A stretch of DNA of 59,621 bases from Acidimicrobiia bacterium (lineage in GTDB: Bacteria > Acidobacteriota > Vicinamibacteria > Vicinamibacterales > UBA2999), in NCBI GenBank assembly GCA_016871275.1, contig VFZG01000019.1:1-59621 (forward strand), read 5' to 3'. Positions 1 through 59,621 of this stretch are shown here, in pieces; positions within the stretch are counted from its first letter, which is position 1, and every line of letters starts with the position of its first letter. The position numbers and the translations under genes were made by a program. Under the pieces are notes generated by a model. The model was given only the letters and a program-made list of their open reading frames with translations, was not told where the DNA came from and made no database searches.

Positions 1-192
1 CTGCCCCGCGCCTCCCGTGTGGCGGCGCTCATCAAGGATTCGATCGGGGCCGACACCCAGGTCGAACCCGGCGGTCGAGGTGAATTCTCGGTCTGGGTCG
101 ACGGCACGAAGATCGCCGAGAAGAGCCGCAGTGGTTTCCCCGCGGATGAGACGCTGGTCGAAACCGTGCGTCACGCGCTTGGCCTGAGCTAG
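1..192 (+). CDS. SelW/SelT/Rdx family protein, C-terminal part
   Basis: The window opens inside this gene, and frame 1 runs to a TAG at 190-192. The 63 visible residues contain VEPGGRGEFSVWVDG followed by a GFPADETLVETV stretch. This matches the second half of the Rdx (selenoprotein W-like) thioredoxin-fold family, where a PG-x-x-G-x-F-x-V strand precedes a conserved F-P loop and a C-terminal helix. The N-terminal CxxC or CxxU redox motif lies upstream of the window and cannot be checked. Members are small (about 80-100 residues), so roughly two thirds are visible. The role is probably a cytosolic thiol redox protein. The identification rests only on this conserved tail. Confidence 0.6.
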   Translation: MPRASRVAALIKDSIGADTQVEPGGRGEFSVWVDGTKIAEKSRSGFPADETLVETVRHALGLS

Positions 193-445
193 TCGAAGCG
201 GTGTGCAATGCGCGATCGTCGCTACGGTGACCTGACAGCGGCGGGCCTCTTGGTGGTGCTCGGCAGCCGTGGCCAGTCGTGGCGATATTCGTGGCCGGCG
301 CGTCCGGCGCGCTCGTCACGCGGGGATGGGCATACGAGGGCCGGTTCTCAATTCATCTTTACGGCGCGTCGGCGGCGTTCTGTGGATGGGGGTTCTCTAG
401 GGCATGGGCGAGGTTACAATCCCGTCAACAGCAGAAGGAGGCCGC
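193..445. other. intergenic region, no gene recognised
   Basis: This 253-bp gap has no ORF with family resemblance; short open frames here are overlaps of the next gene in other frames. It contains a TACAAT -10-like box (415-420) and a Shine-Dalgarno sequence AGAAGGAG just before the start at 446. Confidence 0.5.
415..420 (+). promoter_or_regulatory. -10-like box TACAAT upstream of the CocE-type hydrolase
   Basis: TACAAT lies 25 nt before the ATG at 446, with a Shine-Dalgarno sequence between them. No convincing TTGACA-like -35 box is seen at the usual distance. Confidence 0.4.
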
Positions 446-2410
446 ATGCGCAGGATCCGGCAAATCACGTGGACGACAACCGCGTTGGCCGTCATGGCCG
501 CGGCGCTACTGTCGGCGCAACAGGCGCTCACACCCGCCGACATGCAGCGGCGGCACGACCTCGAGGCCAAACTTCACAACATCGCCGTCGTCGAACGCCG
601 GGTGATGCTGCCGATGAAGGACGGTGTGCGCCTGTCCACGGACATCTATCGTCCGAAGAATGCCTCGGGCAAGGTGCCAATCATCTTCGTCAAGACGCCC
701 TACAACATGAACTTCTGGGACGTGCGCAACGGTGCGCCCGCCGACATGTCCCGCATCATCGAGGCGATTGAAAAGGGCTACGCCTACGTCGGCCAGAACG
801 AGCGCGGACACTTCTACTCCGAGGGCCACTACGACATTCTCGGCGCGCCGATCACCGACGGCTACGAGACCATCGACTACCTGACGAAGCAGCCGTGGTC
901 GAACGGCAAGGTCGGTACCACCGGTTGCTCGTCAACCGCTGAATGGCAGCCCGCGGTGGCCTCGCTCGGTCATCCGGGGTTTGCCGCCATGAACGTGCAG
1001 GGCTTCGGAGCCGGTGTCGGCAAGGTCGGTCCGTACTGGGAGCAGGGCAACTGGTATCGCGGCGGCGCGATGCAGATGCTGTTCATCACCTGGATCTACG
1101 GCGAGCAGAACCAGGTGCGGCCGATGTTCCCGCCCAACACGCCGCGCGAGGACCTGATCGCCGCCGGCCGGCTGTTCGATCTCGCCCCCCGCATGCCTCC
1201 GGTGGACTGGGACAAGGCGCTCTGGCACCTGCCGACGATGGACATCATCAAGAAGGTGAATGGTCCGAAGGGCATCTTCGCGGATCGGATGCCGGTCGAA
1301 TCCGGCGGCGCCATGCAGCAGCGCGAGCCGTCGTCCGATGCCTGGCGCAAGGGCGGCCTGTGGCACGACGACATGCCGCTGAATCTGCCCGGCCTGTGGT
1401 TCATGTCGTGGTACGACGTCTCGGTCGGTCCGAACATTGAAATGTTCAACCACGTGCGCAGGACGGCACGCGCGCCGTTCAAGGACCAGCAGTACATGGT
1501 CATCGCGCCCGTGGCGCATTGCGCCTTCACCCGCGCCACCGACAACACCATCGTCGGCGAACGCAACATGGGCGATGCCCGGCTGGACTACAACGAGATC
1601 ATGTACGGCTTCTTCGACAAGTTCCTGAAGGGCGATGCCAACGGGCGCATCGGCAAGCTGGCGAAGGTCACCTACTACACGATGGGCAGCAACCAGTGGC
1701 AGACGTCGGACGTCTGGCCGCCGGCGAATGCGCAGCCGATGACGTTCCATCTGTCGAGCGGCGGACGGGCCAACTCGCTGACCGGCGACGGCCGGTTGAC
1801 GCTGGCGCCGCCCGAGACGGATACGCCGGACGCGTTCACCTACGATCCGATGAACCCGGTGATGTCGTATGGCGGAAACGTCTGCTGCACCGGCAACGCG
1901 ATCACGGCCGGGTCGTTCGATCAGCGCAAGATGGAATCGCGCCACGACATCCTGGTCTACACCACGGAGCCGTTCAAGGACGGCCTGGAGCTGACCGGCT
2001 CGATCGTGCCGACCCTGTACGTGTCGTCGGACGCCAAGGACACCGACTTCACCGTGAAGGTGCTGGATGTCTATCCGGACGGGCGTGCCTTCAACCTGGA
2101 TGAATCGATCCAGCGCATGCGCTATCGCGAGGGCTACGACAAGAAAGTGTGGATGGAGAAGGAGAGGGTCTACAAGGTGAGCTTGCAGCCGCTGACCACC
2201 AGCAACTATTTTGCGCCGGGGCACCGGCTGCGCATTGAAGTGTCGAGCAGCAACTTCCCGCGCTTCGATCGCAATCTGAACACCGGCGGCAACAACTACG
2301 ACGAGTCGAAGGGCGTGGTGGCGCACAACAAAGTGCACCATTCCAGGCAGTACCCGTCGAGTCTCACGATTAGCGTCGTGCCCAGGTCCGCGCAGGCGTC
2401 AGCGCGGTAG
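446..2410 (+). CDS. CocE/NonD family hydrolase (X-Pro dipeptidyl-peptidase-like)
   Basis: Alpha/beta hydrolase of the CocE/NonD family, exported, acting on esters or amides of unknown identity. I chose the ATG at 446 over an in-frame ATG at 404 because AGAAGGAG lies 6 nt before it and the protein then begins with a typical signal peptide (MRRIRQ plus a hydrophobic stretch ending near SAQQA). The 654-residue product has the N-terminal [18 protein letters not shown] segment, an [10 protein letters not shown] loop and the nucleophile elbow GCSS with candidate Ser162. Asp324 in SWYD and His358 in APVAH complete a plausible catalytic triad. The last third is the beta-sandwich typical of the X-Pro dipeptidyl-peptidase C-terminal domain. 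Length fits the family. Substrate cannot be inferred, but the exported form suggests scavenging of peptides or esters. Confidence 0.85.
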
Positions 2411-2458
2411 CGGAAACCGGCGCACACCGTCATCACTTGATCTGAAGGAGACTCCCAC

Positions 2459-2890
2459 ATGACCGACCACCGACGCGAGTTCTTAGCCGCAGGCGCCGCT
2501 TTCATGGCCACCCTATTGACCGAGACGCGAATCGAAGGGCAGGCGCCGACGACTGCGTCGCGGCCGGTTGCGACCAAGGACGCGCCGGCCGTGAACCTCG
2601 ATGGGTGGCAGATGACCGCAACGGAAGTCACCATTCCGCCCGGAGCCCCGCCGGGACGGAAGCATCGTCATCCCGGCTTCGTCATCGGGTTCGTGCTGGA
2701 GGGGCAGTACAGCTTCGCGGTCAACGACCAGCCCGCTCGGACGATCGAGGCCGGCCAGATGTTCTTTGAATCGTTCGACGCGCCCGGAGAAGTGCACTCC
2801 GCGTCAGCCAACGCCAGCGCGACGCAGCCGTGCAGATTCCTCGCAGTCGTGTTCCACAAGAAGGGCGATCCAGTCACCATTCCCGGCTAA
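2459..2890 (+). CDS. Tat-exported single-domain cupin protein
   Basis: This 143-residue protein starts at an ATG with GAAGGAG about 9 nt upstream. Residues 1-30 carry a twin-arginine type leader (RREFLAAGAAF), so export by Tat is likely. The rest is one cupin barrel: motif 1 includes His69 and His71 (GRKHRHPG) and Glu81, and motif 2 includes His113 (APGEVHS), giving a plausible mononuclear metal site. It lies 48 bp behind the CocE-type hydrolase and may be co-transcribed. The reaction is unknown; small exported cupins can be dioxygenases, isomerases or ligand-binding proteins. Confidence 0.75.
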   Translation: MTDHRREFLAAGAAFMATLLTETRIEGQAPTTASRPVATKDAPAVNLDGWQMTATEVTIPPGAPPGRKHRHPGFVIGFVLEGQYSFAVNDQPARTIEAGQMFFESFDAPGEVHSASANASATQPCRFLAVVFHKKGDPVTIPG

Positions 2891-3029
2891 GCCCCCTCGT
2901 TGACAGAAACCCTGCCCAAGGGTAATTTGCCACAGCCTGATAGCCGTTCGTCCCTGAATTCCGGCTATTCATCCCAGTTTGGCGGCTGTCCTCAGGCACA
3001 CGGTCCGTCCTTGAGCGAGGGCTACCCTA

Positions 3030-6000
3030 GTGGCACGACGATTCTCTGTCGCCGTTTGCAGCTTGCTCCTCTTTGTGCTCCACGCGGCTCCCGCCGTCGG
3101 CCAAGGTGGCGTCACTTCCACCATCTCCGGCATCGTCACCGACAACACCGGCGCGGTCATTCCCGGTGCCAACGTCGTTGCGCTGCACAAGGCGCGCGGC
3201 GTCTCCCAGGAGGCCATCACCAACAGTGACGGCACCTTCGCGTTCCCCAGCATGCAGCCGGGCACGTATGCGGTGACCGTGACGCTGACGGGCTTCCGGA
3301 CCGTGGTGATTGACGACGTGGTGCTGACCACCGGTTCGCCGGCCAACCTGCGCGCGACGCTGGAGATCGGCACGCTCAGCGAGCAGGTGACGGTGACATC
3401 GTCGTCGGAGATCGTCCAGACGATTTCGTCGACGGTGTCGTCCACCATCACCACCAACCAGATCACCAAGCTGCCGCTGACCAGCCGCAGCGCGATGGAC
3501 TTCGTGACGTTCCTGCCGGGCGTGTCCACGCCGGCCGGGAACCGCGACGCCACCATCAACGGCCTGCCGCGCGGCATGATCAACATCACGCTCGACGGCG
3601 TGAACGTGCAGGACAATACGCTGCGTACGACCGATGGGTTCTTCGCGATCGTCAGCCCGCGTCTCGACGCGGTGGAGGAGGTGACCGTCACTACCGCCAC
3701 CCAGGGCGCCGGTGATGCCGGCTCCGGCGCGGTGCAGGTGAGGTTCGTGACCCGCTCGGGTACCAACAACCTGACGGGCAGCGGCTACTACTACTACCGC
3801 AACGACAAGTTCAACGCCAACACCTGGTTCAACAACCGCAACGGGGTCGCCAAGGCCAAACTGGAACAGAACCAGTACGGCGTGCGGGCCGGCGGTCCCA
3901 TCGTGGTGCCGAGCATGTTCAACGGCCGCAACAAGGCGTTCTTCTTCTTCAACATGGAGCAGGTGACGCAGCCGAGCGCCACCACGCGCAATCGCACGTT
4001 CCTGAACGCGGGTGCGGTCGCCGGCAACTTCAACTACGGCGGAACGACCATCAACGTCCTCGACGTGGCGTCGCGCAACGGCCAGCTCGCCACGGTGGAT
4101 CCGACGATCGGCAAGCTGCTCGGCGACATCGTCAGCGCCACCAGCGGCGGATCGGTGGCCACCATTGACGGCAACTTGAGCCGTTTCACCTTCAACGTGC
4201 CGGTGGAGTCCAAGCGCATTTACCCGACGTTCCGGCTCGATTACAACCTGTCGCAGAAGCACCGCGCCACCTTCAGTTACAACTACCAGAAGTTCACCGA
4301 CTTCCCGGACACGCTGAACGGTTTCGACGCCAGCTACCCGGGCTTCCCGGTGGCAGCCGGCCAGGAATCGGTGCGGATGAGCTGGAGCGCGCCCATGCGA
4401 TCGGTGCTGACCTCCAACCTGGTCAACGAGGCGCGGATCGGCTACAGCGGCGCGCCGGTCCGGTTCTTCGATGAGCTGAATGTCGGCATGTTCACCGGCA
4501 CGCTGGCGCCGCAGGCCGGCTACGCCATCATCTTCCCGAACATCAACGCCACGTTGACCAATCCCGGGCCGACGCCGTCGCCGCAGTCGCGCAACGCCAC
4601 CAGCCTGGTGTTCGAGAACACGCTCAGCTGGCTGAAGGGCAATCACAGCATCACGGCGGGTGGTCTGTTCACGCGGTACGACATCTGGGCGGTCAACTCG
4701 ATGCTGGTGCCGCAGCTGCGCTTCAGCGTGCTGCCGTCGGACCCTGCCAGTGCGATGTTCAATGCCGCGAACTTCCCCGGAGCGTCGGCCGCCAACCTCA
4801 CGGCCGCAGCGAACCTGTATGCGCTGCTGACCGGTCGCATCAACCAGATTGCCGGTGACGCGCGCATTGATGAGACGACCGGCGACTACGCTTGGGTCGG
4901 CCGTGGCCGGCAGACCGGCCGGCTCCGCGAGTTCGGCTTCTACCTGCAGGACAGCTGGCGCGCCCGTCCCAACCTGTCGGTGAACGTCGGCCTTCGCTAC
5001 GACGTGCAACTGCCGTTCTACTCGCTCAACAGCCTCTATTCGTACGCCACGGTCGACGACCTGTGCGGCGTTTCGGGCAGGAAGGGAGACAACTCGTGCA
5101 ACTTGTTCCAGCCGGGCACCATGCCCGGCACGCGCCCCACCTTCAAGCAGTTGACCGAGGGGACGCGGGTCTACGATAAGGACCTGAACAACCTTGCGCC
5201 CAGCGTCGGGTTTGCATGGACACCGAGGCAGAGGAGCGGCGTGCTTGGCGCGTTGATGGGAACCGAGGGCGACTTCGTGATGCGCGGTGGTTTCACGCGC
5301 TCGTTCAGCCGCCCGGGCCTCAACGACTTCACGTCGATCTTCAACGCCAACCCGGGTATCCGCATCATCGTCAATCGCGACGAAGCGACCGGCAACCTGG
5401 GTACGACGCCGCTGCTGCTGCGCGACACGGCGCGGTTGACGCAGCCGGCGTTCCCAACCCGGCCGGTGTACCCGATGACCGACGTGATCAGCCAGGACGT
5501 CAGCGTCATCGATCCGCACTTGCGCGTGCCGAACGCCGATTCCTATTCGCTCGGCGTCCAACGCAGCATCAGCCGAAACATGGCGCTGGAGGTGCGCTAC
5601 GTCGGCACCCGAGGACGTGATTCGTGGCGCACCAACGTGCACGGCAACAACGGCGCGGCGAACGGCGCCGGCACGCGCGACCTGAACGAGTTCAACATCT
5701 TCGAGAACCGGTTCATCGACGAGTTCCGCCAGGCGCAGCGCAATCTGCGCGCCAATATCGCGAACGGCCGCGGCAACACGTTTGCCTTTACCGGCGCTCC
5801 CGGTACGGCCCCGTTGCCAACCTTCCTGGCGTTCTTCAACGGCCAGGGCGCGGCCAGCGCCGGCAACGCCGCCGCGTATACCGGCACGAACTGGACCAAC
5901 GCCACGTTCCTCAATTTTCTCGCCGAACGCAATCCGAATCCGTTCGGCTTCGCCAACGCCGGGACCAACGGCCTGATGGGCAGCGCAACCTTCCGGGCCA

Positions 6001-6917
6001 ATGCCGCCGGCGCCGGCCTGCCCGCGAACTTCTTCGTGGCCAACCCCGACCTGCTTGGCGGTGCCTTCCTTCTCTCCAACATCGGTAGCACGAAGTACAA
6101 CTCGCTGCAGGTGGAACTGCGCCGCCGCTATGCCGACGGACTGTCATTCCAGAGCAGCTACGTCTACGGCAGGGGTTACGTATCGAACTGGGAAACCTGG
6201 CGCCGTGACCTGTTCTGGATTCGCGACGCCGGCACGCCCGGCGACGTGACACACGCCTTCAAGGCCAACGTCGTCTACGACCTGCCGTTCGGGCAGGGCC
6301 GCAAATGGGGCGGCAACGTCAACGGCTTCGTGGATCGCCTGATCGGCGGCTGGCAGATCGGCCTGTCCACCCGCCTGCAGAGCGGCCGCCTGATCGACCT
6401 TGGCAACGTCCGCCTGATGAACATGACGATCGCTCAGGCGCGCGACCTCTTCAAGTTGCGCTTCGACGATGCCGGCCGGAAGGTGTGGATGCTGCCGCAG
6501 GAGGTCATCGACAACACCATGGCGGCCTTCAGCGTCAGCGCGACGTCCGCGAGCGGCTACGCCGGCGCGACGCCGACCGGCCGCCACTTCGCGCCCGCCA
6601 ACGGGCCGGACTGCATCGAGGTGGACACCAACGCCGACTACGGCGATTGCGCCGGACGCTCGCTGATCATGACGGGACCGATGTTCAGCCAGACCGACGT
6701 GCGCTTCTCCAAGCAGGTCAAGCTCCTGGGCCGGACCAACATCGAAATCGGGGTGGAGCTGCTGAACGCGTTCAACCAGGCGAACTTCGTCCCGGTCGGC
6801 ATCGGCGCCAGTTCAGCCGCCAATCAGGGCAGCGCGATTGCCAACTACGAAGTGACGGCGCTGACGGGTACGAACACCTCGCGGCTGATTCAATTGGTCG
6901 GCAGGATCAACTGGTAA
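3030..6917 (+). CDS. TonB-dependent receptor with carboxypeptidase-like regulatory domain
   Basis: Outer-membrane receptor of 1295 residues. The GTG start at 3030 gives a signal peptide (MARRFSVAVCSLLLFVLHAA) ending before GQGGV. Residues about 30-115 form the carboxypeptidase regulatory-like beta-sandwich (ISGIVTDNTGAVIPGANV). A plug domain follows at about 120-235 (residues such as NGLPRGMINITLDGVNVQ), and the remainder is a large 22-strand-type barrel ending in the aromatic IQLVGRINW. The architecture matches the Oar-like receptors abundant in Acidobacteria, thought to import or bind large organic ligands. No partner substrate-binding lipoprotein is adjacent. No ATG candidate fits better than the GTG. 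Confidence 0.9.
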   Translation: MARRFSVAVCSLLLFVLHAAPAVGQGGVTSTISGIVTDNTGAVIPGANVVALHKARGVSQEAITNSDGTFAFPSMQPGTYAVTVTLTGFRTVVIDDVVLTTGSPANLRATLEIGTLSEQVTVTSSSEIVQTISSTVSSTITTNQITKLPLTSRSAMDFVTFLPGVSTPAGNRDATINGLPRGMINITLDGVNVQDNTLRTTDGFFAIVSPRLDAVEEVTVTTATQGAGDAGSGAVQVRFVTRSGTNNLTGSGYYYYRNDKFNANTWFNNRNGVAKAKLEQNQYGVRAGGPIVVPSMFNGRNKAFFFFNMEQVTQPSATTRNRTFLNAGAVAGNFNYGGTTINVLDVASRNGQLATVDPTIGKLLGDIVSATSGGSVATIDGNLSRFTFNVPVESKRIYPTFRLDYNLSQKHRATFSYNYQKFTDFPDTLNGFDASYPGFPVAAGQESVRMSWSAPMRSVLTSNLVNEARIGYSGAPVRFFDELNVGMFTGTLAPQAGYAIIFPNINATLTNPGPTPSPQSRNATSLVFENTLSWLKGNHSITAGGLFTRYDIWAVNSMLVPQLRFSVLPSDPASAMFNAANFPGASAANLTAAANLYALLTGRINQIAGDARIDETTGDYAWVGRGRQTGRLREFGFYLQDSWRARPNLSVNVGLRYDVQLPFYSLNSLYSYATVDDLCGVSGRKGDNSCNLFQPGTMPGTRPTFKQLTEGTRVYDKDLNNLAPSVGFAWTPRQRSGVLGALMGTEGDFVMRGGFTRSFSRPGLNDFTSIFNANPGIRIIVNRDEATGNLGTTPLLLRDTARLTQPAFPTRPVYPMTDVISQDVSVIDPHLRVPNADSYSLGVQRSISRNMALEVRYVGTRGRDSWRTNVHGNNGAANGAGTRDLNEFNIFENRFIDEFRQAQRNLRANIANGRGNTFAFTGAPGTAPLPTFLAFFNGQGAASAGNAAAYTGTNWTNATFLNFLAERNPNPFGFANAGTNGLMGSATFRANAAGAGLPANFFVANPDLLGGAFLLSNIGSTKYNSLQVELRRRYADGLSFQSSYVYGRGYVSNWETWRRDLFWIRDAGTPGDVTHAFKANVVYDLPFGQGRKWGGNVNGFVDRLIGGWQIGLSTRLQSGRLIDLGNVRLMNMTIAQARDLFKLRFDDAGRKVWMLPQEVIDNTMAAFSVSATSASGYAGATPTGRHFAPANGPDCIEVDTNADYGDCAGRSLIMTGPMFSQTDVRFSKQVKLLGRTNIEIGVELLNAFNQANFVPVGIGASSAANQGSAIANYEVTALTGTNTSRLIQLVGRINW

Positions 6918-6937
6918 GAACCGATCAAGAATTGACG

Positions 6938-7067
6938 ATTGGGTGATTCCTTGATTCCTTGACTGTTGGGCGATTTGTCAATTTGCAATCGCCGAATTAT
7001 TTGGCAATTGCTCAATCGCCCAGTCGCCGAACAGTCAAGCAATCAAGGCATCGCCCAATCACCCAAT
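6938..7067. repeat. nested inverted repeat built from short tandem words, between convergent genes
   Basis: Left arm 6938-6965 (ATTGGGTGATTCCTTGATTC and onward) pairs imperfectly with right arm 7032-7067. A second inner pair (GGGCGATT at 6968-6975 with AATCGCCC at 7013-7020) nests inside. The left arm contains TTGATTCC-type 8-bp words with TGA at 6944, 6952 and 6960, one in each frame. It sits between a plus and a minus gene and could act as a bidirectional transcription terminator, though no T-tract is present. Confidence 0.6.
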
Positions 7068-7073
7068 TCCGAT

Positions 7074-8477
7074 TTACTGTCTCCTGAACATTCCCACCAG
7101 CGTTCCGCGCGCTCTGATCTTTCCGGCCAGCGCGGCCACGACCGCGGCCCGTGTTGCCTGCGGTGACTGGCCGACCGCCGGCACGTCGATCGGCGCGTCG
7201 AGTGCGTAGATTTCAAACACGTAGTGATGCGGTGATCCGGAGGCCGGCGCGCCGGGGCCACGATAGTACGGCCCGCTGGCACTGATCTGTCGCGTGCCGT
7301 CCGGCAACTGCGCGCCCTGCGGCACGGCCTCCGACAGCGAACGCACCGAGGCCGGGATGTTCCACAGCATCCAGTGCAGGACGTTGTCAATACCCTGGCC
7401 CACGGCCGCATCCGTATCGTGCGCCATCAGCACGAAGTGTGTCGTCCCATCCGGCACGTTGCTCCACGCCAGCGGCGGCGAAACCTGCTCACCGGCCTGC
7501 GTGTACTTCGCCGGGATCATTCCGCCGTCGCTCCACGCGGTGGTCGTCAGCGTCATCGTTTGGGCCGGGCCGCGGCGATTCTGGAAGTTGCCGCCGCCAC
7601 CCTGCGGTGCCGGAGCGGGGGGCAGGGGGTTGGGCAGGCCGGTGTTCGGCGCGTGGTTGGTCTTCTTCCACGCGTCGTAGCGCAGGCGCAGCGTCTTGAC
7701 CGGATTGAGGTTTTCTCCCGGCTTGATCTGGTACTCGCCCTTGCCCTGGCCGGGCTGCGACGTCGTGAGGTAGATCGCGTACTTGCCGTTGTTGTGCGAG
7801 TCGCCGTTCGTGTCCTTGGAGTCGGCGGCAAGGATGTACGCGACCGTTGACGTGCGGCCGTCGCACGGGATGGCCGGCGTCGAACCGTCCGCCGGCCAGG
7901 GTGGGCAGCTGCAGCGGCTGTCGCCGCCCGAGCCGTCGGCCGCTTCCATCGCCGCCATCACCCGGTCGGTGATCGTGCCCGTGGTCTTGATGAACGCCTG
8001 CACGGCGTTGGGCACCACGTTGCCGGGACGCAGGATGTTGCCCTGGATGGAATAGAAGATCTGCGTGCCCGGCACCTGGCCCTGCACGTCCTGCGACACG
8101 TAGCCGTTGGTCAATCCCGAGTGCCCCGCCGAGCGTCCCTGCAGATCGAGGATGCCGAACTGCCGTCCCTGGAAGGCGGGGTCCTGGCTCAGCATCGCGA
8201 TGATCTGCTTTGGATCCGTGCCCTTCTGCAGCTCCTGGTAGACCAGCATCTGGTTTTTGTGCGTGCCGTCGACCGCCGCCTGGCACGCCGCCACCCCCTT
8301 GCCGGGCACGACGACGGCCTGGACCCCCATCAGGAACTGATCATCCCGATCGACGCAGGTGGCCGAGGCGATGACGACGCGTCCGGTTTCGCGGTCCACC
8401 GCGATGACCGACCATGTGGCGAAGGCGAAATCCGGCACAAACAACAGGGCCGTGAGGGCCAGGAAGACTCGGTTCAT
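7074..8477 (-). CDS. secreted DUF1028 (Ntn-hydrolase-like) protein fused to a PEBP/YbhB-YbcL domain
   Basis: Two-domain exported protein of 467 residues. I chose the ATG at 8477 because it gives a clean signal peptide ([20 protein letters not shown]); an in-frame ATG at 8486 adds three residues. Residues about 20-225 match DUF1028 ([20 protein letters not shown]), a family with an Ntn-hydrolase-like fold and no firmly assigned function. After a proline/glycine-rich linker, the last 150 residues are a phosphatidylethanolamine-binding protein domain of the bacterial YbhB/YbcL type, with HWMLWNIPA and [20 protein letters not shown]. The fusion is unusual. A second DUF1028 protein lies at 13716. 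No Shine-Dalgarno sequence is visible. Confidence 0.8.
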
Positions 8478-8526
8478 GCCGGGCATGTTACGCCAATCTT
8501 CTGTAGCATCTGCGCCTGTTCTGGCC

Positions 8527-8532
8527 TAAAAT
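8527..8532 (+). promoter_or_regulatory. -10-like box TAAAAT, 5 nt before the start codon
   Basis: TAAAAT ends 5 nt before the ATG at 8538 and there is no Shine-Dalgarno sequence. Transcription starting about 7 nt after the box would give a leaderless mRNA. The -35 region is not recognisable. Confidence 0.4.
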
Positions 8533-8537
8533 GCGCC

Positions 8538-9722
8538 ATGCGAATTTTACCGGTTGTTGCGGCACTGCTCCTGGCACCCGTTACCGTTGGTGCCCAGACT
8601 CCGACGTTTGCGAAAGACGTGGCGCCGATCTTCTACGCCAAGTGCGTCGAGTGCCATCGGCCGACGATGTTCGCGCCGATGTCGCTGGTGAAATACGAGG
8701 AGGCGCGTCCGTGGGCGCGATCGATTCGTAGTCGCGTGACGGCCGGGACGATGCCGCCGTGGGGCGCCGATCCGGCGCACGGCACCTTCAAGAACGACCC
8801 TCGCCTGACCGACAAGGAAATCGCGACCATTCAGAAATGGGTCGATGCCGGCGCGCCCAAGGGCAACGACGAGGACCTGCCGAAGCTGCCGGAGTTCGCG
8901 GCAGGGTGGAGCATTGGCAAGCCCGACGCGGTGTTCACGATGGCCGAGCCGTTCCAGATCCCGGCGACCGGCACGGTCGAGTATCAGTACATCCGCATCC
9001 CGACCGGGATTACGGAAGACAAGTGGATGGCGGCGATCGAGATCAAGCCCGAAGCTCGCGCCCAGGTGCACCACGTGATCGCGTTCACGATTCCCGCCGG
9101 CGCGCCGATGACCGAAGCCGGCGCGCTTGGCCCCGGCAACATCGGCGGCGTGACGCCGAACAAGCCTGGCGTGGTGTTCGATCCCGGTGTCGGCCGCCTG
9201 CTGCAGGGCAACACCGACATCGTGCTGCAGATGCACTACACGACCAACGGCAAGGCAGCCACCGATCGCACGCAGGTCGGCCTGCGCTTCCTTGACGAAG
9301 CGCCCCAGTTCCAGCAGCGCGGCGGCAGCGTGCTGCAGCCGCGGTTTGTCATTCCGGCCGGCGCGCCCAACCACGAAGTGCGCGGCTCGCGCATCCTGCA
9401 GCAAGACACGCTGATCACGTCGTTCACGCCGCACATGCACGTGCGCGGCAAGGACATGACCTACACCGCGACGTATCCGGATGGCCGCACCGAGGTGCTG
9501 CTGCATGTGCCGAAGTACGACTTCAACTGGCAGATCACCTATGAGCTGAAGGAAGCCAAGCGGATGCCGAAGGGCACCAAAATCGAAGTCGTCGCGCACT
9601 TCGACAACTCCCCGCAGAACAAGTTCAACCCCGATCCCACTCAGGACGTCCGCTGGGGCGACCAGACGTGGGAAGAGATGATGATTGGCTTCTGGGGATC
9701 GATTGCAGAACGCAAACAGTAG
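8538..9722 (+). CDS. monoheme c-type cytochrome with PHM-like copper monooxygenase domain
   Basis: Exported 394-residue protein. After a signal peptide ([20 protein letters not shown]), residues 22-110 form a c-type cytochrome-like domain with heme site CVECH (Cys36, Cys39, His40). Residues 130-385 resemble the two-domain copper type II ascorbate-dependent monooxygenase (PHM/DBM) fold. Candidate CuH ligands are His178, His179 and His233; candidate CuM ligands are His299, His301 (TPHMHVRGK) and Met381 (WEEMM). A heme domain that could deliver electrons directly to the copper centre is the notable feature. Substrate is unknown. The ATG at 8538 is preferred because of the signal peptide. A paralogue lies at 33309, and an M20 hydrolase follows after 3 nt. 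Confidence 0.8.
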
Positions 9723-9725
9723 TCG

Positions 9726-11084
9726 ATGATCACGCGGCGCTCGTTTCTCTCCATGGCCGGCGCATCGGCGCCGGCTCTGGCTGCTCCGCTGCCGTGGCGT
9801 GGCAGGATGGTTTCCCTATTCGAATCTCAGGCGGCGCCGTCGATTGATGCCGCCCGCCTGCGCAACCGCCTCGAACGACTGAGTTACCACGGCCGCGGCC
9901 CCGGCGGCACGTTCGCCGACGGTGTGACCCGCGTGGCGTATTCAATACCGGACCTGACCGCGCGCGCGTGGATCATCGACGAGATCAAGCAGGCCGAGAT
10001 CGTGCCGCGCATCGACGCCGCCGGCAACATCTTCGCGCGCGTCGGCGGCGACCCGCAGCGGCCGGCGATCCTGTTCGGCTCGCACATCGACTCGGTGCCG
10101 AATGCCGGCAACTTCGACGGCGACCTGGGCGTGATGGCCGCGCTTGAGGTACTGCAGGCCGTGCAGGCCGGGAAAGTGCAGACTCGCCATCCGCTCGAGA
10201 TGGTGCTGTGGGCGCACGAAGAGAGCACCGCATTCGGCGTCGGCACCGCTGCCAGCCGCATTGTCGCCGGCGATCTGCAGGCCGGCGACATGGACCGCAC
10301 GTGGAACGGGATGAAGCGCAGCGATGCGATCCGCCGCATTGCCGGCCGTCCCGACGAGATCGAGACTGCGATCCGCGGCAAGGGCACGTGGCACTCGTAT
10401 GTCGAGCTGCACATCGAACAGGGCGGCACGCTCGACAAGGCGAAGGTGCCGATCGGGATCGTCGAAGGCATCGTCGGCATTCACCGCTACGACGTGGTCG
10501 TCGAGGGCTTTGCGAACCACGCCGGCACCACCCCAATGACCGAGCGGCAGGACGCCATGGTGGCGGCGTCGCAACTGACGCTCGCGGTGCGTGACATTGC
10601 CTCGAGGCGCCAGGGCCGGCAGGTCGGCACCGTCGGCCGCATCGAGATCGAACCGAACTCGCCGAACGTGATTCCCGGCAAGGTGACGATGAGCGTCGAG
10701 TTCCGCGATCTCTCCGAGCAGGTGCTGCGCGAGCTTGGCGACCAGATCAAGGCGCGCGGCGCCGCGATCGGCAAGGAGACGCGCACGACGATCACCTTCA
10801 GGCTCGCCAGCACCAATTCGCCGGCAATGGCGACCAGCCGCGTCCAGGAGGCGATTGGCCGGGCGGCGGCGAAGGCGTCGCTGAACACGATGCGCCTGCC
10901 GAGCGGGGCCGGTCACGACGCGCAGCAGGTCGCAAAGATTGCCCCAATGGGGATGATCTTCGTGCCGAGCATCGGCGGCATCAGCCACTCGCCGAAGGAG
11001 CTGACGTCGTGGGAAGACTGCGCGCACGGCGCCGATGTGCTGCTGAAGACCGTGCTCGATCTGGATCAGCGCGACTCGGTGTAG
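9726..11084 (+). CDS. Zn-dependent M20-family amidohydrolase (N-carbamoyl-amino-acid / allantoate hydrolase type), Tat-exported
   Basis: This 452-residue hydrolase begins 3 nt behind the copper cytochrome, so the two are probably one operon. A twin-arginine leader (MITRRSFLSMAGASAPAL) predicts Tat export, unusual for a family that is mostly cytosolic. Metal and catalytic residues of the HyuC/AllC group are visible: GSHIDSVPNAGNFDG (His120, Asp131), HEEST (Glu165/166), ELHIEQG, the dimerisation-lid sequence FANHAGTTPM, and the C-terminal GISHSPKE histidine. It likely cleaves an N-carbamoyl or ureido amino acid outside the cytoplasm, but the exact substrate (allantoate, carbamoyl-amino acid, ureidopropionate) cannot be decided. 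Confidence 0.85.
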   Translation: MITRRSFLSMAGASAPALAAPLPWRGRMVSLFESQAAPSIDAARLRNRLERLSYHGRGPGGTFADGVTRVAYSIPDLTARAWIIDEIKQAEIVPRIDAAGNIFARVGGDPQRPAILFGSHIDSVPNAGNFDGDLGVMAALEVLQAVQAGKVQTRHPLEMVLWAHEESTAFGVGTAASRIVAGDLQAGDMDRTWNGMKRSDAIRRIAGRPDEIETAIRGKGTWHSYVELHIEQGGTLDKAKVPIGIVEGIVGIHRYDVVVEGFANHAGTTPMTERQDAMVAASQLTLAVRDIASRRQGRQVGTVGRIEIEPNSPNVIPGKVTMSVEFRDLSEQVLRELGDQIKARGAAIGKETRTTITFRLASTNSPAMATSRVQEAIGRAAAKASLNTMRLPSGAGHDAQQVAKIAPMGMIFVPSIGGISHSPKELTSWEDCAHGADVLLKTVLDLDQRDSV

Positions 11085-11254
11085 CCTCGCCCGCCATTCC
11101 CATCGAAGTCCTCGTCTTCATCGCCATGCCGGCGCTGATGCTTAGCGCGCGCGTTGGCGGTTGGGGGCGCGGCCTGCGGCCGCCGCGCGACGGCTGCTCA
11201 AGATCGGCGCCGTGTAGTACGCTATTGGATTGTTTGTCGACCGTTTGTAACCAC

Positions 11255-13492
11255 ATGTCATCAGCCCGCTCATTCTTGTTCACGTTGCTGGTCGTTGGAG
11301 CCGGTTCGTCAATGGCCTGGGCGCAACCCTCCGCGCCAATCTCCGGCACGCCTGTCGCCTCCGCGTCGCGAACCGTCGAACGGCCGACGCTCGACGGCGA
11401 CGTCCTTGGCGATGCCGCGTGGGCGAAGGCCACGCCAATTTCCTCGTTCACGCAGGAACAACCGGATGAAGGGCAGCCGGTGTCGGAGGGGACCGAAGTG
11501 CGCGTCATCTTCACCAACGACGCGCTCTACATCGGTGCCGTGATGTACGACCGCGAGCCTGGCGGAATCGTCATGTCCGACTCCCGCCGCGACGGCGACC
11601 TGGATGACACCGACAGCTTTCGGATGATCCTCGACACCTTTCGCGACCGCCAGAACGGCTTTGTGTTCGGGACCAATGCGGCCGGCGTCGAATACGACGG
11701 ACAAGTCACCAACGAAGGACAAGGCGGTGGCGGTCTCGCCTTCGGCCGGAATCAGTCGGGAGGGTCCGGGGCAGGCTTCAACATCAACTGGGACGGCGCG
11801 TGGGAAGTGCGCACCAAGGTCGGTGACTACGGCTGGTCGGCGGAGTTCGCCATCCCGTTTCGCACGCTCCGCTATCCCGCCACCGCCCAGCAGACCTGGG
11901 GCATCAACTTTCAGCGCAACATCCGGCGGAGGAACGAGCGCGCCTTCTGGGCGCCCATCCCCCGTCAGTTCAACCTCTATCGCGTGTCGCTGGCTGGCTC
12001 AGTGACCGGCATCCAGACGCCGTTGCTGCGCAATCTGCTCATCACGCCGTTCGGGCTTGGCAACGCGTTTGCCTCCGGCGTCCGGCCTGTCGACACGAAC
12101 ACGGATTACGACTTCGGTGCCGACGTGAAATACAGCCTGACGCCGAGCCTGACGCTCGACGCGACGGTGAACACCGACTTCGCCCAGGTCGAAGTCGACG
12201 ATCAGCAGGTCAACCTCGATCGCTTCACGCTGTTCTTCCCGGAGAAGCGCCCGTTCTTCCTCGAAAACGCCGGCTTCTTCACCGTCGGCAACCCCGGCGA
12301 AGTGGATCTGTTCTTCAGCCGCCGCATCGGCATCGGCGACAGCGGCCAGGCGATCCCCATCATGGGTGGCGGCCGCATGTCGGGCAAGGCGGGCAAGTTC
12401 AACCTCGGCTTCCTGAACATGCAGACGTCGGACAACGGCGACACGGTGGCCAGCACGAACTTCAGCGTGGCGCGTGTCAGCCGCGATCTGCCGAATCGCT
12501 CGTCGATTGGCGCCATCTTCACCAATCGCCGCGCCACCGGCGACGTGCGGACCGGGGCCATCGATGGACAGACGTTCGGCCTCGACGGCAAGGTTGGTTT
12601 CGGCCAGACGACGACGGTGTCGGGCTTCTTCGCAAAGACGGACACACCGGGTGTCGAGAGCAGCGATCACGCCTACAACCTCCGCTCGCAGATCAATCGG
12701 CCGCAGTGGGACCTGACCCTCGGGTTCCAGGAGGTCGGCTCGGGATTCAATCCGGCGATCGGCTTCTACAGCCGCCGCGGCTATCGCAAATCCGATGCGT
12801 TCCTGATGACGCGCTTCCGCCCGAAGAACTTCATCAAGATCCAGGAATTGCGTCCCCACTCGATGTTCCGCGGCTTCTGGGGCCTCGACGGCTTCCAGGA
12901 AACCGGCTTCCTGCATCTCGACAATCACTGGCAGTTCCGCGACAGCACTGAGATTCACACCGGCATGAACCTCACGCGCGAGGGCGTGCGCAGGCCCTTC
13001 GAGATCTTCCCCGGCGTGATCGTGCCGCCCGGGACCTACGATCACAAGGAAGCGCAGCTGGTGGCGTGGAGCAACCAGGCCGCACCAGTGAGCGTGTCGG
13101 TGCGCGTCTTCGCTGGCGGATTCTTCGGCGGCGAGCGCCTGGCGATCAATCCCACGTTCCGCTTCCGTACCGGCGATGCCCTGTCCGCGCAGATCGACTA
13201 CCAGCGCAACCACATCGATTTGCCGTGGGGCGAGTTCACCACCAACCTGGTGCGCACGCGCGTCTCGTATTCATTCTCTCCCCGGGTCTTCACCCAGGCC
13301 TTGGTGCAGTACAACGACCGCGCCGACCTGTGGTCCATGAACTTCCGTTTCGGATGGCTGCAGGCCGCCAATACCGGCCTGTTCGTTGTCTATACCGACA
13401 CGCGCGGACTGTACGACCTGTTTGACCGTCCGGAGCGGACCGATCGATCGCTGATCGTCAAGTACTCGTATCTGTTTAATGTGTTCAGGTAA
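11255..13492 (+). CDS. DUF5916 outer-membrane barrel with CBM9-like N-terminal domain
   Basis: The open frame extends upstream to 11009, but the ATG at 11255 gives a signal peptide (MSSARSFLFTLLVVGAGSSM to WAQ) and a 745-residue protein. Residues about 35-215 form a carbohydrate-binding family 9-like sandwich (ERPTLDGDVLGDAAW, DSFRMILDTF). The rest is the DUF5916 barrel with the signature FFPEKRPFFLENAGFF and repeated amphipathic strands ending in SYLFNVFR, a terminal aromatic pattern of barrels. Function is unknown; a role in surface binding or export is inference. A paralogue at 54267 shares the same layout. The 170-bp upstream gap holds no gene. Confidence 0.8.
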   Translation: MSSARSFLFTLLVVGAGSSMAWAQPSAPISGTPVASASRTVERPTLDGDVLGDAAWAKATPISSFTQEQPDEGQPVSEGTEVRVIFTNDALYIGAVMYDREPGGIVMSDSRRDGDLDDTDSFRMILDTFRDRQNGFVFGTNAAGVEYDGQVTNEGQGGGGLAFGRNQSGGSGAGFNINWDGAWEVRTKVGDYGWSAEFAIPFRTLRYPATAQQTWGINFQRNIRRRNERAFWAPIPRQFNLYRVSLAGSVTGIQTPLLRNLLITPFGLGNAFASGVRPVDTNTDYDFGADVKYSLTPSLTLDATVNTDFAQVEVDDQQVNLDRFTLFFPEKRPFFLENAGFFTVGNPGEVDLFFSRRIGIGDSGQAIPIMGGGRMSGKAGKFNLGFLNMQTSDNGDTVASTNFSVARVSRDLPNRSSIGAIFTNRRATGDVRTGAIDGQTFGLDGKVGFGQTTTVSGFFAKTDTPGVESSDHAYNLRSQINRPQWDLTLGFQEVGSGFNPAIGFYSRRGYRKSDAFLMTRFRPKNFIKIQELRPHSMFRGFWGLDGFQETGFLHLDNHWQFRDSTEIHTGMNLTREGVRRPFEIFPGVIVPPGTYDHKEAQLVAWSNQAAPVSVSVRVFAGGFFGGERLAINPTFRFRTGDALSAQIDYQRNHIDLPWGEFTTNLVRTRVSYSFSPRVFTQALVQYNDRADLWSMNFRFGWLQAANTGLFVVYTDTRGLYDLFDRPERTDRSLIVKYSYLFNVFR

Positions 13493-13715
13493 ACCATTGT
13501 CTGTCAGTGTGAAGGTCGAACTGTAGCGTTTTACGTTGAGTCAAGACTTCGAAGTCCACTGCTCGAGTTGCGGGTGATTGGAGGCGTAGACTCCAACTCA
13601 AATGGTCTTCGTCGGATCCTCTACCGCGGTCGGCGCCAAGCGCAGCAGCGCCATCCTTACGGCGCCAGGCATTCGAGTCATGACACCCGCCATTCTTCGT
13701 TAAACTGTGACGGCC
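13493..13715. other. intergenic region, no gene recognised
   Basis: About 220 bp with no recognisable ORF product. A weak promoter candidate (ATGACA at 13680-13685, 15-nt spacer, TAAACT at 13701-13706) lies at its right end. Confidence 0.4.
13701..13706 (+). promoter_or_regulatory. -10-like box TAAACT, 9 nt before the start codon
   Basis: TAAACT with ATGACA 15 nt further upstream; the ATG at 13716 follows 9 nt later without a Shine-Dalgarno sequence, so the transcript is probably leaderless or nearly so. Confidence 0.35.
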
Positions 13716-14756
13716 ATGAAGAGGGTCCTCATCGCCGCCGTGTTGGCCTCTGCGTCCCTATCCGCTCAAGACGCTCCACGCCTATCAACGGCCGGAGGCG
13801 ATCCGTGGTTCGGGACCTTTTCAATCATCGCCTTCGACCCGGCTGCCAACGAGCTGGGCGTCGGGGTCCAGTCGCGGGCGTTTGGGGCCGGGGCGGCTGT
13901 GCCATACGCGAAGCCGGGCGTGGGTGCGGTGGCCACGCAGGCGTCGGCGAACCGGCAGTACGGTCCCAAGGCGATTGCGTTGCTCGAGCAGGGACTCTCG
14001 CCCGCAGAAGTGGTCAAGCGCATCACCGACGAAGACCCCGGCCGCGATACGCGGCAGGTCGCCGTAATCGATGCCAAGGGGCGTTCCGCCGTGTACACCG
14101 GCAAGCGTGTGATCGATCGCAATTCAGATCCGAAGGACCTGGTGCATCTCGGCGGGTACGCAGGACACGTCTCCGGCATGAACTTCTCGGCCCAGGGCAA
14201 CACCCTTGCCAGCCGCGCCGTCGTTGAGGCGATGGCCGATGCCTACCAGAACGGCACGGGCACGATGGCGGATCGGCTGATGGATGCGCTCGACGCGGCG
14301 CAAGCCAGGGGCGGGGACACCCGCGGCATGCAGTCCGCGGGCATTCTCGTGGTCCGGCCGCTCGATCCCGCCTCCCAGTCCACCGTCGAACGGATCGTCG
14401 ACATTCGCGTCGATGACGGCCCCGAGCCGTTCATCGAACTGCGCCGGCTGTTGCAGATGACGCAGGGCGTGCCGCAGCGTTTGCTGTCCAGCGCCACCGA
14501 ACTGTCGAAGGCCGGCAAGCACGCCGATGCGATTGCCGCGGTGCAGAAGGCGCTCGACATCAACCCGCGCGCGGAGACGGCCATCTACGCGCTCGCCAGA
14601 GTCTACGCGCTGTCGGGCGACGGCCGGCGCGCGGTGGAGCAGTTGTCGCGCGCCATCGCCCGCCAACCGAAGCCATGGAAGTTCGAGGCCGCCAACGACC
14701 CGGCGTTCGCGAAGCTCCGCGCCTCGGCGGAATTCCAGCAGCTGATCGCACCGTAA
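13716..14756 (+). CDS. secreted DUF1028 protein with C-terminal TPR-like repeats
   Basis: I take the ATG at 13716 rather than the GTG at 13707 because it directly begins a signal peptide (MKRVLIAAVLASASLSAQ). The 346-residue product has a DUF1028 Ntn-hydrolase-like domain at about 30-225 (WFGTFSIIAFDPAANELGVG, QASANRQYGP) and, after a linker, TPR-like helices at about 255-330 (HADAIAAVQKALDINPRAET). Its stop codon shares one base with the ATG of the following TonB receptor (TAATG), implying translational coupling. It may process or capture a ligand imported by that receptor. This is inference; the DUF1028 reaction is not established. Confidence 0.8.
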   Translation: MKRVLIAAVLASASLSAQDAPRLSTAGGDPWFGTFSIIAFDPAANELGVGVQSRAFGAGAAVPYAKPGVGAVATQASANRQYGPKAIALLEQGLSPAEVVKRITDEDPGRDTRQVAVIDAKGRSAVYTGKRVIDRNSDPKDLVHLGGYAGHVSGMNFSAQGNTLASRAVVEAMADAYQNGTGTMADRLMDALDAAQARGGDTRGMQSAGILVVRPLDPASQSTVERIVDIRVDDGPEPFIELRRLLQMTQGVPQRLLSSATELSKAGKHADAIAAVQKALDINPRAETAIYALARVYALSGDGRRAVEQLSRAIARQPKPWKFEAANDPAFAKLRASAEFQQLIAP

Positions 14757-16723
14757 TGATCCGATTGGCGACATCTGTTCTTGCCGCGCTGCTGGTGTGC
14801 GCGGCCGGCCTTCACGCCCAGACCCCGGCAACCCCGGCTCCCAAGCCGGCGCCTGCGGAACAGAAGCCCGAGGAGCCGGAGCTCGAGCACGAAGAGGAAG
14901 TGATCGTCACCGCGACGCGCACCAGCGGGCGCATCGACGATCAGCCGACGCGCGTCGAAGTGCTGGTGCGCGAAGAGATTGAAGAGAGAATGCTGATGAC
15001 GCCCGGCGACATCGTGATGATGTTGAACGAAATAGGCGGCATGCGCGTGCAGGCGACCTCGCCGGCGCTGGGCGCGGCAACGGTGCGCGTGCAAGGCATG
15101 AAGGGCCGTCACACCCGCGTCCTGTTCGATGGACTGCCGTTGGCCGGGCAGGAAGTGGGCGGCCTGGGCTTGTTACAGATCCCGCCGATGGATCTTGGCC
15201 AGGTCGAAGTCATCAAGGGCGTGGCGTCGGCCCTGTATGGATCGGGCGCGATGGGCGGCGTGATCAACCTGGTTGCCAGGCGGCCGCAGGACGATCCGGT
15301 CCGCGAGTTCCTCTTCAATCAGTCGACGCTCGGCGGCACCGATGCCGTGGCGTTCCTCTCCGGATTCCTTGCGAGGCGCATCAGTGCCACGTTGCTGGCC
15401 GGCGGCCACCGCCAGTCCCGCCAGGACATCGATGACGATGGGTGGAACGATGTCGCCGGGTATGCGCGTGGCGTGCTGCGCACACGGCTGTTCTGGGCGG
15501 ACGGCAATGCCACCAGCGCCTGGGCCACGGCCGGTCTCACCTCTGAAGGCCGCACCGGCGGTGCTGTTGAAAACAGTTCGCTGGCGCGTCGAATCGGCGG
15601 CGTCGAATCCATCGATACCACCAGGGGCGACGTGGGCGGCCACGTGCAGCACATCCTCAACGGCAAGTACGTGCTCACCGGCCGCATGGCCGCCACGTTC
15701 CAGCGCCGCGATCATGTGTTCTTCGTCGCGCACGAACGCGATCGCCGCACCAACATGTTTGCCGAAGCGTCGATCGGCGGCGCTTCGGGGCGCCACACCT
15801 GGGTCGGCGGCGCAGCTTTCGAGCGTGATTCATTCGACCCGCATGAGGTGCCGCGGTTCGCCTACTTCAACAGAGCCACCGGCCTGTTCGTGCAGGACGA
15901 CCTGCGATGGAACGACTGGCTGACGGTGTCGGCCAGCGCCCGGCTCGATGCGCATCACACCCACGGCAACGTGTTCAGCCCCAGGGCCTCGGTGCTGGTG
16001 CATCGTGACGGCTGGACCAGCCGCGTATCCGTTGGCCGTGGATTCTTTGCACCGACGCCGCTGACCGAAGAGACCGAGGCCGCCGGTCTGTCGCGCCTCT
16101 CGATGCCGGCGCCGCTCGAAGCCGAGCGGGGCACGAGCGTCTTGGCCGACGTGACGCGCGCCGCCGGCCCGTTGTCGATGACAGCGACGCTGTTTGCCTC
16201 CCGGGTCGGCAACGCCGTCGAGGTGGAGCGAGAGACGGCCTACGTGATTCGCAACTCCGGAGGCCCTGCCACCAATCTTGGCCTGGAGGTGCTGGCCACG
16301 CTGCGCCAGGCGCCGTTCGTGCTGACCGGCACCTACGCCGCGGTGCGGTCGCGCGAAGAGCGCAACGGCGCGCGCGTCCAAACGGCCTTCACGCCGGCCC
16401 ACAGCGCCGGCCTGGTCGGCATGTGGGAAAAAGAGGATGTCGGCCGCGTCGGCCTTGAGTACTACTTCACCGGCGCACAGCGTCTTGAAGGGAACCCGTA
16501 TCGCACTCGTTCGAAGGCCTACGCGGTGGTCGGCGTGCTGGCGGAAAAGACGTTCGAGACGTTCCGGATCTTTGTGAACGCCGAGAACATCACCAACGTC
16601 CGGCAGACGAAGCACGACCCGTTGACCAGGTCGCAGCAGGCGATCGACGGCCGCTGGACCGTGGACGCCTGGGCGCCGCTCGACGGCCGATCGATCAACG
16701 CCGGCGTGCGCCTGATGTTCTGA
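14756..16723 (+). CDS. TonB-dependent receptor (siderophore/vitamin B12-like size class)
   Basis: The 655-residue receptor starts at an ATG that overlaps the previous stop by one base. A signal peptide (MIRLATSVLAALLVCAAGLHAQ) is followed by a proline/glutamate-rich linker, then EEVIVTATRTSGRIDDQPTR, which opens the plug domain (about 50-170) with FDGLPLAGQEVGGLG and VEVIKGVASALYGSGAMGG. The remaining residues form the 22-strand barrel ending with GVRLMF, a classic terminal-phenylalanine signal. It resembles the compact BtuB/FepA-like class rather than the large Oar-like receptor at 3030. The ligand is unknown, and no periplasmic binding protein or ABC transporter is adjacent. Confidence 0.9.
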   Translation: MIRLATSVLAALLVCAAGLHAQTPATPAPKPAPAEQKPEEPELEHEEEVIVTATRTSGRIDDQPTRVEVLVREEIEERMLMTPGDIVMMLNEIGGMRVQATSPALGAATVRVQGMKGRHTRVLFDGLPLAGQEVGGLGLLQIPPMDLGQVEVIKGVASALYGSGAMGGVINLVARRPQDDPVREFLFNQSTLGGTDAVAFLSGFLARRISATLLAGGHRQSRQDIDDDGWNDVAGYARGVLRTRLFWADGNATSAWATAGLTSEGRTGGAVENSSLARRIGGVESIDTTRGDVGGHVQHILNGKYVLTGRMAATFQRRDHVFFVAHERDRRTNMFAEASIGGASGRHTWVGGAAFERDSFDPHEVPRFAYFNRATGLFVQDDLRWNDWLTVSASARLDAHHTHGNVFSPRASVLVHRDGWTSRVSVGRGFFAPTPLTEETEAAGLSRLSMPAPLEAERGTSVLADVTRAAGPLSMTATLFASRVGNAVEVERETAYVIRNSGGPATNLGLEVLATLRQAPFVLTGTYAAVRSREERNGARVQTAFTPAHSAGLVGMWEKEDVGRVGLEYYFTGAQRLEGNPYRTRSKAYAVVGVLAEKTFETFRIFVNAENITNVRQTKHDPLTRSQQAIDGRWTVDAWAPLDGRSINAGVRLMF

Positions 16724-16744
16724 TCCCTAATCCCTAATCGCTGA
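16724..16744. repeat. 7-bp tandem array (TCCCTAA) between convergent genes
   Basis: Two exact copies of TCCCTAA and one variant (TCGCTGA) follow immediately after the TGA of the receptor gene. With the 7-bp period, stop triplets (TGA 16721, TAA 16728, TAA 16735, TGA 16742) fall in all three frames. Confidence 0.7.
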
Positions 16745-17767
16745 TCACGCCATCCGTGACGGCTGCCACTGCAGCCCCAGATTGATGATGCGTTCGATCA
16801 ACTTCGCGTAGGAAACCCCCGCGCGCTTGGCCGACTCCGCGAAGTCCTCACCCTGGGCGAGCTGCGGGTTCGGGTTCGCTTCGATGACGAACATCTCGCC
16901 GTTGTCCTTCATGCGCAGGTCGATGCGCGCGTATCCAGACAGGTCGAGCGCCCGATAGACGCGTTTGGCGACGTGCTGCACCCTGGCCGATTGATCCTCG
17001 GTGAGCCCCGCCAGCGCGGTATCGATGCCGTGCTTCTTCTGGTACTTGACGCTCCACTTCACGCGCTCGGTGGCGATCTTCCAGTTGTTGTCGGGCATCT
17101 TCGCGAACGACATTTCCCACACCGGGAACGTCTGCAGGCGGTCGTTGCCCATCACGCCCACGTACAGCTCGCGTCCATCGATGAACTCCTCGACGATGGC
17201 CGGCGTCATGATGGTTTCGTGAATGAACTGGACGCGCTTGTTGAGCTGCTCCTCGTTGGCCACCACCGACGCCTGTGAGATGCCGGTAGACGACTCGTAG
17301 GTCAGCGACTTGACGATCAGCGGAAACTGCAGGCGCTTGGGCAGTGTCGGCCTGGCATTGAGCGGCACCACCAGGAAGTCGGGCACCGGAATGCGGTGGT
17401 AGGCCATCAGTTTCTTGGCCAGCGCCTTGTCGCGCGACAGCGTCATGCCGCGTGGATTGCAGCCGGTATACGGCACCTTCAGCAGCTCCAGATAGCTCAC
17501 CACGTTCTGATCGAACACCACCACATCGTCGAACGCCTCCATCAGGTTGAAGGTGATGGTCGGCTTGAATTCGTCCATGGTGCTGCGAATCGGCGTCAGG
17601 TCGTCGTGCACGCCAATGACGCGCACTTCGTGGCCCAGCACTTTCAAGGTGCTGACGACGTCGTATTCCATGCGCCACTCGGCGGTCTGGGCGGTGGTCT
17701 TGTCGACCTTTTCATCGGGAGGCTCGAGACCCTTGTGCACGAGCGCGAGCACGCGTTGTGGTTTCAT
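16745..17767 (-). CDS. ATP-grasp ligase, D-alanine-D-alanine ligase-like
   Basis: This 340-residue protein has the ATP-grasp layout: an N-terminal Rossmann-like part (MKPQRVLALVHKGLEPP), a central lid region with CNPRGMTLSRDKALAKKLM and PLIVKSLTYESSTGIS, and the metal/ATP site near IEANPNPQLAQGED. It forms peptide-like bonds through an acyl-phosphate intermediate. The Ddl-like PYTGCNP segment suggests an amino-acid ligase, but this is unlikely to be the housekeeping Ddl. It starts 10 nt behind the zincin gene at 17778-18803, so both are probably one transcript. A paired ligase and metallopeptidase suggests synthesis and processing of a short peptide or peptidoglycan stem (inference). Confidence 0.8.
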   Translation of the reverse strand: MKPQRVLALVHKGLEPPDEKVDKTTAQTAEWRMEYDVVSTLKVLGHEVRVIGVHDDLTPIRSTMDEFKPTITFNLMEAFDDVVVFDQNVVSYLELLKVPYTGCNPRGMTLSRDKALAKKLMAYHRIPVPDFLVVPLNARPTLPKRLQFPLIVKSLTYESSTGISQASVVANEEQLNKRVQFIHETIMTPAIVEEFIDGRELYVGVMGNDRLQTFPVWEMSFAKMPDNNWKIATERVKWSVKYQKKHGIDTALAGLTEDQSARVQHVAKRVYRALDLSGYARIDLRMKDNGEMFVIEANPNPQLAQGEDFAESAKRAGVSYAKLIERIINLGLQWQPSRMA

Positions 17768-17777
17768 CGCCGGTTCG

Positions 17778-18803
17778 TCAGAGCGCGATGCGGTGGCGGC
17801 CGCTGTGCAGGTAGTTCATGACCTGCACGGTCAGCAGCACGGTGAATTCCTGCAGCGCCTCGTCTTCGGGCGTGGCGAGGCGGAGTTTCAGCTCGCGGCA
17901 TCGGACGATGATGTCTTCGAGCACTTTGTCGATGGTGTATTGATAAATACCGGTCCAGTTGGCCACGACCTTGCGGACCGGCCGTCGCACGCGGCCCAGG
18001 AACTGGGCGGCGGTCATGTGCGCGGAATGTTCAGGCGCGTCGGAGAACAGCTTGCGCAGGTCACGATCGTAGAACGCGGGATGCTCGACACCGTAGTGAC
18101 CGCGCTTCTTCCGGTAGTGATAGCGCAGCGTGCGATGCAGGCGGCGCAAGGGATCGACTTCCTCGACCTTGTTGAGCAGCGGCTGCCTGGTGACCAGCGA
18201 CTGCATCAGTTCATCCATGTAGTGCAGCTTGCGGATGGCGGGCCAGCCGGCGTAGCGCGTCTTCCAGTTCGACTCGGGCGTCAGCCACACCGCGAACGTT
18301 TCGGCGAAGTCCTCGTCGGGATGGCTCTGTGCGTACCACGGATCGAGATGCAGCACGTAGCTCTTGCTGTAGGGCCGCGGCGCGTAGAACTGCGGGTACG
18401 GCTTGCTGGGATTGCCAAACAACCGGCGGCGTTGCCTGCGCAGCCGCAGCTTGTAGGCGTTGTCGATGACGTGGCCGGCCTCGTGGCGGAGAATGCGCAT
18501 GCACCACTCGTGCTCACCGCCCTCGACGGCCAGCATCTGCGTCTTCTCGAGCCGCTCGAGCCGCGGATGCGCCAGGTAGAACGGTACCGCCATCGACGCC
18601 TGCCCGTCGGGCGTAAACCATTCGTCCGAGAGATAGAAGTGCAGCGGGAAGTTCAGCCCGCGCGCCGACAGCTCGCGCTTCAACTGGTCGATGCGCGCCT
18701 CGAGCACGGTGCCGTCGAGCGTCAGCGGCAGCTCGGACAGCCGGAGATTGAGCAGTTGCTCGTCGCTCAGTTCAGGCCAGTTGGACGAAACCGCTTTCGG
18801 CAT
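17778..18803 (-). CDS. putative zinc metallopeptidase (HEAGH zincin)
   Basis: I start at the ATG at 18803 (MPKAVSSNWPELSD), 13 codons inside the longest open frame, because the upstream extension looks non-coding. The 341-residue product has no signal peptide. The zincin motif RHEAGHVID places His107, Glu108 and His111 at the zinc site; a third ligand may be a Glu in DEDFAETFAVWL. The sequence is rich in basic and aromatic residues (KLRLRRQRRR, LRYHYRKKRGHYG). It is the first gene of a two-gene operon with the ATP-grasp ligase. It fits the group usually called putative zinc-binding metallopeptidase; the substrate is unknown. Confidence 0.75.
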   Translation of the reverse strand: MPKAVSSNWPELSDEQLLNLRLSELPLTLDGTVLEARIDQLKRELSARGLNFPLHFYLSDEWFTPDGQASMAVPFYLAHPRLERLEKTQMLAVEGGEHEWCMRILRHEAGHVIDNAYKLRLRRQRRRLFGNPSKPYPQFYAPRPYSKSYVLHLDPWYAQSHPDEDFAETFAVWLTPESNWKTRYAGWPAIRKLHYMDELMQSLVTRQPLLNKVEEVDPLRRLHRTLRYHYRKKRGHYGVEHPAFYDRDLRKLFSDAPEHSAHMTAAQFLGRVRRPVRKVVANWTGIYQYTIDKVLEDIIVRCRELKLRLATPEDEALQEFTVLLTVQVMNYLHSGRHRIAL

Positions 18804-18875
18804 GGTCGCTAATCGAAGTGTTGGCCTGCCATGAGTGAGCAAGCGACGCGCCGAGCGCGGCGTTTGCGAGTCGAA

Positions 18876-18952
18876 TGGTGCGCTCGGCAGGACTCGAACC
18901 TGCGGCCCTCTGGTTCGAAGCCAGATGCTCTATCCATCTGAGCTACGAGCGC
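18876..18952 (-). tRNA. tRNA-Arg (anticodon UCG), with encoded CCA
   Basis: Read on the minus strand, a full cloverleaf is visible. The acceptor stem GCGCTCG (18946-18952) pairs with CGAGCGC (18880-18886). The D arm contains AGCTCAGATGGATAGAGC, the anticodon stem TCTGG/CCAGA encloses loop CTTCGAA with anticodon TCG, and the T arm carries GGTTCGAGTCC. The discriminator base is A, followed by a genomically encoded CCA (18876-18878). It decodes CGA arginine codons. Confidence 0.95.
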
Positions 18953-18964
18953 GCAACGCTCGTA

Positions 18965-19600
18965 TTATGTCGCTTTTTTCAGCCGGTCCGAGAAGGCCTT
19001 TTCGAGCTTCCTGACCTTGGGCATCGCCACCGCCGCCACGTACGGCTGCGCGGGATTGCGCGCCGCGAAATTCTGGTGGTAGTCCTCGGCGTCAAAGAAC
19101 TGCTCCAGCGGCTCGAGCGTGGTGACGATCGGCGATTCGAACACCTTCGCGTCCTTCAACTGCTGGAGGTAGGCGGCGGCGACATCCCGCTGCCGCTCGC
19201 CGGCATAGAACACCGCCGAGCGATACTGGCGGCCGATGTCGTTGCCCTGGCGATTGAGGTGCGTCGGGTCGTGCGCGACCGCGAAGAACACCTTGAGGAT
19301 CTGCCCGAAGCTGATGCGGCTGGAGTCGAAGCGAACGCGAATGACCTCGGCGTGATCGGTGGTGCCGCTGCAGACCGATTGGTAGTCGGCGGTGCCGGCG
19401 GTGCCGCCCGCGTATCCAGACGTCACCGACATCACACCGTCGAGTTTCACGAACACCGCTTCGGTGCACCAGAAGCAACCGCCGCCGAGGACGACCGACT
19501 GAGGCGTAGTCGTGGGATCTGGCGGGATGTCGAGGGCGGGATCCGGAAACTGATCGGCCGGAACACCGGCGCTGCCGCCGAACAGCTCGCTGAGTGTCAT
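18965..19600 (-). CDS. msrA: peptide methionine sulfoxide reductase MsrA
   Basis: Reduces the S form of methionine sulfoxide in proteins or free methionine. The ATG at 19600 has GGAGAG about 7 nt upstream, and translation from it gives 211 residues. The catalytic motif GCFWC is at residues 41-45 with the nucleophile Cys42. Further signatures are SGYAGGT, SGTTDHAEVIRV and FFAVAHDPTHLNRQGND. No signal peptide is seen, and the 30-residue N-terminal extension is longer than in minimal MsrA proteins. The gene lies 10 nt behind tctA on the same strand, so it may be read through from that operon. The open frame extends further upstream into tctA but without coding character. Confidence 0.93.
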   Translation of the reverse strand: MTLSELFGGSAGVPADQFPDPALDIPPDPTTTPQSVVLGGGCFWCTEAVFVKLDGVMSVTSGYAGGTAGTADYQSVCSGTTDHAEVIRVRFDSSRISFGQILKVFFAVAHDPTHLNRQGNDIGRQYRSAVFYAGERQRDVAAAYLQQLKDAKVFESPIVTTLEPLEQFFDAEDYHQNFAARNPAQPYVAAVAMPKVRKLEKAFSDRLKKAT

Positions 19601-19610
19601 ACGCTCTCCA

Positions 19611-21086
19611 TTATGTGCGGACTTGCTGGCGCCGGCTGAGGATGCCCGCGGCGGCAACCGCCAGGGCGGCGACCAGGAGCCCCAGCGCCAGCGGCCGTGT
19701 CCACAGCACCGTCCAGTCACCCTGGCTGATCGACAACGCCCGCCGCAGATGCTGCTCCGCCGCCGGGCCGAGGATCAGGCCAATCATCACCGGCGCCACC
19801 GGCGCGTCCATCAGCCTCATCATGAAGCCCACCACGCCGATGATCGCCACCAGCCACAGGTCGCCCGCGGATCGATGCACGCTGAATGCGCCGAGCGACG
19901 CGACCACCAGGATGCCGGCGTAGAGCCAGTGCCGCGGGATGGAGAGCAGCTTCACCCACAGCCCGACGAGGGGCAGGTTGAGAATCAGCAGCATTGCGTT
20001 GCCGATGTAGAGACTGGCAATGACGCCCCACACCAGCGCCGATTCGTGATCGAACAGCAGGGGTCCGGGTTGCAGGCCGAACTGTTGAAATGCCGCCAGC
20101 AGCACCGCAGCGGTGGCCGACGTCGGCAACCCCAGCGTCAGCAGCGGCACCAGCGTGCCGGCCGCAGAGGCGTTGTTTGCCGCCTCGGGTCCCGCAACCG
20201 CCTCAATGGCGCCGCGGCCAAACTCTTCGGGCCGTTTCGAGAGTCGCTTCTCGATGCCGTACGACATCAACGTCGGCAGCTCCGCTCCGCCCGCCGGCAG
20301 CGCGCCGAGCGGGAACCCAATGGCGGCGCCGCGCAGCCACGGCTTCCACGACCGCTGCCATTCGTCCGTGGTCATCAGCAGCGATCCGCGCACCGGGAGA
20401 ATCTCTTCCACGAGCGGTCCACGGCTCGCCACCCACAGGGTCTCGCCGACGGCGAACAGCCCGATCGCGACGATGACTGGATCGATGCCGTCGAGAAGAT
20501 AAGGGATCCCGAACGTCAAGCGCGCCTGTCCGCTCAGGCCATCGATGCCGACGAAGCCGAGCGTCAGGCCGAGGAGCAGGCTCAGCCAGCCTCCTAGGGG
20601 TGAGGCGCCGAGCATGGTCGTCACCATCACGAACGCCAGCACCATCAACGCGAAATACTCGGCCGGCCCGAACGCCAGCGCAAGCTTCACCATCAGCGGC
20701 GCGGTGACTGACAGCGCCAGCGTGGCCAGCGTCCCGGCGACAAACGACCCGATCGCGGCCGTGGCCAGCGCGGCCCCGGCGCGGCCGCTCCGCGCCATCT
20801 GGTGGCCGTCAATCGCCGTCACGATCGTCGCGCTCTCGCCGGGTGTGTTCAAGAGGATCGACGTGGTCGATCCACCGTACATCGCGCCGTAGTAGATGCC
20901 GGCAAACATGATCAGCGCCGCGGTCGGGTCGAGGTGGTAGGTGACCGGCAGCAGCAGCGCCACGGTGAGCGCCGGGCCGATGCCCGGCAACACGCCCACC
21001 GCGGTGCCCATGGTGGTGCCCGCCAGTCCCCACAGCAGATTGGCGGGCGTGAGCGCGACGGCGAAACCGTTGAGCAGCTCGCCCAT
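19611..21086 (-). CDS. tripartite tricarboxylate transporter, large permease TctA
   Basis: A 491-residue integral membrane protein with about twelve hydrophobic segments and the TctA signatures [17 protein letters not shown] and [16 protein letters not shown]. The second half repeats a related pattern ([20 protein letters not shown]). The ATG at 21086 shares a base with the TGA of the upstream TctC-TctB gene (TGATG), so the two are coupled. Together they form a secondary, binding-protein-dependent importer of a carboxylic acid. The longest open frame starts further upstream inside the previous gene, but only the part from 21086 resembles TctA. Confidence 0.92.
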
Positions 21087-22393
21087 CAGAAGGTGAGCGA
21101 GGGGAGCGCCACGCCGAGTCCCCGGGTGAACACCATGGACAGCGCCAACGAGAACGCGACGCCCACGGTGAGATCGATCGCGATGGTGCGAATCGCGAGC
21201 GTCGAGCGCATCGCCGTGGCCACCATCGCGAAGAGCAGCGTGGCGGCGAGGACGAACCCCAGACGTGTGAACACGACCGGCAAGAGGACGAGTGCCGCCG
21301 CAATCGTGCCGCTCATGCGGACACCAGGTTGGCCGACTGGTTGGAAGGCGCGTGCGGCCTTCGCGCCGGCGGCCAGCAGCATCAGCAGCAACGTCGTCCC
21401 GATGACCGTTGGAGTGGTGGACGGCGTGAGCGCAGGCCCCCTGTTCGACGGCTGCGACTGGTCGGCCGCCGACAGTCTGCGAAGCACGTCTTCGATGCGG
21501 GATTGCTCGGCGAGCAGAAACTGTCTGAACGGCGCACCGGCCAGGAACTGATCGTCCCAGCCGTTCTGCCGCAACGTCTCTCGCCACTGCCCGCTCACGG
21601 CGAGGCGCGTGATGCGATCGGCCAGCGCCGCTTGTTCAACCGCCGACAGCCCCGGCGGCGCCACGACCGCCCGCCAGTTGGCCAGGTCGAGATCGATCCC
21701 GCCCTCGCGCACCGTCGGCGCGTTGATGCCGGTGACGCGTGACGGCGACGACACTCCCAGGATGCGCAGTTGGCCGGCGGCAATCTGACCGGCGAACTCG
21801 GCATAGCCGCTGACCGCGGCCGAGAGCTGGCCGCCAAGTACTGCCGCCAGCGCCGCGCCGCCGCCGGGAAACGCGATGTAGTTGACACGCGAGGCGGGGA
21901 TGCCGGCTTGCTCTGCCAACAGCCGAACCAGCAGGTCGTCGGTGCCGCCGGCGGAACCGCCGCCCCACGAGATCGATCCGGGATCCTGTCGAAACGCCGT
22001 CACCAGATCCCGCAGTGACCGAAACGGGCTTGCCACCGGCACGACGATCACTTCGTACTCGCCGGTCAGTCGAGCGATGGGCGTCGTGTCCGCCAGCGAC
22101 ACCGGTGAGCCGTTGATGATGACGCCGCTGACCATCACCAGACCGGTCACCAGCAGCGCGTGTGGATTGCCGCGCTCCGAACGGGCGAATCGCGCCAGCC
22201 CGATCGTGCCGGCGGCGCCGGGCACATTGTCCACCTGCACGCCGGCGCCGGGTTCGATCTCGGCCAGCACGCGCTGCATGGCGCGCGCGGTTTGATCCCA
22301 CCCGCCTCCCGGCGCGGCAGGCGCGGTGATGACCAGGGGCTGGGCGCCGGCCAGTGACGGCAGCGCGATCAGGATCGCGAGCGCGAGTCGCAC
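21086..22393 (-). CDS. fused TctC (Bug substrate-binding) - TctB (small permease) protein
   Basis: A single 435-residue frame carries two normally separate subunits. After a signal peptide ([18 protein letters not shown]), residues about 20-305 form the TctC/Bug solute-binding domain ([40 protein letters not shown]). After a polar linker (residues about 310-325), residues about 325-435 are a TctB-like module of four hydrophobic segments, including [16 protein letters not shown] and [15 protein letters not shown]. The start is a GTG with a TACAAT box 6 nt upstream and no Shine-Dalgarno sequence. Fusion would tether the binding protein to the membrane next to TctA. No internal stop or frameshift is seen. 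Confidence 0.88.
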
Positions 22394-22399
22394 GGCGGA

Positions 22400-22405
22400 A
22401 TTGTA
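22400..22405 (-). promoter_or_regulatory. -10-like box TACAAT, 6 nt before a GTG start
   Basis: On the minus strand TACAAT ends 6 nt before the GTG of the TctC-TctB gene. There is no Shine-Dalgarno sequence, so a leaderless transcript is likely. The -35 region is poor. Confidence 0.45.
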
Positions 22406-22575
22406 TCGCCGTCGCCAACGTGCCTATCGAACAGCACGAAGCCTGATCATGCGTGGCGATGGGCCGGCCGAGCCGCTTGCACATGCGCATCGAACAGGAC
22501 GCCGGCGGCGCCATCACGCGCGTGCTGGTGGGCGGGACATCCGTGCGCGTGGGTGAAGGGACGATCGATGTGTAG
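22405..22575 (+). pseudogene. remnant of a PhzF-family isomerase (C-terminal end)
   Basis: Translation from 22459 to the TAG at 22575 gives MGRPSRLHMRIEQ, then a short run ending VLVGGTSVRVGEGTIDV. This closely resembles the C-terminal strand pair of PhzF-like proteins (GRPSRL and VGGxxVxVGEGT). In the same frame just upstream, an IEQ triplet at 22426 and a TGA stop at 22444 interrupt the region, and nothing earlier resembles PhzF, so only the tail survives. It lies in the gap between two minus-strand genes. I see no start codon context suggesting it is translated. Confidence 0.6.
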
Positions 22576-22581
22576 CGCCGG

Positions 22582-22614
22582 AGCCGGCTCGCCCGACTAA
22601 GGGGCGAGCCGGCT
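22582..22614. terminator. strong 13-bp hairpin at the end of pdxH
   Basis: AGCCGGCTCGCCC (22582-22594) pairs perfectly with GGGCGAGCCGGCT (22602-22614) around a 7-nt loop that contains the pdxH stop codon. There is no T-tract on either side, so it may be a weak terminator or an mRNA-stabilising structure. Confidence 0.5.
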
Positions 22615-23238
22615 GCGCGCCCACGAGCCGTCCGCCTGTTTCACGTAGAGCAGCCGATCGTGGAGCCGGCTCGCGCGTCCCTGCCAGAACTCGATGCGAT
22701 CGGGCTGGACGCGGTAACCGCCCCACGACGCCGGCCGCGGCACGCGGCCGTCCGGATGCTGCGCGAGCGCTTCGGTGTAGCGTGCTTCGAGATCGCCGCG
22801 GCTGGGGACGGGCCGGCTTTGCGGGGAGACGATTGCGCCGATCCGGCTCTCGAACGGGCGCGATTCAAAGTACGCGTCCGATTCCTCAGTCGACGTCCTG
22901 GTCACCGCCCCGTTGATACGCACCTGGCGCTCGAGCTCGCGCCAGTAGAACAGCAGGCTGGCGCGCGCGTTGGCGGCCAGGTCGCGGCCCTTGTCGCTGT
23001 CGTAGTTGGTGAAGAACACGAAGCCGGCCTCGTCGAATCCCTTCACCAGCACCGTGCGCGCGGAGGGCTCGCCGCTTGCCGACACCGTGGCCAGCGTCAT
23101 GGCATTGGTGTCGATCGGCTCCGCCTTCAGGGCTTCGCTAAACCACACGCCAAACTGCGCGATCGGATCGGCGTCGGCGCCCTGTTCGTCGAGCGCACGG
23201 CTGGCATATTCACGGCGGAGATCGGCAATGTCGGTCAT
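22597..23238 (-). CDS. pdxH: pyridoxamine 5'-phosphate oxidase PdxH
   Basis: FMN-dependent oxidase converting pyridoxine or pyridoxamine 5'-phosphate to pyridoxal 5'-phosphate. The 213-residue length is standard. Conserved features are [14 protein letters not shown] near the N-terminus, [21 protein letters not shown] (FMN site), [38 protein letters not shown] and the C-terminal [17 protein letters not shown] that ends the family signature. The ATG at 23238 overlaps the stop codon of the upstream membrane-protein gene by four bases (ATGA), suggesting coupling. Nothing is missing. Confidence 0.95.
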
Positions 23239-25994
23239 GGTGTCCCCACCGTAGCACTGGCGGAAGTGGGCTGCTTCAGCTCAACCCAGATACCGAGAAA
23301 ACGCCGATCGGTCGACTTCGGATCGGCGTCCTTCGGAGAGAATCCGGACTCGACGTCGATGGTCAGCGGGATGACGCCGCTTGGGAACAGCGGCAGCGCC
23401 ACGTCGGCACCGTTGCCGGGCGTCAGATCCAGTGCCTGTCGCCAGCCGAACGTGCTGAAGGTGACCCGGTTCGGCGTCGCGCCCGAATGGACGCGCAGCG
23501 TGACCGGGGATGCCTGGCCGGCCGGCACCGCGACCGTGACCTGCGATGCCTGCGCCCCCATCGTCCAGAAGCCTTGCGGCTCCGGGTACATGCCTTCTTC
23601 GTGGAAATACACGTTGGCCGCGGGGTAGGTGGCGGCCGCCAGCACCACCGGCACGAGCGGCCGATCGCCGGCATCGACCACCGCGGACGGCGCGATGGTA
23701 ATCCGTTCCACGGCGCGCTCGATCTCGGCGGGACCACGCAGGCCGACGAAGTTCGCATCCACCGGTAACCACAGCGTGGTTTCCCATCGCTGATGGGGCT
23801 GCGGCTGCAGGTCCCACGTCTGCAGCGGCGGACCGTTGCGGCCGACCTGCAGCGACACGGGATAGGCGCGATCGAAGGTGCGGTCGTTGAAGTCCACCGC
23901 GATGGTGTAGCGGCCCGCCGGCAGCGAGAAGCGGCCGTTGTGAATCACGCGCACCGGCTGCGGATCAAAGCGCTGCATCGGCTTGACGCCCATGACCAGC
24001 TGGGGGATCACGTCCACGGCCGCGCCCCGCCGCACCGGGTCGTAGATGATCGACGCCGGCCGCGCGCGGGCGTCGAAGCCGTCGAGCGCCGAGCGCCGGG
24101 CACGCGCGCCCAGGTCGACGCGCGGGATCGGCGGGCCCTGCGGCAGCCATGGCAACGTGAGCGCGACGATGATCAACGCGCTGCTGAAGGTTGAGAACGC
24201 GACCAATGCCGAGACCCCGGCCCGGGTGCTGCCGACGCGCGCCAACACCGTGGCAGCGGCCGCGGCAATCGCGATCCACCACAACATGTGGATCCACGCT
24301 GTGCCGGTCCATGCCGGCACGACGAAGGTCGGCGCCAGCGACCACAGCTCCCAACGCGGCGACCAGAAATCGAGCAGCGCCGACGAGCCGTCGCGGTTGT
24401 TGTTGATCAGCAAGCCGTTCTCGCTGACCGCCAGCGTGATGCCGATGCCGACGCTGACCCACAGCAGCAGGTGCTGGGCGGCGCGGCGCGGCGATGCCAC
24501 CGGGGCCGATCGAAACGCCATGGCCATCGGCAGCATCAGCAGCGGCAGCCCCGACGCGATCGGCCGCGCCGCGGCCGACGCGCCACCCCACCAGATGCCA
24601 AACGCGCCGACCATGCCGAGCAACGCGGCAAAGATCACCGTAATCTCAATTGCCAGCCGGCGCAGCTCCGCGCCGCTGCGCCACATCTGGTACAAGCCGG
24701 TCGCCGCCAGGATGTAGACCGGCGCGTAGGCGAGCAGTCCGTACTCCTGATCGAATACCAGCCCAGGCGCACCGAATCGCAGATTCATCGGCGTGGTCTG
24801 CACCAGCGCCCCATACGGCGCCATGGGGAGCGGAGTCCCCCAGATCGCGTAGAAGAATGCGAACCACGCGATCAGCGACATCGCGTAGATCGCCACCACC
24901 GCCCACACTCGAGCGTCGCGCCGGCGAAGGAATACCACCAGCAGCAGCGCGGCCGACATCGGCGCGTATTTGGTGCTGAACCACGGCAGTGACGCGATCG
25001 CGATGCCGATGGCGATCCAACGCGCCCACCCGGTGTCGCGCGTCGCCGACAGGGTCGCCGTAAAGGCGAACATCACCGCCAGCGAGGCGGCGATCTCCGG
25101 GTAGACCGTGAACGTGTTGAACATGAACGGCGCGGTCAACGCCACCGCCGCCCACGCGAATATGGCGGCGCCCGGCGCATGCAGCGTCGCCATCGTCCAT
25201 CGCCAGGCCATTGCCGCGGCGATCGCCCCCATCAGAATCAGCGCCCACACCGAGCCCTGGTAGCCGGCCAGTGCGTAGATTGGCGCGAGCAGCACCGAGA
25301 TGCCGATCGGATGAATCGAGTAGATCTCGCTGTCGGCGCCGCGGGTCAGGTAGTGCGGCTCGAGGTCATCCGGGTAGTACTCGCGGTAGTCGCCGCGATG
25401 GTGGTTGTTCTCGATCTTGAGATCGCCGTCGCGCCACAGGCTCTGGGCGATCACCAGGTAGTGGGGCTCGTCTCCTGACGGGAACAACGCCGTGCCGGTC
25501 AACCGCTGCGCGGCGGCGCCGGCGGCCAGCATCGTGGCGGCGACCAGGGCGACGGTGACGGTCGTGACGCTCCATCTTTCCATGGCGCGCGCGGTGACCA
25601 GGCGCGATTGCCACAGCACCCAGACCTGGAGCGCGGCCACCGACAGCCACACCATGGCGCCCAGCGGTCCCGCCAGCGCCTGCAGCGCCGGCAGTCGATC
25701 CGGAATCACCGGCAGGTAAGGCAGCCACAGCGCCAGCAGCCCGAACAGCGGCAGCACCAACTCGCCCAGGCGCGGCCGCGTGGACGTCGTGGTGCCGCTG
25801 GGCGCGTTCAGGCGATCGATCAACAGCAAGAGCAGCCCGGCGAGGCAGATGAAGCCGAGCAGGGTCTGCCACGGCGGCAACATCGCAAAGCGTGTGACCG
25901 TGTCGCCACTCGCCGTCTGGTCGAGGACGCCTCGCGTCGCGTAGAGCGCAACCCCCGTCGTCGCGCACGCTGCGAACGAGACCAATCTCGACAT
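23235..25994 (-). CDS. large polytopic membrane protein, GT-C glycosyltransferase-like, unknown function
   Basis: This 919-residue protein has a dozen or more hydrophobic segments over residues 1-640 and a non-membrane, beta-rich C-terminal region of about 270 residues ([20 protein letters not shown]). A loop after the fifth hydrophobic segment carries [20 protein letters not shown]. An acidic DE pair in such a loop is typical of GT-C enzymes that use polyprenyl-phosphate sugars, but I cannot place it in a specific family. The start ATG lies 9 nt after a TAGAAT box (minus strand). It overlaps pdxH by 4 nt. Confidence 0.65.
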
Positions 25995-26003
25995 CCAGAA
26001 ATG

Positions 26004-26009
26004 ATTCTA
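26004..26009 (-). promoter_or_regulatory. -10-like box TAGAAT, 9 nt before the start codon
   Basis: On the minus strand TAGAAT precedes the ATG at 25994 by 9 nt, without a Shine-Dalgarno sequence. It lies in the divergent gap with the gene at 26065. Confidence 0.4.
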
Positions 26010-26047
26010 CATAGGATTTCCACCTGCGCTCGCGAATGGCCGCGAGC

Positions 26048-26053
26048 TACTAT
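26048..26053 (+). promoter_or_regulatory. -10-like box TACTAT, 11 nt before the start codon
   Basis: TACTAT ends 11 nt before the ATG at 26065 and no Shine-Dalgarno sequence is present, implying a leader of only a few nucleotides. Confidence 0.35.
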
Positions 26054-26064
26054 GGATTAGCCCT

Positions 26065-27783
26065 ATGAATCGTCCGATCGCTCTGCTCGTTCTCCTGGCT
26101 GCGCTGGCCGCGTGCCGCCAACCCGCTGCACCCGCCGCACCGGCCCAATCCGCCCCGCACGCCGACCTGCCGTTTGACGTCTTGATCACCAACGGCCGCG
26201 TGGTGGACGGCACCGGCGCGCCGTGGTTCCGCGCCGACGTGGGCATTGTCGGCGATCGCATCGCCGCCATTGGCCAGCTGGCCGGCCGCGAGGCGAAGAC
26301 GCGCATCGATGCGTCGAACCTGGTGGTCGCGCCGGGGTTCATCGACATGCTCGGCCAGTCGGAGTTCAACGTGCTGGTCGATGCGCGCGCCGCCAGCAAG
26401 ATCACGCAGGGCATCACCACCGAGATTACCGGTGAGGGTTCGTCGATTGCGCCGCTCAATGACGCGCTGGTGAAGTCGGCGCAGCCGACCTACGACCGCT
26501 TCAAGGTGTCGCTGGATTTCCGCACGCTGAGCGAGTACTTCGCGCGGCTCGAACGGGACCGGCCGGCGCTGAACGTCGGCACGTTCGTCGGCGCCGGCAG
26601 CTTGCGCGCCTACGTGGTGGGCAGCGAACAGCGGCCCGCCGGTGCCAGCGATCTCGAGGCGATGAAGCAGCTGGTGGCGCAGGCCATGCAGCAGGGCGCG
26701 CTCGGCTTGAGCACGGCGCTGCAGTACGTGCCGGGGCGCTTTGCCACCACCGACGAGATCGTGGAGCTGGCCAAGGTCGCCCGGCAGCACGGCGGCATCT
26801 ACATCACGCATCAGCGGTCGGAATCGGCGCAGATCATCCCGTCGCTCGACGAGGCCTTTTCGGTCGCCGAGCGCGCCGGCATTCCAACCGAGGTGTGGCA
26901 CCTCAAGACGGCGTACCGGGCCAACTGGGGCCGCATGGGGGAGGTGCTCGAGCACTTCGACGCGGCGCGCGCGCGGGGCCTGGATGTGACCGCCAACATG
27001 TACCCCTACGATCGCGCGTCGAACGGCCTTGATGCGTGCCTGCCGCTCTGGGTGCGCGAAGGTGGGCTCGATCGCATGCTGGCGCGCCTGCGGGATCCGG
27101 CGATGCGTGAGCGCGTCAAGCGCGACATGGACGATCCCAACGCCAAGGACTGGGAGAACCAATGGTACGGCTCCGGCGGCGGCGCCGGCGTGATGGTGTC
27201 GACCGTGCTGGATCCGGCGTTGCGCAAGTGGGAAGGCAAGAACCTGGTGGAGATCGGCAAGGCCATGGGCATAGACCCGCGCGATGCGGCGATGGACCTG
27301 GTGATCGCCGACAAAGGCGAGACGTCCGTGATCATCTCGATCATGCGCGAAGACGATGTGCGGCTGGCGCTGTCGAATCCGATGATCTCGATCGGCACCG
27401 ATTCGGGGGCGCGCGCCGAAGACGGGCCGCTGTCGGAGTCGAAGTCGCATCCACGGGCGTGGGGATCGTTTCCGCGCGTGCTCGGCAAGTACGTCCGCGA
27501 CGAACAGCTGATCACCCTGGAGGAAGCGGTGCGGCGGTTTACCTCCCGCCCCGCCGCGCGCGTCGGCCTGGCCGATCGCGGCATCCTGCGTGCCGGGATG
27601 AAGGCGGACGTGACGATCTTCAATCCCGACACGGTGCGCGACCTGTCCACGTTCGTGGATCCGACCCACTACTCTCAGGGCATTGAGCACGTCCTGGTCA
27701 ACGGCAAGGCCGTGGTCTCCGGCGGCAAGATCACCGCCGAGCGGCCCGGCCAGCCCATCCGGGGACCTGGCTACCGGCCGTAG
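26065..27783 (+). CDS. N-acyl-D-amino-acid deacylase-like amidohydrolase, lipoprotein
   Basis: Amidohydrolase-superfamily protein of 572 residues. A lipobox (LAALAAC, Cys17) predicts attachment to the membrane. The composite domain opens with FDVLITNGRVVDGTGAPWF and closes with LRAGMKADVTIFNPDTV, and the core has ITHQRSE, VWHLKTAYRANWG, and GTDSGARAEDG with the conserved Asp. The usual metal-binding HxH after PGFID is replaced by PGFIDMLGQSE, so the metal site must differ from canonical D-aminoacylases. Likely substrates are N-acyl-D-amino acids or dipeptides, possibly from peptidoglycan (inference). It is followed by an HD-GYP gene with a short gap. Confidence 0.85.
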   Translation: MNRPIALLVLLAALAACRQPAAPAAPAQSAPHADLPFDVLITNGRVVDGTGAPWFRADVGIVGDRIAAIGQLAGREAKTRIDASNLVVAPGFIDMLGQSEFNVLVDARAASKITQGITTEITGEGSSIAPLNDALVKSAQPTYDRFKVSLDFRTLSEYFARLERDRPALNVGTFVGAGSLRAYVVGSEQRPAGASDLEAMKQLVAQAMQQGALGLSTALQYVPGRFATTDEIVELAKVARQHGGIYITHQRSESAQIIPSLDEAFSVAERAGIPTEVWHLKTAYRANWGRMGEVLEHFDAARARGLDVTANMYPYDRASNGLDACLPLWVREGGLDRMLARLRDPAMRERVKRDMDDPNAKDWENQWYGSGGGAGVMVSTVLDPALRKWEGKNLVEIGKAMGIDPRDAAMDLVIADKGETSVIISIMREDDVRLALSNPMISIGTDSGARAEDGPLSESKSHPRAWGSFPRVLGKYVRDEQLITLEEAVRRFTSRPAARVGLADRGILRAGMKADVTIFNPDTVRDLSTFVDPTHYSQGIEHVLVNGKAVVSGGKITAERPGQPIRGPGYRP

Positions 27784-27828
27784 CGTCCTAAGGGCATAGT
27801 GACCTGACGCACGCTCCCCACGTCGGCG

Positions 27829-28470
27829 GTGCTGACGAGGTGGTCGGCCGCCCGCGACACGACCGATCGCAATGCCACCGTGGCCGCGGCCGAGCCCGAA
27901 GAGCTGGCGATCGAGGCGACCGATCAGCGGCTCGATCAAATCGCCACCGCCTTTGCAGGGGTGTTCGACGCGGAATCGAGCTTCACGTTCGAGCACTCCG
28001 ATCGCGTGGCGGCGCGCCTGGGATTCTCGGAGGCTGAGCTGGTGCGGCTTCGCCGCGCGGCGCAGTTGCACGACATTGGCAAGCTCGCCGTGCCCAACGC
28101 CATCCTCGACAAGCTTGGTCTGCTGACCGGACCGGAGTGGGAGATCGTCAAGCAGCATCCGGCCCATACGCTGGGCGTGCTCGCCCAGGTGCCGGTGTTC
28201 CGCGAGCTCGCGGAGGACACGGCCAATCATCACGAGCGCATCGACGGCCAGGGCTACTTCCGCGGCCTGACGCTCGTTCAACTGACACCGGCCGCACGCG
28301 TGCTGGCGGTCGCCGACGTCGCGGACGCGTTGATGAGCGCCCGCCCGTATCGCGGGCCGCGGCCGGTTGATGAGGTGATTGCGCTGCTGCGGCAAGGCCG
28401 CGGCACGCAGTTCCGGCCTGACGCCGTCGACGCCATGACGGTGTCACTTGCCGCGGCTCCATCCGCCTGA
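27829..28470 (+). CDS. HD-GYP domain protein (putative cyclic-di-GMP phosphodiesterase)
   Basis: A 213-residue protein with the hydrolase signatures LHDIGKLAVP (HD), NHHERIDGQGYFRGL (the GYP loop, here GYF), and DVADALMSARPYR. These match HD-GYP enzymes that linearise cyclic di-GMP. No sensor or receiver domain precedes it; a stop codon lies in frame at 27805, and the first start after it is the GTG at 27829. The first 25 residues look low in information, so the true start may lie further in. The GYP to GYF change is at a position that varies in the family. Confidence 0.82.
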   Translation: MLTRWSAARDTTDRNATVAAAEPEELAIEATDQRLDQIATAFAGVFDAESSFTFEHSDRVAARLGFSEAELVRLRRAAQLHDIGKLAVPNAILDKLGLLTGPEWEIVKQHPAHTLGVLAQVPVFRELAEDTANHHERIDGQGYFRGLTLVQLTPAARVLAVADVADALMSARPYRGPRPVDEVIALLRQGRGTQFRPDAVDAMTVSLAAAPSA

Positions 28471-28471
28471 C

Positions 28472-28477
28472 TACGCT
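28472..28477 (+). promoter_or_regulatory. -10-like box TACGCT with TTGCCG -35, 7 nt before the start codon
   Basis: TTGCCG (28448-28453), an 18-nt spacer, and TACGCT precede the ATG at 28485 by 7 nt. There is no Shine-Dalgarno sequence. Confidence 0.35.
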
Positions 28478-28484
28478 TGTCACG

Positions 28485-29417
28485 ATGCGCATCGGCATCG
28501 ACCTGGGCGGCACAAAGATCGAAGGGCTTGTCCTGGCAGACGACGGCCGTGAGTTAGCGCGACGCCGTATCCCTGCGCCGCGCGGGAATTACGACGACAC
28601 GGTTCGAGCGGTCGTTGAGCTCGTCTCGGCGGTCGAGACCGGAGCCGGCTTCGTCATCGACGGCCTCGCGCCTTCGGCGCTCCGCCGGGACAGGCCAGGT
28701 GTCGGCATCGGCATACCCGGGGTGGTCTCTCCCGCAACCGGCCTCATCAAGAATGCCAATTCAACCTGGCTGAACGGCCGTCCGCTGGCCGAGGACCTGA
28801 CGCGCGCGCTTGGTCGCAAGGTGCGCCTGGCCAACGATGCAAACTGCTTTGCGCTGTCCGAGGCGACCGACGGCGCGGCGGCGGGCGCGGCGGTCGTATT
28901 CGGCGTGATCATCGGCACCGGCACCGGAGGCGGCCTCGTGGTCAACGGCCGCATCGTCGTTGGCGCCAACGCCATTGGCGGCGAATGGGGGCACAACCCG
29001 CTGCCCGCGCCGCAAGACGACGAGCGGCCCGGGCCGCCGTGCTCCTGCGGACGTTCGGGATGCATCGAGACCTTTCTGTCGGGCCCGGGGCTGGCCGCGG
29101 ATCACGTGCGGATCGGGGGTGACCAGGTGCCCGCGGTGGAGGTGGCCGCTCGCGCGGAGCGCGGCCATCCAATCGCGGAGCAGTGCCTCGAACGCTACGA
29201 GCGGCGCTTCGCGCGAGCGATCGCTTCGGTCATCAACGTGGTCGATCCGGACGTGGTTGTGCTGGGCGGCGGGTTGTCGAACATCGAGCGGCTCTACGAC
29301 CGGATCCCGGCGCTGTGGGGGCCGCACATTTTTTCCGATCGGGTCGCCACGCGACTGGTCCGCGCCAGGCACGGCGACGCCAGCGGCGTCCGGGGCGCGG
29401 CTTGGCTCTTCGATTAG
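28485..29417 (+). CDS. ROK-family sugar kinase (fructokinase/N-acetylglucosamine kinase-like)
   Basis: This 310-residue protein is a cytosolic ROK kinase phosphorylating a hexose or amino-hexose. It has the phosphate loop IGIDLGGTKIEG at the start, GIPGVVSPATG, the catalytic-Asp segment ANDANCFALSEA, the second ATP loop IIGTGTGGG, and the ROK zinc site GGEWGHNPL followed by CSCGRSGCIET. Length and order match the family. The sugar cannot be decided; Mak (fructokinase) and NagK are equally possible. It follows the HD-GYP gene by 14 nt. Confidence 0.9.
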   Translation: MRIGIDLGGTKIEGLVLADDGRELARRRIPAPRGNYDDTVRAVVELVSAVETGAGFVIDGLAPSALRRDRPGVGIGIPGVVSPATGLIKNANSTWLNGRPLAEDLTRALGRKVRLANDANCFALSEATDGAAAGAAVVFGVIIGTGTGGGLVVNGRIVVGANAIGGEWGHNPLPAPQDDERPGPPCSCGRSGCIETFLSGPGLAADHVRIGGDQVPAVEVAARAERGHPIAEQCLERYERRFARAIASVINVVDPDVVVLGGGLSNIERLYDRIPALWGPHIFSDRVATRLVRARHGDASGVRGAAWLFD

Positions 29418-29419
29418 GC

Positions 29420-29425
29420 TACAAT
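29420..29425 (+). promoter_or_regulatory. -10-like box TACAAT, 7 nt before the start codon
   Basis: TACAAT lies 7 nt before the ATG at 29433, right behind the ROK stop codon. No Shine-Dalgarno sequence is present, so a leaderless transcript is likely. Confidence 0.45.
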
Positions 29426-29432
29426 TCAGGTC

Positions 29433-29864
29433 ATGAAGCTTCGAATTGCTTTTGGCGCATTGGCACTCATCTGGCTGGCCGGCTTGTCCCACAACGCCGC
29501 TCGGGCCGAGCAGAACAAGACGGTGTGGGACGGTGTCTTCTCCACGGCACAGGCGGAACGCGGCGCGGCGGCCTACAAGACGGCGTGCTCGGAATGCCAC
29601 GGCGGCGACCTGATGGGTGACGGCTTCGCGCCGGCGCTCAGCGGCGCCGAATTCATGGGCAACTGGAACGACTTGTCGGTGGGCGATTTGTTCGAGCGCA
29701 TCCGCGTCTCGATGCCGCCGAGCAGCCCGAGCGGCACCCCGCCGGCTCAGAAGGCCGACATCGTGGCCCACATCATGCACATGAACAAGTGGCCGGCCGG
29801 CGAAGGCGAGCTCGAGCCGAAGACCGACGTGCTCAAGCTGATCAAGATCGAACAGAAGAAGTAA
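29433..29864 (+). CDS. small secreted c-type cytochrome
   Basis: A 143-residue periplasmic protein. The signal peptide (MKLRIAFGALALIWLAGLSH to ARA) is followed by one c-type heme site CSECHGG at about residues 52-56, and later RVSMPPSSPSG may supply the axial methionine. The GGDLMGDGFAPALSGAEF and MHMNKWPAGEGEL segments are typical of small cytochromes found beside alcohol and PQQ dehydrogenases, but no such enzyme lies nearby. It is probably a soluble electron carrier. Confidence 0.82.
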   Translation: MKLRIAFGALALIWLAGLSHNAARAEQNKTVWDGVFSTAQAERGAAAYKTACSECHGGDLMGDGFAPALSGAEFMGNWNDLSVGDLFERIRVSMPPSSPSGTPPAQKADIVAHIMHMNKWPAGEGELEPKTDVLKLIKIEQKK

Positions 29865-29880
29865 TTGCGGCCGGAGCCTC

Positions 29881-30546
29881 TTACGGGGTCTTTCTCCACC
29901 ACGGCGTGCCGAGATTCGTGAACGGCCCGCCGTCGACCGAGATCGCGCTCGCGACGCGGTAGTTCAGCGGCGAGAGCAAATGCAGGGTGTTTCGCACGCG
30001 CACCGTCTTGCCGTTCACGGTAAACGGTGCGCTGTCGAAATGGATGTTGTAGATCCCGCCCAGGTCGCCACCGATCGGACCAAACTGCAGGTAATTGAAG
30101 CCACGCGAATCAGTCACCTGACGCGCCAGCGCCCGGTTGTTCTTGTGGTACGCAATGACGTCGCGTGCCTTGAAGGCGCCTGACGGTCCCTCGCCCTCGG
30201 TCACCGCCTCGTAGAACCGATCATCGATCTTCGTGACCGTCGTCGTGCCCGCGTACGGCCCGGCGGGCCCCAGCGGACTCTCGGGCATGTTCCACTCGAA
30301 GGTCCACTTGCCGAGGAAGTAGGCGTCGAAGTCGAACAGCGGCACCTCGTCGCCGGTCTCTGTCGGCCTGCCCAAAGCCGGCATCTGGCCCTTCGGTACC
30401 TGCTGCGCAGCGTTGTCTGTCGCGCCCTCCGGGCGCGAGGTTTCGCCACTTGCCGACGCACCGACTGCCGAAATGGCAACTGCCACTGCAATGGCAACTG
30501 CCATTGCAACCGGCAACCGCCAACTGCCAACCGCCAACTGTTTCAC
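29881..30546 (-). CDS. secreted protein of unknown function; signal peptide encoded by a tandem repeat
   Basis: I start at the GTG at 30546 because it gives a plausible signal peptide with a basic n-region (VKQLAVGSWRLP, then alternating V/A residues). The ATG at 30504 is an alternative, and the longest open frame (30642) would overlap the divergent gene. The 221-residue product is mostly beta, with FDFDAYFLGKWTFEWNMPES and YAGTTTVTKIDDRFYEAVTEGEG, resembling secreted lipocalin-like or DUF1579-type proteins, but I cannot name the family. The hydrophobic segment coincides with the GGCAACTGCCA-type repeat array at 30473-30540. Confidence 0.6.
   Translation of the reverse strand: MKQLAVGSWRLPVAMAVAIAVAVAISAVGASASGETSRPEGATDNAAQQVPKGQMPALGRPTETGDEVPLFDFDAYFLGKWTFEWNMPESPLGPAGPYAGTTTVTKIDDRFYEAVTEGEGPSGAFKARDVIAYHKNNRALARQVTDSRGFNYLQFGPIGGDLGGIYNIHFDSAPFTVNGKTVRVRNTLHLLSPLNYRVASAISVDGGPFTNLGTPWWRKTP
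30473..30540. repeat. GGCAACTGCC-type repeat array inside a signal-peptide coding region
   Basis: Words GGCAACTGCCA, TGCAATGGCAACTGCC, CGGCAACCGCCAACTGCC and CCGCCAACTG follow one another, with self-complementary GGCAACTGCC/GGCAGTTGCC pairs. Translated on the minus strand it supplies the V/A-rich core of the signal peptide of the gene at 29881-30546. Confidence 0.6.
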
Positions 30547-30574
30547 TTGATGTATTCTCACGCGCGGAGAGTAT

Positions 30575-31678
30575 ATGCGACGACTCGTGCTCGTGACAGC
30601 CGGCATTGCCGCCGTGGCCCTGATTTCAGTGGGCGCGCACACTCAGCCCGCGCCCGTCGCGGCGCCGACCGACGGCGGCTACCGGCTCGTGCCGAACTGG
30701 CCGACGCTGCCTCCCGGAGAGTTCTTTGGATTAAAGACGCCGCCGCTGCCGCCCGCCGAGCGTGAAGCGCAGGCCGCCGCGCGCCGCGCGATGGGACAGA
30801 CCGGCAACGCGCCGCGGCCCGCCGGGCAAGGGCCGACGAATCAGCCCGGCATCTCGGGGCTGGCGATCGATCAGCAGGATCGCATTTACGTGTTCAACCG
30901 CGGCGCCAAGCCGGTCCTGGTGTTCAACACCGACGGCAGGCTCGTCGCGTGGGGCGGGGACATCGAGCTCAATGGCCGCAAGCTCGATCCGAACTACCAG
31001 CACTCGGGCGCGGTCGACTGGGAAGGCAACGTCTACATGATCGAGCGCGACGCGCATCGGGTCGTGAAACTCACTCCGAAGATGGACAAAGTCTTGCTGC
31101 AGCTTGGCACGACGATGGAGAAGGGGAACTCCGAGAAGCATTTCGATCTCCCCTCAGGAGTTGCCGTGCTCAAGAACGGCAACATCATCGTGACCGACGG
31201 CTATGGCAACAATCGCGTGGTCATGTTCGACAAGACCGGCAAGTTCATCAAACAAGTGGGACGCGGTGCCGGCGGCCCGGCCGACAAAGGAACTGGGCCA
31301 GGCGAATGGGTGTTGCCGCACAAGCTGGCCGTCGATGCCCAGGAAAACATGTACATCATCGACCGCGAAGGGCACCGGTTGCAGGTGTACGACAAGAACT
31401 TGAACTATCTGCGAGAGATCAAAGTTGACGGCTGGTACCCGTGGGACATTGGCATTTCCCGCAAGGGTGATGACGGTTATGCGTACATCGCCGACCACAC
31501 GCTCGAGCGTGTGCACAAGTTGTCGCTGAAAGACGGCAAGCTCGTGGCGACCTGGGGCAAGCAGGGACTCGGGCCGGGCGAGTTCGACTGGGTGCACGGC
31601 ATTGTTGTCGACTCGAAGGGCGCGGTCTACGCGGCGGATACGTACGGCCAGCGTGTGCAGAAGTTCGTGAAACAGTAG
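30575..31678 (+). CDS. NHL-repeat beta-propeller, PAL-like (peptidyl-hydroxyglycine amidating lyase) protein
   Basis: A 367-residue exported protein; the ATG at 30575 has GGAGAG upstream and begins a signal peptide (MRRLVLVTAGIAAVALISVG). From residue about 90 onward, NHL-type blades are visible: GISGLAIDQQDRIYVFNRG, HSGAVDWEGNVYMIERDAHR, DLPSGVAVLKNGNIIVTDGY, NRVVMFDKTGKFIKQVG and GPGEFDWVHGIVVDSKGAVY. This spacing resembles the lyase half of peptidylglycine alpha-amidating monooxygenase. The zinc-ligand histidines of PAL cannot be fully confirmed by eye. A PHM-like copper protein lies 1.6 kb downstream, so a shared task is possible but speculative. Confidence 0.75.
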   Translation: MRRLVLVTAGIAAVALISVGAHTQPAPVAAPTDGGYRLVPNWPTLPPGEFFGLKTPPLPPAEREAQAAARRAMGQTGNAPRPAGQGPTNQPGISGLAIDQQDRIYVFNRGAKPVLVFNTDGRLVAWGGDIELNGRKLDPNYQHSGAVDWEGNVYMIERDAHRVVKLTPKMDKVLLQLGTTMEKGNSEKHFDLPSGVAVLKNGNIIVTDGYGNNRVVMFDKTGKFIKQVGRGAGGPADKGTGPGEWVLPHKLAVDAQENMYIIDREGHRLQVYDKNLNYLREIKVDGWYPWDIGISRKGDDGYAYIADHTLERVHKLSLKDGKLVATWGKQGLGPGEFDWVHGIVVDSKGAVYAADTYGQRVQKFVKQ

Positions 31679-31687
31679 CTACCGGCT

Positions 31688-31715
31688 ACTCACCACTCAC
31701 CACTCACCACCAACC
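31688..31715. repeat. 7-bp tandem array (ACTCACC) at the end of a HupE-like gene
   Basis: Three copies of ACTCACC and a variant (ACCAACC) overlap the last codons of the minus-strand gene ending at 31697 and extend past its stop. On that strand the unit reads GGTGAGT, so TGA recurs every 7 nt and closes all frames. Confidence 0.65.
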
Positions 31716-32818
31716 ACACGAGCAATCGTCCACCATATTCCGACCGCCGCGATCGCGACCGAGACGGGTATCGCCACGCGTGGGCGATACCAGCCTTTCT
31801 TCAGGAGCGCACCGGTGGCGATCAACGCGCCGGCGATCACCGTCAGTTGACCGCCTTCCACGCCCAGATTGAACGTCAGCAGCGCCGTGAGGAATTCACC
31901 GTGCGGCAGGCCGAGTTCGCGCAGTACGCCGGCGAATCCCAGGCCGTGCAGCAGTCCGAACATGAAGACGAGGGCGAGACGCCACGGCTTCAGCTCGCGC
32001 GTGACGAGGTTTTCGATCGCGACGTAGGCAATCGACAGCGCGATCAGCGGCTCTACGATGCGCGACGGGAGTGCGATGAGGCCGTAGATTGAAAGGCCAA
32101 GCGTGATCGAGTGGGCGATGGTGAAGGCCGTGACCTGCAACAGCAGCGGCTTCATGCGCGGGCTCAGCAGGAAGATGCCGAGCACGAACAGGATGTGGTC
32201 GAGTCCGTTCGGCAGGATGTGGGTGTAGCCCAGCCACACGTACTGCCGCGCGATGTCGGTGCGCGTCGGCCGCGTGAACGACTTCGACAGGTCGATCACC
32301 TCGCTCCAGTTGGTGCCGTCGATCCACTCGATGGTCGACGATCCGTCGGGCTGGCGGATCTCGAGCGGGTAGCGATCGCCCACCAGCCCGTAGAGCCAGC
32401 GCAGCCGCGTTGCATCGCGCGGCATGATGCCGGTGAGGCGAAACGACGCCAGGGCCCCAGAAGGCTCAGGCAGCACCAGGGCCGCAGAAGGCACAGAAGG
32501 CGCAGATGGCTTCCGGTACTCCACCGTGGTCGCTCTCACTTCATGAGCATCAACAAAAATCACGATTCGATCCGCGAACACGGAAGTGAGTTGCGCGAGG
32601 CGCGCGTCGCGTTGGTCGGGCGTCATGTTCGGCGGCAGGGTGCCGCCGGCAAACGTCTCGAGACGCAGCAGTAGCCACGTCGGATCGTTGGCGACCGTCA
32701 AATCGAATGTGCCGTTTGCGGAGAGCGTTAACGTGACCTTGGTGCGCTCGGCCTCATGCGATGCAACCGGGGCCGCGGCCAGCGCGACGAACGTGAGAAA
32801 CAGAAAGGCGCGACGCAA
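31697..32818 (-). CDS. HupE/UreJ family membrane protein
   Basis: This 373-residue protein starts at a TTG (32818) giving a signal peptide (MRRAFLFLTFVALAAAPVAS). Residues about 25-190 form a periplasmic domain, and the last 180 residues contain six or so membrane helices with the HupE signature GYTHILPNGLDHILFVLGIF plus AHSITLGLS and GLLHGLGFAG histidines. HupE proteins are associated with nickel or other metal uptake, but no hydrogenase or urease genes are in the window. The -10-like box TATCAT lies 8 nt upstream in a palindrome shared with the divergent gene. Confidence 0.85.
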   Translation of the reverse strand: MRRAFLFLTFVALAAAPVASHEAERTKVTLTLSANGTFDLTVANDPTWLLLRLETFAGGTLPPNMTPDQRDARLAQLTSVFADRIVIFVDAHEVRATTVEYRKPSAPSVPSAALVLPEPSGALASFRLTGIMPRDATRLRWLYGLVGDRYPLEIRQPDGSSTIEWIDGTNWSEVIDLSKSFTRPTRTDIARQYVWLGYTHILPNGLDHILFVLGIFLLSPRMKPLLLQVTAFTIAHSITLGLSIYGLIALPSRIVEPLIALSIAYVAIENLVTRELKPWRLALVFMFGLLHGLGFAGVLRELGLPHGEFLTALLTFNLGVEGGQLTVIAGALIATGALLKKGWYRPRVAIPVSVAIAAVGIWWTIARVVGGEW

Positions 32819-32825
32819 TCGCGGC

Positions 32826-32832
32826 TATGATA
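32826..32832. promoter_or_regulatory. palindromic bidirectional -10 element TATGATA/TATCATA
   Basis: TATGAT (32826-32831) on the plus strand precedes the GTG at 32839 by 7 nt, and TATCAT (32832-32827) on the minus strand precedes the TTG at 32818 by 8 nt. The overlapping hexamers are reverse-complement related (CTATGATATG against CATATCATAG), so one symmetric element could drive both leaderless genes. Confidence 0.45.
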
Positions 32833-32838
32833 TGCCGC

Positions 32839-33234
32839 GTGTTGATGCCTTTCTTGTCTGTGCTGGCTGTGCTTTCTGCGGCGATGGTCGTGTCTGAGCC
32901 TTCGGCGGCCCAGGCGCCACCGGCCAGGAAGACCGTCGAGATCGTCAGCGTGACTGGCTGCCTGCGCGAGCAAGGGACCAGCTGGATGCTCGTCGCCGCT
33001 ACCGAGCCCACGCCGAGCCTGGCGAACCAGGCGGCAGGGGATGACATCCCGAAAGCGCCGCCGGCCGGCAAGAACACCTTTCGCCTGATCGGCACGAGCG
33101 AGTTCAACCTGCCGCAGATGAAAGACAAGACGGTGGTGATTCGCGGCCTGTTCATCAAGGACAAGGTCAGTCGCATCAACGTGACGTCGGCGGTCGAGGC
33201 CGTCGCCACCTGCGCGACAGTCGCGCCCAAGTAG
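32839..33234 (+). CDS. small secreted protein, OB-like or DUF5818-type, unknown function
   Basis: The open frame begins with an ATG at 32827, but that would lie in the -10 box, so I prefer the GTG at 32839 (or the ATG at 32845). The 131-residue product has a signal peptide (LMPFLSVLAVLSAAM to SAAQ) and a compact beta pattern: VTGCLREQGTSWMLVAAT, FRLIGTSEF and KTVVIRGLFIKDKVSRINV. This layout (a GCL near the start, then a strand ending in TGxL) is common in small secreted acidobacterial proteins. Two cysteines (GCL and ATCATV) may form a disulfide. Function is unknown. Confidence 0.6.
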   Translation: MLMPFLSVLAVLSAAMVVSEPSAAQAPPARKTVEIVSVTGCLREQGTSWMLVAATEPTPSLANQAAGDDIPKAPPAGKNTFRLIGTSEFNLPQMKDKTVVIRGLFIKDKVSRINVTSAVEAVATCATVAPK

Positions 33235-33261
33235 GCTAGTATTTGCGTGGATGTCCCGTCG

Positions 33262-33297
33262 GCCCGTTCGCCCGTAGCCCGTAGCCCGTAGCCCGCA
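33262..33297. repeat. 7-bp tandem array (GCCCGTA)
   Basis: GCCCGTT, three GCCCGTA copies and GCCCGCA (exact core 33270-33290) lie between two genes and run into the Shine-Dalgarno sequence of the gene at 33309. TAG triplets at 33275, 33282 and 33289 close all three frames. Confidence 0.7.
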
Positions 33298-33308
33298 GGA
33301 GCACGAAC

Positions 33309-34733
33309 ATGAAGCGTCTCGCGTTGATCACCCTCGGCGTTGCAGCCCTCGCGTCGTTCAACGTTTCCGCACAAAGTCAGGCCCCGCGCCACGCGCCGAC
33401 GTTTGCGAAGGACGTCGCGTCAATCATGTTCAACAAGTGCGCCACGTGCCATCGGCCCGGCGAAGTCGCGCCGATGTCGCTGATGTCGTACGAGGACGCG
33501 CGGCCCTGGGCCAAGGCCATCAGGTCGAAGGTCGTGTCGCGCGAGATGCCGCCTTGGGGCGCCGACATGTCGCAGACGCTGCCGATGCGCAACGACATCA
33601 GCCTCACGCAGCAGGAGATCGACACCATCGCCGCGTGGGTCGATGGCGGCGTGGCGCGCGGCAACAGCGCCGACATGCCGCCGGCGCCGAACTTCAAGAC
33701 CGGATGGACCGCGGGCACCGAACCCGATTTGGTGCTCGAGATGCCGGTCGAGTTCGAGATTCCCGCCGAAGGCGAGCTCGGCGTGCAGATGTTCTATTCG
33801 AAGGTGCCGTGGGACGAGGATCGCTTCGCGGAAATCGTCGAGCTCAAGCCGAGCAACCGCGCGGTGCTGCACCACGCCGGCATCTACTTCGTCGACATTC
33901 CCGAAGGCGCGCGCCTCGAGAACGGCCGCATCATCGGGCCTGACGGCAAGGTGATCGGCGATCGCGGCTCGCGTGGTCTGCCGTCAACCGACAGCGGCCT
34001 GCCCGGATCGAGCAAGTTGCTGTCGTGGGTGCCGGGCCGCGGGCTCGACCACCATCGCGCCGACATCGGCAAGCGCATTCCCGGCGGCAAGTACATCAAC
34101 TGGCAGTTGCACTACAACCCGACCGGCAAGCCCGAGAAGGACCGCACCAAGCTGGGCATCTGGTTCAACAAGGTGCCGGTGACGCACGAAGTGCTGATTC
34201 GCCAGGCCGGTGATCCGCTGGCGACGACCAGGGGCGGCTTGTCGATCTATCGCGCCGAAGGCCGCGAAGTGGAATACAAGGCGGACCCCGGCAGCACACG
34301 GCGCAGCCGCACCACGCCGAACATTCCAGCCTACGCGGAACACTGGCGTCTCACCGGCATTACGCCGGTGACCGAAGACATCACGCTCTACGCGATGTCA
34401 CCGCACATGCACCTGCGCGGCAAGAGCCTGAAATGGGTCATCGTCTATCCCGACGGCCGCGAGCAGACGATCCTCAACGTGCCGAAGTTCGACTTCAACT
34501 GGCAGTTCAACTACGAGTTGAAGGAGCCGCTGAAGATCCCGGCCGGCAGCAAGATCCTGGGCCTTGGTGTCTACGACAACTCGGTCCGCAACAAGTGGAA
34601 TCCGGCGCCGCACCTCGAGGTCTACTGGTCGGAACAGAGCTGGGATGAGATGTATCAGCCGTTCACCGAGTATTCGGTGGACTCGCAGGATCTGACGGTG
34701 CTGAAGCCGGTCACGCAGCAGCAACGCCGGTAG
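33309..34733 (+). CDS. monoheme c-type cytochrome with PHM-like copper monooxygenase domain (paralogue)
   Basis: A 474-residue paralogue of the protein at 8538, with AGGAG upstream of the ATG. A signal peptide (MKRLALITLGVAALASFNVS) precedes the heme site CATCH (Cys44, Cys47, His48). Candidate copper ligands are His188/His189 (VLHHAGIYF), His268 (QLHYNPTG), His366 and His368 (SPHMHLRGK) and Met448 (WDEMY). The middle is about 80 residues longer than in the first copy. It is followed by a strong hairpin terminator and by the convergent SoxCD pair. Substrate is unknown; see the PAL-like propeller at 30575. Confidence 0.8.
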   Translation: MKRLALITLGVAALASFNVSAQSQAPRHAPTFAKDVASIMFNKCATCHRPGEVAPMSLMSYEDARPWAKAIRSKVVSREMPPWGADMSQTLPMRNDISLTQQEIDTIAAWVDGGVARGNSADMPPAPNFKTGWTAGTEPDLVLEMPVEFEIPAEGELGVQMFYSKVPWDEDRFAEIVELKPSNRAVLHHAGIYFVDIPEGARLENGRIIGPDGKVIGDRGSRGLPSTDSGLPGSSKLLSWVPGRGLDHHRADIGKRIPGGKYINWQLHYNPTGKPEKDRTKLGIWFNKVPVTHEVLIRQAGDPLATTRGGLSIYRAEGREVEYKADPGSTRRSRTTPNIPAYAEHWRLTGITPVTEDITLYAMSPHMHLRGKSLKWVIVYPDGREQTILNVPKFDFNWQFNYELKEPLKIPAGSKILGLGVYDNSVRNKWNPAPHLEVYWSEQSWDEMYQPFTEYSVDSQDLTVLKPVTQQQRR

Positions 34734-34758
34734 CGTTCGGCGCGAGCCGTACTGTTCA

Positions 34759-34790
34759 AGCAAAGGCGGACCTTCCGGTCCGCCTTTGCT
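34759..34790. terminator. bidirectional hairpin terminator candidate
   Basis: AGCAAAGGCGGACC pairs perfectly with GGTCCGCCTTTGCT around TTCC (14-bp stem), followed by ATTTCA on the plus side. It lies between convergent genes ending at 34733 and 34800. Confidence 0.75.
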
Positions 34791-34799
34791 ATTTCACGC

Positions 34800-35402
34800 C
34801 TACTTCACGACCTTGCCGCCCTTGCGGTTATCCATTACGAAGCGATCGCGCGCCGGCATTTTCACCGCCGGCAGCGTCGAGCGATCCATGACGGCGTTCT
34901 CCGGGACGATCTTGTTCAGGTGCAGGATGTAGGCCACCAGGGCATAGGTGTCGTTCGCGCTGAGCGTGCCCGGCTGCATGAACGGCATGGCGCGATACGT
35001 GTAGTCGTAGAGCGTGGTGGCGTACGGCCAGTAGTTGCCGACCGCGCGCGGCAGCTTGGGGTTGGTGGCGAAGTCGAAGTTCTTGCCTGAATCGGTGGCG
35101 ACGAGGCGATCGAAGCTGGCGCCCTCGCCGTTCTTGCCGTGGCACGAGGCGCACTTCGCCGCGTAGATGGCCGCTCCCTCGGCCACGGTGCCCTGGCCTT
35201 CGGGCAGTCCCTGGCCGTCGGGCCGCACATCGATGTCAATCTTCGCGATGTCGGCGGGCGTGGCGGCGCGTCCAATGCCGAGCGGCGCGGCGGCGGGCTT
35301 CTGCGCGAGGGCGACAGCCGAGCAGCCGAAGAGCAGCAGCACCGCCGTGACGAACCCCCGTGAAGAACCTTCGTGAAGAACCCTGGTGAGGAACCTTGGC
35401 AT
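34800..35402 (-). CDS. c-type cytochrome, SoxD/SorB-like subunit
   Basis: A 200-residue exported cytochrome, the likely electron acceptor of the molybdenum enzyme encoded just upstream. The ATG at 35402 shares a base with that gene's TGA (TGATG), so translation is coupled. Hydrophobic residues 17-33 act as signal or anchor; the heme site is CASCHGKNGEG with Cys84, Cys87 and His88, and YRAMPFMQPGTL likely holds the axial methionine. The spacing and the YALVAYILHLN helix fit sulfite/sulfane dehydrogenase cytochrome subunits. It is monoheme, whereas classical SoxD is diheme. Confidence 0.8.
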   Translation of the reverse strand: MPRFLTRVLHEGSSRGFVTAVLLLFGCSAVALAQKPAAAPLGIGRAATPADIAKIDIDVRPDGQGLPEGQGTVAEGAAIYAAKCASCHGKNGEGASFDRLVATDSGKNFDFATNPKLPRAVGNYWPYATTLYDYTYRAMPFMQPGTLSANDTYALVAYILHLNKIVPENAVMDRSTLPAVKMPARDRFVMDNRKGGKVVK

Positions 35403-36646
35403 CACAACGCCCCGCCAAACTTCACCGTGCCGTCAGCGAGGATTTTCCACGCGCGGATGTGGTTGAAGTGATACGCGGTCGACGGCCCGCGCGCCGCGAG
35501 CAGCACGTCGTAGGTGGGCTGCGAATAGCCTGTGTCGTCGGTCGCGCGGCTCGCGATCATCGCTTCGCCGCCCTTCCATTGCCACGGCAGCCGGAAGCGC
35601 GTGTGGCACTTCGGCAGGACCGGCTCGTCGAGCCTGGCGAGCTGCCACGTCTTGCCGCCATCGCCGCTCACTTCCACTTTGGCGATCTTGCCGCGCCCGC
35701 TCCACGCGATGCCGCGAATCTCCCACCACCCCGGCCCGGTCAGCTTGTCCGGGAACGACGGCTCGGTGATCAGCGACTTCGCATCCATGTCGAGGCTGAA
35801 GATGCGCGCGGTGCCGTCGGGCAGCGGGTCGGTGTACTTCGAGGTTTCCTCGCGCGTCATGAACGGCTGGTCGCCGATCTCGATGCGGCGCAGCCACTTC
35901 ACGCTGGCGTTGCCTTCGACGCCGGGGAGGAACAGCCGCACCGGATACCCCTGCTCGGGGCGCAGCGGTTCGCCGTTCTGGCCATACGCGATCAACGCAT
36001 CGGCCCAGGCCTTGGCCATCGGCACGCTGCGCGTCATAACCGCGGCGTCCATTCCCTCGGCGAGAAACCAGGTGGCCTTCTGCGAGGCGCCGACCTCGCG
36101 GAGCAGGGTCGAGAGCGCTACGCCGGTCCACTCGCTGGTCGACGTCAGGCCGTCGATCTGCTGCGGCGTAAGGTCAGTCTGGCTACCTTCGCGGCGGTAG
36201 ACGCGCCCGCCGTTGCCGGAGCACTCCATCATCCGGATCATCGACATGCCGGGGAAGCGACGGAGATCGTCGAGCGTGAACACCATCGGCCGCTCGACCA
36301 TGCCGTGAACCAGCAGTGAGTACTGCTGCGGATCGATCGCCGGCACGCCGCCGTGGTGACGCTCGAAGTGGAGGTCGGATGGCGTGATGATGCCGTCGAG
36401 ATCCTGCAGCGGCGTGAGGCTCGACGTGCGGCGATCCGAGAACGAGAGCCGCTTCGGCCGCTCGAACGGCGACCGTCCGCCGACATCGGAGGCCGGTGGC
36501 CCCTGGACCTTGGTGGGGTCGGCCGGGACCTTGGGGCGAGCGGCCTGATCGGCACTCTGGCCCGCGATCGGCAGCGCCGCGCCGACGATTCCGGCCGTGC
36601 CGGCCGCCAGGACGCGTCTTCTAGAGATGGATTTCGGTCGTTCCAT
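35402..36646 (-). CDS. soxC: sulfite oxidase-family molybdenum enzyme, SoxC-like
   Basis: The ATG at 36646 has GGAGG 6 nt upstream and starts a twin-arginine leader (SISRRRVLAAGTAGIVGAAL). The 414-residue product contains the molybdopterin domain with the Mo-ligand Cys142 in MECSGNGG, HGMVERPMVFTLDDL, and ALIAYGQNGEPLRPEQGYP, followed by a dimerisation (Mo-co dimer) domain with VEVSGDGGKTWQLARL. It probably oxidises sulfite or protein-bound sulfane sulfur in the periplasm, passing electrons to the adjacent cytochrome. No soxXAYZB genes are in the window, so it may be a stand-alone sulfite dehydrogenase. Confidence 0.85.
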   Translation of the reverse strand: MERPKSISRRRVLAAGTAGIVGAALPIAGQSADQAARPKVPADPTKVQGPPASDVGGRSPFERPKRLSFSDRRTSSLTPLQDLDGIITPSDLHFERHHGGVPAIDPQQYSLLVHGMVERPMVFTLDDLRRFPGMSMIRMMECSGNGGRVYRREGSQTDLTPQQIDGLTSTSEWTGVALSTLLREVGASQKATWFLAEGMDAAVMTRSVPMAKAWADALIAYGQNGEPLRPEQGYPVRLFLPGVEGNASVKWLRRIEIGDQPFMTREETSKYTDPLPDGTARIFSLDMDAKSLITEPSFPDKLTGPGWWEIRGIAWSGRGKIAKVEVSGDGGKTWQLARLDEPVLPKCHTRFRLPWQWKGGEAMIASRATDDTGYSQPTYDVLLAARGPSTAYHFNHIRAWKILADGTVKFGGAL

Positions 36647-36693
36647 GAGCCCTCCAGCCCCAATTTCCCGGGAGGTTATCACGCAGTTCCGGT

Positions 36694-36785
36694 GGGGGCT
36701 GGCCCCAAATGTCGCATCGGACTGCAGAAATAGCCGAAACCAGGCCGAAATTACGGCATACATGCGACATGTGGGGCCAGCCCCC
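36694..36785. repeat. REP-like inverted repeat, 24-bp arms
   Basis: The arm 36694-36717 (GGGGGCTGGCCCC, then AAATGTCGCAT) is matched by 36762-36785 on the opposite strand with a single mismatch, around a 44-bp loop. GGCTGGCCCC/GGGGCCAGCC tips recall REP elements mobilised by RAYT transposases, but no transposase gene is in the window. Confidence 0.75.
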
Positions 36786-36791
36786 GTGGGT

Positions 36792-36835
36792 CCCGTCGGT
36801 TACCCGTCGGTTGCCCGTCGGTTGCCCGTCGGTTA
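36792..36835. repeat. four tandem copies of an 11-bp unit
   Basis: CCCGTCGGTTA, CCCGTCGGTTG, CCCGTCGGTTG and CCCGTCGGTTA lie head to tail with no spacers, directly right of the inverted repeat. Confidence 0.85.
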
Positions 36836-36875
36836 CCGGGCGTGACAAACGTTGACACCTGAATGACCGCTAACT

Positions 36876-36908
36876 CGTTGATAATGCGGGTTGTTAGTGT
36901 TATCAACG
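36876..36908. promoter_or_regulatory. operator candidate: inverted repeat CGTTGATAA-N15-TTATCAACG
   Basis: Perfect 9-bp arms (36876-36884 and 36900-36908) overlap a GATAAT -10-like sequence (36880-36885). TTGACA at 36852-36857 is 22 nt upstream, longer than usual. The site precedes the first gene of the triplicated cassette by about 40 bp, suggesting a dimeric repressor site. Confidence 0.45.
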
Positions 36909-36949
36909 GCCGTGCTGGGAGCGGCCCGTCCGTGAGGACTGGGCACCTG

Positions 36950-39529
36950 ATGAAGAAGTTCTCGTTTGTTGTCATTTCCGCGTGGGTGTTGGCCCTTGGC
37001 CTGCGCCTGTACGCCGATCAATCACCGCAGCCGTCCCAGACGGGCGCGCAGCCGCGCGTGCCGGTGACTTCTACGCCGGCGGCCGCGCCGAAGCCACAGA
37101 GTGCCCCGGCCATGGCCGCGAGCCACTCTGCCGCATCCGCCTCGACCTTCGCGTCACAGAACGCGCTCGTGAAGCAGTACTGCATGACGTGCCACAACGA
37201 TCGCGGCAAGGACAGCGCCGGCGGGCTGTCGCTGCAGTCGTTCGATACAGCGAAGGTCGGCCAGGAGGCGCACGTTGCGGAAGTGGCCGAGAAGATGATC
37301 CGCAAGCTGCGTGCGGGGATGATGCCGCCGTCGAACGCGCGGCGCCCCGAGGGCAACGCGCTCGCCGCGCTGGCCGACTCCATGGAATCGCGCCTCGACC
37401 AGGCCGCCGCGCTCACCCCCAATCCCGGACGTCGTCCGTTCCAGCGGCTCACTCGCGCCGAATACGCCCGCGCGGTCAACGCGCTGTTGAACCTCGACGT
37501 CGACGTCACCGCATTCCTGCCGCCCGACACCATCAGCGCCGGCTTCGACAACATCGCCGATGCGCAGTCGTTCTCGGCGACGTTGATGGAAGGCTACCTG
37601 CGGGCGGCCAGCCGCATCAGCGCGCTGGCCGTCGGCGACCCGAACGCCAGCGCGTCGGAAGTCACCTACAAGGTGCCGCGCACCGGCTCGCAGATGCAGC
37701 ACGTCGAAGGCGCGCCGTTCGGCACGCGCGGCGGCCTGGCGACCACGCATACGTTCCCGGCGGACGGCGAATACAGCTTCCGCATGCAGCTGCACTCGAT
37801 CCCCACCGGCCAGTTGTTCGGCAGCACGGTGCGCGGCGAGCTGCTCGAGGTCTCAATCGACGGCGAGCGCGCCGCAGTGCTCGAAATCAATCCGCGCATG
37901 AGCGAAGCCGATCCGAACGGCATGAACATCGTGACGCCGCGGATTCACGTCAAGGCCGGCACGCACCGGCTGGCCGCCGCGTTCGTCCAGCGCTTCGACG
38001 CGGTGCCCGACGATCTGATGCCGCCGATCGATCACACGCTGGCGGATTCGCAGATCGGCTCCGGGTTCGGCATCACCACGCTGCCGCACCTGCGCGAGTT
38101 TGCGGTCAGCGGCCCGTTCAAGGTCACCGGCGTGTCGGAGACGCCGAGCCGCAGGAAGATCTTCGCGTGCCGGCCGACGTCGACGCCCGAAGAGGCGTCG
38201 TGCGCGAACGAGATCATCCGCAAGATCGCGACGCTGGCGTATCGCGGTCCGGTGAGCGCCCAGGACCTCGAGGGGCTGACCAGGTTCTACGCGCAGGGCC
38301 GTAAGGATGGCGACTTCGAGTCGGGCATCCGCATGGCGTTGCAGGCCGTGCTGGCCAGCCCGCGGTTCCTGTTCCGCCTCGAAGAAGCGCCGGCCACGGT
38401 GCGCGCCGCGCAGGGCCGGGCCCCTGGCGCGGCCGCCGCGCCAGGGTCGCAGATCTATCGCATCACCGATCTCGACCTGGCGACGCGGCTGTCGTTCTTC
38501 ATCTGGGGCTCGGGCCCGGACGAGGAGCTGTTGAAGCACGCGCAGCGCGGCACGTTGCGCGGTCCCGGCGTGCTGACCGCCCAGGTCAAGCGCATGCTGG
38601 CCAGCCCGAAGAGCGACGCGTTGGCGACACGATTCGGTGCGCAGTGGCTGCGGCTGCAGGACCTCGGGAAGATCTATCCCGACGCGCTGCTGTTCCCGTA
38701 CTACGACTACGGCCTCGGCGAAGCGCTTCGCAAGGAAACGGAACTGTTCTTCGACAGCATCGTGCGCGAGGACCGCAGCCTCATCGAGCTGATCACCGCC
38801 GACTACACCTTCGTCAACGAGCGCATTGCGAAGCACTACGGCATTCCCGACGTCAACGGCGCCGACTTCCGCCGCGTGACGCTGACCGATGACAACCGCC
38901 GCGGCCTGCTCGGACAGGGCAGCATCCTGGCCTTGACGTCGGTCGCCGACCGCACCTCGCCGGTGCTGCGCGGCAAGTGGATCATGGAGGTGCTGCTGGC
39001 CTCGCCGCCGCCGGCGCCGCCCCCGAACGTTCCGACGCTCGACGAGACCAGGGCGGAGGGCGGCGACGGCCACTTGCTCAGCACGCGCCAGCGCATGGAG
39101 CAGCACCGCAGCAATCCGCAATGCAGCTCGTGTCACCGCGTGATCGACCCGCTCGGCCTGGCGCTCGAGAACTTCGACGTCACCGGCCGCTGGCGCATTC
39201 GCGACAACGGCCACCTGGTCGATCCGGTCGGCGATCTGTACGACGGCACGAAGATGGCCGGGCCGGGCGGCCTGCGCGCCGCCCTGCTCAAGCACCAGGA
39301 CATGTTCTTCACCAGCTTCGCCGAGAGCCTGATGACCTACGCCCTCGGCCGCCGCGTGGAGTACTTCGATCAACCCGCGATTCGCCGGATCATCCGCGAC
39401 GCGGCCAGGGACCACCACCGCGTCTCGGCGTTCGTGCTGGGCGTGGTGCACAGCCGCGCGTTTCAAATGTCGCGCGCGGACGACGTCACGACAACGAACG
39501 ACGACAAAGCAGTAGCCGGTATCCGGTAG
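36950..39529 (+). CDS. diheme DUF1587/DUF1592/DUF1588/DUF1585 protein (cassette copy A)
   Basis: The ATG at 36950 is chosen over an in-frame ATG at 36863 because it begins a signal peptide (MKKFSFVVISAWVLALGLRL). The 859-residue product has a cytochrome-like N-terminus with heme site CMTCH, then DUF1587 (RLTRAEYARAVNALLNLDVD), DUF1592 (YRITDLDLATRLSFFIWGSG), DUF1588 (RGLLGQGSILALTSVADRTS) ending in the second heme site CSSCHRVIDPLG, and DUF1585 (FAESLMTYALGRRVEYFDQP). These proteins are known from Planctomycetes, Verrucomicrobia and Acidobacteria but have no established substrate. It is the first gene of a cassette that recurs at 42919 and 48548. Confidence 0.88.
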   Translation: MKKFSFVVISAWVLALGLRLYADQSPQPSQTGAQPRVPVTSTPAAAPKPQSAPAMAASHSAASASTFASQNALVKQYCMTCHNDRGKDSAGGLSLQSFDTAKVGQEAHVAEVAEKMIRKLRAGMMPPSNARRPEGNALAALADSMESRLDQAAALTPNPGRRPFQRLTRAEYARAVNALLNLDVDVTAFLPPDTISAGFDNIADAQSFSATLMEGYLRAASRISALAVGDPNASASEVTYKVPRTGSQMQHVEGAPFGTRGGLATTHTFPADGEYSFRMQLHSIPTGQLFGSTVRGELLEVSIDGERAAVLEINPRMSEADPNGMNIVTPRIHVKAGTHRLAAAFVQRFDAVPDDLMPPIDHTLADSQIGSGFGITTLPHLREFAVSGPFKVTGVSETPSRRKIFACRPTSTPEEASCANEIIRKIATLAYRGPVSAQDLEGLTRFYAQGRKDGDFESGIRMALQAVLASPRFLFRLEEAPATVRAAQGRAPGAAAAPGSQIYRITDLDLATRLSFFIWGSGPDEELLKHAQRGTLRGPGVLTAQVKRMLASPKSDALATRFGAQWLRLQDLGKIYPDALLFPYYDYGLGEALRKETELFFDSIVREDRSLIELITADYTFVNERIAKHYGIPDVNGADFRRVTLTDDNRRGLLGQGSILALTSVADRTSPVLRGKWIMEVLLASPPPAPPPNVPTLDETRAEGGDGHLLSTRQRMEQHRSNPQCSSCHRVIDPLGLALENFDVTGRWRIRDNGHLVDPVGDLYDGTKMAGPGGLRAALLKHQDMFFTSFAESLMTYALGRRVEYFDQPAIRRIIRDAARDHHRVSAFVLGVVHSRAFQMSRADDVTTTNDDKAVAGIR

Positions 39530-39558
39530 TCGGTCGCCAATAAGGGCAGGAGAACTCG

Positions 39559-40977
39559 ATGGAGTTTCTGACGAAAAAGCACATCTCACGCCGCACGTTG
39601 CTGCGCGGTCTTGGCGTCACGATGGCGCTGCCGATGCTCGAAGCGATGACGCCGTCGGGCACGGCGTTCGCCAGGACGGCCGCCGGCGCGAAGCAGATTC
39701 GCATGTCGGCGATCGAGATGGTGCACGGGTCGGCCGGCGCCACCCAGGTCGGCATCGGCAAGAACTACTGGTCACCGGCGGAGGTCGGCACCGCGTTCGA
39801 CCTGAGCCCCGGCTCGCTGTCGACGCTGGAGCCGTTCCGCGACTACCTGACCATCGTCAGCAACACCGACGTCCGCAACGCCGAGGCGTTCACGCTGCCG
39901 GAAATCGGCGCGGACCACTTTCGCTCGAGCGCGGTGTTTCTGACGCAGGCGCACCCCAAGAAGACGCAGGGCTCGGACGTCTACGCCGGCACGTCGCTGG
40001 ATCAGCTCTATGCCCAGAAGTTCGGGCAGGATACGGCGATCCCGTCGATGCAGTTGTCGATCGAGACCGTCGACCAGTCCGGCGGCTGCGCCTACGGTTA
40101 CAGCTGCGCCTATACCGACAGCATCAGCTGGGCGAATCCCACCAAGCCGCTGCCGATGGTGCGCGACCCGCGCGCGGTGTTCGATGCGCTGTTCGGCGTC
40201 GGCGCCACGCCGGTCGAGCGCGCCCAGAGCCGGCGCGCCGACAAGAGCATCCTCGACTGGGTCTCGACCGAAGTGTCGCGCCTCAGCAAGGAGCTGGGCG
40301 CCTCGGACCGCCGGCGCCTGAACCAGTACCTCACCGAAATTCGCGAGATCGAGCGACGCATCCAGCGCATCGAGGCGCAGAACAGCAGCGGCGACGTGCG
40401 CGAGCTGCCCGACGCGCCGGTCGGCGTGCCGGATGACTTCGCCGAGCACGTCAAGCTGATGTTCGACCTGCAGGTGCTGGCGTTCGCGTCCGACACGACC
40501 CGCGTGTTCTCGTTCAAGATGGGTCGCGACGGCTCGGCGCGCGTCTACCCGGCCAGCGGCGTGCGCGGCGCGTTCCACCCGGCGTCGCACCACGGCGAGC
40601 GCGAGGAACGCGTCACCGACTTCATGAAGATCAACCGCTACCACGTCTCGATGGTGCCCTACTTCCTCGAGAAGCTGAAGGAGACCCCGGACGGCGACGG
40701 CCAGAACCTGCTCGACAACACGCTGGTGATCTACGGCTCGCCGATGGGCAACTCGAACGTGCACAACCACAAGCGCTGCCCGCTGTTCTTCGCCGGCAAG
40801 GCCGGCGGCGCGCTGCGTGGCAACCTGCACCTCAAGGCGGCCGACGGCACGCCGATGGCCAATGCGTTCCTGTCGGTGCTGCAGGACATCGGCCTGCACG
40901 ACCTCGCGTCGCTGGGCGACAGCACCGGCCGCTTCGATCTGAAGACGGTGCCTGCAACGACGGCGGCGGCTGAGTAG
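39559..40977 (+). CDS. DUF1552 protein, Tat-exported (cassette copy A)
   Basis: A 472-residue protein with AGGAGA upstream of the ATG. Residues 1-38 form a twin-arginine leader (ISRRTLLRGLGVTMALPMLE). Conserved DUF1552 segments are EMVHGSAGATQVG, IVSNTDVRNAEAF, DHFRSSAVFLTQAHPK, GGCAYGYSCAYTDSISW, SDTTRVFSFKMGRD, FHPASHHG and YGSPMGNSNVHNHKRCPLF. The repeated His and Cys residues could bind metals. DUF1552 genes commonly follow DUF1592 genes, so the two products probably act together outside the cytoplasm. The reaction is unknown. Confidence 0.88.
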   Translation: MEFLTKKHISRRTLLRGLGVTMALPMLEAMTPSGTAFARTAAGAKQIRMSAIEMVHGSAGATQVGIGKNYWSPAEVGTAFDLSPGSLSTLEPFRDYLTIVSNTDVRNAEAFTLPEIGADHFRSSAVFLTQAHPKKTQGSDVYAGTSLDQLYAQKFGQDTAIPSMQLSIETVDQSGGCAYGYSCAYTDSISWANPTKPLPMVRDPRAVFDALFGVGATPVERAQSRRADKSILDWVSTEVSRLSKELGASDRRRLNQYLTEIREIERRIQRIEAQNSSGDVRELPDAPVGVPDDFAEHVKLMFDLQVLAFASDTTRVFSFKMGRDGSARVYPASGVRGAFHPASHHGEREERVTDFMKINRYHVSMVPYFLEKLKETPDGDGQNLLDNTLVIYGSPMGNSNVHNHKRCPLFFAGKAGGALRGNLHLKAADGTPMANAFLSVLQDIGLHDLASLGDSTGRFDLKTVPATTAAAE

Positions 40978-40980
40978 AAC

Positions 40981-41075
40981 GCCACGGAGCCACGGAGCAC
41001 GCTGTTCTCAATGCGAATGCTGCCGAGCGCCACTGGCGTTTCCAACGAGTCTCCGTGTCTTCGTGGCTCCGTGGC
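40981..41075. repeat. CCACGGAG-type inverted repeat between DUF1552 and ankyrin genes (copy A)
   Basis: GCCACGGAGCCACGGAGCAC (40981-41000) faces CTCCGTGTCTTCGTGGCTCC and GTGGC (41051-41075); the arms pair imperfectly around a 50-bp loop. Related words occur at the equivalent position of copies B and C. Confidence 0.7.
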
Positions 41076-41102
41076 TGGATGGTGACTGTGAAGGACTGAC
41101 TT

Positions 41103-42890
41103 ATGCCGAGAGCAAGTCGCAACGTGGGATTGGGTCTGGTGGTCGCGGCGATGCTGACCGGCCTGGTGCATGGCGCCGGCCCGGCGCCGGTGGCTGACGC
41201 TGCCATGGCCAGGAACCGCGAGGCCGTGAAGGCGCTGCTGAAATCCGGCGCCGACGTCAACGCGGCGCAGGGCGACGGCATGACCGCGCTGCACTGGGCG
41301 GCCCGCGCCGGCGATCTCGAGCTGGCGCAGATGCTGCTTTACGCCGGCGCCAACGTCAAGGCGACGACCCGCCTCGGCGCCTACACGCCGCTGATGATGG
41401 CGGCCGACCAGGGACACGCACCGGTGATCGCAGCGTTGCTGGCCGGCGGCGCGGATGCCAAAGCCGCCAACTCGCTCGGCACGACGCCATTGATGCTGGC
41501 CTCGGCGTCCGGTAATCCGCAGGCCGTGACCACCATCGTCGAGAACGGCGGTGAGCTCGCGGCCAGGGAAAAGACCTTCGGGCAGACGCCGTTGATGTTC
41601 GCGGCATCGAACAATCGCGTTGAAGCGGTGAAGGCGTTGATCAAGGCCGGCGCCGACCTCGAGGCGACGTCGAAGGTGAACAACGTCGGCAACCTGAGCG
41701 GTCCGCAGCAGGAATTCCTGGCGCAGGCGTCGGGTTCGGGCAACCAGGCCGGCGGCAACGGCACGGGCCGCAGCGGCCAGGTGGTGGCAACCGGGTCGGG
41801 CCAGGCTCCGCCCAACGCGCAGGGACAGGCGCAGGGTGGCGGCGGTGGCGGCCGTGGTGGTTTCGGCGGCAGGCCCGGCGTCGAGCGCCCGTTCTTCTAC
41901 AACGAATTGATCGGCTACCAGGGCGGTCACACCGCGCTGATTCTGGCCGCGCGCAGCGGCTACGCCGATGTCGTCAAGACGCTGGTGGCGGCCGGCGCGG
42001 GCGTCAATCACATCAGCGCCGGCGATCGCACGAGCGCGATGTTGATCGCGGCCATCAATGGGCACTTCGATCTCGCTCGGTGGCTGCTCGATCAGGGCGC
42101 CGACCCGAACGCCGCCTCGGAGAACGGCGTGACGGCGTTGTACGCGTCGTTGAACGTCACCTGGGCGCCGCGCGCGCTCTACCCGCAGCCGCGCGCCTTC
42201 AACCAGCAGCAGATCACCTATCTTGATTTCATGAAGGCGCTGCTCGCCAAGGGCGCCGATCCGAATGCGCGCCTCACCAAGAAGGTGTGGTACTCGGAGT
42301 ACAACTTCGACCTCGCCGGCGTGGACGAGGTCGGCGCAACGCCGTTCTGGCGCGCCGCGTTCGCCGGCGACGTGCCGGCGATGCAGTTGCTCATCGACCA
42401 CGGCGCCGACCCCAATATTTCCACGATGAAGCCGGCGGGCCGCCGGCCGCTCGGCGATGTCGGCGCGGCGCGGGAGTCCAAGGACGTGTCGGGCCTCGAG
42501 CCGGTTCCGATGGGTGGCCCGGGCATTCCGCCGCTGCAGGCGGCGGCCGGCGTCGGTTTCGGTGAAGGCTTCGCCGCCAACTCCCATATTCACTCGCCGG
42601 CCGGCTTCCTGCCCGGCATCAGGTTCATCGTCGAGCAGACCGGCGCGGATGTGAACGCGGTCGATCACGAGGGCAACACCGCGCTGCATCATGCGGCGGC
42701 GCGCGGCGACGTCGACAGCATTCTCTACCTGGTGTCGAAGGGCGCCGACGTCAAGAAGGTGAACCGCGAAGGGCAGACGGTGGCCGACATGGCCAACGGC
42801 CCGGTGCAGCGCGTGCAGCCCTGGCCGGAGGCGCTGATGCTCCTCGAGAAGCTGGGATCGAAGAACAGCAATAAGTGTGTGTCTTGTTAG
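41103..42890 (+). CDS. secreted ankyrin-repeat protein ending in CVSC (cassette copy A)
   Basis: A 595-residue protein with GAAGGA upstream of the ATG and a signal-like N-terminus (residues 1-22, to HGAGPAP). Eight or more ankyrin repeats follow (DGMTALHWAARAGDLELAQM, LLYAGANVKATTRLGAYTPL). A Gly/Gln-rich linker near residues 235-260 separates two ankyrin blocks, and the second opens with FFYNELIGYQGGHTALILAA. The protein ends in KNSNKCVSC. The sibling proteins at 46899 and 52603 end in RCITC and KCISC. Ankyrin repeats imply protein-protein contact; a role as scaffold of the two preceding redox proteins is inference. Confidence 0.85.
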   Translation: MPRASRNVGLGLVVAAMLTGLVHGAGPAPVADAAMARNREAVKALLKSGADVNAAQGDGMTALHWAARAGDLELAQMLLYAGANVKATTRLGAYTPLMMAADQGHAPVIAALLAGGADAKAANSLGTTPLMLASASGNPQAVTTIVENGGELAAREKTFGQTPLMFAASNNRVEAVKALIKAGADLEATSKVNNVGNLSGPQQEFLAQASGSGNQAGGNGTGRSGQVVATGSGQAPPNAQGQAQGGGGGGRGGFGGRPGVERPFFYNELIGYQGGHTALILAARSGYADVVKTLVAAGAGVNHISAGDRTSAMLIAAINGHFDLARWLLDQGADPNAASENGVTALYASLNVTWAPRALYPQPRAFNQQQITYLDFMKALLAKGADPNARLTKKVWYSEYNFDLAGVDEVGATPFWRAAFAGDVPAMQLLIDHGADPNISTMKPAGRRPLGDVGAARESKDVSGLEPVPMGGPGIPPLQAAAGVGFGEGFAANSHIHSPAGFLPGIRFIVEQTGADVNAVDHEGNTALHHAAARGDVDSILYLVSKGADVKKVNREGQTVADMANGPVQRVQPWPEALMLLEKLGSKNSNKCVSC

Positions 42891-42910
42891 GCGAATAGGC
42901 GAATAGGCCG
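42891..42910. repeat. 8-bp tandem array (GCGAATAG) between cassette copies A and B
   Basis: GCGAATAG occurs twice directly after the TAG stop at 42888-42890, followed by a degenerate third (GCCG). TAG at 42888, 42896 and 42904 closes all three frames. Confidence 0.65.
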
Positions 42911-42918
42911 AAGCTCAG

Positions 42919-45366
42919 ATGAAAAGACTCGCGGTTGCCCTTCTCGTTCTCGTGCCGGTGTCAATCGCTGCCCAACAGGCGGCGAAACCTGTTGCCGCGC
43001 CGGTGAAGCCGGTGGTATCCCACGCGCCGGCGGTCATGACGATGTTGCCGGCCGAACAGACGGCGCTCGTCAAGCAGTACTGCGTCACGTGCCATAACGA
43101 TCGCAACAAGGACCGCACCAGCGGACTGTCGTTTCAGTCGTTCGACGCCAACCAGATCACCGACCATGCCGACGTCGCCGAGAAGATGATCCGCCGCCTG
43201 CGCGCCGGCATGATGCCGCCGGCGGGCTCGCGGCGTCCAGGCCAGGCGACGATCGACGCGCTCGTCACTGCGATGGAGACGCGCCTGGATCGCGCGGCGG
43301 CCCTCAATCCGAACCCGGGCTGGCGTCCCTCGCAGCGGTTGAACCGCGCTGAGTACCAGCGTGCGGTGAAGGACCTGCTGGCGGTCGACGTCGACGTCGA
43401 CCAGTTCCTGCCGGCCGATACGGTCAGCGACAGTTTCGACAACATCGCCGATGCCCAGACGATTTCGCCGACGCTGATGGAAGGCTACCTGCGCGCGGCC
43501 AGCCAGATCAGCCGTCTCGCGGTCGGCGACCGCAACGCCTCGGCCTCGTCGACGACCTGGAAGGTGCCGCGCACCGCGTCGCAGATGCGGCACGTCGAAG
43601 GCGCGCCGCTCGGCACGCGCGGCGGCATGTCGGTGCTGCACGTGTTCCCGGCCGACGGTGAGTATTTCTTCAAGATCATGTTGCACATGGGCCCGACCGG
43701 CGACTTGTTCGGCGGCCCATACGCCGGCGAGAAGATCGAAGTCTCAATCGACGGCGAGCGTGTGGCGTTGATGGACATCAACCCGCGCATGAACGAGCAG
43801 GACGCCACCGGTATGACGATGCAGACGCCGCGCGTGCACATCAAGGCGGGCCAGCGCCGGGTGTCGGCAGCGTTCCTGCAGCGCTTCGACGGCCCGGCCG
43901 ACGACCTGATCATGCCGATCGAGCACACCCTTGCCGACACCAACATCGGCGAAGTGTTCGGCACGACCGCGCTGACGCACCTGCGTGACTTCACGGTGAG
44001 CGGTCCGCTGTCGGTCACCGGCGTATCGGAAACAGACAGCCGACGCAAACTGTTCGCCTGCCGCCCCACGAGCGCCTCCGAAGAGCCGGTCTGCGCCGCC
44101 GACATCGTGCGCAAGCTGGCGTTGCAGGCGTATCGCGGCAACCTGCCGGCCGAAGACTTCAGGGACCTGATGTCGTTCTACGAGCGCGGCCGCAAGCAGA
44201 GCGATTTCGAGGGCGGCATCCGGATGGCCGTGCAGGCGATTCTCGCGAGCCCGCGCTTCCTGTTCCGCATCGAGCAGGTGCCGTCTACGCTCAAGCCCGG
44301 CCAGACCTATCGGATCAGCGATGCGGATCTGGCGTCGCGCCTGTCGTTCTTTCTCTGGGGATCGATGCCGGACGCCGCGCTGCTGAAGGTCGCCGCCAGC
44401 GGCACGCTTCGCACGCCGGCGGTGTTCGACAAGCAGCTGCAGCGCATGCTGGCCGACGGCCGGTCCGAGGCGCTGGCGACCCGGTTTGCGTCGCAGTGGC
44501 TGCGGCTGCAGGACGTGGAAAAGGTCCGTCCCGACCACCACTTCTACTCGTACTGGGACACCACGCTGTCGCAGGCGATGGTGCGCGAGACCGAGCTGTT
44601 CGTCGACAGTTTGATCCGCGAGGATCGCCCGGTGACGGATCTGCTGACGGCCGATCACACGTTCGTGAACGAGCGGCTCGCCAGGCACTACGGCATACCC
44701 AACATTCTCGGCAACGAGTACCGGCGCGTCACGATCGCCGACCCGAACCGTCGCGGCGTGCTGGGCCAGGGCAGCGTGCTGCTGCAGACGTCGATTGCCG
44801 ATCGCACCTCGCCGGTGCTGCGGGGCAAGTGGGTGATGGAAGTGCTGCTTGGCTCGCCGCCGCCCCCGCCGCCGCCCAACGTGCCGCTGCTCGAAGAGAC
44901 GGCGACGGTGGATGCCGGCAAGGTGCTGTCGACGCGCGAGCGCATGGAAATGCATCGCAAGAATCCGGCGTGCAGCTCGTGCCATAAAGTGATCGATCCG
45001 CTCGGCCTGGCGCTCGAGAATTTCGACGTCACCGGGGTGTGGCGCATCAAGGACGCCGGCAGCCCGATCGATCCGGTTGGCGATCTCTACGACGGCACCA
45101 GGCTCGACGGCCCGATTGCGCTGCGCAACGCGCTGCTCGAGCACCAGGACGTCCTGATGCTCAGCTTCACCGAGAGCCTGATGACCTACGCGCTGGGCCG
45201 CCGCGTCGAACACTTCGACATGCCGGCGATCCGGCAGATCGTGAATAACGCCAGGGCGAAGAACTACCGGTTCTCGGCATTCATCTCTGGCGTCGCCAAC
45301 AGCGCCGCCTTCCGCATGGGGCGCGTCGCCCCGGCGGAGATGACCGAGGAGAGAAGTGAGAAGTAG
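42919..45366 (+). CDS. diheme DUF1587/DUF1592/DUF1588/DUF1585 protein (cassette copy B)
   Basis: An 815-residue paralogue of 36950 with a signal peptide (MKRLAVALLVLVPVSIAAQQ). Heme sites are CVTCH at the N-terminus and CSSCHKVIDPLG near residue 690. DUF1587 (RLNRAEYQRAVKDLLAVDVD), DUF1592 (YRISDADLASRLSFFLWGSM), DUF1588 (RGVLGQGSVLLQTSIADRTS) and DUF1585 (FTESLMTYALGRRVEHFDMP) are all present. The domain order is the same as in copies A and C. No Shine-Dalgarno sequence is obvious in front of the ATG, and the gene may depend on the preceding ankyrin gene. Confidence 0.88.
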   Translation: MKRLAVALLVLVPVSIAAQQAAKPVAAPVKPVVSHAPAVMTMLPAEQTALVKQYCVTCHNDRNKDRTSGLSFQSFDANQITDHADVAEKMIRRLRAGMMPPAGSRRPGQATIDALVTAMETRLDRAAALNPNPGWRPSQRLNRAEYQRAVKDLLAVDVDVDQFLPADTVSDSFDNIADAQTISPTLMEGYLRAASQISRLAVGDRNASASSTTWKVPRTASQMRHVEGAPLGTRGGMSVLHVFPADGEYFFKIMLHMGPTGDLFGGPYAGEKIEVSIDGERVALMDINPRMNEQDATGMTMQTPRVHIKAGQRRVSAAFLQRFDGPADDLIMPIEHTLADTNIGEVFGTTALTHLRDFTVSGPLSVTGVSETDSRRKLFACRPTSASEEPVCAADIVRKLALQAYRGNLPAEDFRDLMSFYERGRKQSDFEGGIRMAVQAILASPRFLFRIEQVPSTLKPGQTYRISDADLASRLSFFLWGSMPDAALLKVAASGTLRTPAVFDKQLQRMLADGRSEALATRFASQWLRLQDVEKVRPDHHFYSYWDTTLSQAMVRETELFVDSLIREDRPVTDLLTADHTFVNERLARHYGIPNILGNEYRRVTIADPNRRGVLGQGSVLLQTSIADRTSPVLRGKWVMEVLLGSPPPPPPPNVPLLEETATVDAGKVLSTRERMEMHRKNPACSSCHKVIDPLGLALENFDVTGVWRIKDAGSPIDPVGDLYDGTRLDGPIALRNALLEHQDVLMLSFTESLMTYALGRRVEHFDMPAIRQIVNNARAKNYRFSAFISGVANSAAFRMGRVAPAEMTEERSEK

Positions 45367-45428
45367 GAATTAGGAATTAGGAATTAGGAAGTAGCGCCCG
45401 CTAGCCCGCTAGCCTGCTAGCCCGCTAG
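45367..45428. repeat. two adjacent stop-bearing tandem arrays: 7-bp GAATTAG and 8-bp CCCGCTAG
   Basis: Directly behind the TAG stop (45364-45366) come GAATTAG three times and GAAGTAG once, then CCCGCTAG, CCCGCTAG, CCTGCTAG and CCCGCTAG (45397-45428). Every unit carries TAG; 7- and 8-bp periods distribute them over all three frames. The array ends just before the Shine-Dalgarno sequence of the next gene. Confidence 0.85.
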
Positions 45429-45446
45429 CCCGATGAGGAGATCGCG

Positions 45447-46847
45447 ATGGAGTGTCTGACCAGGAAGCACATGTCTCGACGCACGGTCCTGCGTGGTCTC
45501 GGTGTGACCATGGCGTTGCCCATGCTGGAGGCGATGACGCCCGCGCTCACCGCGCAAGGCAAGGCGGGCAAGGTGCGCCTCGCGGCCATTGAAATGGTGC
45601 ACGGCTCGGCCGGCGCCACCAAATTCGGCCTGCAGAAAAATCTGTGGGCGCCGGCGGCGGTGGGCAAGGGCTTCGACCTGTCGCCGACCAGCCTGGCGTC
45701 GCTCGAACCGTTTCGCGACTACCTGACCATCGTCAGCAACACCGACGTGCGCAACGCCGAGGCGTTCGAACTGCCGGAGATCGGCGGCGATCATTTCCGC
45801 TCGAGCGCGGTGTTTCTCACGCAGGCGCATCCGCGCCAGACGCAGGGCTCCGATGTGCGGGCCGGTATTTCGCTCGACCAGGTGTACGCGCAGCAGTTCG
45901 GGCAGGACACCCCGATCCCGTCGATGCAGCTGTGCATCGAGGCGGTGGATCAGGCCGGCGGCTGCTCCTACGGATACTCGTGCGTCTACACCGACACCAT
46001 CAGCTGGGCCGACAAGGATCAGCCGCTGCCGATGATTCGCGATCCGCGGCTGGCCTTCGATCAGCTGTTCGGCGTGGGCGCCACGCCTGCGGAGCGCGCC
46101 GAGCGCCGCGCCGAGGACAAGAGCATCCTGGACCTGATTAGCGCGCAGCTCGCCCGGCTCAACCGGGAGATTGGCACCGCCGATCGCGTGCGCCTGTCGA
46201 ACTACCTCGATGAAGTGCGCGAGATCGAGCGCCGCATCCAGAAGGTCGAGGCCTACAACAAGAGCGGCGAGCCGCGCGAGTTGCCGACCTCACCGGTCGG
46301 CGTGCCGGACTCGTTCGACGATCACGTCAAGCTGATGTTCGACCTGCAGGCGCTGGCGTTTGCGTCGGACACCACGCGGGTGTTCTCGTTCAAGATGGGC
46401 CGCGATGCGTCGAGCCGCGTCTATCCGACCAGCGGCGTCAGCACCGGCTTCCACCCCGCGTCCCACCACGGCGATCGCGAGGACCGCATCCTCGACTTCG
46501 CCAAGATCAACAAGTACCACGTCGGCCTGCTGCCGTACTTCCTGAAGAAGCTGAAGGACACGCCGGACGGCGACGGCAACCTGCTCAATAACACGCTGGT
46601 GCTGTACGGCTCGCCGATGGGCGACTCGAACATCCACAACCACAAGCGGTGCCCGCTGTTCTTCGTGGGCAAGGCCGGTGGCGCGCTCAAGGGCGGCCTG
46701 CACCTCAAGGCGGCCGACGGCACGCCGATGGCCAACGCCATGCTGGCGGCGCTGCAGGGTATCGGGCTGAGCGGCCTGACCGAATTCGGCGACGCCACGC
46801 GGGCGATGGATCTGAACGAGCTTCAGGCCACCACTGCCGCCGTCTAG
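45447..46847 (+). CDS. DUF1552 protein, Tat-exported (cassette copy B)
   Basis: A 466-residue paralogue of 39559, with GAGGAGA 6 nt before the ATG. The leader is MSRRTVLRGLGVTMALPMLE. The family segments recur: EMVHGSAGATKFG, VSNTDVRNAEAFELPEIGGD, GGCSYGYSCVYTDTISW, SDTTRVFSFKMGRD, GFHPASHHGDRED and YGSPMGDSNIHNHKRCPLF. Its tail (NELQATTAAV) differs from copy A. The stop codon (46845-46847) directly abuts the repeat and the ankyrin gene. Confidence 0.88.
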   Translation: MECLTRKHMSRRTVLRGLGVTMALPMLEAMTPALTAQGKAGKVRLAAIEMVHGSAGATKFGLQKNLWAPAAVGKGFDLSPTSLASLEPFRDYLTIVSNTDVRNAEAFELPEIGGDHFRSSAVFLTQAHPRQTQGSDVRAGISLDQVYAQQFGQDTPIPSMQLCIEAVDQAGGCSYGYSCVYTDTISWADKDQPLPMIRDPRLAFDQLFGVGATPAERAERRAEDKSILDLISAQLARLNREIGTADRVRLSNYLDEVREIERRIQKVEAYNKSGEPRELPTSPVGVPDSFDDHVKLMFDLQALAFASDTTRVFSFKMGRDASSRVYPTSGVSTGFHPASHHGDREDRILDFAKINKYHVGLLPYFLKKLKDTPDGDGNLLNNTLVLYGSPMGDSNIHNHKRCPLFFVGKAGGALKGGLHLKAADGTPMANAMLAALQGIGLSGLTEFGDATRAMDLNELQATTAAV

Positions 46848-46857
46848 ATGCGCCGCC

Positions 46858-46876
46858 GAGACACGGAGACACGGAG
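46858..46876. repeat. GAGACACG-type repeat in front of the ankyrin gene (copy B)
   Basis: GAGACACGGAGACACGGAG lies between the DUF1552 stop and the ankyrin start; it matches the word family of the repeats at 40981 and 52504, but here only one arm is present. Confidence 0.6.
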
Positions 46877-46898
46877 CCTTTTCCTTATGGGATCTCAG

Positions 46899-48554
46899 AT
46901 GCGCAGGTTGCTTTCCCTCAGCGCCGCCCTCAGCTTCGCCGTTGCGCTCAGCGCGCAATCGGCGGCGCCAATCGCCACCGCGGCCCAGAACAGCGATCGT
47001 GACGGCGTGCGCGCGCTACTGAAAAAGGGCGCGGACGTGAACGAAGCGCAGGGCGACGGTACTACCGCGTTGCACTGGGCGGCCATCAAGGGCGACGCCG
47101 AGATGACGCAGATGCTGCTGGTGGCCGGCGCCAACGTGCGCGCCACCACTCGCCTGGGCTCCTACACGGCGCTGTATCTGGCGGCCAAGGGCGGCTACTC
47201 GGATGTCGTCGCGGCGCTGCTCGTCGCGGGTGCCGATGCCAAGGCGGTGACCTCCAACGGCACGACGCCGCTGATGATCGCGGCCGCGGCCGGTGACACG
47301 AAGTCGATCACCTCGCTGGTCGAGAACGGCGCCGAGATCAACGCCACGGAAACCAAGGGTGAGACGCCGCTGATGTTCGCCGCCGGCTTCAATCGTCTCG
47401 AGGCGGTCAGGTTGCTGTTGGCGAAGGGGGCGGATCACAAGGCCACCACCAAGGTGACCGACCTGTTCGGGCTGACGGCGCCGGAAGAAGAGAGCATGGC
47501 GCGGCAGGGCATGGCGCGGACCACCACGCGCCCGGCGGACGTGGCCGGGGCGACCCGCGGCTATCGTTACAACGAGCTGATCAGCACGCAGGGCGGGCTC
47601 ACCGCGCTGCTGTTCGCCGCGCGCCAGGGCTACACCGACGTCGTCAAGGCGCTGCTTGACGCCGGGGCCGACATCGGCCAGCGTAACGCAGGGGATAAAA
47701 CGACACCGCTGGTGATGTCGATCATCAACGGTCACTTCGACCTGGCGAGCTACCTGATCGAGCGGGGCGCCGACGTCAATGCCGCGGCGTTCAACGGCGT
47801 GGCGCCGCTCTATGCGGCGCTGAACATCCAGTGGGCGCCGAAGTCGCTGTATCCGAGCCCGAAGGCCCACCAGCAGCAGAAGACGACCTATCTCGAGCTG
47901 ATGCAGGCGCTGCTCTCGAAGGGCGCCGATCCGAACCGGCGCGTCAGCCGGAAGGTCTGGTACCAGGCCTACAACTCGGATTACGCGGGCTTCGACGAGG
48001 CCGGCGCGACGCCCTTCTTCCGCGCGGCGTACGCCAGCGACGTGGCGGCCATGAAGCTGCTCCTGGCGCACGGCGCCGATCCCCACATCGGCACGTTCAA
48101 GCCGGCGGGTCGTCCGTTCACGGGTGAGGGCACGCGGCAGATTCAGGACATCTCGGGTCTGGCGGTGATTCCCTACGGCGGCCCCGGCATTCTGCCGCTG
48201 CACGCCGCCACCGGCGTCGGCTACGGTGAAGGCTTCGCCGCCAACTCGCATCGCTACGCGCCGACCGGCTTCCTGCCGGCCATCAAGTTCCTGGTCGAGG
48301 AGACCGGCGCCGACGTCAACGCCGTCGACCACGAAGGCAACACGCCGCTGCATCTGTGCGCGTCACGCGGCGACAACGCGTGCATCACGTTCCTGGTGTC
48401 GAAGGGCGCCGACGTCAGGCGCGTCAACCGCGAGGGCAATACCACCGTCGACATGGCCAACGGTCCCGTGCAGCGCACGCAGCCGTACCCGGACACCATC
48501 AAGCTGCTCGAAGGGCTTGGCGCCAAGAACAATCACCGATGCATCACATGCTGA
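46899..48554 (+). CDS. secreted ankyrin-repeat protein ending in CITC (cassette copy B)
   Basis: An open frame starts at 46848 right behind the DUF1552 stop, but its first residues are a translation of the GAGACACG repeat. I therefore choose the ATG at 46899, which begins a signal peptide (MRRLLSLSAALSFAVALSAQ). The 551-residue product contains DGTTALHWAAIKGDAEMTQM and LLVAGANVRATTRLGSYTAL ankyrin repeats, with YNELISTQGGLTALLFAARQ opening the second block as in copies A and C. It ends in KNNHRCITC. Its last seven bases (ATGCTGA) overlap the start of the next cassette gene. The ATG at 46887 is an alternative. Confidence 0.82.
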   Translation: MRRLLSLSAALSFAVALSAQSAAPIATAAQNSDRDGVRALLKKGADVNEAQGDGTTALHWAAIKGDAEMTQMLLVAGANVRATTRLGSYTALYLAAKGGYSDVVAALLVAGADAKAVTSNGTTPLMIAAAAGDTKSITSLVENGAEINATETKGETPLMFAAGFNRLEAVRLLLAKGADHKATTKVTDLFGLTAPEEESMARQGMARTTTRPADVAGATRGYRYNELISTQGGLTALLFAARQGYTDVVKALLDAGADIGQRNAGDKTTPLVMSIINGHFDLASYLIERGADVNAAAFNGVAPLYAALNIQWAPKSLYPSPKAHQQQKTTYLELMQALLSKGADPNRRVSRKVWYQAYNSDYAGFDEAGATPFFRAAYASDVAAMKLLLAHGADPHIGTFKPAGRPFTGEGTRQIQDISGLAVIPYGGPGILPLHAATGVGYGEGFAANSHRYAPTGFLPAIKFLVEETGADVNAVDHEGNTPLHLCASRGDNACITFLVSKGADVRRVNREGNTTVDMANGPVQRTQPYPDTIKLLEGLGAKNNHRCITC

Positions 48555-51073
48555 GACTGCGGGCCACGGGCTACCGGCGACGGGGCCATTCACTCGCGGC
48601 GGGCGCCGCGCTGCTGGGGGTGTGCGCGGTTGGCGTGTCGGCGCAGCAGGCGCCGAAGCCGCCTGTGAAGCCGGTTGCCGCGCATGCCGCGATACCTGCC
48701 GGCACGAAAGCCACCGAGCAGACCGCCCTCGTCAAGCAGTACTGCGTCGGCTGCCACAGCGACCGCGGCAAGGCCGGCGGCCTGACGCTGGCGTCGTTCG
48801 ACGCCGCGACGATCGAGGCCAACGGCGAGCTCACCGAAAAAATCATCCGCAAGCTGCGCGCCGGCATGATGCCCCCGGCCGGTGCCCGCCGCCCCGAGCC
48901 GGCGGTGCTGCAGGCGATGGTGACGTCGTTTGAATCGCGGATGGATCGGCAGGCGGTGCTGAACCCGAATCCCGGCTCGCGCCCGTTCCAGCGTCTCAAT
49001 CGCGCGGAGTACGCCAACGCGGTGCGCGACCTGCTGCATCTCGACGTCGACCTCTCCACCTATCTGCCGCCGGACACGATCAGCCACGGGTTCGACAACG
49101 TGGCGGACGCGCAGACGTTCTCGCCGACCTTGATGGACGGCTACCTGCGCGCGGCCAGCCAGATCAGCCGGCTGGCGGTGGGCGATCGCCAGGCGTCGGC
49201 CTCGTCGGTGACCTACAAGATTCCGCGCGCCGCGTCGCAGATGCGCCGCGTCGACGGCGCGCCGATGGGCACGCGCGGCGGCTCCTCGGTGGTCCACACG
49301 TTCCCGGCCGACGGTCACTACGTGCTGAAGGCGTCGTTGCACTACGAGCCGCTCGGCGGCCTCGCCGGCCGCAACTCGATGACCGCCTACGACCTCAAGG
49401 AACAGGTCGAGTTCTCGGTGAACGGCGAGCGCGTGGCGGTGTTCGATCTGAATACCCGGATGAGCGAGACCGATCCGAAGAACAGCCTCGAGCTGGTGAC
49501 GCCGCCGGTGCACATCAAGGCCGGGCCGCAGCGCGTGACCGCCGCCTTCGTCCAGAAGCTCGATGGCCCGGTCGACGATCTGCTGATGCCGCTCCAGAAC
49601 ACCCTCGCCGACGTCAGCATCTCGTGGGGTGTCACCATGCTGCCGCATCTGCGCGACTTCATCGTGCGGGGGCCGCTCGACGTCACGGGCGTCTCGGATA
49701 CGCCGAGCCGCCTGAAAATCTTCACCTGCCGTCCGACCGCCGCCGCCGAAGAGGAGGCCTGCGCGACGGAGATCGTCAGGAAGCTCTCGACGCAGGCGTT
49801 CCGTGGCGCGCCAACCGCGGCCGACCTGCAGGACGCGATGAAGTTCTACGAGCAGGGCCGCGCCAAGGGCGGCTTCGAGAGCGGCATTCGCACCGCGGTG
49901 CAGTCGATCCTGATGAGCCCGCGCTTCCTGTTCCGTCTCGAGCAGCAGCCGGCGGGCATTCGCACCGCCGCCGCCGGGGCCCCCGGCGCGCGGACCTTGC
50001 GCGACGGCGTGGCGTATCGCATTGCCGACGAGGACCTGGCCTCGCGCCTGTCGTTCTTCCTCTGGGGCTCGGTGCCTGACGCCGAGCTGGTGCGCGCCGC
50101 CACTGCGGGCTCCCTGCGGACCGCGGCCGGCCTCGAGAAGCAGGTCCGCCGCATGCTGGCCGACCGCAAGTCCGAGTCGCTGTCGACGCGGTTTGCCTCG
50201 CAGTGGCTCCGCCTGCAGGATCTCGACAAGATCTTCCCGGACTACCTGCTGTATCCCCAGTACGACGACACGCTGGCGCGGTCGATGAAGAAGGAGACCG
50301 AGCTGTTCTTCGACTCGATCGTCCGCGAGGACCGCAGCATTCTCGATCTGCTCACCGCCGACTACTCGTTCGTCAACGAACGGCTGGCGATTCACTACGA
50401 CATCCCGAACATCACCGGCAGTGCGTTCCAGCGCGTGACGCTGCCGCCGTATCGCCGTGGCGTGCTCGGTCACGGCAGCATCCTGACGCTGACGTCGGTG
50501 GCCGATCGCACCTCGCCGGTGCAGCGCGGCAAGTGGGTCATGGAGGTGCTGCTGGCCTCGCCGCCGCCAGCGCCGCCGCCCAATGTCCCGTCGCTGGACG
50601 ATTCGGTGAAGGCCACCGAGGGCGGCAGGATGCTGTCGACGCGCGAGCGCATGGAGCAGCACCGCGCCAACCCGAACTGCACGTCGTGCCATCGCGTCAT
50701 CGATCCGCTCGGCCTGGCGCTCGAGAACTTCGACGTCACTGGCGCCTACCGCATCAAGGACAACGAGATCCCGGTCGACGTGACGGGCGATCTCTACGAT
50801 GGCACGCGCATGGAAGGCCCGGCCGGCCTGCGTGCGGCCTTGCTCGAGCACCAGGACATGCTGCTCACCAGCTTTACGGAGAGCCTGCTGACCTACGCGG
50901 TCGGACGCCGCGTTGCATACACGGACATGCCGGCGATTCGCGCGATCGTGAAAGACGCGTCGAAGAAGGACAACAAGCTGTCGGCGTTCGTGCTGGGCGT
51001 GGTCAACAGCCAGGCCTTCAAGATGGGGATGTCGGACTCGGCAAAGCAGGACACCCGCGCCGCCGAGCGGTGA
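48548..51073 (+). CDS. diheme DUF1587/DUF1592/DUF1588/DUF1585 protein (cassette copy C)
   Basis: The open frame runs further upstream inside the ankyrin gene, but the ATG at 48548 gives a signal peptide (RRRGHSLAAGAALLGVCAVG). The gene overlaps the ankyrin stop by 7 nt (ATGCTGA), so translation is coupled. The 841-residue product has heme sites CVGCH and CTSCHRVIDPLG, DUF1587 (RLNRAEYANAVRDLLHLDVD), DUF1592 (YRIADEDLASRLSFFLWGSV), DUF1588 (RGVLGHGSILTLTSVADRTS) and DUF1585 (FTESLLTYAVGRRVAYTDMP). The heme-site context CVGCHSDRGKAGG differs from the CHND of copies A and B. Confidence 0.88.
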   Translation: MLRLRATGYRRRGHSLAAGAALLGVCAVGVSAQQAPKPPVKPVAAHAAIPAGTKATEQTALVKQYCVGCHSDRGKAGGLTLASFDAATIEANGELTEKIIRKLRAGMMPPAGARRPEPAVLQAMVTSFESRMDRQAVLNPNPGSRPFQRLNRAEYANAVRDLLHLDVDLSTYLPPDTISHGFDNVADAQTFSPTLMDGYLRAASQISRLAVGDRQASASSVTYKIPRAASQMRRVDGAPMGTRGGSSVVHTFPADGHYVLKASLHYEPLGGLAGRNSMTAYDLKEQVEFSVNGERVAVFDLNTRMSETDPKNSLELVTPPVHIKAGPQRVTAAFVQKLDGPVDDLLMPLQNTLADVSISWGVTMLPHLRDFIVRGPLDVTGVSDTPSRLKIFTCRPTAAAEEEACATEIVRKLSTQAFRGAPTAADLQDAMKFYEQGRAKGGFESGIRTAVQSILMSPRFLFRLEQQPAGIRTAAAGAPGARTLRDGVAYRIADEDLASRLSFFLWGSVPDAELVRAATAGSLRTAAGLEKQVRRMLADRKSESLSTRFASQWLRLQDLDKIFPDYLLYPQYDDTLARSMKKETELFFDSIVREDRSILDLLTADYSFVNERLAIHYDIPNITGSAFQRVTLPPYRRGVLGHGSILTLTSVADRTSPVQRGKWVMEVLLASPPPAPPPNVPSLDDSVKATEGGRMLSTRERMEQHRANPNCTSCHRVIDPLGLALENFDVTGAYRIKDNEIPVDVTGDLYDGTRMEGPAGLRAALLEHQDMLLTSFTESLLTYAVGRRVAYTDMPAIRAIVKDASKKDNKLSAFVLGVVNSQAFKMGMSDSAKQDTRAAER

Positions 51074-51092
51074 TCAGGGATCAGGGATCAGG
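51072..51092. repeat. 7-bp tandem array (GATCAGG)
   Basis: Three exact copies of GATCAGG begin within the TGA stop of the DUF1592 gene and end in the Shine-Dalgarno sequence of the next gene. The plus strand has one TGA; the minus-strand reading (CCTGATC) carries TGA every 7 nt. Confidence 0.8.
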
Positions 51093-51099
51093 AGAACAC

Positions 51100-52503
51100 A
51101 TGTATCTCACTCGGAAGCAGTTGTCGCGGCGCATGGTCCTCAAAGGTGTTGGCGTCACCATGGCGTTGCCGTTCCTCGAGGCGATGGTGCCGGCGCGCGC
51201 GTCGGCTCAGGCCGCGCGCGGCAAGGTGCGCCTGGCGGCCATTGAAATGGTGCATGGCTCCGCCGGCAGCACCGCATTCGGCATCAAGCAGAACATGTGG
51301 GCGCCGGCCGCCGTCGGACGCGAGTTCGATCTGTCACCGAGCAGCCTGCTGCCGCTCGAGCCGTTCCGCCAGCACCTCACCATCATCAGCAACACCGACG
51401 TGCGCAACGCCGAGGCGTTCACCGCCCCTGAGATCGGCGGCGACCACTTCCGCTCGAGTGCGGTGTTCCTGACCCAGATGCATCCGAAGCAAACCCAGGG
51501 CTCGGACGTCTACGTCGGCACGTCGCTCGACCAGTACTACGCCCAGCGCGCCGGCCAGGACACCGCGATTCCATCGATGCAGCTGTGCATCGAGAACGTC
51601 GACCAGGCGGGTGGCTGCTCGTATGGCTACTCGTGCACCTACACCGACTCAATCAGCTGGTCGGCGCCCGACCAGCCGCTGCCGATGATTCGCGACCCGC
51701 GCACCGTGTTCGACGCCCTGTTCGGGGTCGGCGCCACGCCGGCCGAGCGCCAGGAGCGCCGCGCCGAGGACAAGAGCATCCTTGACTGGCTGGGCGGCGC
51801 GGTGGCGCGCCTCAACAAGCACCTCGGCGCCGCCGACCAGGCGCGTCTGGCCGACTACCTCGACGACGTCCGTGAGATCGAGCGCCGCATCCAGCAGGTC
51901 GAGGCCGCCAACAGCAAGGGCGAGCCGCGCGAGTTGCCGGGCGCGCCGATTGGCGTGCCCGACGATTTCGCCGAGCACGTCAAGCTGATGTTCGATTTGC
52001 AGGCGCTGGCGTTCGCGTCGGACACCACCCGCGTGTTCGCCTTCAAGCTCGGCCGCGATGCGTCAAACCGCGTCTATGCGGAGAGCGGCTACAAGGCGGC
52101 GTTCCACTCGGCGTCGCACCACCAGGATCGCGACGATCGCATCACCGAGTTCGCCAAGATCAACAAGTACCATGTCAGTATGATTCCGTACTTCCTGGAC
52201 AAGCTGAAGAACACCAGGGACGGCGACGCGACGCTGCTGGACAACACGCTGTTGATCTACGGCTCGCCAATGGGCAACTCGAACCTGCACAACCACAAGC
52301 GGTGCCCGCTGTTCCTGGCCGGCCACGCCGGCGGCGCCTTGAAGGGCGGCCTGCACCTGCGCGCCGCCGACGGCACGCCGATGGCAAACGTGTTCCTGGC
52401 CGTGTCGCAGATGCTCGGTATGAACGACCTCAAGTCGTTCGGCGACAGCACCGGCGCGTTCGATTTGAATACGGTGCCGGCAACGACGGCCGCCGCAGTT
52501 TAA
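51100..52503 (+). CDS. DUF1552 protein, Tat-exported (cassette copy C)
   Basis: The open frame extends upstream through the DUF1592 gene, but the ATG at 51100 has AGGAGA upstream and begins a leader (LSRRMVLKGVGVTMALPFLE). The 467-residue paralogue contains EMVHGSAGSTAFG, SNTDVRNAEAFTAPEIGGD, GGCSYGYSCTYTDSISW, SDTTRVFAFKLGRD, FHSASHHQDRDDR and YGSPMGNSNLHNHKRCPLF. Copy C differs from A and B in the leader, with MYLTRKQL in place of MEFLTKKH or MECLTRKH. Confidence 0.88.
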   Translation: MYLTRKQLSRRMVLKGVGVTMALPFLEAMVPARASAQAARGKVRLAAIEMVHGSAGSTAFGIKQNMWAPAAVGREFDLSPSSLLPLEPFRQHLTIISNTDVRNAEAFTAPEIGGDHFRSSAVFLTQMHPKQTQGSDVYVGTSLDQYYAQRAGQDTAIPSMQLCIENVDQAGGCSYGYSCTYTDSISWSAPDQPLPMIRDPRTVFDALFGVGATPAERQERRAEDKSILDWLGGAVARLNKHLGAADQARLADYLDDVREIERRIQQVEAANSKGEPRELPGAPIGVPDDFAEHVKLMFDLQALAFASDTTRVFAFKLGRDASNRVYAESGYKAAFHSASHHQDRDDRITEFAKINKYHVSMIPYFLDKLKNTRDGDATLLDNTLLIYGSPMGNSNLHNHKRCPLFLAGHAGGALKGGLHLRAADGTPMANVFLAVSQMLGMNDLKSFGDSTGAFDLNTVPATTAAAV

Positions 52504-52584
52504 ATGTGCCGCGGAGACACCGAGGCACGGAGGTGGCCTGGTTTGAGCCCCAGCTCTGTGCTCCCGTGTCTCCGTGGCGCATTC
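52504..52584. repeat. CGGAGACACG-type inverted repeat between DUF1552 and ankyrin genes (copy C)
   Basis: Left arm ATGTGCCGCGGAGACACCGA, continuing with GGCACGGAGG (to 52533), faces CTCCCGTGTCTCCGTGGCGC and ATTC (52561-52584); the arms pair imperfectly around a loop. It occupies the same position as the repeat in copy A. Confidence 0.7.
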
Positions 52585-52602
52585 GTGTGACTGGAAGCCA
52601 CT

Positions 52603-54282
52603 ATGCATAGAGTCGTTTCGACAATTGGGTTGGTCGTTGCGCTGTCGATTGGCGCGCATGCGTCGATCGCGGCTTCGCCGATTGCCGATGCGGCGTCGCG
52701 AGGCGATCGCGAGGCGGTCAAGTCGCTGTTGCAGAAGGCCGCCGACGTGAATGCGGCGCAGGGCGACGGCATGACGGCGCTGCACTGGGCGGCCATGAAC
52801 GGCGACGCCGAACTGGCGCAAATGCTGATCGTCGCCGGCGCCAACATCAAGGCGACGACGAGGCTGGGCGCCTACACGCCGCTCTACCTGGCCAGCCAGC
52901 ATGGCCAGGCCCAGGTGCTGCAGGCGCTGATCAAGGCCGGCGCCGACATCAAGACCGGCACCAACAACGGCACGACGCCGCTGATGGCTGCCGCCGCCTC
53001 GGGCCGGCTCGACGCGGTTCGTGTGCTGCTCGAGCACGGCGCCGACGTGAACGCGAAAGACGGCGTGCGTCACCAGACGCCGCTGATGTACGCCGCGGCA
53101 TCGAACCGAGCGGCCGTCATCGAGTTGCTCGCGGCCAGGGGCGCGGACCTGACGGCGACCAGCAAGGTCTCGGAACTGGCCAACCTGTCGCGTGACGGCG
53201 CGGGGTTCGGCGGTAATCCGCAGGTGCCCGGCGCCCCGGGCGCCCCGGCGCGTCGTCCGCAAATGGCCGGCGTCGATCGCAACTATCAGCTCAATGAACT
53301 GATCGTCGCGCACGGCGGCCTGACGCCGCTGCTGTATGCGGTCCGCCAGGGCTTCCACGAATCCACCGAGGCGCTCCTCGAAGCCGGCGCCGATGTGAAT
53401 CTGGTCTCGGCCGGAGACAAGACGACCCCGCTGGTGATGGCGATCATCAACGGCCACTTCGATCTCGCCAAGGTGCTGCTCGATCGGGGCGCCAACCCGA
53501 ACGCCACTGCCGCCAACGGCGCCAGTCCGCTGTATGCGGTGCTGAACGTCGAGTGGGCGCCGAAGGCGCTCTATCCGCAGCCGCAGGCGCACAAGCAGCA
53601 GCAGCTCGGCTACCTCGACCTGATGGAGGCGCTGATCGACAAGGGCGCCGACGTCAACGCCCGTACCCGCATGAAGATCTGGTACTCGGGCTATAGCTTC
53701 GACCTGTCGGGCGTCGATGAGATCGGCGCCAGCGTGTTCTGGCGCGCCGCCTACGCCAGCGACATCGCGGCGATGAGGCTGCTGGTCGCCAATGGTGCCG
53801 ACCCCAACGTGCCCACCATGAAGCCCGCCGGCCGGGCCCGCTTCGGCGACATGCTCGAGACCCGCGAGGTGATCGATCAGTCAGGCCTGCCGCCGGTGCC
53901 GATCGGCGGCCCGTCGGTGACGCCGCTGCACGCCGCCGCCGGCGTCGGCTACGGCGAGGGCTTTGGCGCCAACTCGCATCGCTACGCGCCGACCGGCATG
54001 CTGGCGGCGGTGCAGTATCTGGTGGAGGAGTTCGGCGCCGACGTCAACGCCGCCGATCATGAAGGCAACACTGCGCTGCACCATGCGGCGGCGCGCGGTG
54101 ACAATGAGATGATCCTCTATCTGGTCGCCAAGGGGGCCAATGTGAAGGCCGTGGACCGAGAGGGTCGGACCACGGTGGACATGGCCAACGGCCCCGTGCA
54201 GCGTATTCAACCGTTTCCCGAGACCATCGCCCTTCTCGAAAAGCTCGGAGCAAAGAACAACCATAAGTGCATTTCCTGTTAG
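52603..54282 (+). CDS. secreted ankyrin-repeat protein ending in CISC (cassette copy C)
   Basis: A 559-residue paralogue with a signal peptide (MHRVVSTIGLVVALSIGAHA). Ankyrin repeats include DGMTALHWAAMNGDAELAQM and LIVAGANIKATTRLGAYTPL in block one, then YQLNELIVAHGGLTPLLYAV opening block two, and DHEGNTALHHAAARGDNEMI near the end. It ends in KNNHKCISC. The next gene begins inside its last codons with a GTG 16 nt before this stop, so the barrel downstream is probably translated from the same mRNA. Confidence 0.85.
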   Translation: MHRVVSTIGLVVALSIGAHASIAASPIADAASRGDREAVKSLLQKAADVNAAQGDGMTALHWAAMNGDAELAQMLIVAGANIKATTRLGAYTPLYLASQHGQAQVLQALIKAGADIKTGTNNGTTPLMAAAASGRLDAVRVLLEHGADVNAKDGVRHQTPLMYAAASNRAAVIELLAARGADLTATSKVSELANLSRDGAGFGGNPQVPGAPGAPARRPQMAGVDRNYQLNELIVAHGGLTPLLYAVRQGFHESTEALLEAGADVNLVSAGDKTTPLVMAIINGHFDLAKVLLDRGANPNATAANGASPLYAVLNVEWAPKALYPQPQAHKQQQLGYLDLMEALIDKGADVNARTRMKIWYSGYSFDLSGVDEIGASVFWRAAYASDIAAMRLLVANGADPNVPTMKPAGRARFGDMLETREVIDQSGLPPVPIGGPSVTPLHAAAGVGYGEGFGANSHRYAPTGMLAAVQYLVEEFGADVNAADHEGNTALHHAAARGDNEMILYLVAKGANVKAVDREGRTTVDMANGPVQRIQPFPETIALLEKLGAKNNHKCISC

Positions 54283-56618
54283 TCGCGCTCGCTCTGTCCC
54301 TCTCCACCGCGCCGGCCTTCGCACAAGCCTCAGACTCTGAGGCTCGTGCGGGGTCTGCGCACGCCGCGGCACCCGCGATTGCCATCGACGGACCCGCGCC
54401 GTCGGATCAGCCCAACGTGATGGTGCGCGATCCGAAGACGTTGAAGTCGACCGTCCGCGCCATCAAGTTGCCAGAGCCGCTGCGACTCGACGGCAAGCTC
54501 GATGACGACGTGTACTCGAACTACCAGCCGTTCGGCGGCCTGGTGCAGGCCGCGCCAGACTACGGCAAGCCCTCGACGGAGAAGACCGACATCTGGGTGA
54601 TGTTCGACGGCGAGAACATCTACGTCGCCGCCAGGTGCTACGACACCGCTCCGCCGGAGCGCTGGATTGCCAACGAGCTGCGCCGCGACACGTTTCAGAT
54701 GGTCAACAACGACCACTTCGGCGTGGGGTTCGACACCTTCTACGATCGCCGTAGCGGCGTCATGTTTTACGCCAATGTGCTGGGCGGCTTTGCCGACTAT
54801 GCGATTGTCGACGAGGGCAGCCCGAACAAGGACTGGAACCCGGTCTGGGACGTGAAGACCGGCCGGTTCGATGGCGGCTGGACCATCGAAATGAGATTCC
54901 CGTTCAAGACGCTGCGCTACTCCTCCGGCGACGGCCAGGTGTGGGGCGTGCAGTTCCGCCGGGCCATTCGCCACAAGAACGAGTGGACCTACTGGACGCA
55001 GGTGCCGCGCCAGATGGCAGGGCCGCAGGCGTTCAATCGAGTCAGCGCCTTCGGCACTGTGGTCGGCCTCGATCTGCCACCCGCCGGACGCAACCTCGAG
55101 CTGAAGCCGTATGCGCTTGGCAAGACGTCGACCGATCGGCTGACCAATCCGCCATCATCGAACGACCGGGATGGCAGCTTCGGCGGCGACGTGAAGTACG
55201 GCGTCACTGCGAATCTGACCGCGGACCTGACCATCAACACCGATTTCGCGCAGGTCGAAATCGATGAACAACAGGTCAACCTGACGCGCTTCAACATCTT
55301 CCTGCCGGAGAAGCGCGAGTTCTTCCTCGAGGGGCGGGGGTTGTTCGACTTTGGCCGCGGCGGCGCCTCGGGCGGCGGCAACTTTGCCCTGTTTACGGGT
55401 GGCGGTGGAGGAGGGAGCAGCGATACGCCGTATCTGTTCTATACGCGCCGGATTGGCTTGAATCGCGGCCGCGTCGTGCCGATCGATGCGGGCGGACGTC
55501 TCACCGGCAAGATCGGCGGGTTCGGCGTCGGTGCCATGAACATCCAGGCCGGTGATGAGGCCGTCTCGAAGAGTCCGGGCACGAACTTCACCGTGCTCCG
55601 CATCAAGCGCGACATCCTGCGCCGCAGCACCATTGGCGCCATGTTCACCAACCGCAACAGGCTGACGTCGAACCGGCCCGGCGACAACCAGGCCTATGGT
55701 ATCGATGCGGCCTTTGGCTTCTATCAGAACGTGGCAATCAGCAGCTATTACGCTCGCACCGAGACGACCAACCTGGCGGGCGACAGCGAGAGTTATCTGG
55801 GCAAGTTCGACTGGCAGCCGGATCGCTACGGCTTCAGTGCCGAGCACCTCAAGGTCGGCAAGGCGTTCAATCCTGAAGTCGGTTTCCTGCGCCGGTCCGA
55901 CTTCACGCGCTCGTATGCGCAGGCCCGCTTCAGTCCACGGCCGAGAGGGTCGAAGCGCGTGCGCAAGTACACCTCGCAGCTGAGCTACGAGTACTACACG
56001 AACGGCGCCGGCGACGTCGAGTCGAAGCAAGCCACCGGCAGCTTCAACATCGAGTTCAACAACAGCGACACGTTCAACGCCGAGGCCAACGCCAGCTACG
56101 ATCGACTGCTGACGCCGTTCTTACCCGCGCCGGGGCACCCGATTCCGGTCGGCGGCTACCACTACAACGACCTGTCGATTCGCTACAGCATGGGCCAGCA
56201 GCGCCGCCTGTCGGGCAATGTCGGCGTGCAGTTCGGTCAGTATTACAGCGGTACGATCCGCGCCCTGACGTTCTCCAACGGCCGCTACGCGATCCTCGAG
56301 CAGTTCTCGATTGAGCCGCGCCTGTCGATCAACAACATCAACCTGCCGTCAGGCGGTTTCACCACCAGGCAGTTCGGCGTACGCACCGATTACGGATTCT
56401 CGCCGCGCATGTTCGCCAGCGCGCTGGTGCAGTACAGCTCCGCCGACCACACGTTCAGCAGCAACGTGCGCTTCCGCTGGGAGTACCGCCCGGGCAGCGA
56501 GTTCTTCATGGTCTGGACCGACGAGCAGGACACCAATCCGCTGGAGCCGCAGCGCGGCTCGCTGGCGCTCCGCAACCGGGCGTTCGTCGTCAAGATGACG
56601 CGTCTGTTCCGTTTCTAA
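54267..56618 (+). CDS. DUF5916 outer-membrane barrel with CBM9-like N-terminal domain
   Basis: A 783-residue paralogue of the protein at 11255. The GTG start lies inside the ankyrin gene (overlap 16 nt) and begins a signal peptide (MHFLLVALALSLSTAPAFAQ). A CBM9-like domain spans about 60-240 (EPLRLDGKLDDDVYSNYQPF, DHFGVGFDTFYDR), and the barrel bears FLPEKREFFLEGRGLFDFG and ends in MTRLFRF. Position at the end of the triplicated cassette suggests an outer-membrane partner, perhaps for export or import of the substrate. This is inference. Confidence 0.82.
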   Translation: MHFLLVALALSLSTAPAFAQASDSEARAGSAHAAAPAIAIDGPAPSDQPNVMVRDPKTLKSTVRAIKLPEPLRLDGKLDDDVYSNYQPFGGLVQAAPDYGKPSTEKTDIWVMFDGENIYVAARCYDTAPPERWIANELRRDTFQMVNNDHFGVGFDTFYDRRSGVMFYANVLGGFADYAIVDEGSPNKDWNPVWDVKTGRFDGGWTIEMRFPFKTLRYSSGDGQVWGVQFRRAIRHKNEWTYWTQVPRQMAGPQAFNRVSAFGTVVGLDLPPAGRNLELKPYALGKTSTDRLTNPPSSNDRDGSFGGDVKYGVTANLTADLTINTDFAQVEIDEQQVNLTRFNIFLPEKREFFLEGRGLFDFGRGGASGGGNFALFTGGGGGGSSDTPYLFYTRRIGLNRGRVVPIDAGGRLTGKIGGFGVGAMNIQAGDEAVSKSPGTNFTVLRIKRDILRRSTIGAMFTNRNRLTSNRPGDNQAYGIDAAFGFYQNVAISSYYARTETTNLAGDSESYLGKFDWQPDRYGFSAEHLKVGKAFNPEVGFLRRSDFTRSYAQARFSPRPRGSKRVRKYTSQLSYEYYTNGAGDVESKQATGSFNIEFNNSDTFNAEANASYDRLLTPFLPAPGHPIPVGGYHYNDLSIRYSMGQQRRLSGNVGVQFGQYYSGTIRALTFSNGRYAILEQFSIEPRLSINNINLPSGGFTTRQFGVRTDYGFSPRMFASALVQYSSADHTFSSNVRFRWEYRPGSEFFMVWTDEQDTNPLEPQRGSLALRNRAFVVKMTRLFRF

Positions 56619-56631
56619 CAGAAGATCGAGG

Positions 56632-56700
56632 GACAACAGGAGAGCAGGAGGTCAGGAGAACTTGTTTATGGTTCTCGTGTCCTCCTATTTTCCTGTTCGC
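56632..56700. repeat. imperfect long inverted repeat after the DUF5916 gene
   Basis: GACAACAGGAGAGCAGGAGG (56632 onward, to 56661) faces GTTCTCGTGTCCTCCTATTT (56671 onward, to 56700), with a 9-nt loop TTGTTTATG. It resembles a long terminator hairpin without a U-tract and, like other gaps, is built from repeated short words (CAGGAG). Confidence 0.6.
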
Positions 56701-56780
56701 TCCCTCCTGGCCTCTGGTCCCGTGACCGGCGTGCGGCACCCCTATAGCCAGCTTGTACGGCATGATTGATCCAGCCAATC

Positions 56781-57407
56781 GTGCGCGCCCCCCTCGACGA
56801 ATACGCCATCCGCAAGTCCGCACGCGAAGCCACCGTCGTGATTCGAGAACGCCGTCACGTCCATCTCGGCAACGCCAAGGTGACGCTGTTTCTCGCCGCC
56901 GTGGTCTACAGCGTCGTCGCGCTGGGCGACGATCCGTCGGCAATCGCCTATGGCGTCGGCGTGGCGGTGTTCATCGCGCTGTCGGTCTGGCACGAGTCGG
57001 TGATTCGCGCGCTGGTGCGCGCGCGCGGGGCGGTGGCGTACTACGACCAGGGCGCGGCGCGCATCGAGGACCGCTGGATGCGCGGCGAGGCGAGCGGCGA
57101 TCGCTTCCGCGATCGCGACCATCCCTACGCCGACGATCTCGACATCTTCGGACCGTCGTCTTTGTTCCAGTTGCTGTCCGGCTGCCGGACGCCGATGGGG
57201 GAGGCGCGGCTGGCCTCCTGGCTGCTGCGTGCATCGCCGGTCGCCGAGATCCGCGATCGCCAGGCCACGGTGGCGGCGCTGCGCGGCTACATCGACCTGC
57301 GCGAGCGGATTGCCGTCGTGAACGCCGGCCGCCGCCGATCGATCGATGCGGTGCGCCTGATTGAGTGGGCAGAGCAGGGTGGGGAGCTGCCGCGGATCGG
57401 CCGTTGA
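56781..57407 (+). CDS. MutS-related membrane ATPase, N-terminal part (frameshifted gene)
   Basis: This frame encodes the first third of a MutS-like protein with two hydrophobic segments. I choose GTG at 56781 (VRAPLDEYAIRKSAR); a TTG at 56766 is possible, and neither has a Shine-Dalgarno sequence. HPYADDLDIFGPSSLFQLLSG and GCRTPMGEARLASWLL match the connector region of the membrane-bound MutS relatives. The frame stops at 57405-57407 after EQGGELPRIGR, and the family continues in the -1 frame as RPLIVGAGIAFAVTVG, so the gene is broken by a one-base loss (or two-base gain) near 57380-57404. Sequencing error, true pseudogene or frameshifting remain open. Confidence 0.7.
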   Translation: MRAPLDEYAIRKSAREATVVIRERRHVHLGNAKVTLFLAAVVYSVVALGDDPSAIAYGVGVAVFIALSVWHESVIRALVRARGAVAYYDQGAARIEDRWMRGEASGDRFRDRDHPYADDLDIFGPSSLFQLLSGCRTPMGEARLASWLLRASPVAEIRDRQATVAALRGYIDLRERIAVVNAGRRRSIDAVRLIEWAEQGGELPRIGR

Positions 57408-58576
57408 TCGTCGGTGCCGGCATCGCGTTCGCCGTGACGGTCGGCCTCTATCTGAACGGCGGTCCAGGGACCCCGGCCGTCGTGGTGCTGGCCGTGAATG
57501 CGGTCTTGATGGCCTGGCTGTTCAAGCGCTGCCACCTGCTGGTCGAGCGGCTGGCCGGCGCCACCGAATCCGCGGCGCTGGAATTGATCGCCGCGGTCAT
57601 CGGCGAGATCGAGCGCGAGCCGTTCCAGGAGCCGGCGCTCGTCGAACTGGCGAAGCAGCTGCGCGGCGACGGCGGCGTCCCATCCGCCTCGCGCGGTCTG
57701 TCACGCATGGCGCGCATCACGGACTGGGTGGATGGGCGTCACAACGCGTTCCTCCGGATTTCCGAGATCCCGTTTCTCTTCACGCTGCAGGTGGCATGCG
57801 CGGCGGACAGCTGGCGACGAGCGCACGGTGGTCAGCTGCGCGGCTGGGTGGACGCGATTGGCGACATGGAGGCGCTGTTGTCACTGGCTGGATACTCGTA
57901 CGAGCACCCGGCCGACCCGTTCGCCGAGCTGCTGGACGAGGCGACGCCGGTCTTCGACGCCACCGAGATCACGCACCCGCTGATCCCCGCTGGCGATGCG
58001 ATCCGAAATTCGCTGACGCTGGCCCGCCAGTCCGCCACTCCGCACGTGCTCCTGGTCAGCGGTTCGAACATGTCCGGCAAGAGCACCTTGATGCGGACCA
58101 TCGGCATCAACACCGTCCTGGCGCTCGCGGGTGCGCCGGTGCGGGCGGTCCACCTTCGCCTGTCGGTGCTTGCGGTCGGCACCTGCCTGCGGCATACCGA
58201 TTCGCTGCAGGAGCATCGCTCGGGTTTCTACACCGAAGCGCTCCGCATCCGCCGGATTTGCGATGTGCTCGACGGCCCGCTTCCACTGCTGTTCCTGTTC
58301 GATGAGCTGCTGAGTGGCACCAACTCGAAGGATCGCCGGGTGGCGGCCGAGGGCGTGGTGCGCACCATGCTGGCGCGCGGCGCCATTGGCCTCGTGACCA
58401 CCCATGATCTGTCGCTTACCGAAATCGCGGCGCTGTTTCCGGATGAGGTCAGGAACGTGCATCTGCAGGACAAGGTAGAGAACGGCCGGATGTCGTTCGA
58501 CTACCAGCTGCGCGATGGTGTGATTACGCATAGCAACGCGCTCGAGTTAATGCGCATGATTGGTTTGGATGTTTAA
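57365..58576 (+). CDS. MutS-related membrane ATPase, C-terminal part (frameshifted gene)
   Basis: The second part of the broken gene, 403 residues in the frame that begins at a GTG (57365). It holds two hydrophobic segments (LIVGAGIAFAVTVGLYL, AVVVLAVNAVLMAWL), the MutS clamp/lever-like helices and the ATPase: Walker A SGSNMSGKSTLMRTIGIN, Walker B-like LLFLFDELLSGTNSKDR, and the switch VTTHDLSLTEIA. This group is related to MutS but lacks mismatch-recognition domains. The last 8 nt overlap the next gene's ATG (58569), suggesting coupling. Confidence 0.72.
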   Translation: MGRAGWGAAADRPLIVGAGIAFAVTVGLYLNGGPGTPAVVVLAVNAVLMAWLFKRCHLLVERLAGATESAALELIAAVIGEIEREPFQEPALVELAKQLRGDGGVPSASRGLSRMARITDWVDGRHNAFLRISEIPFLFTLQVACAADSWRRAHGGQLRGWVDAIGDMEALLSLAGYSYEHPADPFAELLDEATPVFDATEITHPLIPAGDAIRNSLTLARQSATPHVLLVSGSNMSGKSTLMRTIGINTVLALAGAPVRAVHLRLSVLAVGTCLRHTDSLQEHRSGFYTEALRIRRICDVLDGPLPLLFLFDELLSGTNSKDRRVAAEGVVRTMLARGAIGLVTTHDLSLTEIAALFPDEVRNVHLQDKVENGRMSFDYQLRDGVITHSNALELMRMIGLDV

Positions 58577-59621
58577 GATCGTGCTGCTGGCTGGGGCGCT
58601 GTTGACCGCGCAGAACAGCCCCCGCGTGGCGATTCTCGAACAGGCTGGCTGGGCCGCAATCAAGGCTGGACAGCCGCAGGTCGCCATGGAATCGTTCTCC
58701 GAAGCGATCAAGCTCGATCCGAAGAACGCGTTGCGGCGCCTGGGCGCGGGTATAGCCGAATTTCTGGCGCGGCACGACTCTGAAGCGAAGGCTCATCTCG
58801 AGCAGGCGCTCGCGCCCGAGCCCACGCAGGTTCGCGCCCGCGCGCAACTGGCGCAGGTTGTGAGGCGCCAGGCCGACTTCCAGGAAGCGATTCGGCTGTA
58901 TGAGATTGTCTCCACCGAAGTGCCCAACGATGCCGGCGTGCGCGACACGCCGGAGCGGTGGAAGCGAGAGCGCGACCTGCACGACCGCATGCGCCTCGAA
59001 GTCGGGCACTTCTTCACAATTTCATTCGAAGGCGCGGAAGACGCTGAGTTGGCGGCACAGGCGCTCGAGTCGCTGAATCGCGCCGATTGGCGAATCTGCG
59101 ACTTGTTTGGTGCCTATCCGCCCAAGTCAGTGCCGGTCGTGCTCTACACCGGGGAACAGTTCCAGGACATCACTCGCTCGCTGAAGTGGGCGGCGGCGTT
59201 CGACGGCATTAACCGCATCCCGATGCGCGGCGCTGGAGAGAACGGCGAAGAGCTCGATCGGGTGCTGGCGCACGAGTTCACGCACGCACTGATTCGATCG
59301 AGCGCCACTCGCGGCCTGCCGACCTGGCTCAACGAAGGCCTGGCGTCGGTGCTGGAGAGTGACAACATGGACTGGGCGACTAGGCGGCTGGAAAAGGTGG
59401 AGAAATTGCCGTCGCTGGAGGCGCTGTCGGCGCCGTTCGGCAAGTTGAGCGGCGCAGACGCCACCATCGCCTATGCCGCCAGCATCGTGGCGGGGCGCCG
59501 GCTCCTCGACGAAGCCGGCCCGGCCGCGATTACGAACCTGCTACGGGATCTTGGCAACGGCGTCGATTTTGAAAGCGCCTTCCTGCATCGAATGCAGCGA
59601 TCGTTTGCAGACTTCGCCGGC
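58569..59621 (+). CDS. TPR-containing peptidase MA-like protein, truncated by the window end
   Basis: The ATG at 58569 overlaps the MutS-like gene by 8 nt. The visible 351 residues have a short hydrophobic start (MFKIVLLAGALLTAQN), TPR-like helices at about 25-130 (MESFSEAIKLDPKNALRRLG and a LARHDSEAKAHLEQALAPEP repeat), and then a zincin region with HEFTHALIR and TWLNEGLASVLE, the signature of the peptidase MA-like family. The reading frame is still open at 59621. A periplasmic zinc peptidase is likely, but the C-terminus is missing. Confidence 0.8.
   Translation, partial: MFKIVLLAGALLTAQNSPRVAILEQAGWAAIKAGQPQVAMESFSEAIKLDPKNALRRLGAGIAEFLARHDSEAKAHLEQALAPEPTQVRARAQLAQVVRRQADFQEAIRLYEIVSTEVPNDAGVRDTPERWKRERDLHDRMRLEVGHFFTISFEGAEDAELAAQALESLNRADWRICDLFGAYPPKSVPVVLYTGEQFQDITRSLKWAAAFDGINRIPMRGAGENGEELDRVLAHEFTHALIRSSATRGLPTWLNEGLASVLESDNMDWATRRLEKVEKLPSLEALSAPFGKLSGADATIAYAASIVAGRRLLDEAGPAAITNLLRDLGNGVDFESAFLHRMQRSFADFAG

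Follow-up and report, generated by a model that had tools for sequence, protein, structure and literature searches.

Three head-to-tail cassettes occupy positions 36950-54282 of the window, the 59,621 nt stretch of DNA analysed here, and each consists of genes for a DUF1592-type diheme cytochrome (here CYT), a Tat-type DUF1552 protein (HXX) and an exported ankyrin protein (ANK), in that order. The bacterium is related to soil Acidobacteriota. Across many relatives these genes have stayed together and been co-inherited, which suggests a redox system, so far little studied, that operates beyond the cell membrane. A sequence-only reading of the window had proposed the triple tandem cassette, with the same order and orientation throughout, and this is borne out by Pfam matches and coordinates. 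All three CYT copies include DUF1587, DUF1595, DUF1592, DUF1588 and DUF1585 in order and above cut-off, DUF1552 is present in all three HXX copies (E 2e-85 to 4e-86) and ankyrin repeats were detected in all three ANK copies. In the following list, cassette gene coordinates include the stop codons and the start codons are our choice.

36950..39529, + strand: CYT-A, PSCyt1-DUF1587-(CBM-like insert)-DUF1595-DUF1592-DUF1588-DUF1585 (Pfam; signal peptide by eye)
39559..40977, + strand: HXX-A, DUF1552 (HXXSHH) with twin-arginine start and Ser for Cys at position 163 (Pfam)
41103..42890, + strand: ANK-A, exported ankyrin-repeat protein ending CVSC (Pfam)
42876..42887, + strand: C-terminal CxxC tail of ANK-A (computed from sequence)
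42919..45366, + strand: CYT-B (Pfam; heme motifs CVTCH and CSSCH)
45447..46847, + strand: HXX-B (Pfam)
46899..48554, + strand: ANK-B, ending CITC; frame open from 46848 (Pfam)
48540..48551, + strand: C-terminal CxxC tail of ANK-B (computed from sequence)
48548..51073, + strand: CYT-C, with a 7 nt overlap with the ANK-B stop (Pfam; AF2 model pLDDT 79.0)
49190..49690, + strand: CBM35/36-like beta-sandwich insert of CYT-C, residues 215-381 (AF2 model, fold comparison, divergence)
51100..52503, + strand: HXX-C (Pfam; AF2 model pLDDT 82.7)
52105..52122, + strand: HxxSHH motif of HXX-C, residues 336-341 (sequence)
52603..54282, + strand: ANK-C, ending CISC (Pfam)
54268..54279, + strand: C-terminal CxxC tail of ANK-C (computed from sequence)
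54267..56618, + strand: DUF5916 protein, N-terminal part CBM9-like (Pfam; CBM9 just below cut-off)

The gaps between successive cassette genes are +29, +125, +28, +80, +51, -7, +26 and +99 nt, an operon-like spacing that would suit the operon suggested earlier. The DUF5916 frame overlaps the ANK-C stop by 16 nt, and six relatives show a similar overlap after cassette C. A search of 36700-56699 detected no sigma-70-like promoter, against 2.1 expected by chance, and 9 terminator-like sites, about what chance predicts (10.5).

Three copies understate the number of cassettes in this genome. It includes eight DUF1552 and eight DUF1592 matches, all within CYT-HXX-ANK triplets; five further cassettes lie beyond the tandem three, and both partners accompany 8/8 DUF1552 genes. 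Many of the genomes searched carry several copies of DUF1592/DUF1552 genes, with up to 26 DUF1552 in one. The ordered triplet, for which the earlier reading had suggested a search across genomes, was also found in Acidobacteriota, Gemmatimonadota and one alphaproteobacterial plasmid, and in 27/27 GTDB loci, where the presence of ANK is by selection as these loci were found with an ANK query.

Partners were counted strictly one-to-one, with a single ankyrin per CYT-HXX pair and within 1.5 kb. This count was preferred to a looser nearest-neighbour one (group A 50/50; group B 45 CYT and 44 ANK of 50), which credits the partners of neighbouring cassettes and takes one contig (L006/L049) twice. In group A (48 unique HXX, two of them at locus ends without their own CYT in view), all 46 of the 46 complete CYT-HXX pairs have their own ANK. 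Group B comprises divergent subfamilies sampled by DUF1552 alone. Here, 44/50 HXX have their own CYT, which was not found for four HXX situated inside their stretches, and 40 of the 44 complete pairs have their own ANK within 1.5 kb, in four arrangements and often moved or inverted. The ankyrin is upstream of CYT or on the opposite strand in 18/40 of these one-to-one assignments, which are arbitrary where ankyrins are shared. For the other four pairs, an own ANK was not found in view; two of them (L073 and L075) have more than 5 kb of flanking DNA on each side. ANK was within 1.5 kb in 0/20 DUF1501 control loci, and about 4.2 kb off in one. As plasmid records of Planctomyces, Sphingobium and Novosphingobium RL4 contain the CYT-HXX pair without an ankyrin, an ankyrin does not belong to the minimal pair.

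Identities to copy C are 72% (A) and 73% (B) for HXX, 61% and 62% for CYT, and 57% and 59% for ANK. The CYT, HXX and ANK trees have their main clades in common, mirror-tree r between families is 0.88-0.92, and when paralogs were shuffled within genomes the observed correlation was reached in 0/5000 trials per family pair. The three families of a cassette thus co-diverge, a point on which the earlier reading had staked its case, and the trees and the conservation within copies also uphold its view that the duplication is old and the copies have been kept.

The first heme sites are CMTCH in CYT-A, CVTCH in CYT-B and CVGCH in CYT-C, as already reported from the sequence, and the second are CSSCH, CSSCH and CTSCH, respectively. 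Both CxxCH motifs are 95-100% conserved in CYT of groups A and B. In the AF2 model of CYT-C, the insert resembles CBM35/36 with a Z of 8.8, which is modest; the jelly-roll sandwiches Pgp3, TNF and C1q reach 7-8. The insert has the lowest between/within-copy identity ratio among the parts of CYT (0.67 [0.61-0.73]), and this holds with the duplicated contig used once. Residues about 256-290 are a candidate specificity segment. Foldseek with the CYT model returned nothing at E <= 0.001, PDB sequence searches with CYT and HXX returned no convincing relative (up to E = 1 there were just weak, short matches), and NCBIfam has no name for either protein.

As divergence among modules A, B and C is greatest in the CBM-like insert and in the ankyrin, they probably act on related but different substrates. 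Our preferred, though tentative, explanation is that each cassette specifies a single periplasmic redox module, with related, different substrates among the copies. CYT would bind a glycan-type ligand via its CBM35/36-like insert and carry electrons on its two c-type hemes, and HXX would be its cognate Tat-exported partner with an alkaline-phosphatase/sulfatase fold, in which a His-rich metal site is likelier than plain hydrolase action. ANK would be a partner dedicated to the module and produced along with it, as an exported adapter or assembly factor, and in this subfamily would act through its CxxC tail. The three tandem modules would then be old isoforms, each conserved separately, and their role is perhaps carbohydrate oxidation. 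A periplasmic redox complex had been proposed in the sequence-only reading, which overlooked the CBM-like insert, the sulfatase-type HXX fold, the CxxC tail, the five other cassettes and the ankyrin-free pairs. Two conserved CxxCH motifs, export signals and the cytochrome c' and b561 genes beside the Sphingobium pair are consistent with its redox and periplasmic parts; we infer that the products may also form a complex, with electrons passing either to or from CYT.

A CxxC ending is present in 43/43 unique complete ANK of this subfamily, and ANK-A and ANK-C contain no other cysteines. The ANK signal peptide was judged by eye, and NCBIfam ankyrin matches for ANK are far below their cut-offs. 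A strict link between Cys163 of HXX and the tail was rejected, because cassette A and L030 combine the tail with Ser163. Rather than a working subunit, ANK could be a maturation factor that delivers or guards heme or metal for CYT or HXX, which we consider somewhat unlikely. The tail, as the sole source of cysteines in two copies, would act there, and every ANK adjoins a diheme protein, an adjacency that remains when place or strand shifts. Ankyrin repeats are likewise encoded beside a heme protein in AnkB/Cj1386-type systems: according to the accessible parts of two accounts, the heme enzymes of AnkB/KatB in Pseudomonas aeruginosa and Cj1386/KatA in Campylobacter jejuni require an ankyrin protein (PMC11442138, PMC7567364), catalase activity in both species needs such proteins and Leptospira has an ank-katE operon (PMC7567364), and Cj1386 binds heme and serves KatA (PMC11442138). 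However, the partner there is a catalase, DUF1592 and DUF1552 are absent, and those parts of the accounts do not mention a CxxC tail. A generic chaperone would also need no co-diverging copy per cassette, and CYT-HXX pairs without an ankyrin exist. Moreover, attachment of c-type hemes has its own Ccm machinery, which argues against this role.

The AF2 model of HXX-C has an alkaline-phosphatase/sulfatase fold (9hh2_A, Z 16.5, rmsd 4.2, 271 residues aligned), and its best matches are sulfatases and phosphodiesterases (Z 15-16.5). Across 99 HXX rows, which contain a few duplicates, H116, H336, H340, C173 and C179 are invariant and the His residues of the HxxSHH motif are 96-100% conserved; H397 is 98-100% conserved. 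A twin-arginine SRRxxLRG/KG lies near the start of the HXX copies in the window, and Pfam TAT_signal was matched in 26/41 HXX relatives (E <= 10; best 0.0034). We take His116 to be at the nucleophile position, having anchored it on the sulfatase motif rather than on coordinates. The fold is shared with the sulfatase/alkaline phosphatase superfamily, but the canonical nucleophile was not found in HXX by motif; an invariant His seems to occupy its position and the usual catalytic residue seems to be absent. As this His is near other conserved His, a His-metal site is the more likely. The C-terminal part of HXX aligns with DUF1501 (hhalign E 1.4e-4, probability 53%, 93 columns), and the DUF1501 sequences inspected have a His at -9 from the T[GQ] anchor, although DUF1501 is a separate Pfam family with ankyrin in 1/20 control loci.

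The fold would also suit an ordinary sulfatase/phosphatase-type glycan hydrolase, with CYT only binding or anchoring and the unit hydrolytic rather than redox, and the accessible part of one report has sulfatase genes often adjoining PSCyt genes in Verrucomicrobia (PMC5615132). We regard this as quite improbable, given the motif-anchored His at the nucleophile position in 99/99 HXX rows (the DUF1501 sequences inspected are alike), the two conserved CxxCH in CYT, and the Sphingobium pair, which is followed by cytochrome c' and b561 genes. A TonB receptor gene also lies near that pair. A bolder form of the redox module, which we think unlikely, is a class of cytochrome-linked metalloenzymes in which a metal-binding His has replaced the nucleophile, the carbohydrate-binding diheme CYT feeds or drains the site, and the terminal CxxC of the ankyrin extends to the redox or metal site. 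The paralogous cassettes would then be a substrate-specific oxidative repertoire, with a logic comparable to that of polysaccharide utilisation loci.

Sugar-related neighbours were not clearly enriched (PQQ in 6/73 cassette loci vs 2/20 controls, GMC in 5/73 vs 1/20), in comparisons that are rough because the DUF1501 genes used as controls sit in a gene context of their own and the cassette loci are mutually related. DUF1080 (3-keto-disaccharide hydrolase) follows the pair in the Planctomyces plasmid and lies near the L040 cassettes, but is in 1/73 cassette loci; 10/11 genomes have DUF1080 at some position. As partners, GMC, PQQ, NHL, copper-monooxygenase-like, amidohydrolase, molybdopterin and DUF1080 proteins are suggestive but sparse. 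TonB-type receptors are found in 17/73 cassette loci vs 1/20 controls. Among the matches listed, outer membrane receptors lie within 5 kb of DUF1552 genes in 8/19 cases in genome G037 (2.1 expected) but 2/22 in G015 (1.8 expected), and because of this difference we did not adopt a nutrient-locus reading.

A further candidate role for CYT is as electron donor to copper monooxygenases. The accessible part of one study describes Cbp2D of Cellvibrio japonicus, which like CYT combines Pfam DUF1587, two single-CXXCH domains and a carbohydrate-binding module, and whose X183 domain is an electron-transfer cytochrome (+193 mV) that reduces LPMOs; it has CBM2 and YceI-like domains where CYT has an internal CBM-like insert (PMC8981238). 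A heme protein at 33309-34733 has a weak copper-monooxygenase match (below the Pfam cut-off), and its relatives are in 6/73 cassette loci (window included) vs 0/20 controls. However, LPMO_10 (PF03067) was found in 0/43 family genomes (among 14 control genomes, it is present in Lactococcus lactis), which speaks against LPMO_10 proteins as acceptors, and a copper-monooxygenase-like gene is near few cassettes whereas HXX and ANK are near almost all, making this role very unlikely. That the three genes are co-inherited merely as one operon and their products act separately is equally improbable: tight spacing fits, and linked duplication by itself yields co-divergence in the ordered A type, but operon descent would not re-create the adjacency that persists where the ankyrin is upstream of CYT or on the other strand.

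The cytochrome-DUF1552 pairing is already known. In the accessible part of an account of Verrucomicrobia, where PSCyt genes are abundant, PSCyt3/PSD proteins have the cytochrome domain set of CYT, PSCyt3 genes are usually beside one recurrent gene of unknown family, and a role in carbohydrate metabolism is suggested from CBMs; an ankyrin partner is not mentioned there, and the accessible main text does not use the name DUF1552 (PMC5615132). The freely accessible literature searched yielded no ankyrin partner of the pair, no paper treating DUF1592 and DUF1552 together and no reaction assigned to these proteins.

Given a conserved third partner, a well-defined tail, a fold whose nucleophile is doubtful and a located candidate for the specificity segment, an 'unknown cytochrome' becomes the subject of testable statements on metal-binding residues, on CYT residues about 256-290 and on the role of the ankyrin. 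If the redox reading is true, these bacteria would have a glycan-oxidising system beyond the usual glycoside hydrolases.

Contig C19, part of a draft genome of 3.96 Mb, is the source of the window. The three tandem cytochrome-DUF1552-ankyrin cassettes described there by the sequence-only reading are indeed present, and they turned out to be one local example of a much wider arrangement. Each encodes a DUF1592-type diheme cytochrome (CYT), a DUF1552 (HXXSHH) protein (HXX) and an exported ankyrin protein (ANK).

36950-54282: three cassettes (A, B and C), head to tail, each CYT then HXX then ANK, followed by a DUF5916 gene

CYT has the domain order DUF1587-1595-1592-1588-1585, with two CxxCH, in each cassette. 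Neighbouring cassette genes are separated by 26-125 nt or overlap, and the stop of ANK-C is overlapped by the DUF5916 frame. A similar DUF5916 overlap was seen in the fetched loci L006/L050 (one contig), L008, L009, L010, L029 and L051; there was no DUF5916 match at the corresponding place in L007. No promoter-like sites were found within the locus, and terminator-like sites occurred at chance level only. This is weak evidence, as the promoter scan covered the sigma-70 consensus alone.

The same genome contains eight matches each to DUF1552 and DUF1592, with an ankyrin gene after each, and the ankyrin domains of the two divergent cassettes were confirmed.

Cassettes in the genome: C19 (three), C22, C27, C37, C45 and C67 (one each)

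Relatives in GTDB contigs were found mostly in Acidobacteriota MAGs, with some in Gemmatimonadota, where L021, L025 and L027 have tandem copies of their own. DUF1552 is present in 36/43 genomes of the family, with a maximum of 26 copies per genome. The profile for the CxxC-type ankyrin, named for a C-terminal CxxC (the tail), matched 25 of these 43 genomes at E <= 1e-80 and, at E <= 1e-120, 86/193 genomes and 37/104 genera of the class. Three ankyrin copies on one contig, spaced 5.6-5.8 kb apart, were also found in G001, G004, G005, G006 and G007. Judged by ankyrin positions, this is the arrangement in six of the nine genomes of the genus set, own genome counted; for G004 and G007 the check extended to the CYT and HXX genes in between. 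The cassettes of one near-relative MAG (L006, G004:C32) are approximately 85-90% identical to those of the own genome, and its record is titled Cyanobacteria, which looks wrong.

The ordered triplet was present in 27/27 GTDB loci. As these were retrieved with an ankyrin query, their independent evidence is confined to CYT and HXX. A strict one-to-one recount required an own CYT <=1 kb upstream and an own ankyrin <=1.5 kb from the pair. In group A (the window, L003-L032 and L049-L051; 48 unique HXX genes), 46/48 HXX had their own CYT and 46/46 pairs their own ankyrin. The remaining two are extra DUF1552 genes, each standing first at its locus end (L021 and L025); they run directly into the CYT of the next cassette and so show no own ankyrin behind them. 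For group B, DUF1552 was the sole selection criterion; its loci come from seven other genomes and include the two divergent own ones. It is a sample of 50 HXX, in which the G015 and G037 loci are part of the matches listed (22 of 26 and 19 of 23, respectively) and the other five genomes contribute one or two stretches each. Here, 44/50 HXX had their own CYT and 40/44 pairs their own ankyrin, on the same strand after HXX in 22/40 and before CYT or on the opposite strand in 18/40. Four of the ten HXX lacking a full set lie near a stretch or contig end (L077, L061, L048 and, less clearly, L043) and six do not. At control DUF1501 loci, ANK was found in only 1/20, approximately 4.2 kb from the DUF1501 gene. 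The CYT-HXX-ANK triplet is not a product of chance.

DUF1552 matches were also returned from 13 plasmid records, of which four were examined. Novosphingobium KACC 22771 (L101) carries a complete ordered triad without the tail, and Planctomyces SH-PL62 has DUF1587, DUF1592, DUF1552 and DUF1080 in that order. The CYT-HXX pair is present in the Novosphingobium RL4 record, where an ankyrin was not found. In the Sphingobium TomMM15 plasmid (L103), a DUF1592 protein with a single heme site is encoded in a run with DUF1552, cyt c' and cyt b561, in that order, and AraC and TonB genes are present; the first two genes of the run are annotated as hypothetical. Ten Sphingobium plasmid records have DUF1552 matches. 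As pairs without ankyrin occur in plasmids, we conclude that the CYT-HXX pair is the core and the ankyrin a frequent third partner. That the Sphingobium locus lacks the first heme domain but encodes cytochromes as separate proteins supports electron transfer.

Whether the three families co-diverge, a check proposed with the sequence-only reading, was answered in the affirmative for the main clades. Trees were built from 41 triplets (three of 44 were excluded as truncated). Those for CYT, HXX and ANK share clades of B copies, C copies and two Gemmatimonadota copy groups, and C22 and C27 of the own genome likewise cluster with their respective relatives. The order between clades differs among the trees, often with weak support, and cassette A is loosely placed. 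Distance matrices for 39 triplets (two divergent ones excluded) correlated with r of 0.91 for CYT-HXX, 0.92 for CYT-ANK and 0.88 for HXX-ANK, and the observed correlation was reached in 0/5000 within-genome cassette shuffles for each family pair. In each of the three trees, the cassette on own contig C45 (L005) clusters with copies from Gemmatimonadota, which suggests that it derives from transfer or ancient paralogy.

The HXX AlphaFold2 model (pLDDT 82.7, pTM 0.85) had sulfatases as its best Foldseek matches. It aligned to carrageenan sulfatase over 271 residues (VIA-align; Z 16.5, rmsd 4.2), with phosphodiesterases close behind. H116, H336, H340, C173 and C179 are invariant in 99/99 HXX rows from groups A and B, which include a few duplicates, and H397 is present in 98-100%. 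Anchored on the following T[GQ], H116 presumably occupies the position of the sulfatase Cys/Ser nucleophile, and the H336-x-x-x-H340 spacing would match that of a metal-ligand pair of alkaline phosphatase. The DUF1501 sequences compared likewise have His at the H116-equivalent position, and in a single hhalign comparison the C-terminal part of HXX aligned to DUF1501 over 93 columns (E 1.4e-4, probability 53%).

Residues 215-381 of the CYT model (pLDDT 79.0, pTM 0.79) match CBM36/35-type sandwiches with Z 8.8-7, and other jelly-roll sandwiches (Pgp3, TNF, C1q) with Z 7-8. The ratio of between-copy to within-copy identity, computed for copies A, B and C on 17-18 sequences after removal of duplicates, was 0.67 [0.61-0.73] for this CBM-like insert, compared with 0.76-0.93 for other CYT domains, 0.79-0.84 for HXX and 0.72-0.78 for ANK. 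The insert is thus lowest but not alone, as its interval overlaps slightly with those of DUF1592 and DUF1595, and ANK is close. Within CYT, the copies differ most strongly at residues 256-290; in this segment C exceeds A and B in length by a few residues. This divergence would fit specialised ligand binding, though it is no proof of it.

The tail is present in 43/43 unique complete ANK of the CxxC subfamily and 0/43 divergent ones, the subfamilies having been split by a profile score to which the tail itself contributes in a small way. Its cysteines are the sole ones in ANK-A and ANK-C; ANK-B has two more. Four Gemmatimonadota ANK have one extra residue after the CxxC.

Elsewhere in the window, the 33309-34733 product, a heme-like domain protein, has a weak, below-cut-off Pfam match to copper type II monooxygenase; the related 7851-9719 product has no Pfam match. 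Relatives occur in cassette loci L016, L026, L030, L049 and L079. An NHL-repeat propeller protein is encoded at 30575-31678, 1.6 kb from the copper-monooxygenase-like gene, and the two are reminiscent of the halves of peptide-amidating enzymes. Divergent from cassette A is a molybdopterin oxidoreductase-domain gene (34800-36763, minus strand) with an adjacent cytochrome c gene; it has relatives in L005, L038 and L049.

In published work, PSCyt3 genes of Verrucomicrobia adjoin an unknown family and a carbohydrate role is suggested (PMC5615132). A table from a lignocellulose community study includes a DUF1592 protein that bears a CBM2 and is attributed to Cellvibrio (PMC6004670). A Rhodopirellula baltica stress study places one DUF1552 protein among the regulated genes and suggests redox functions for the related PSD1/PSC2 domains (PMC2754498), and the X183 heme domain of Cbp2D is described as passing electrons to LPMOs (PMC8981238). 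No ankyrin partner of the CYT-HXX pair came to light in the literature searched. As the sequence-only reading had proposed, the cassettes most likely encode a periplasmic redox unit whose copies have diversified.
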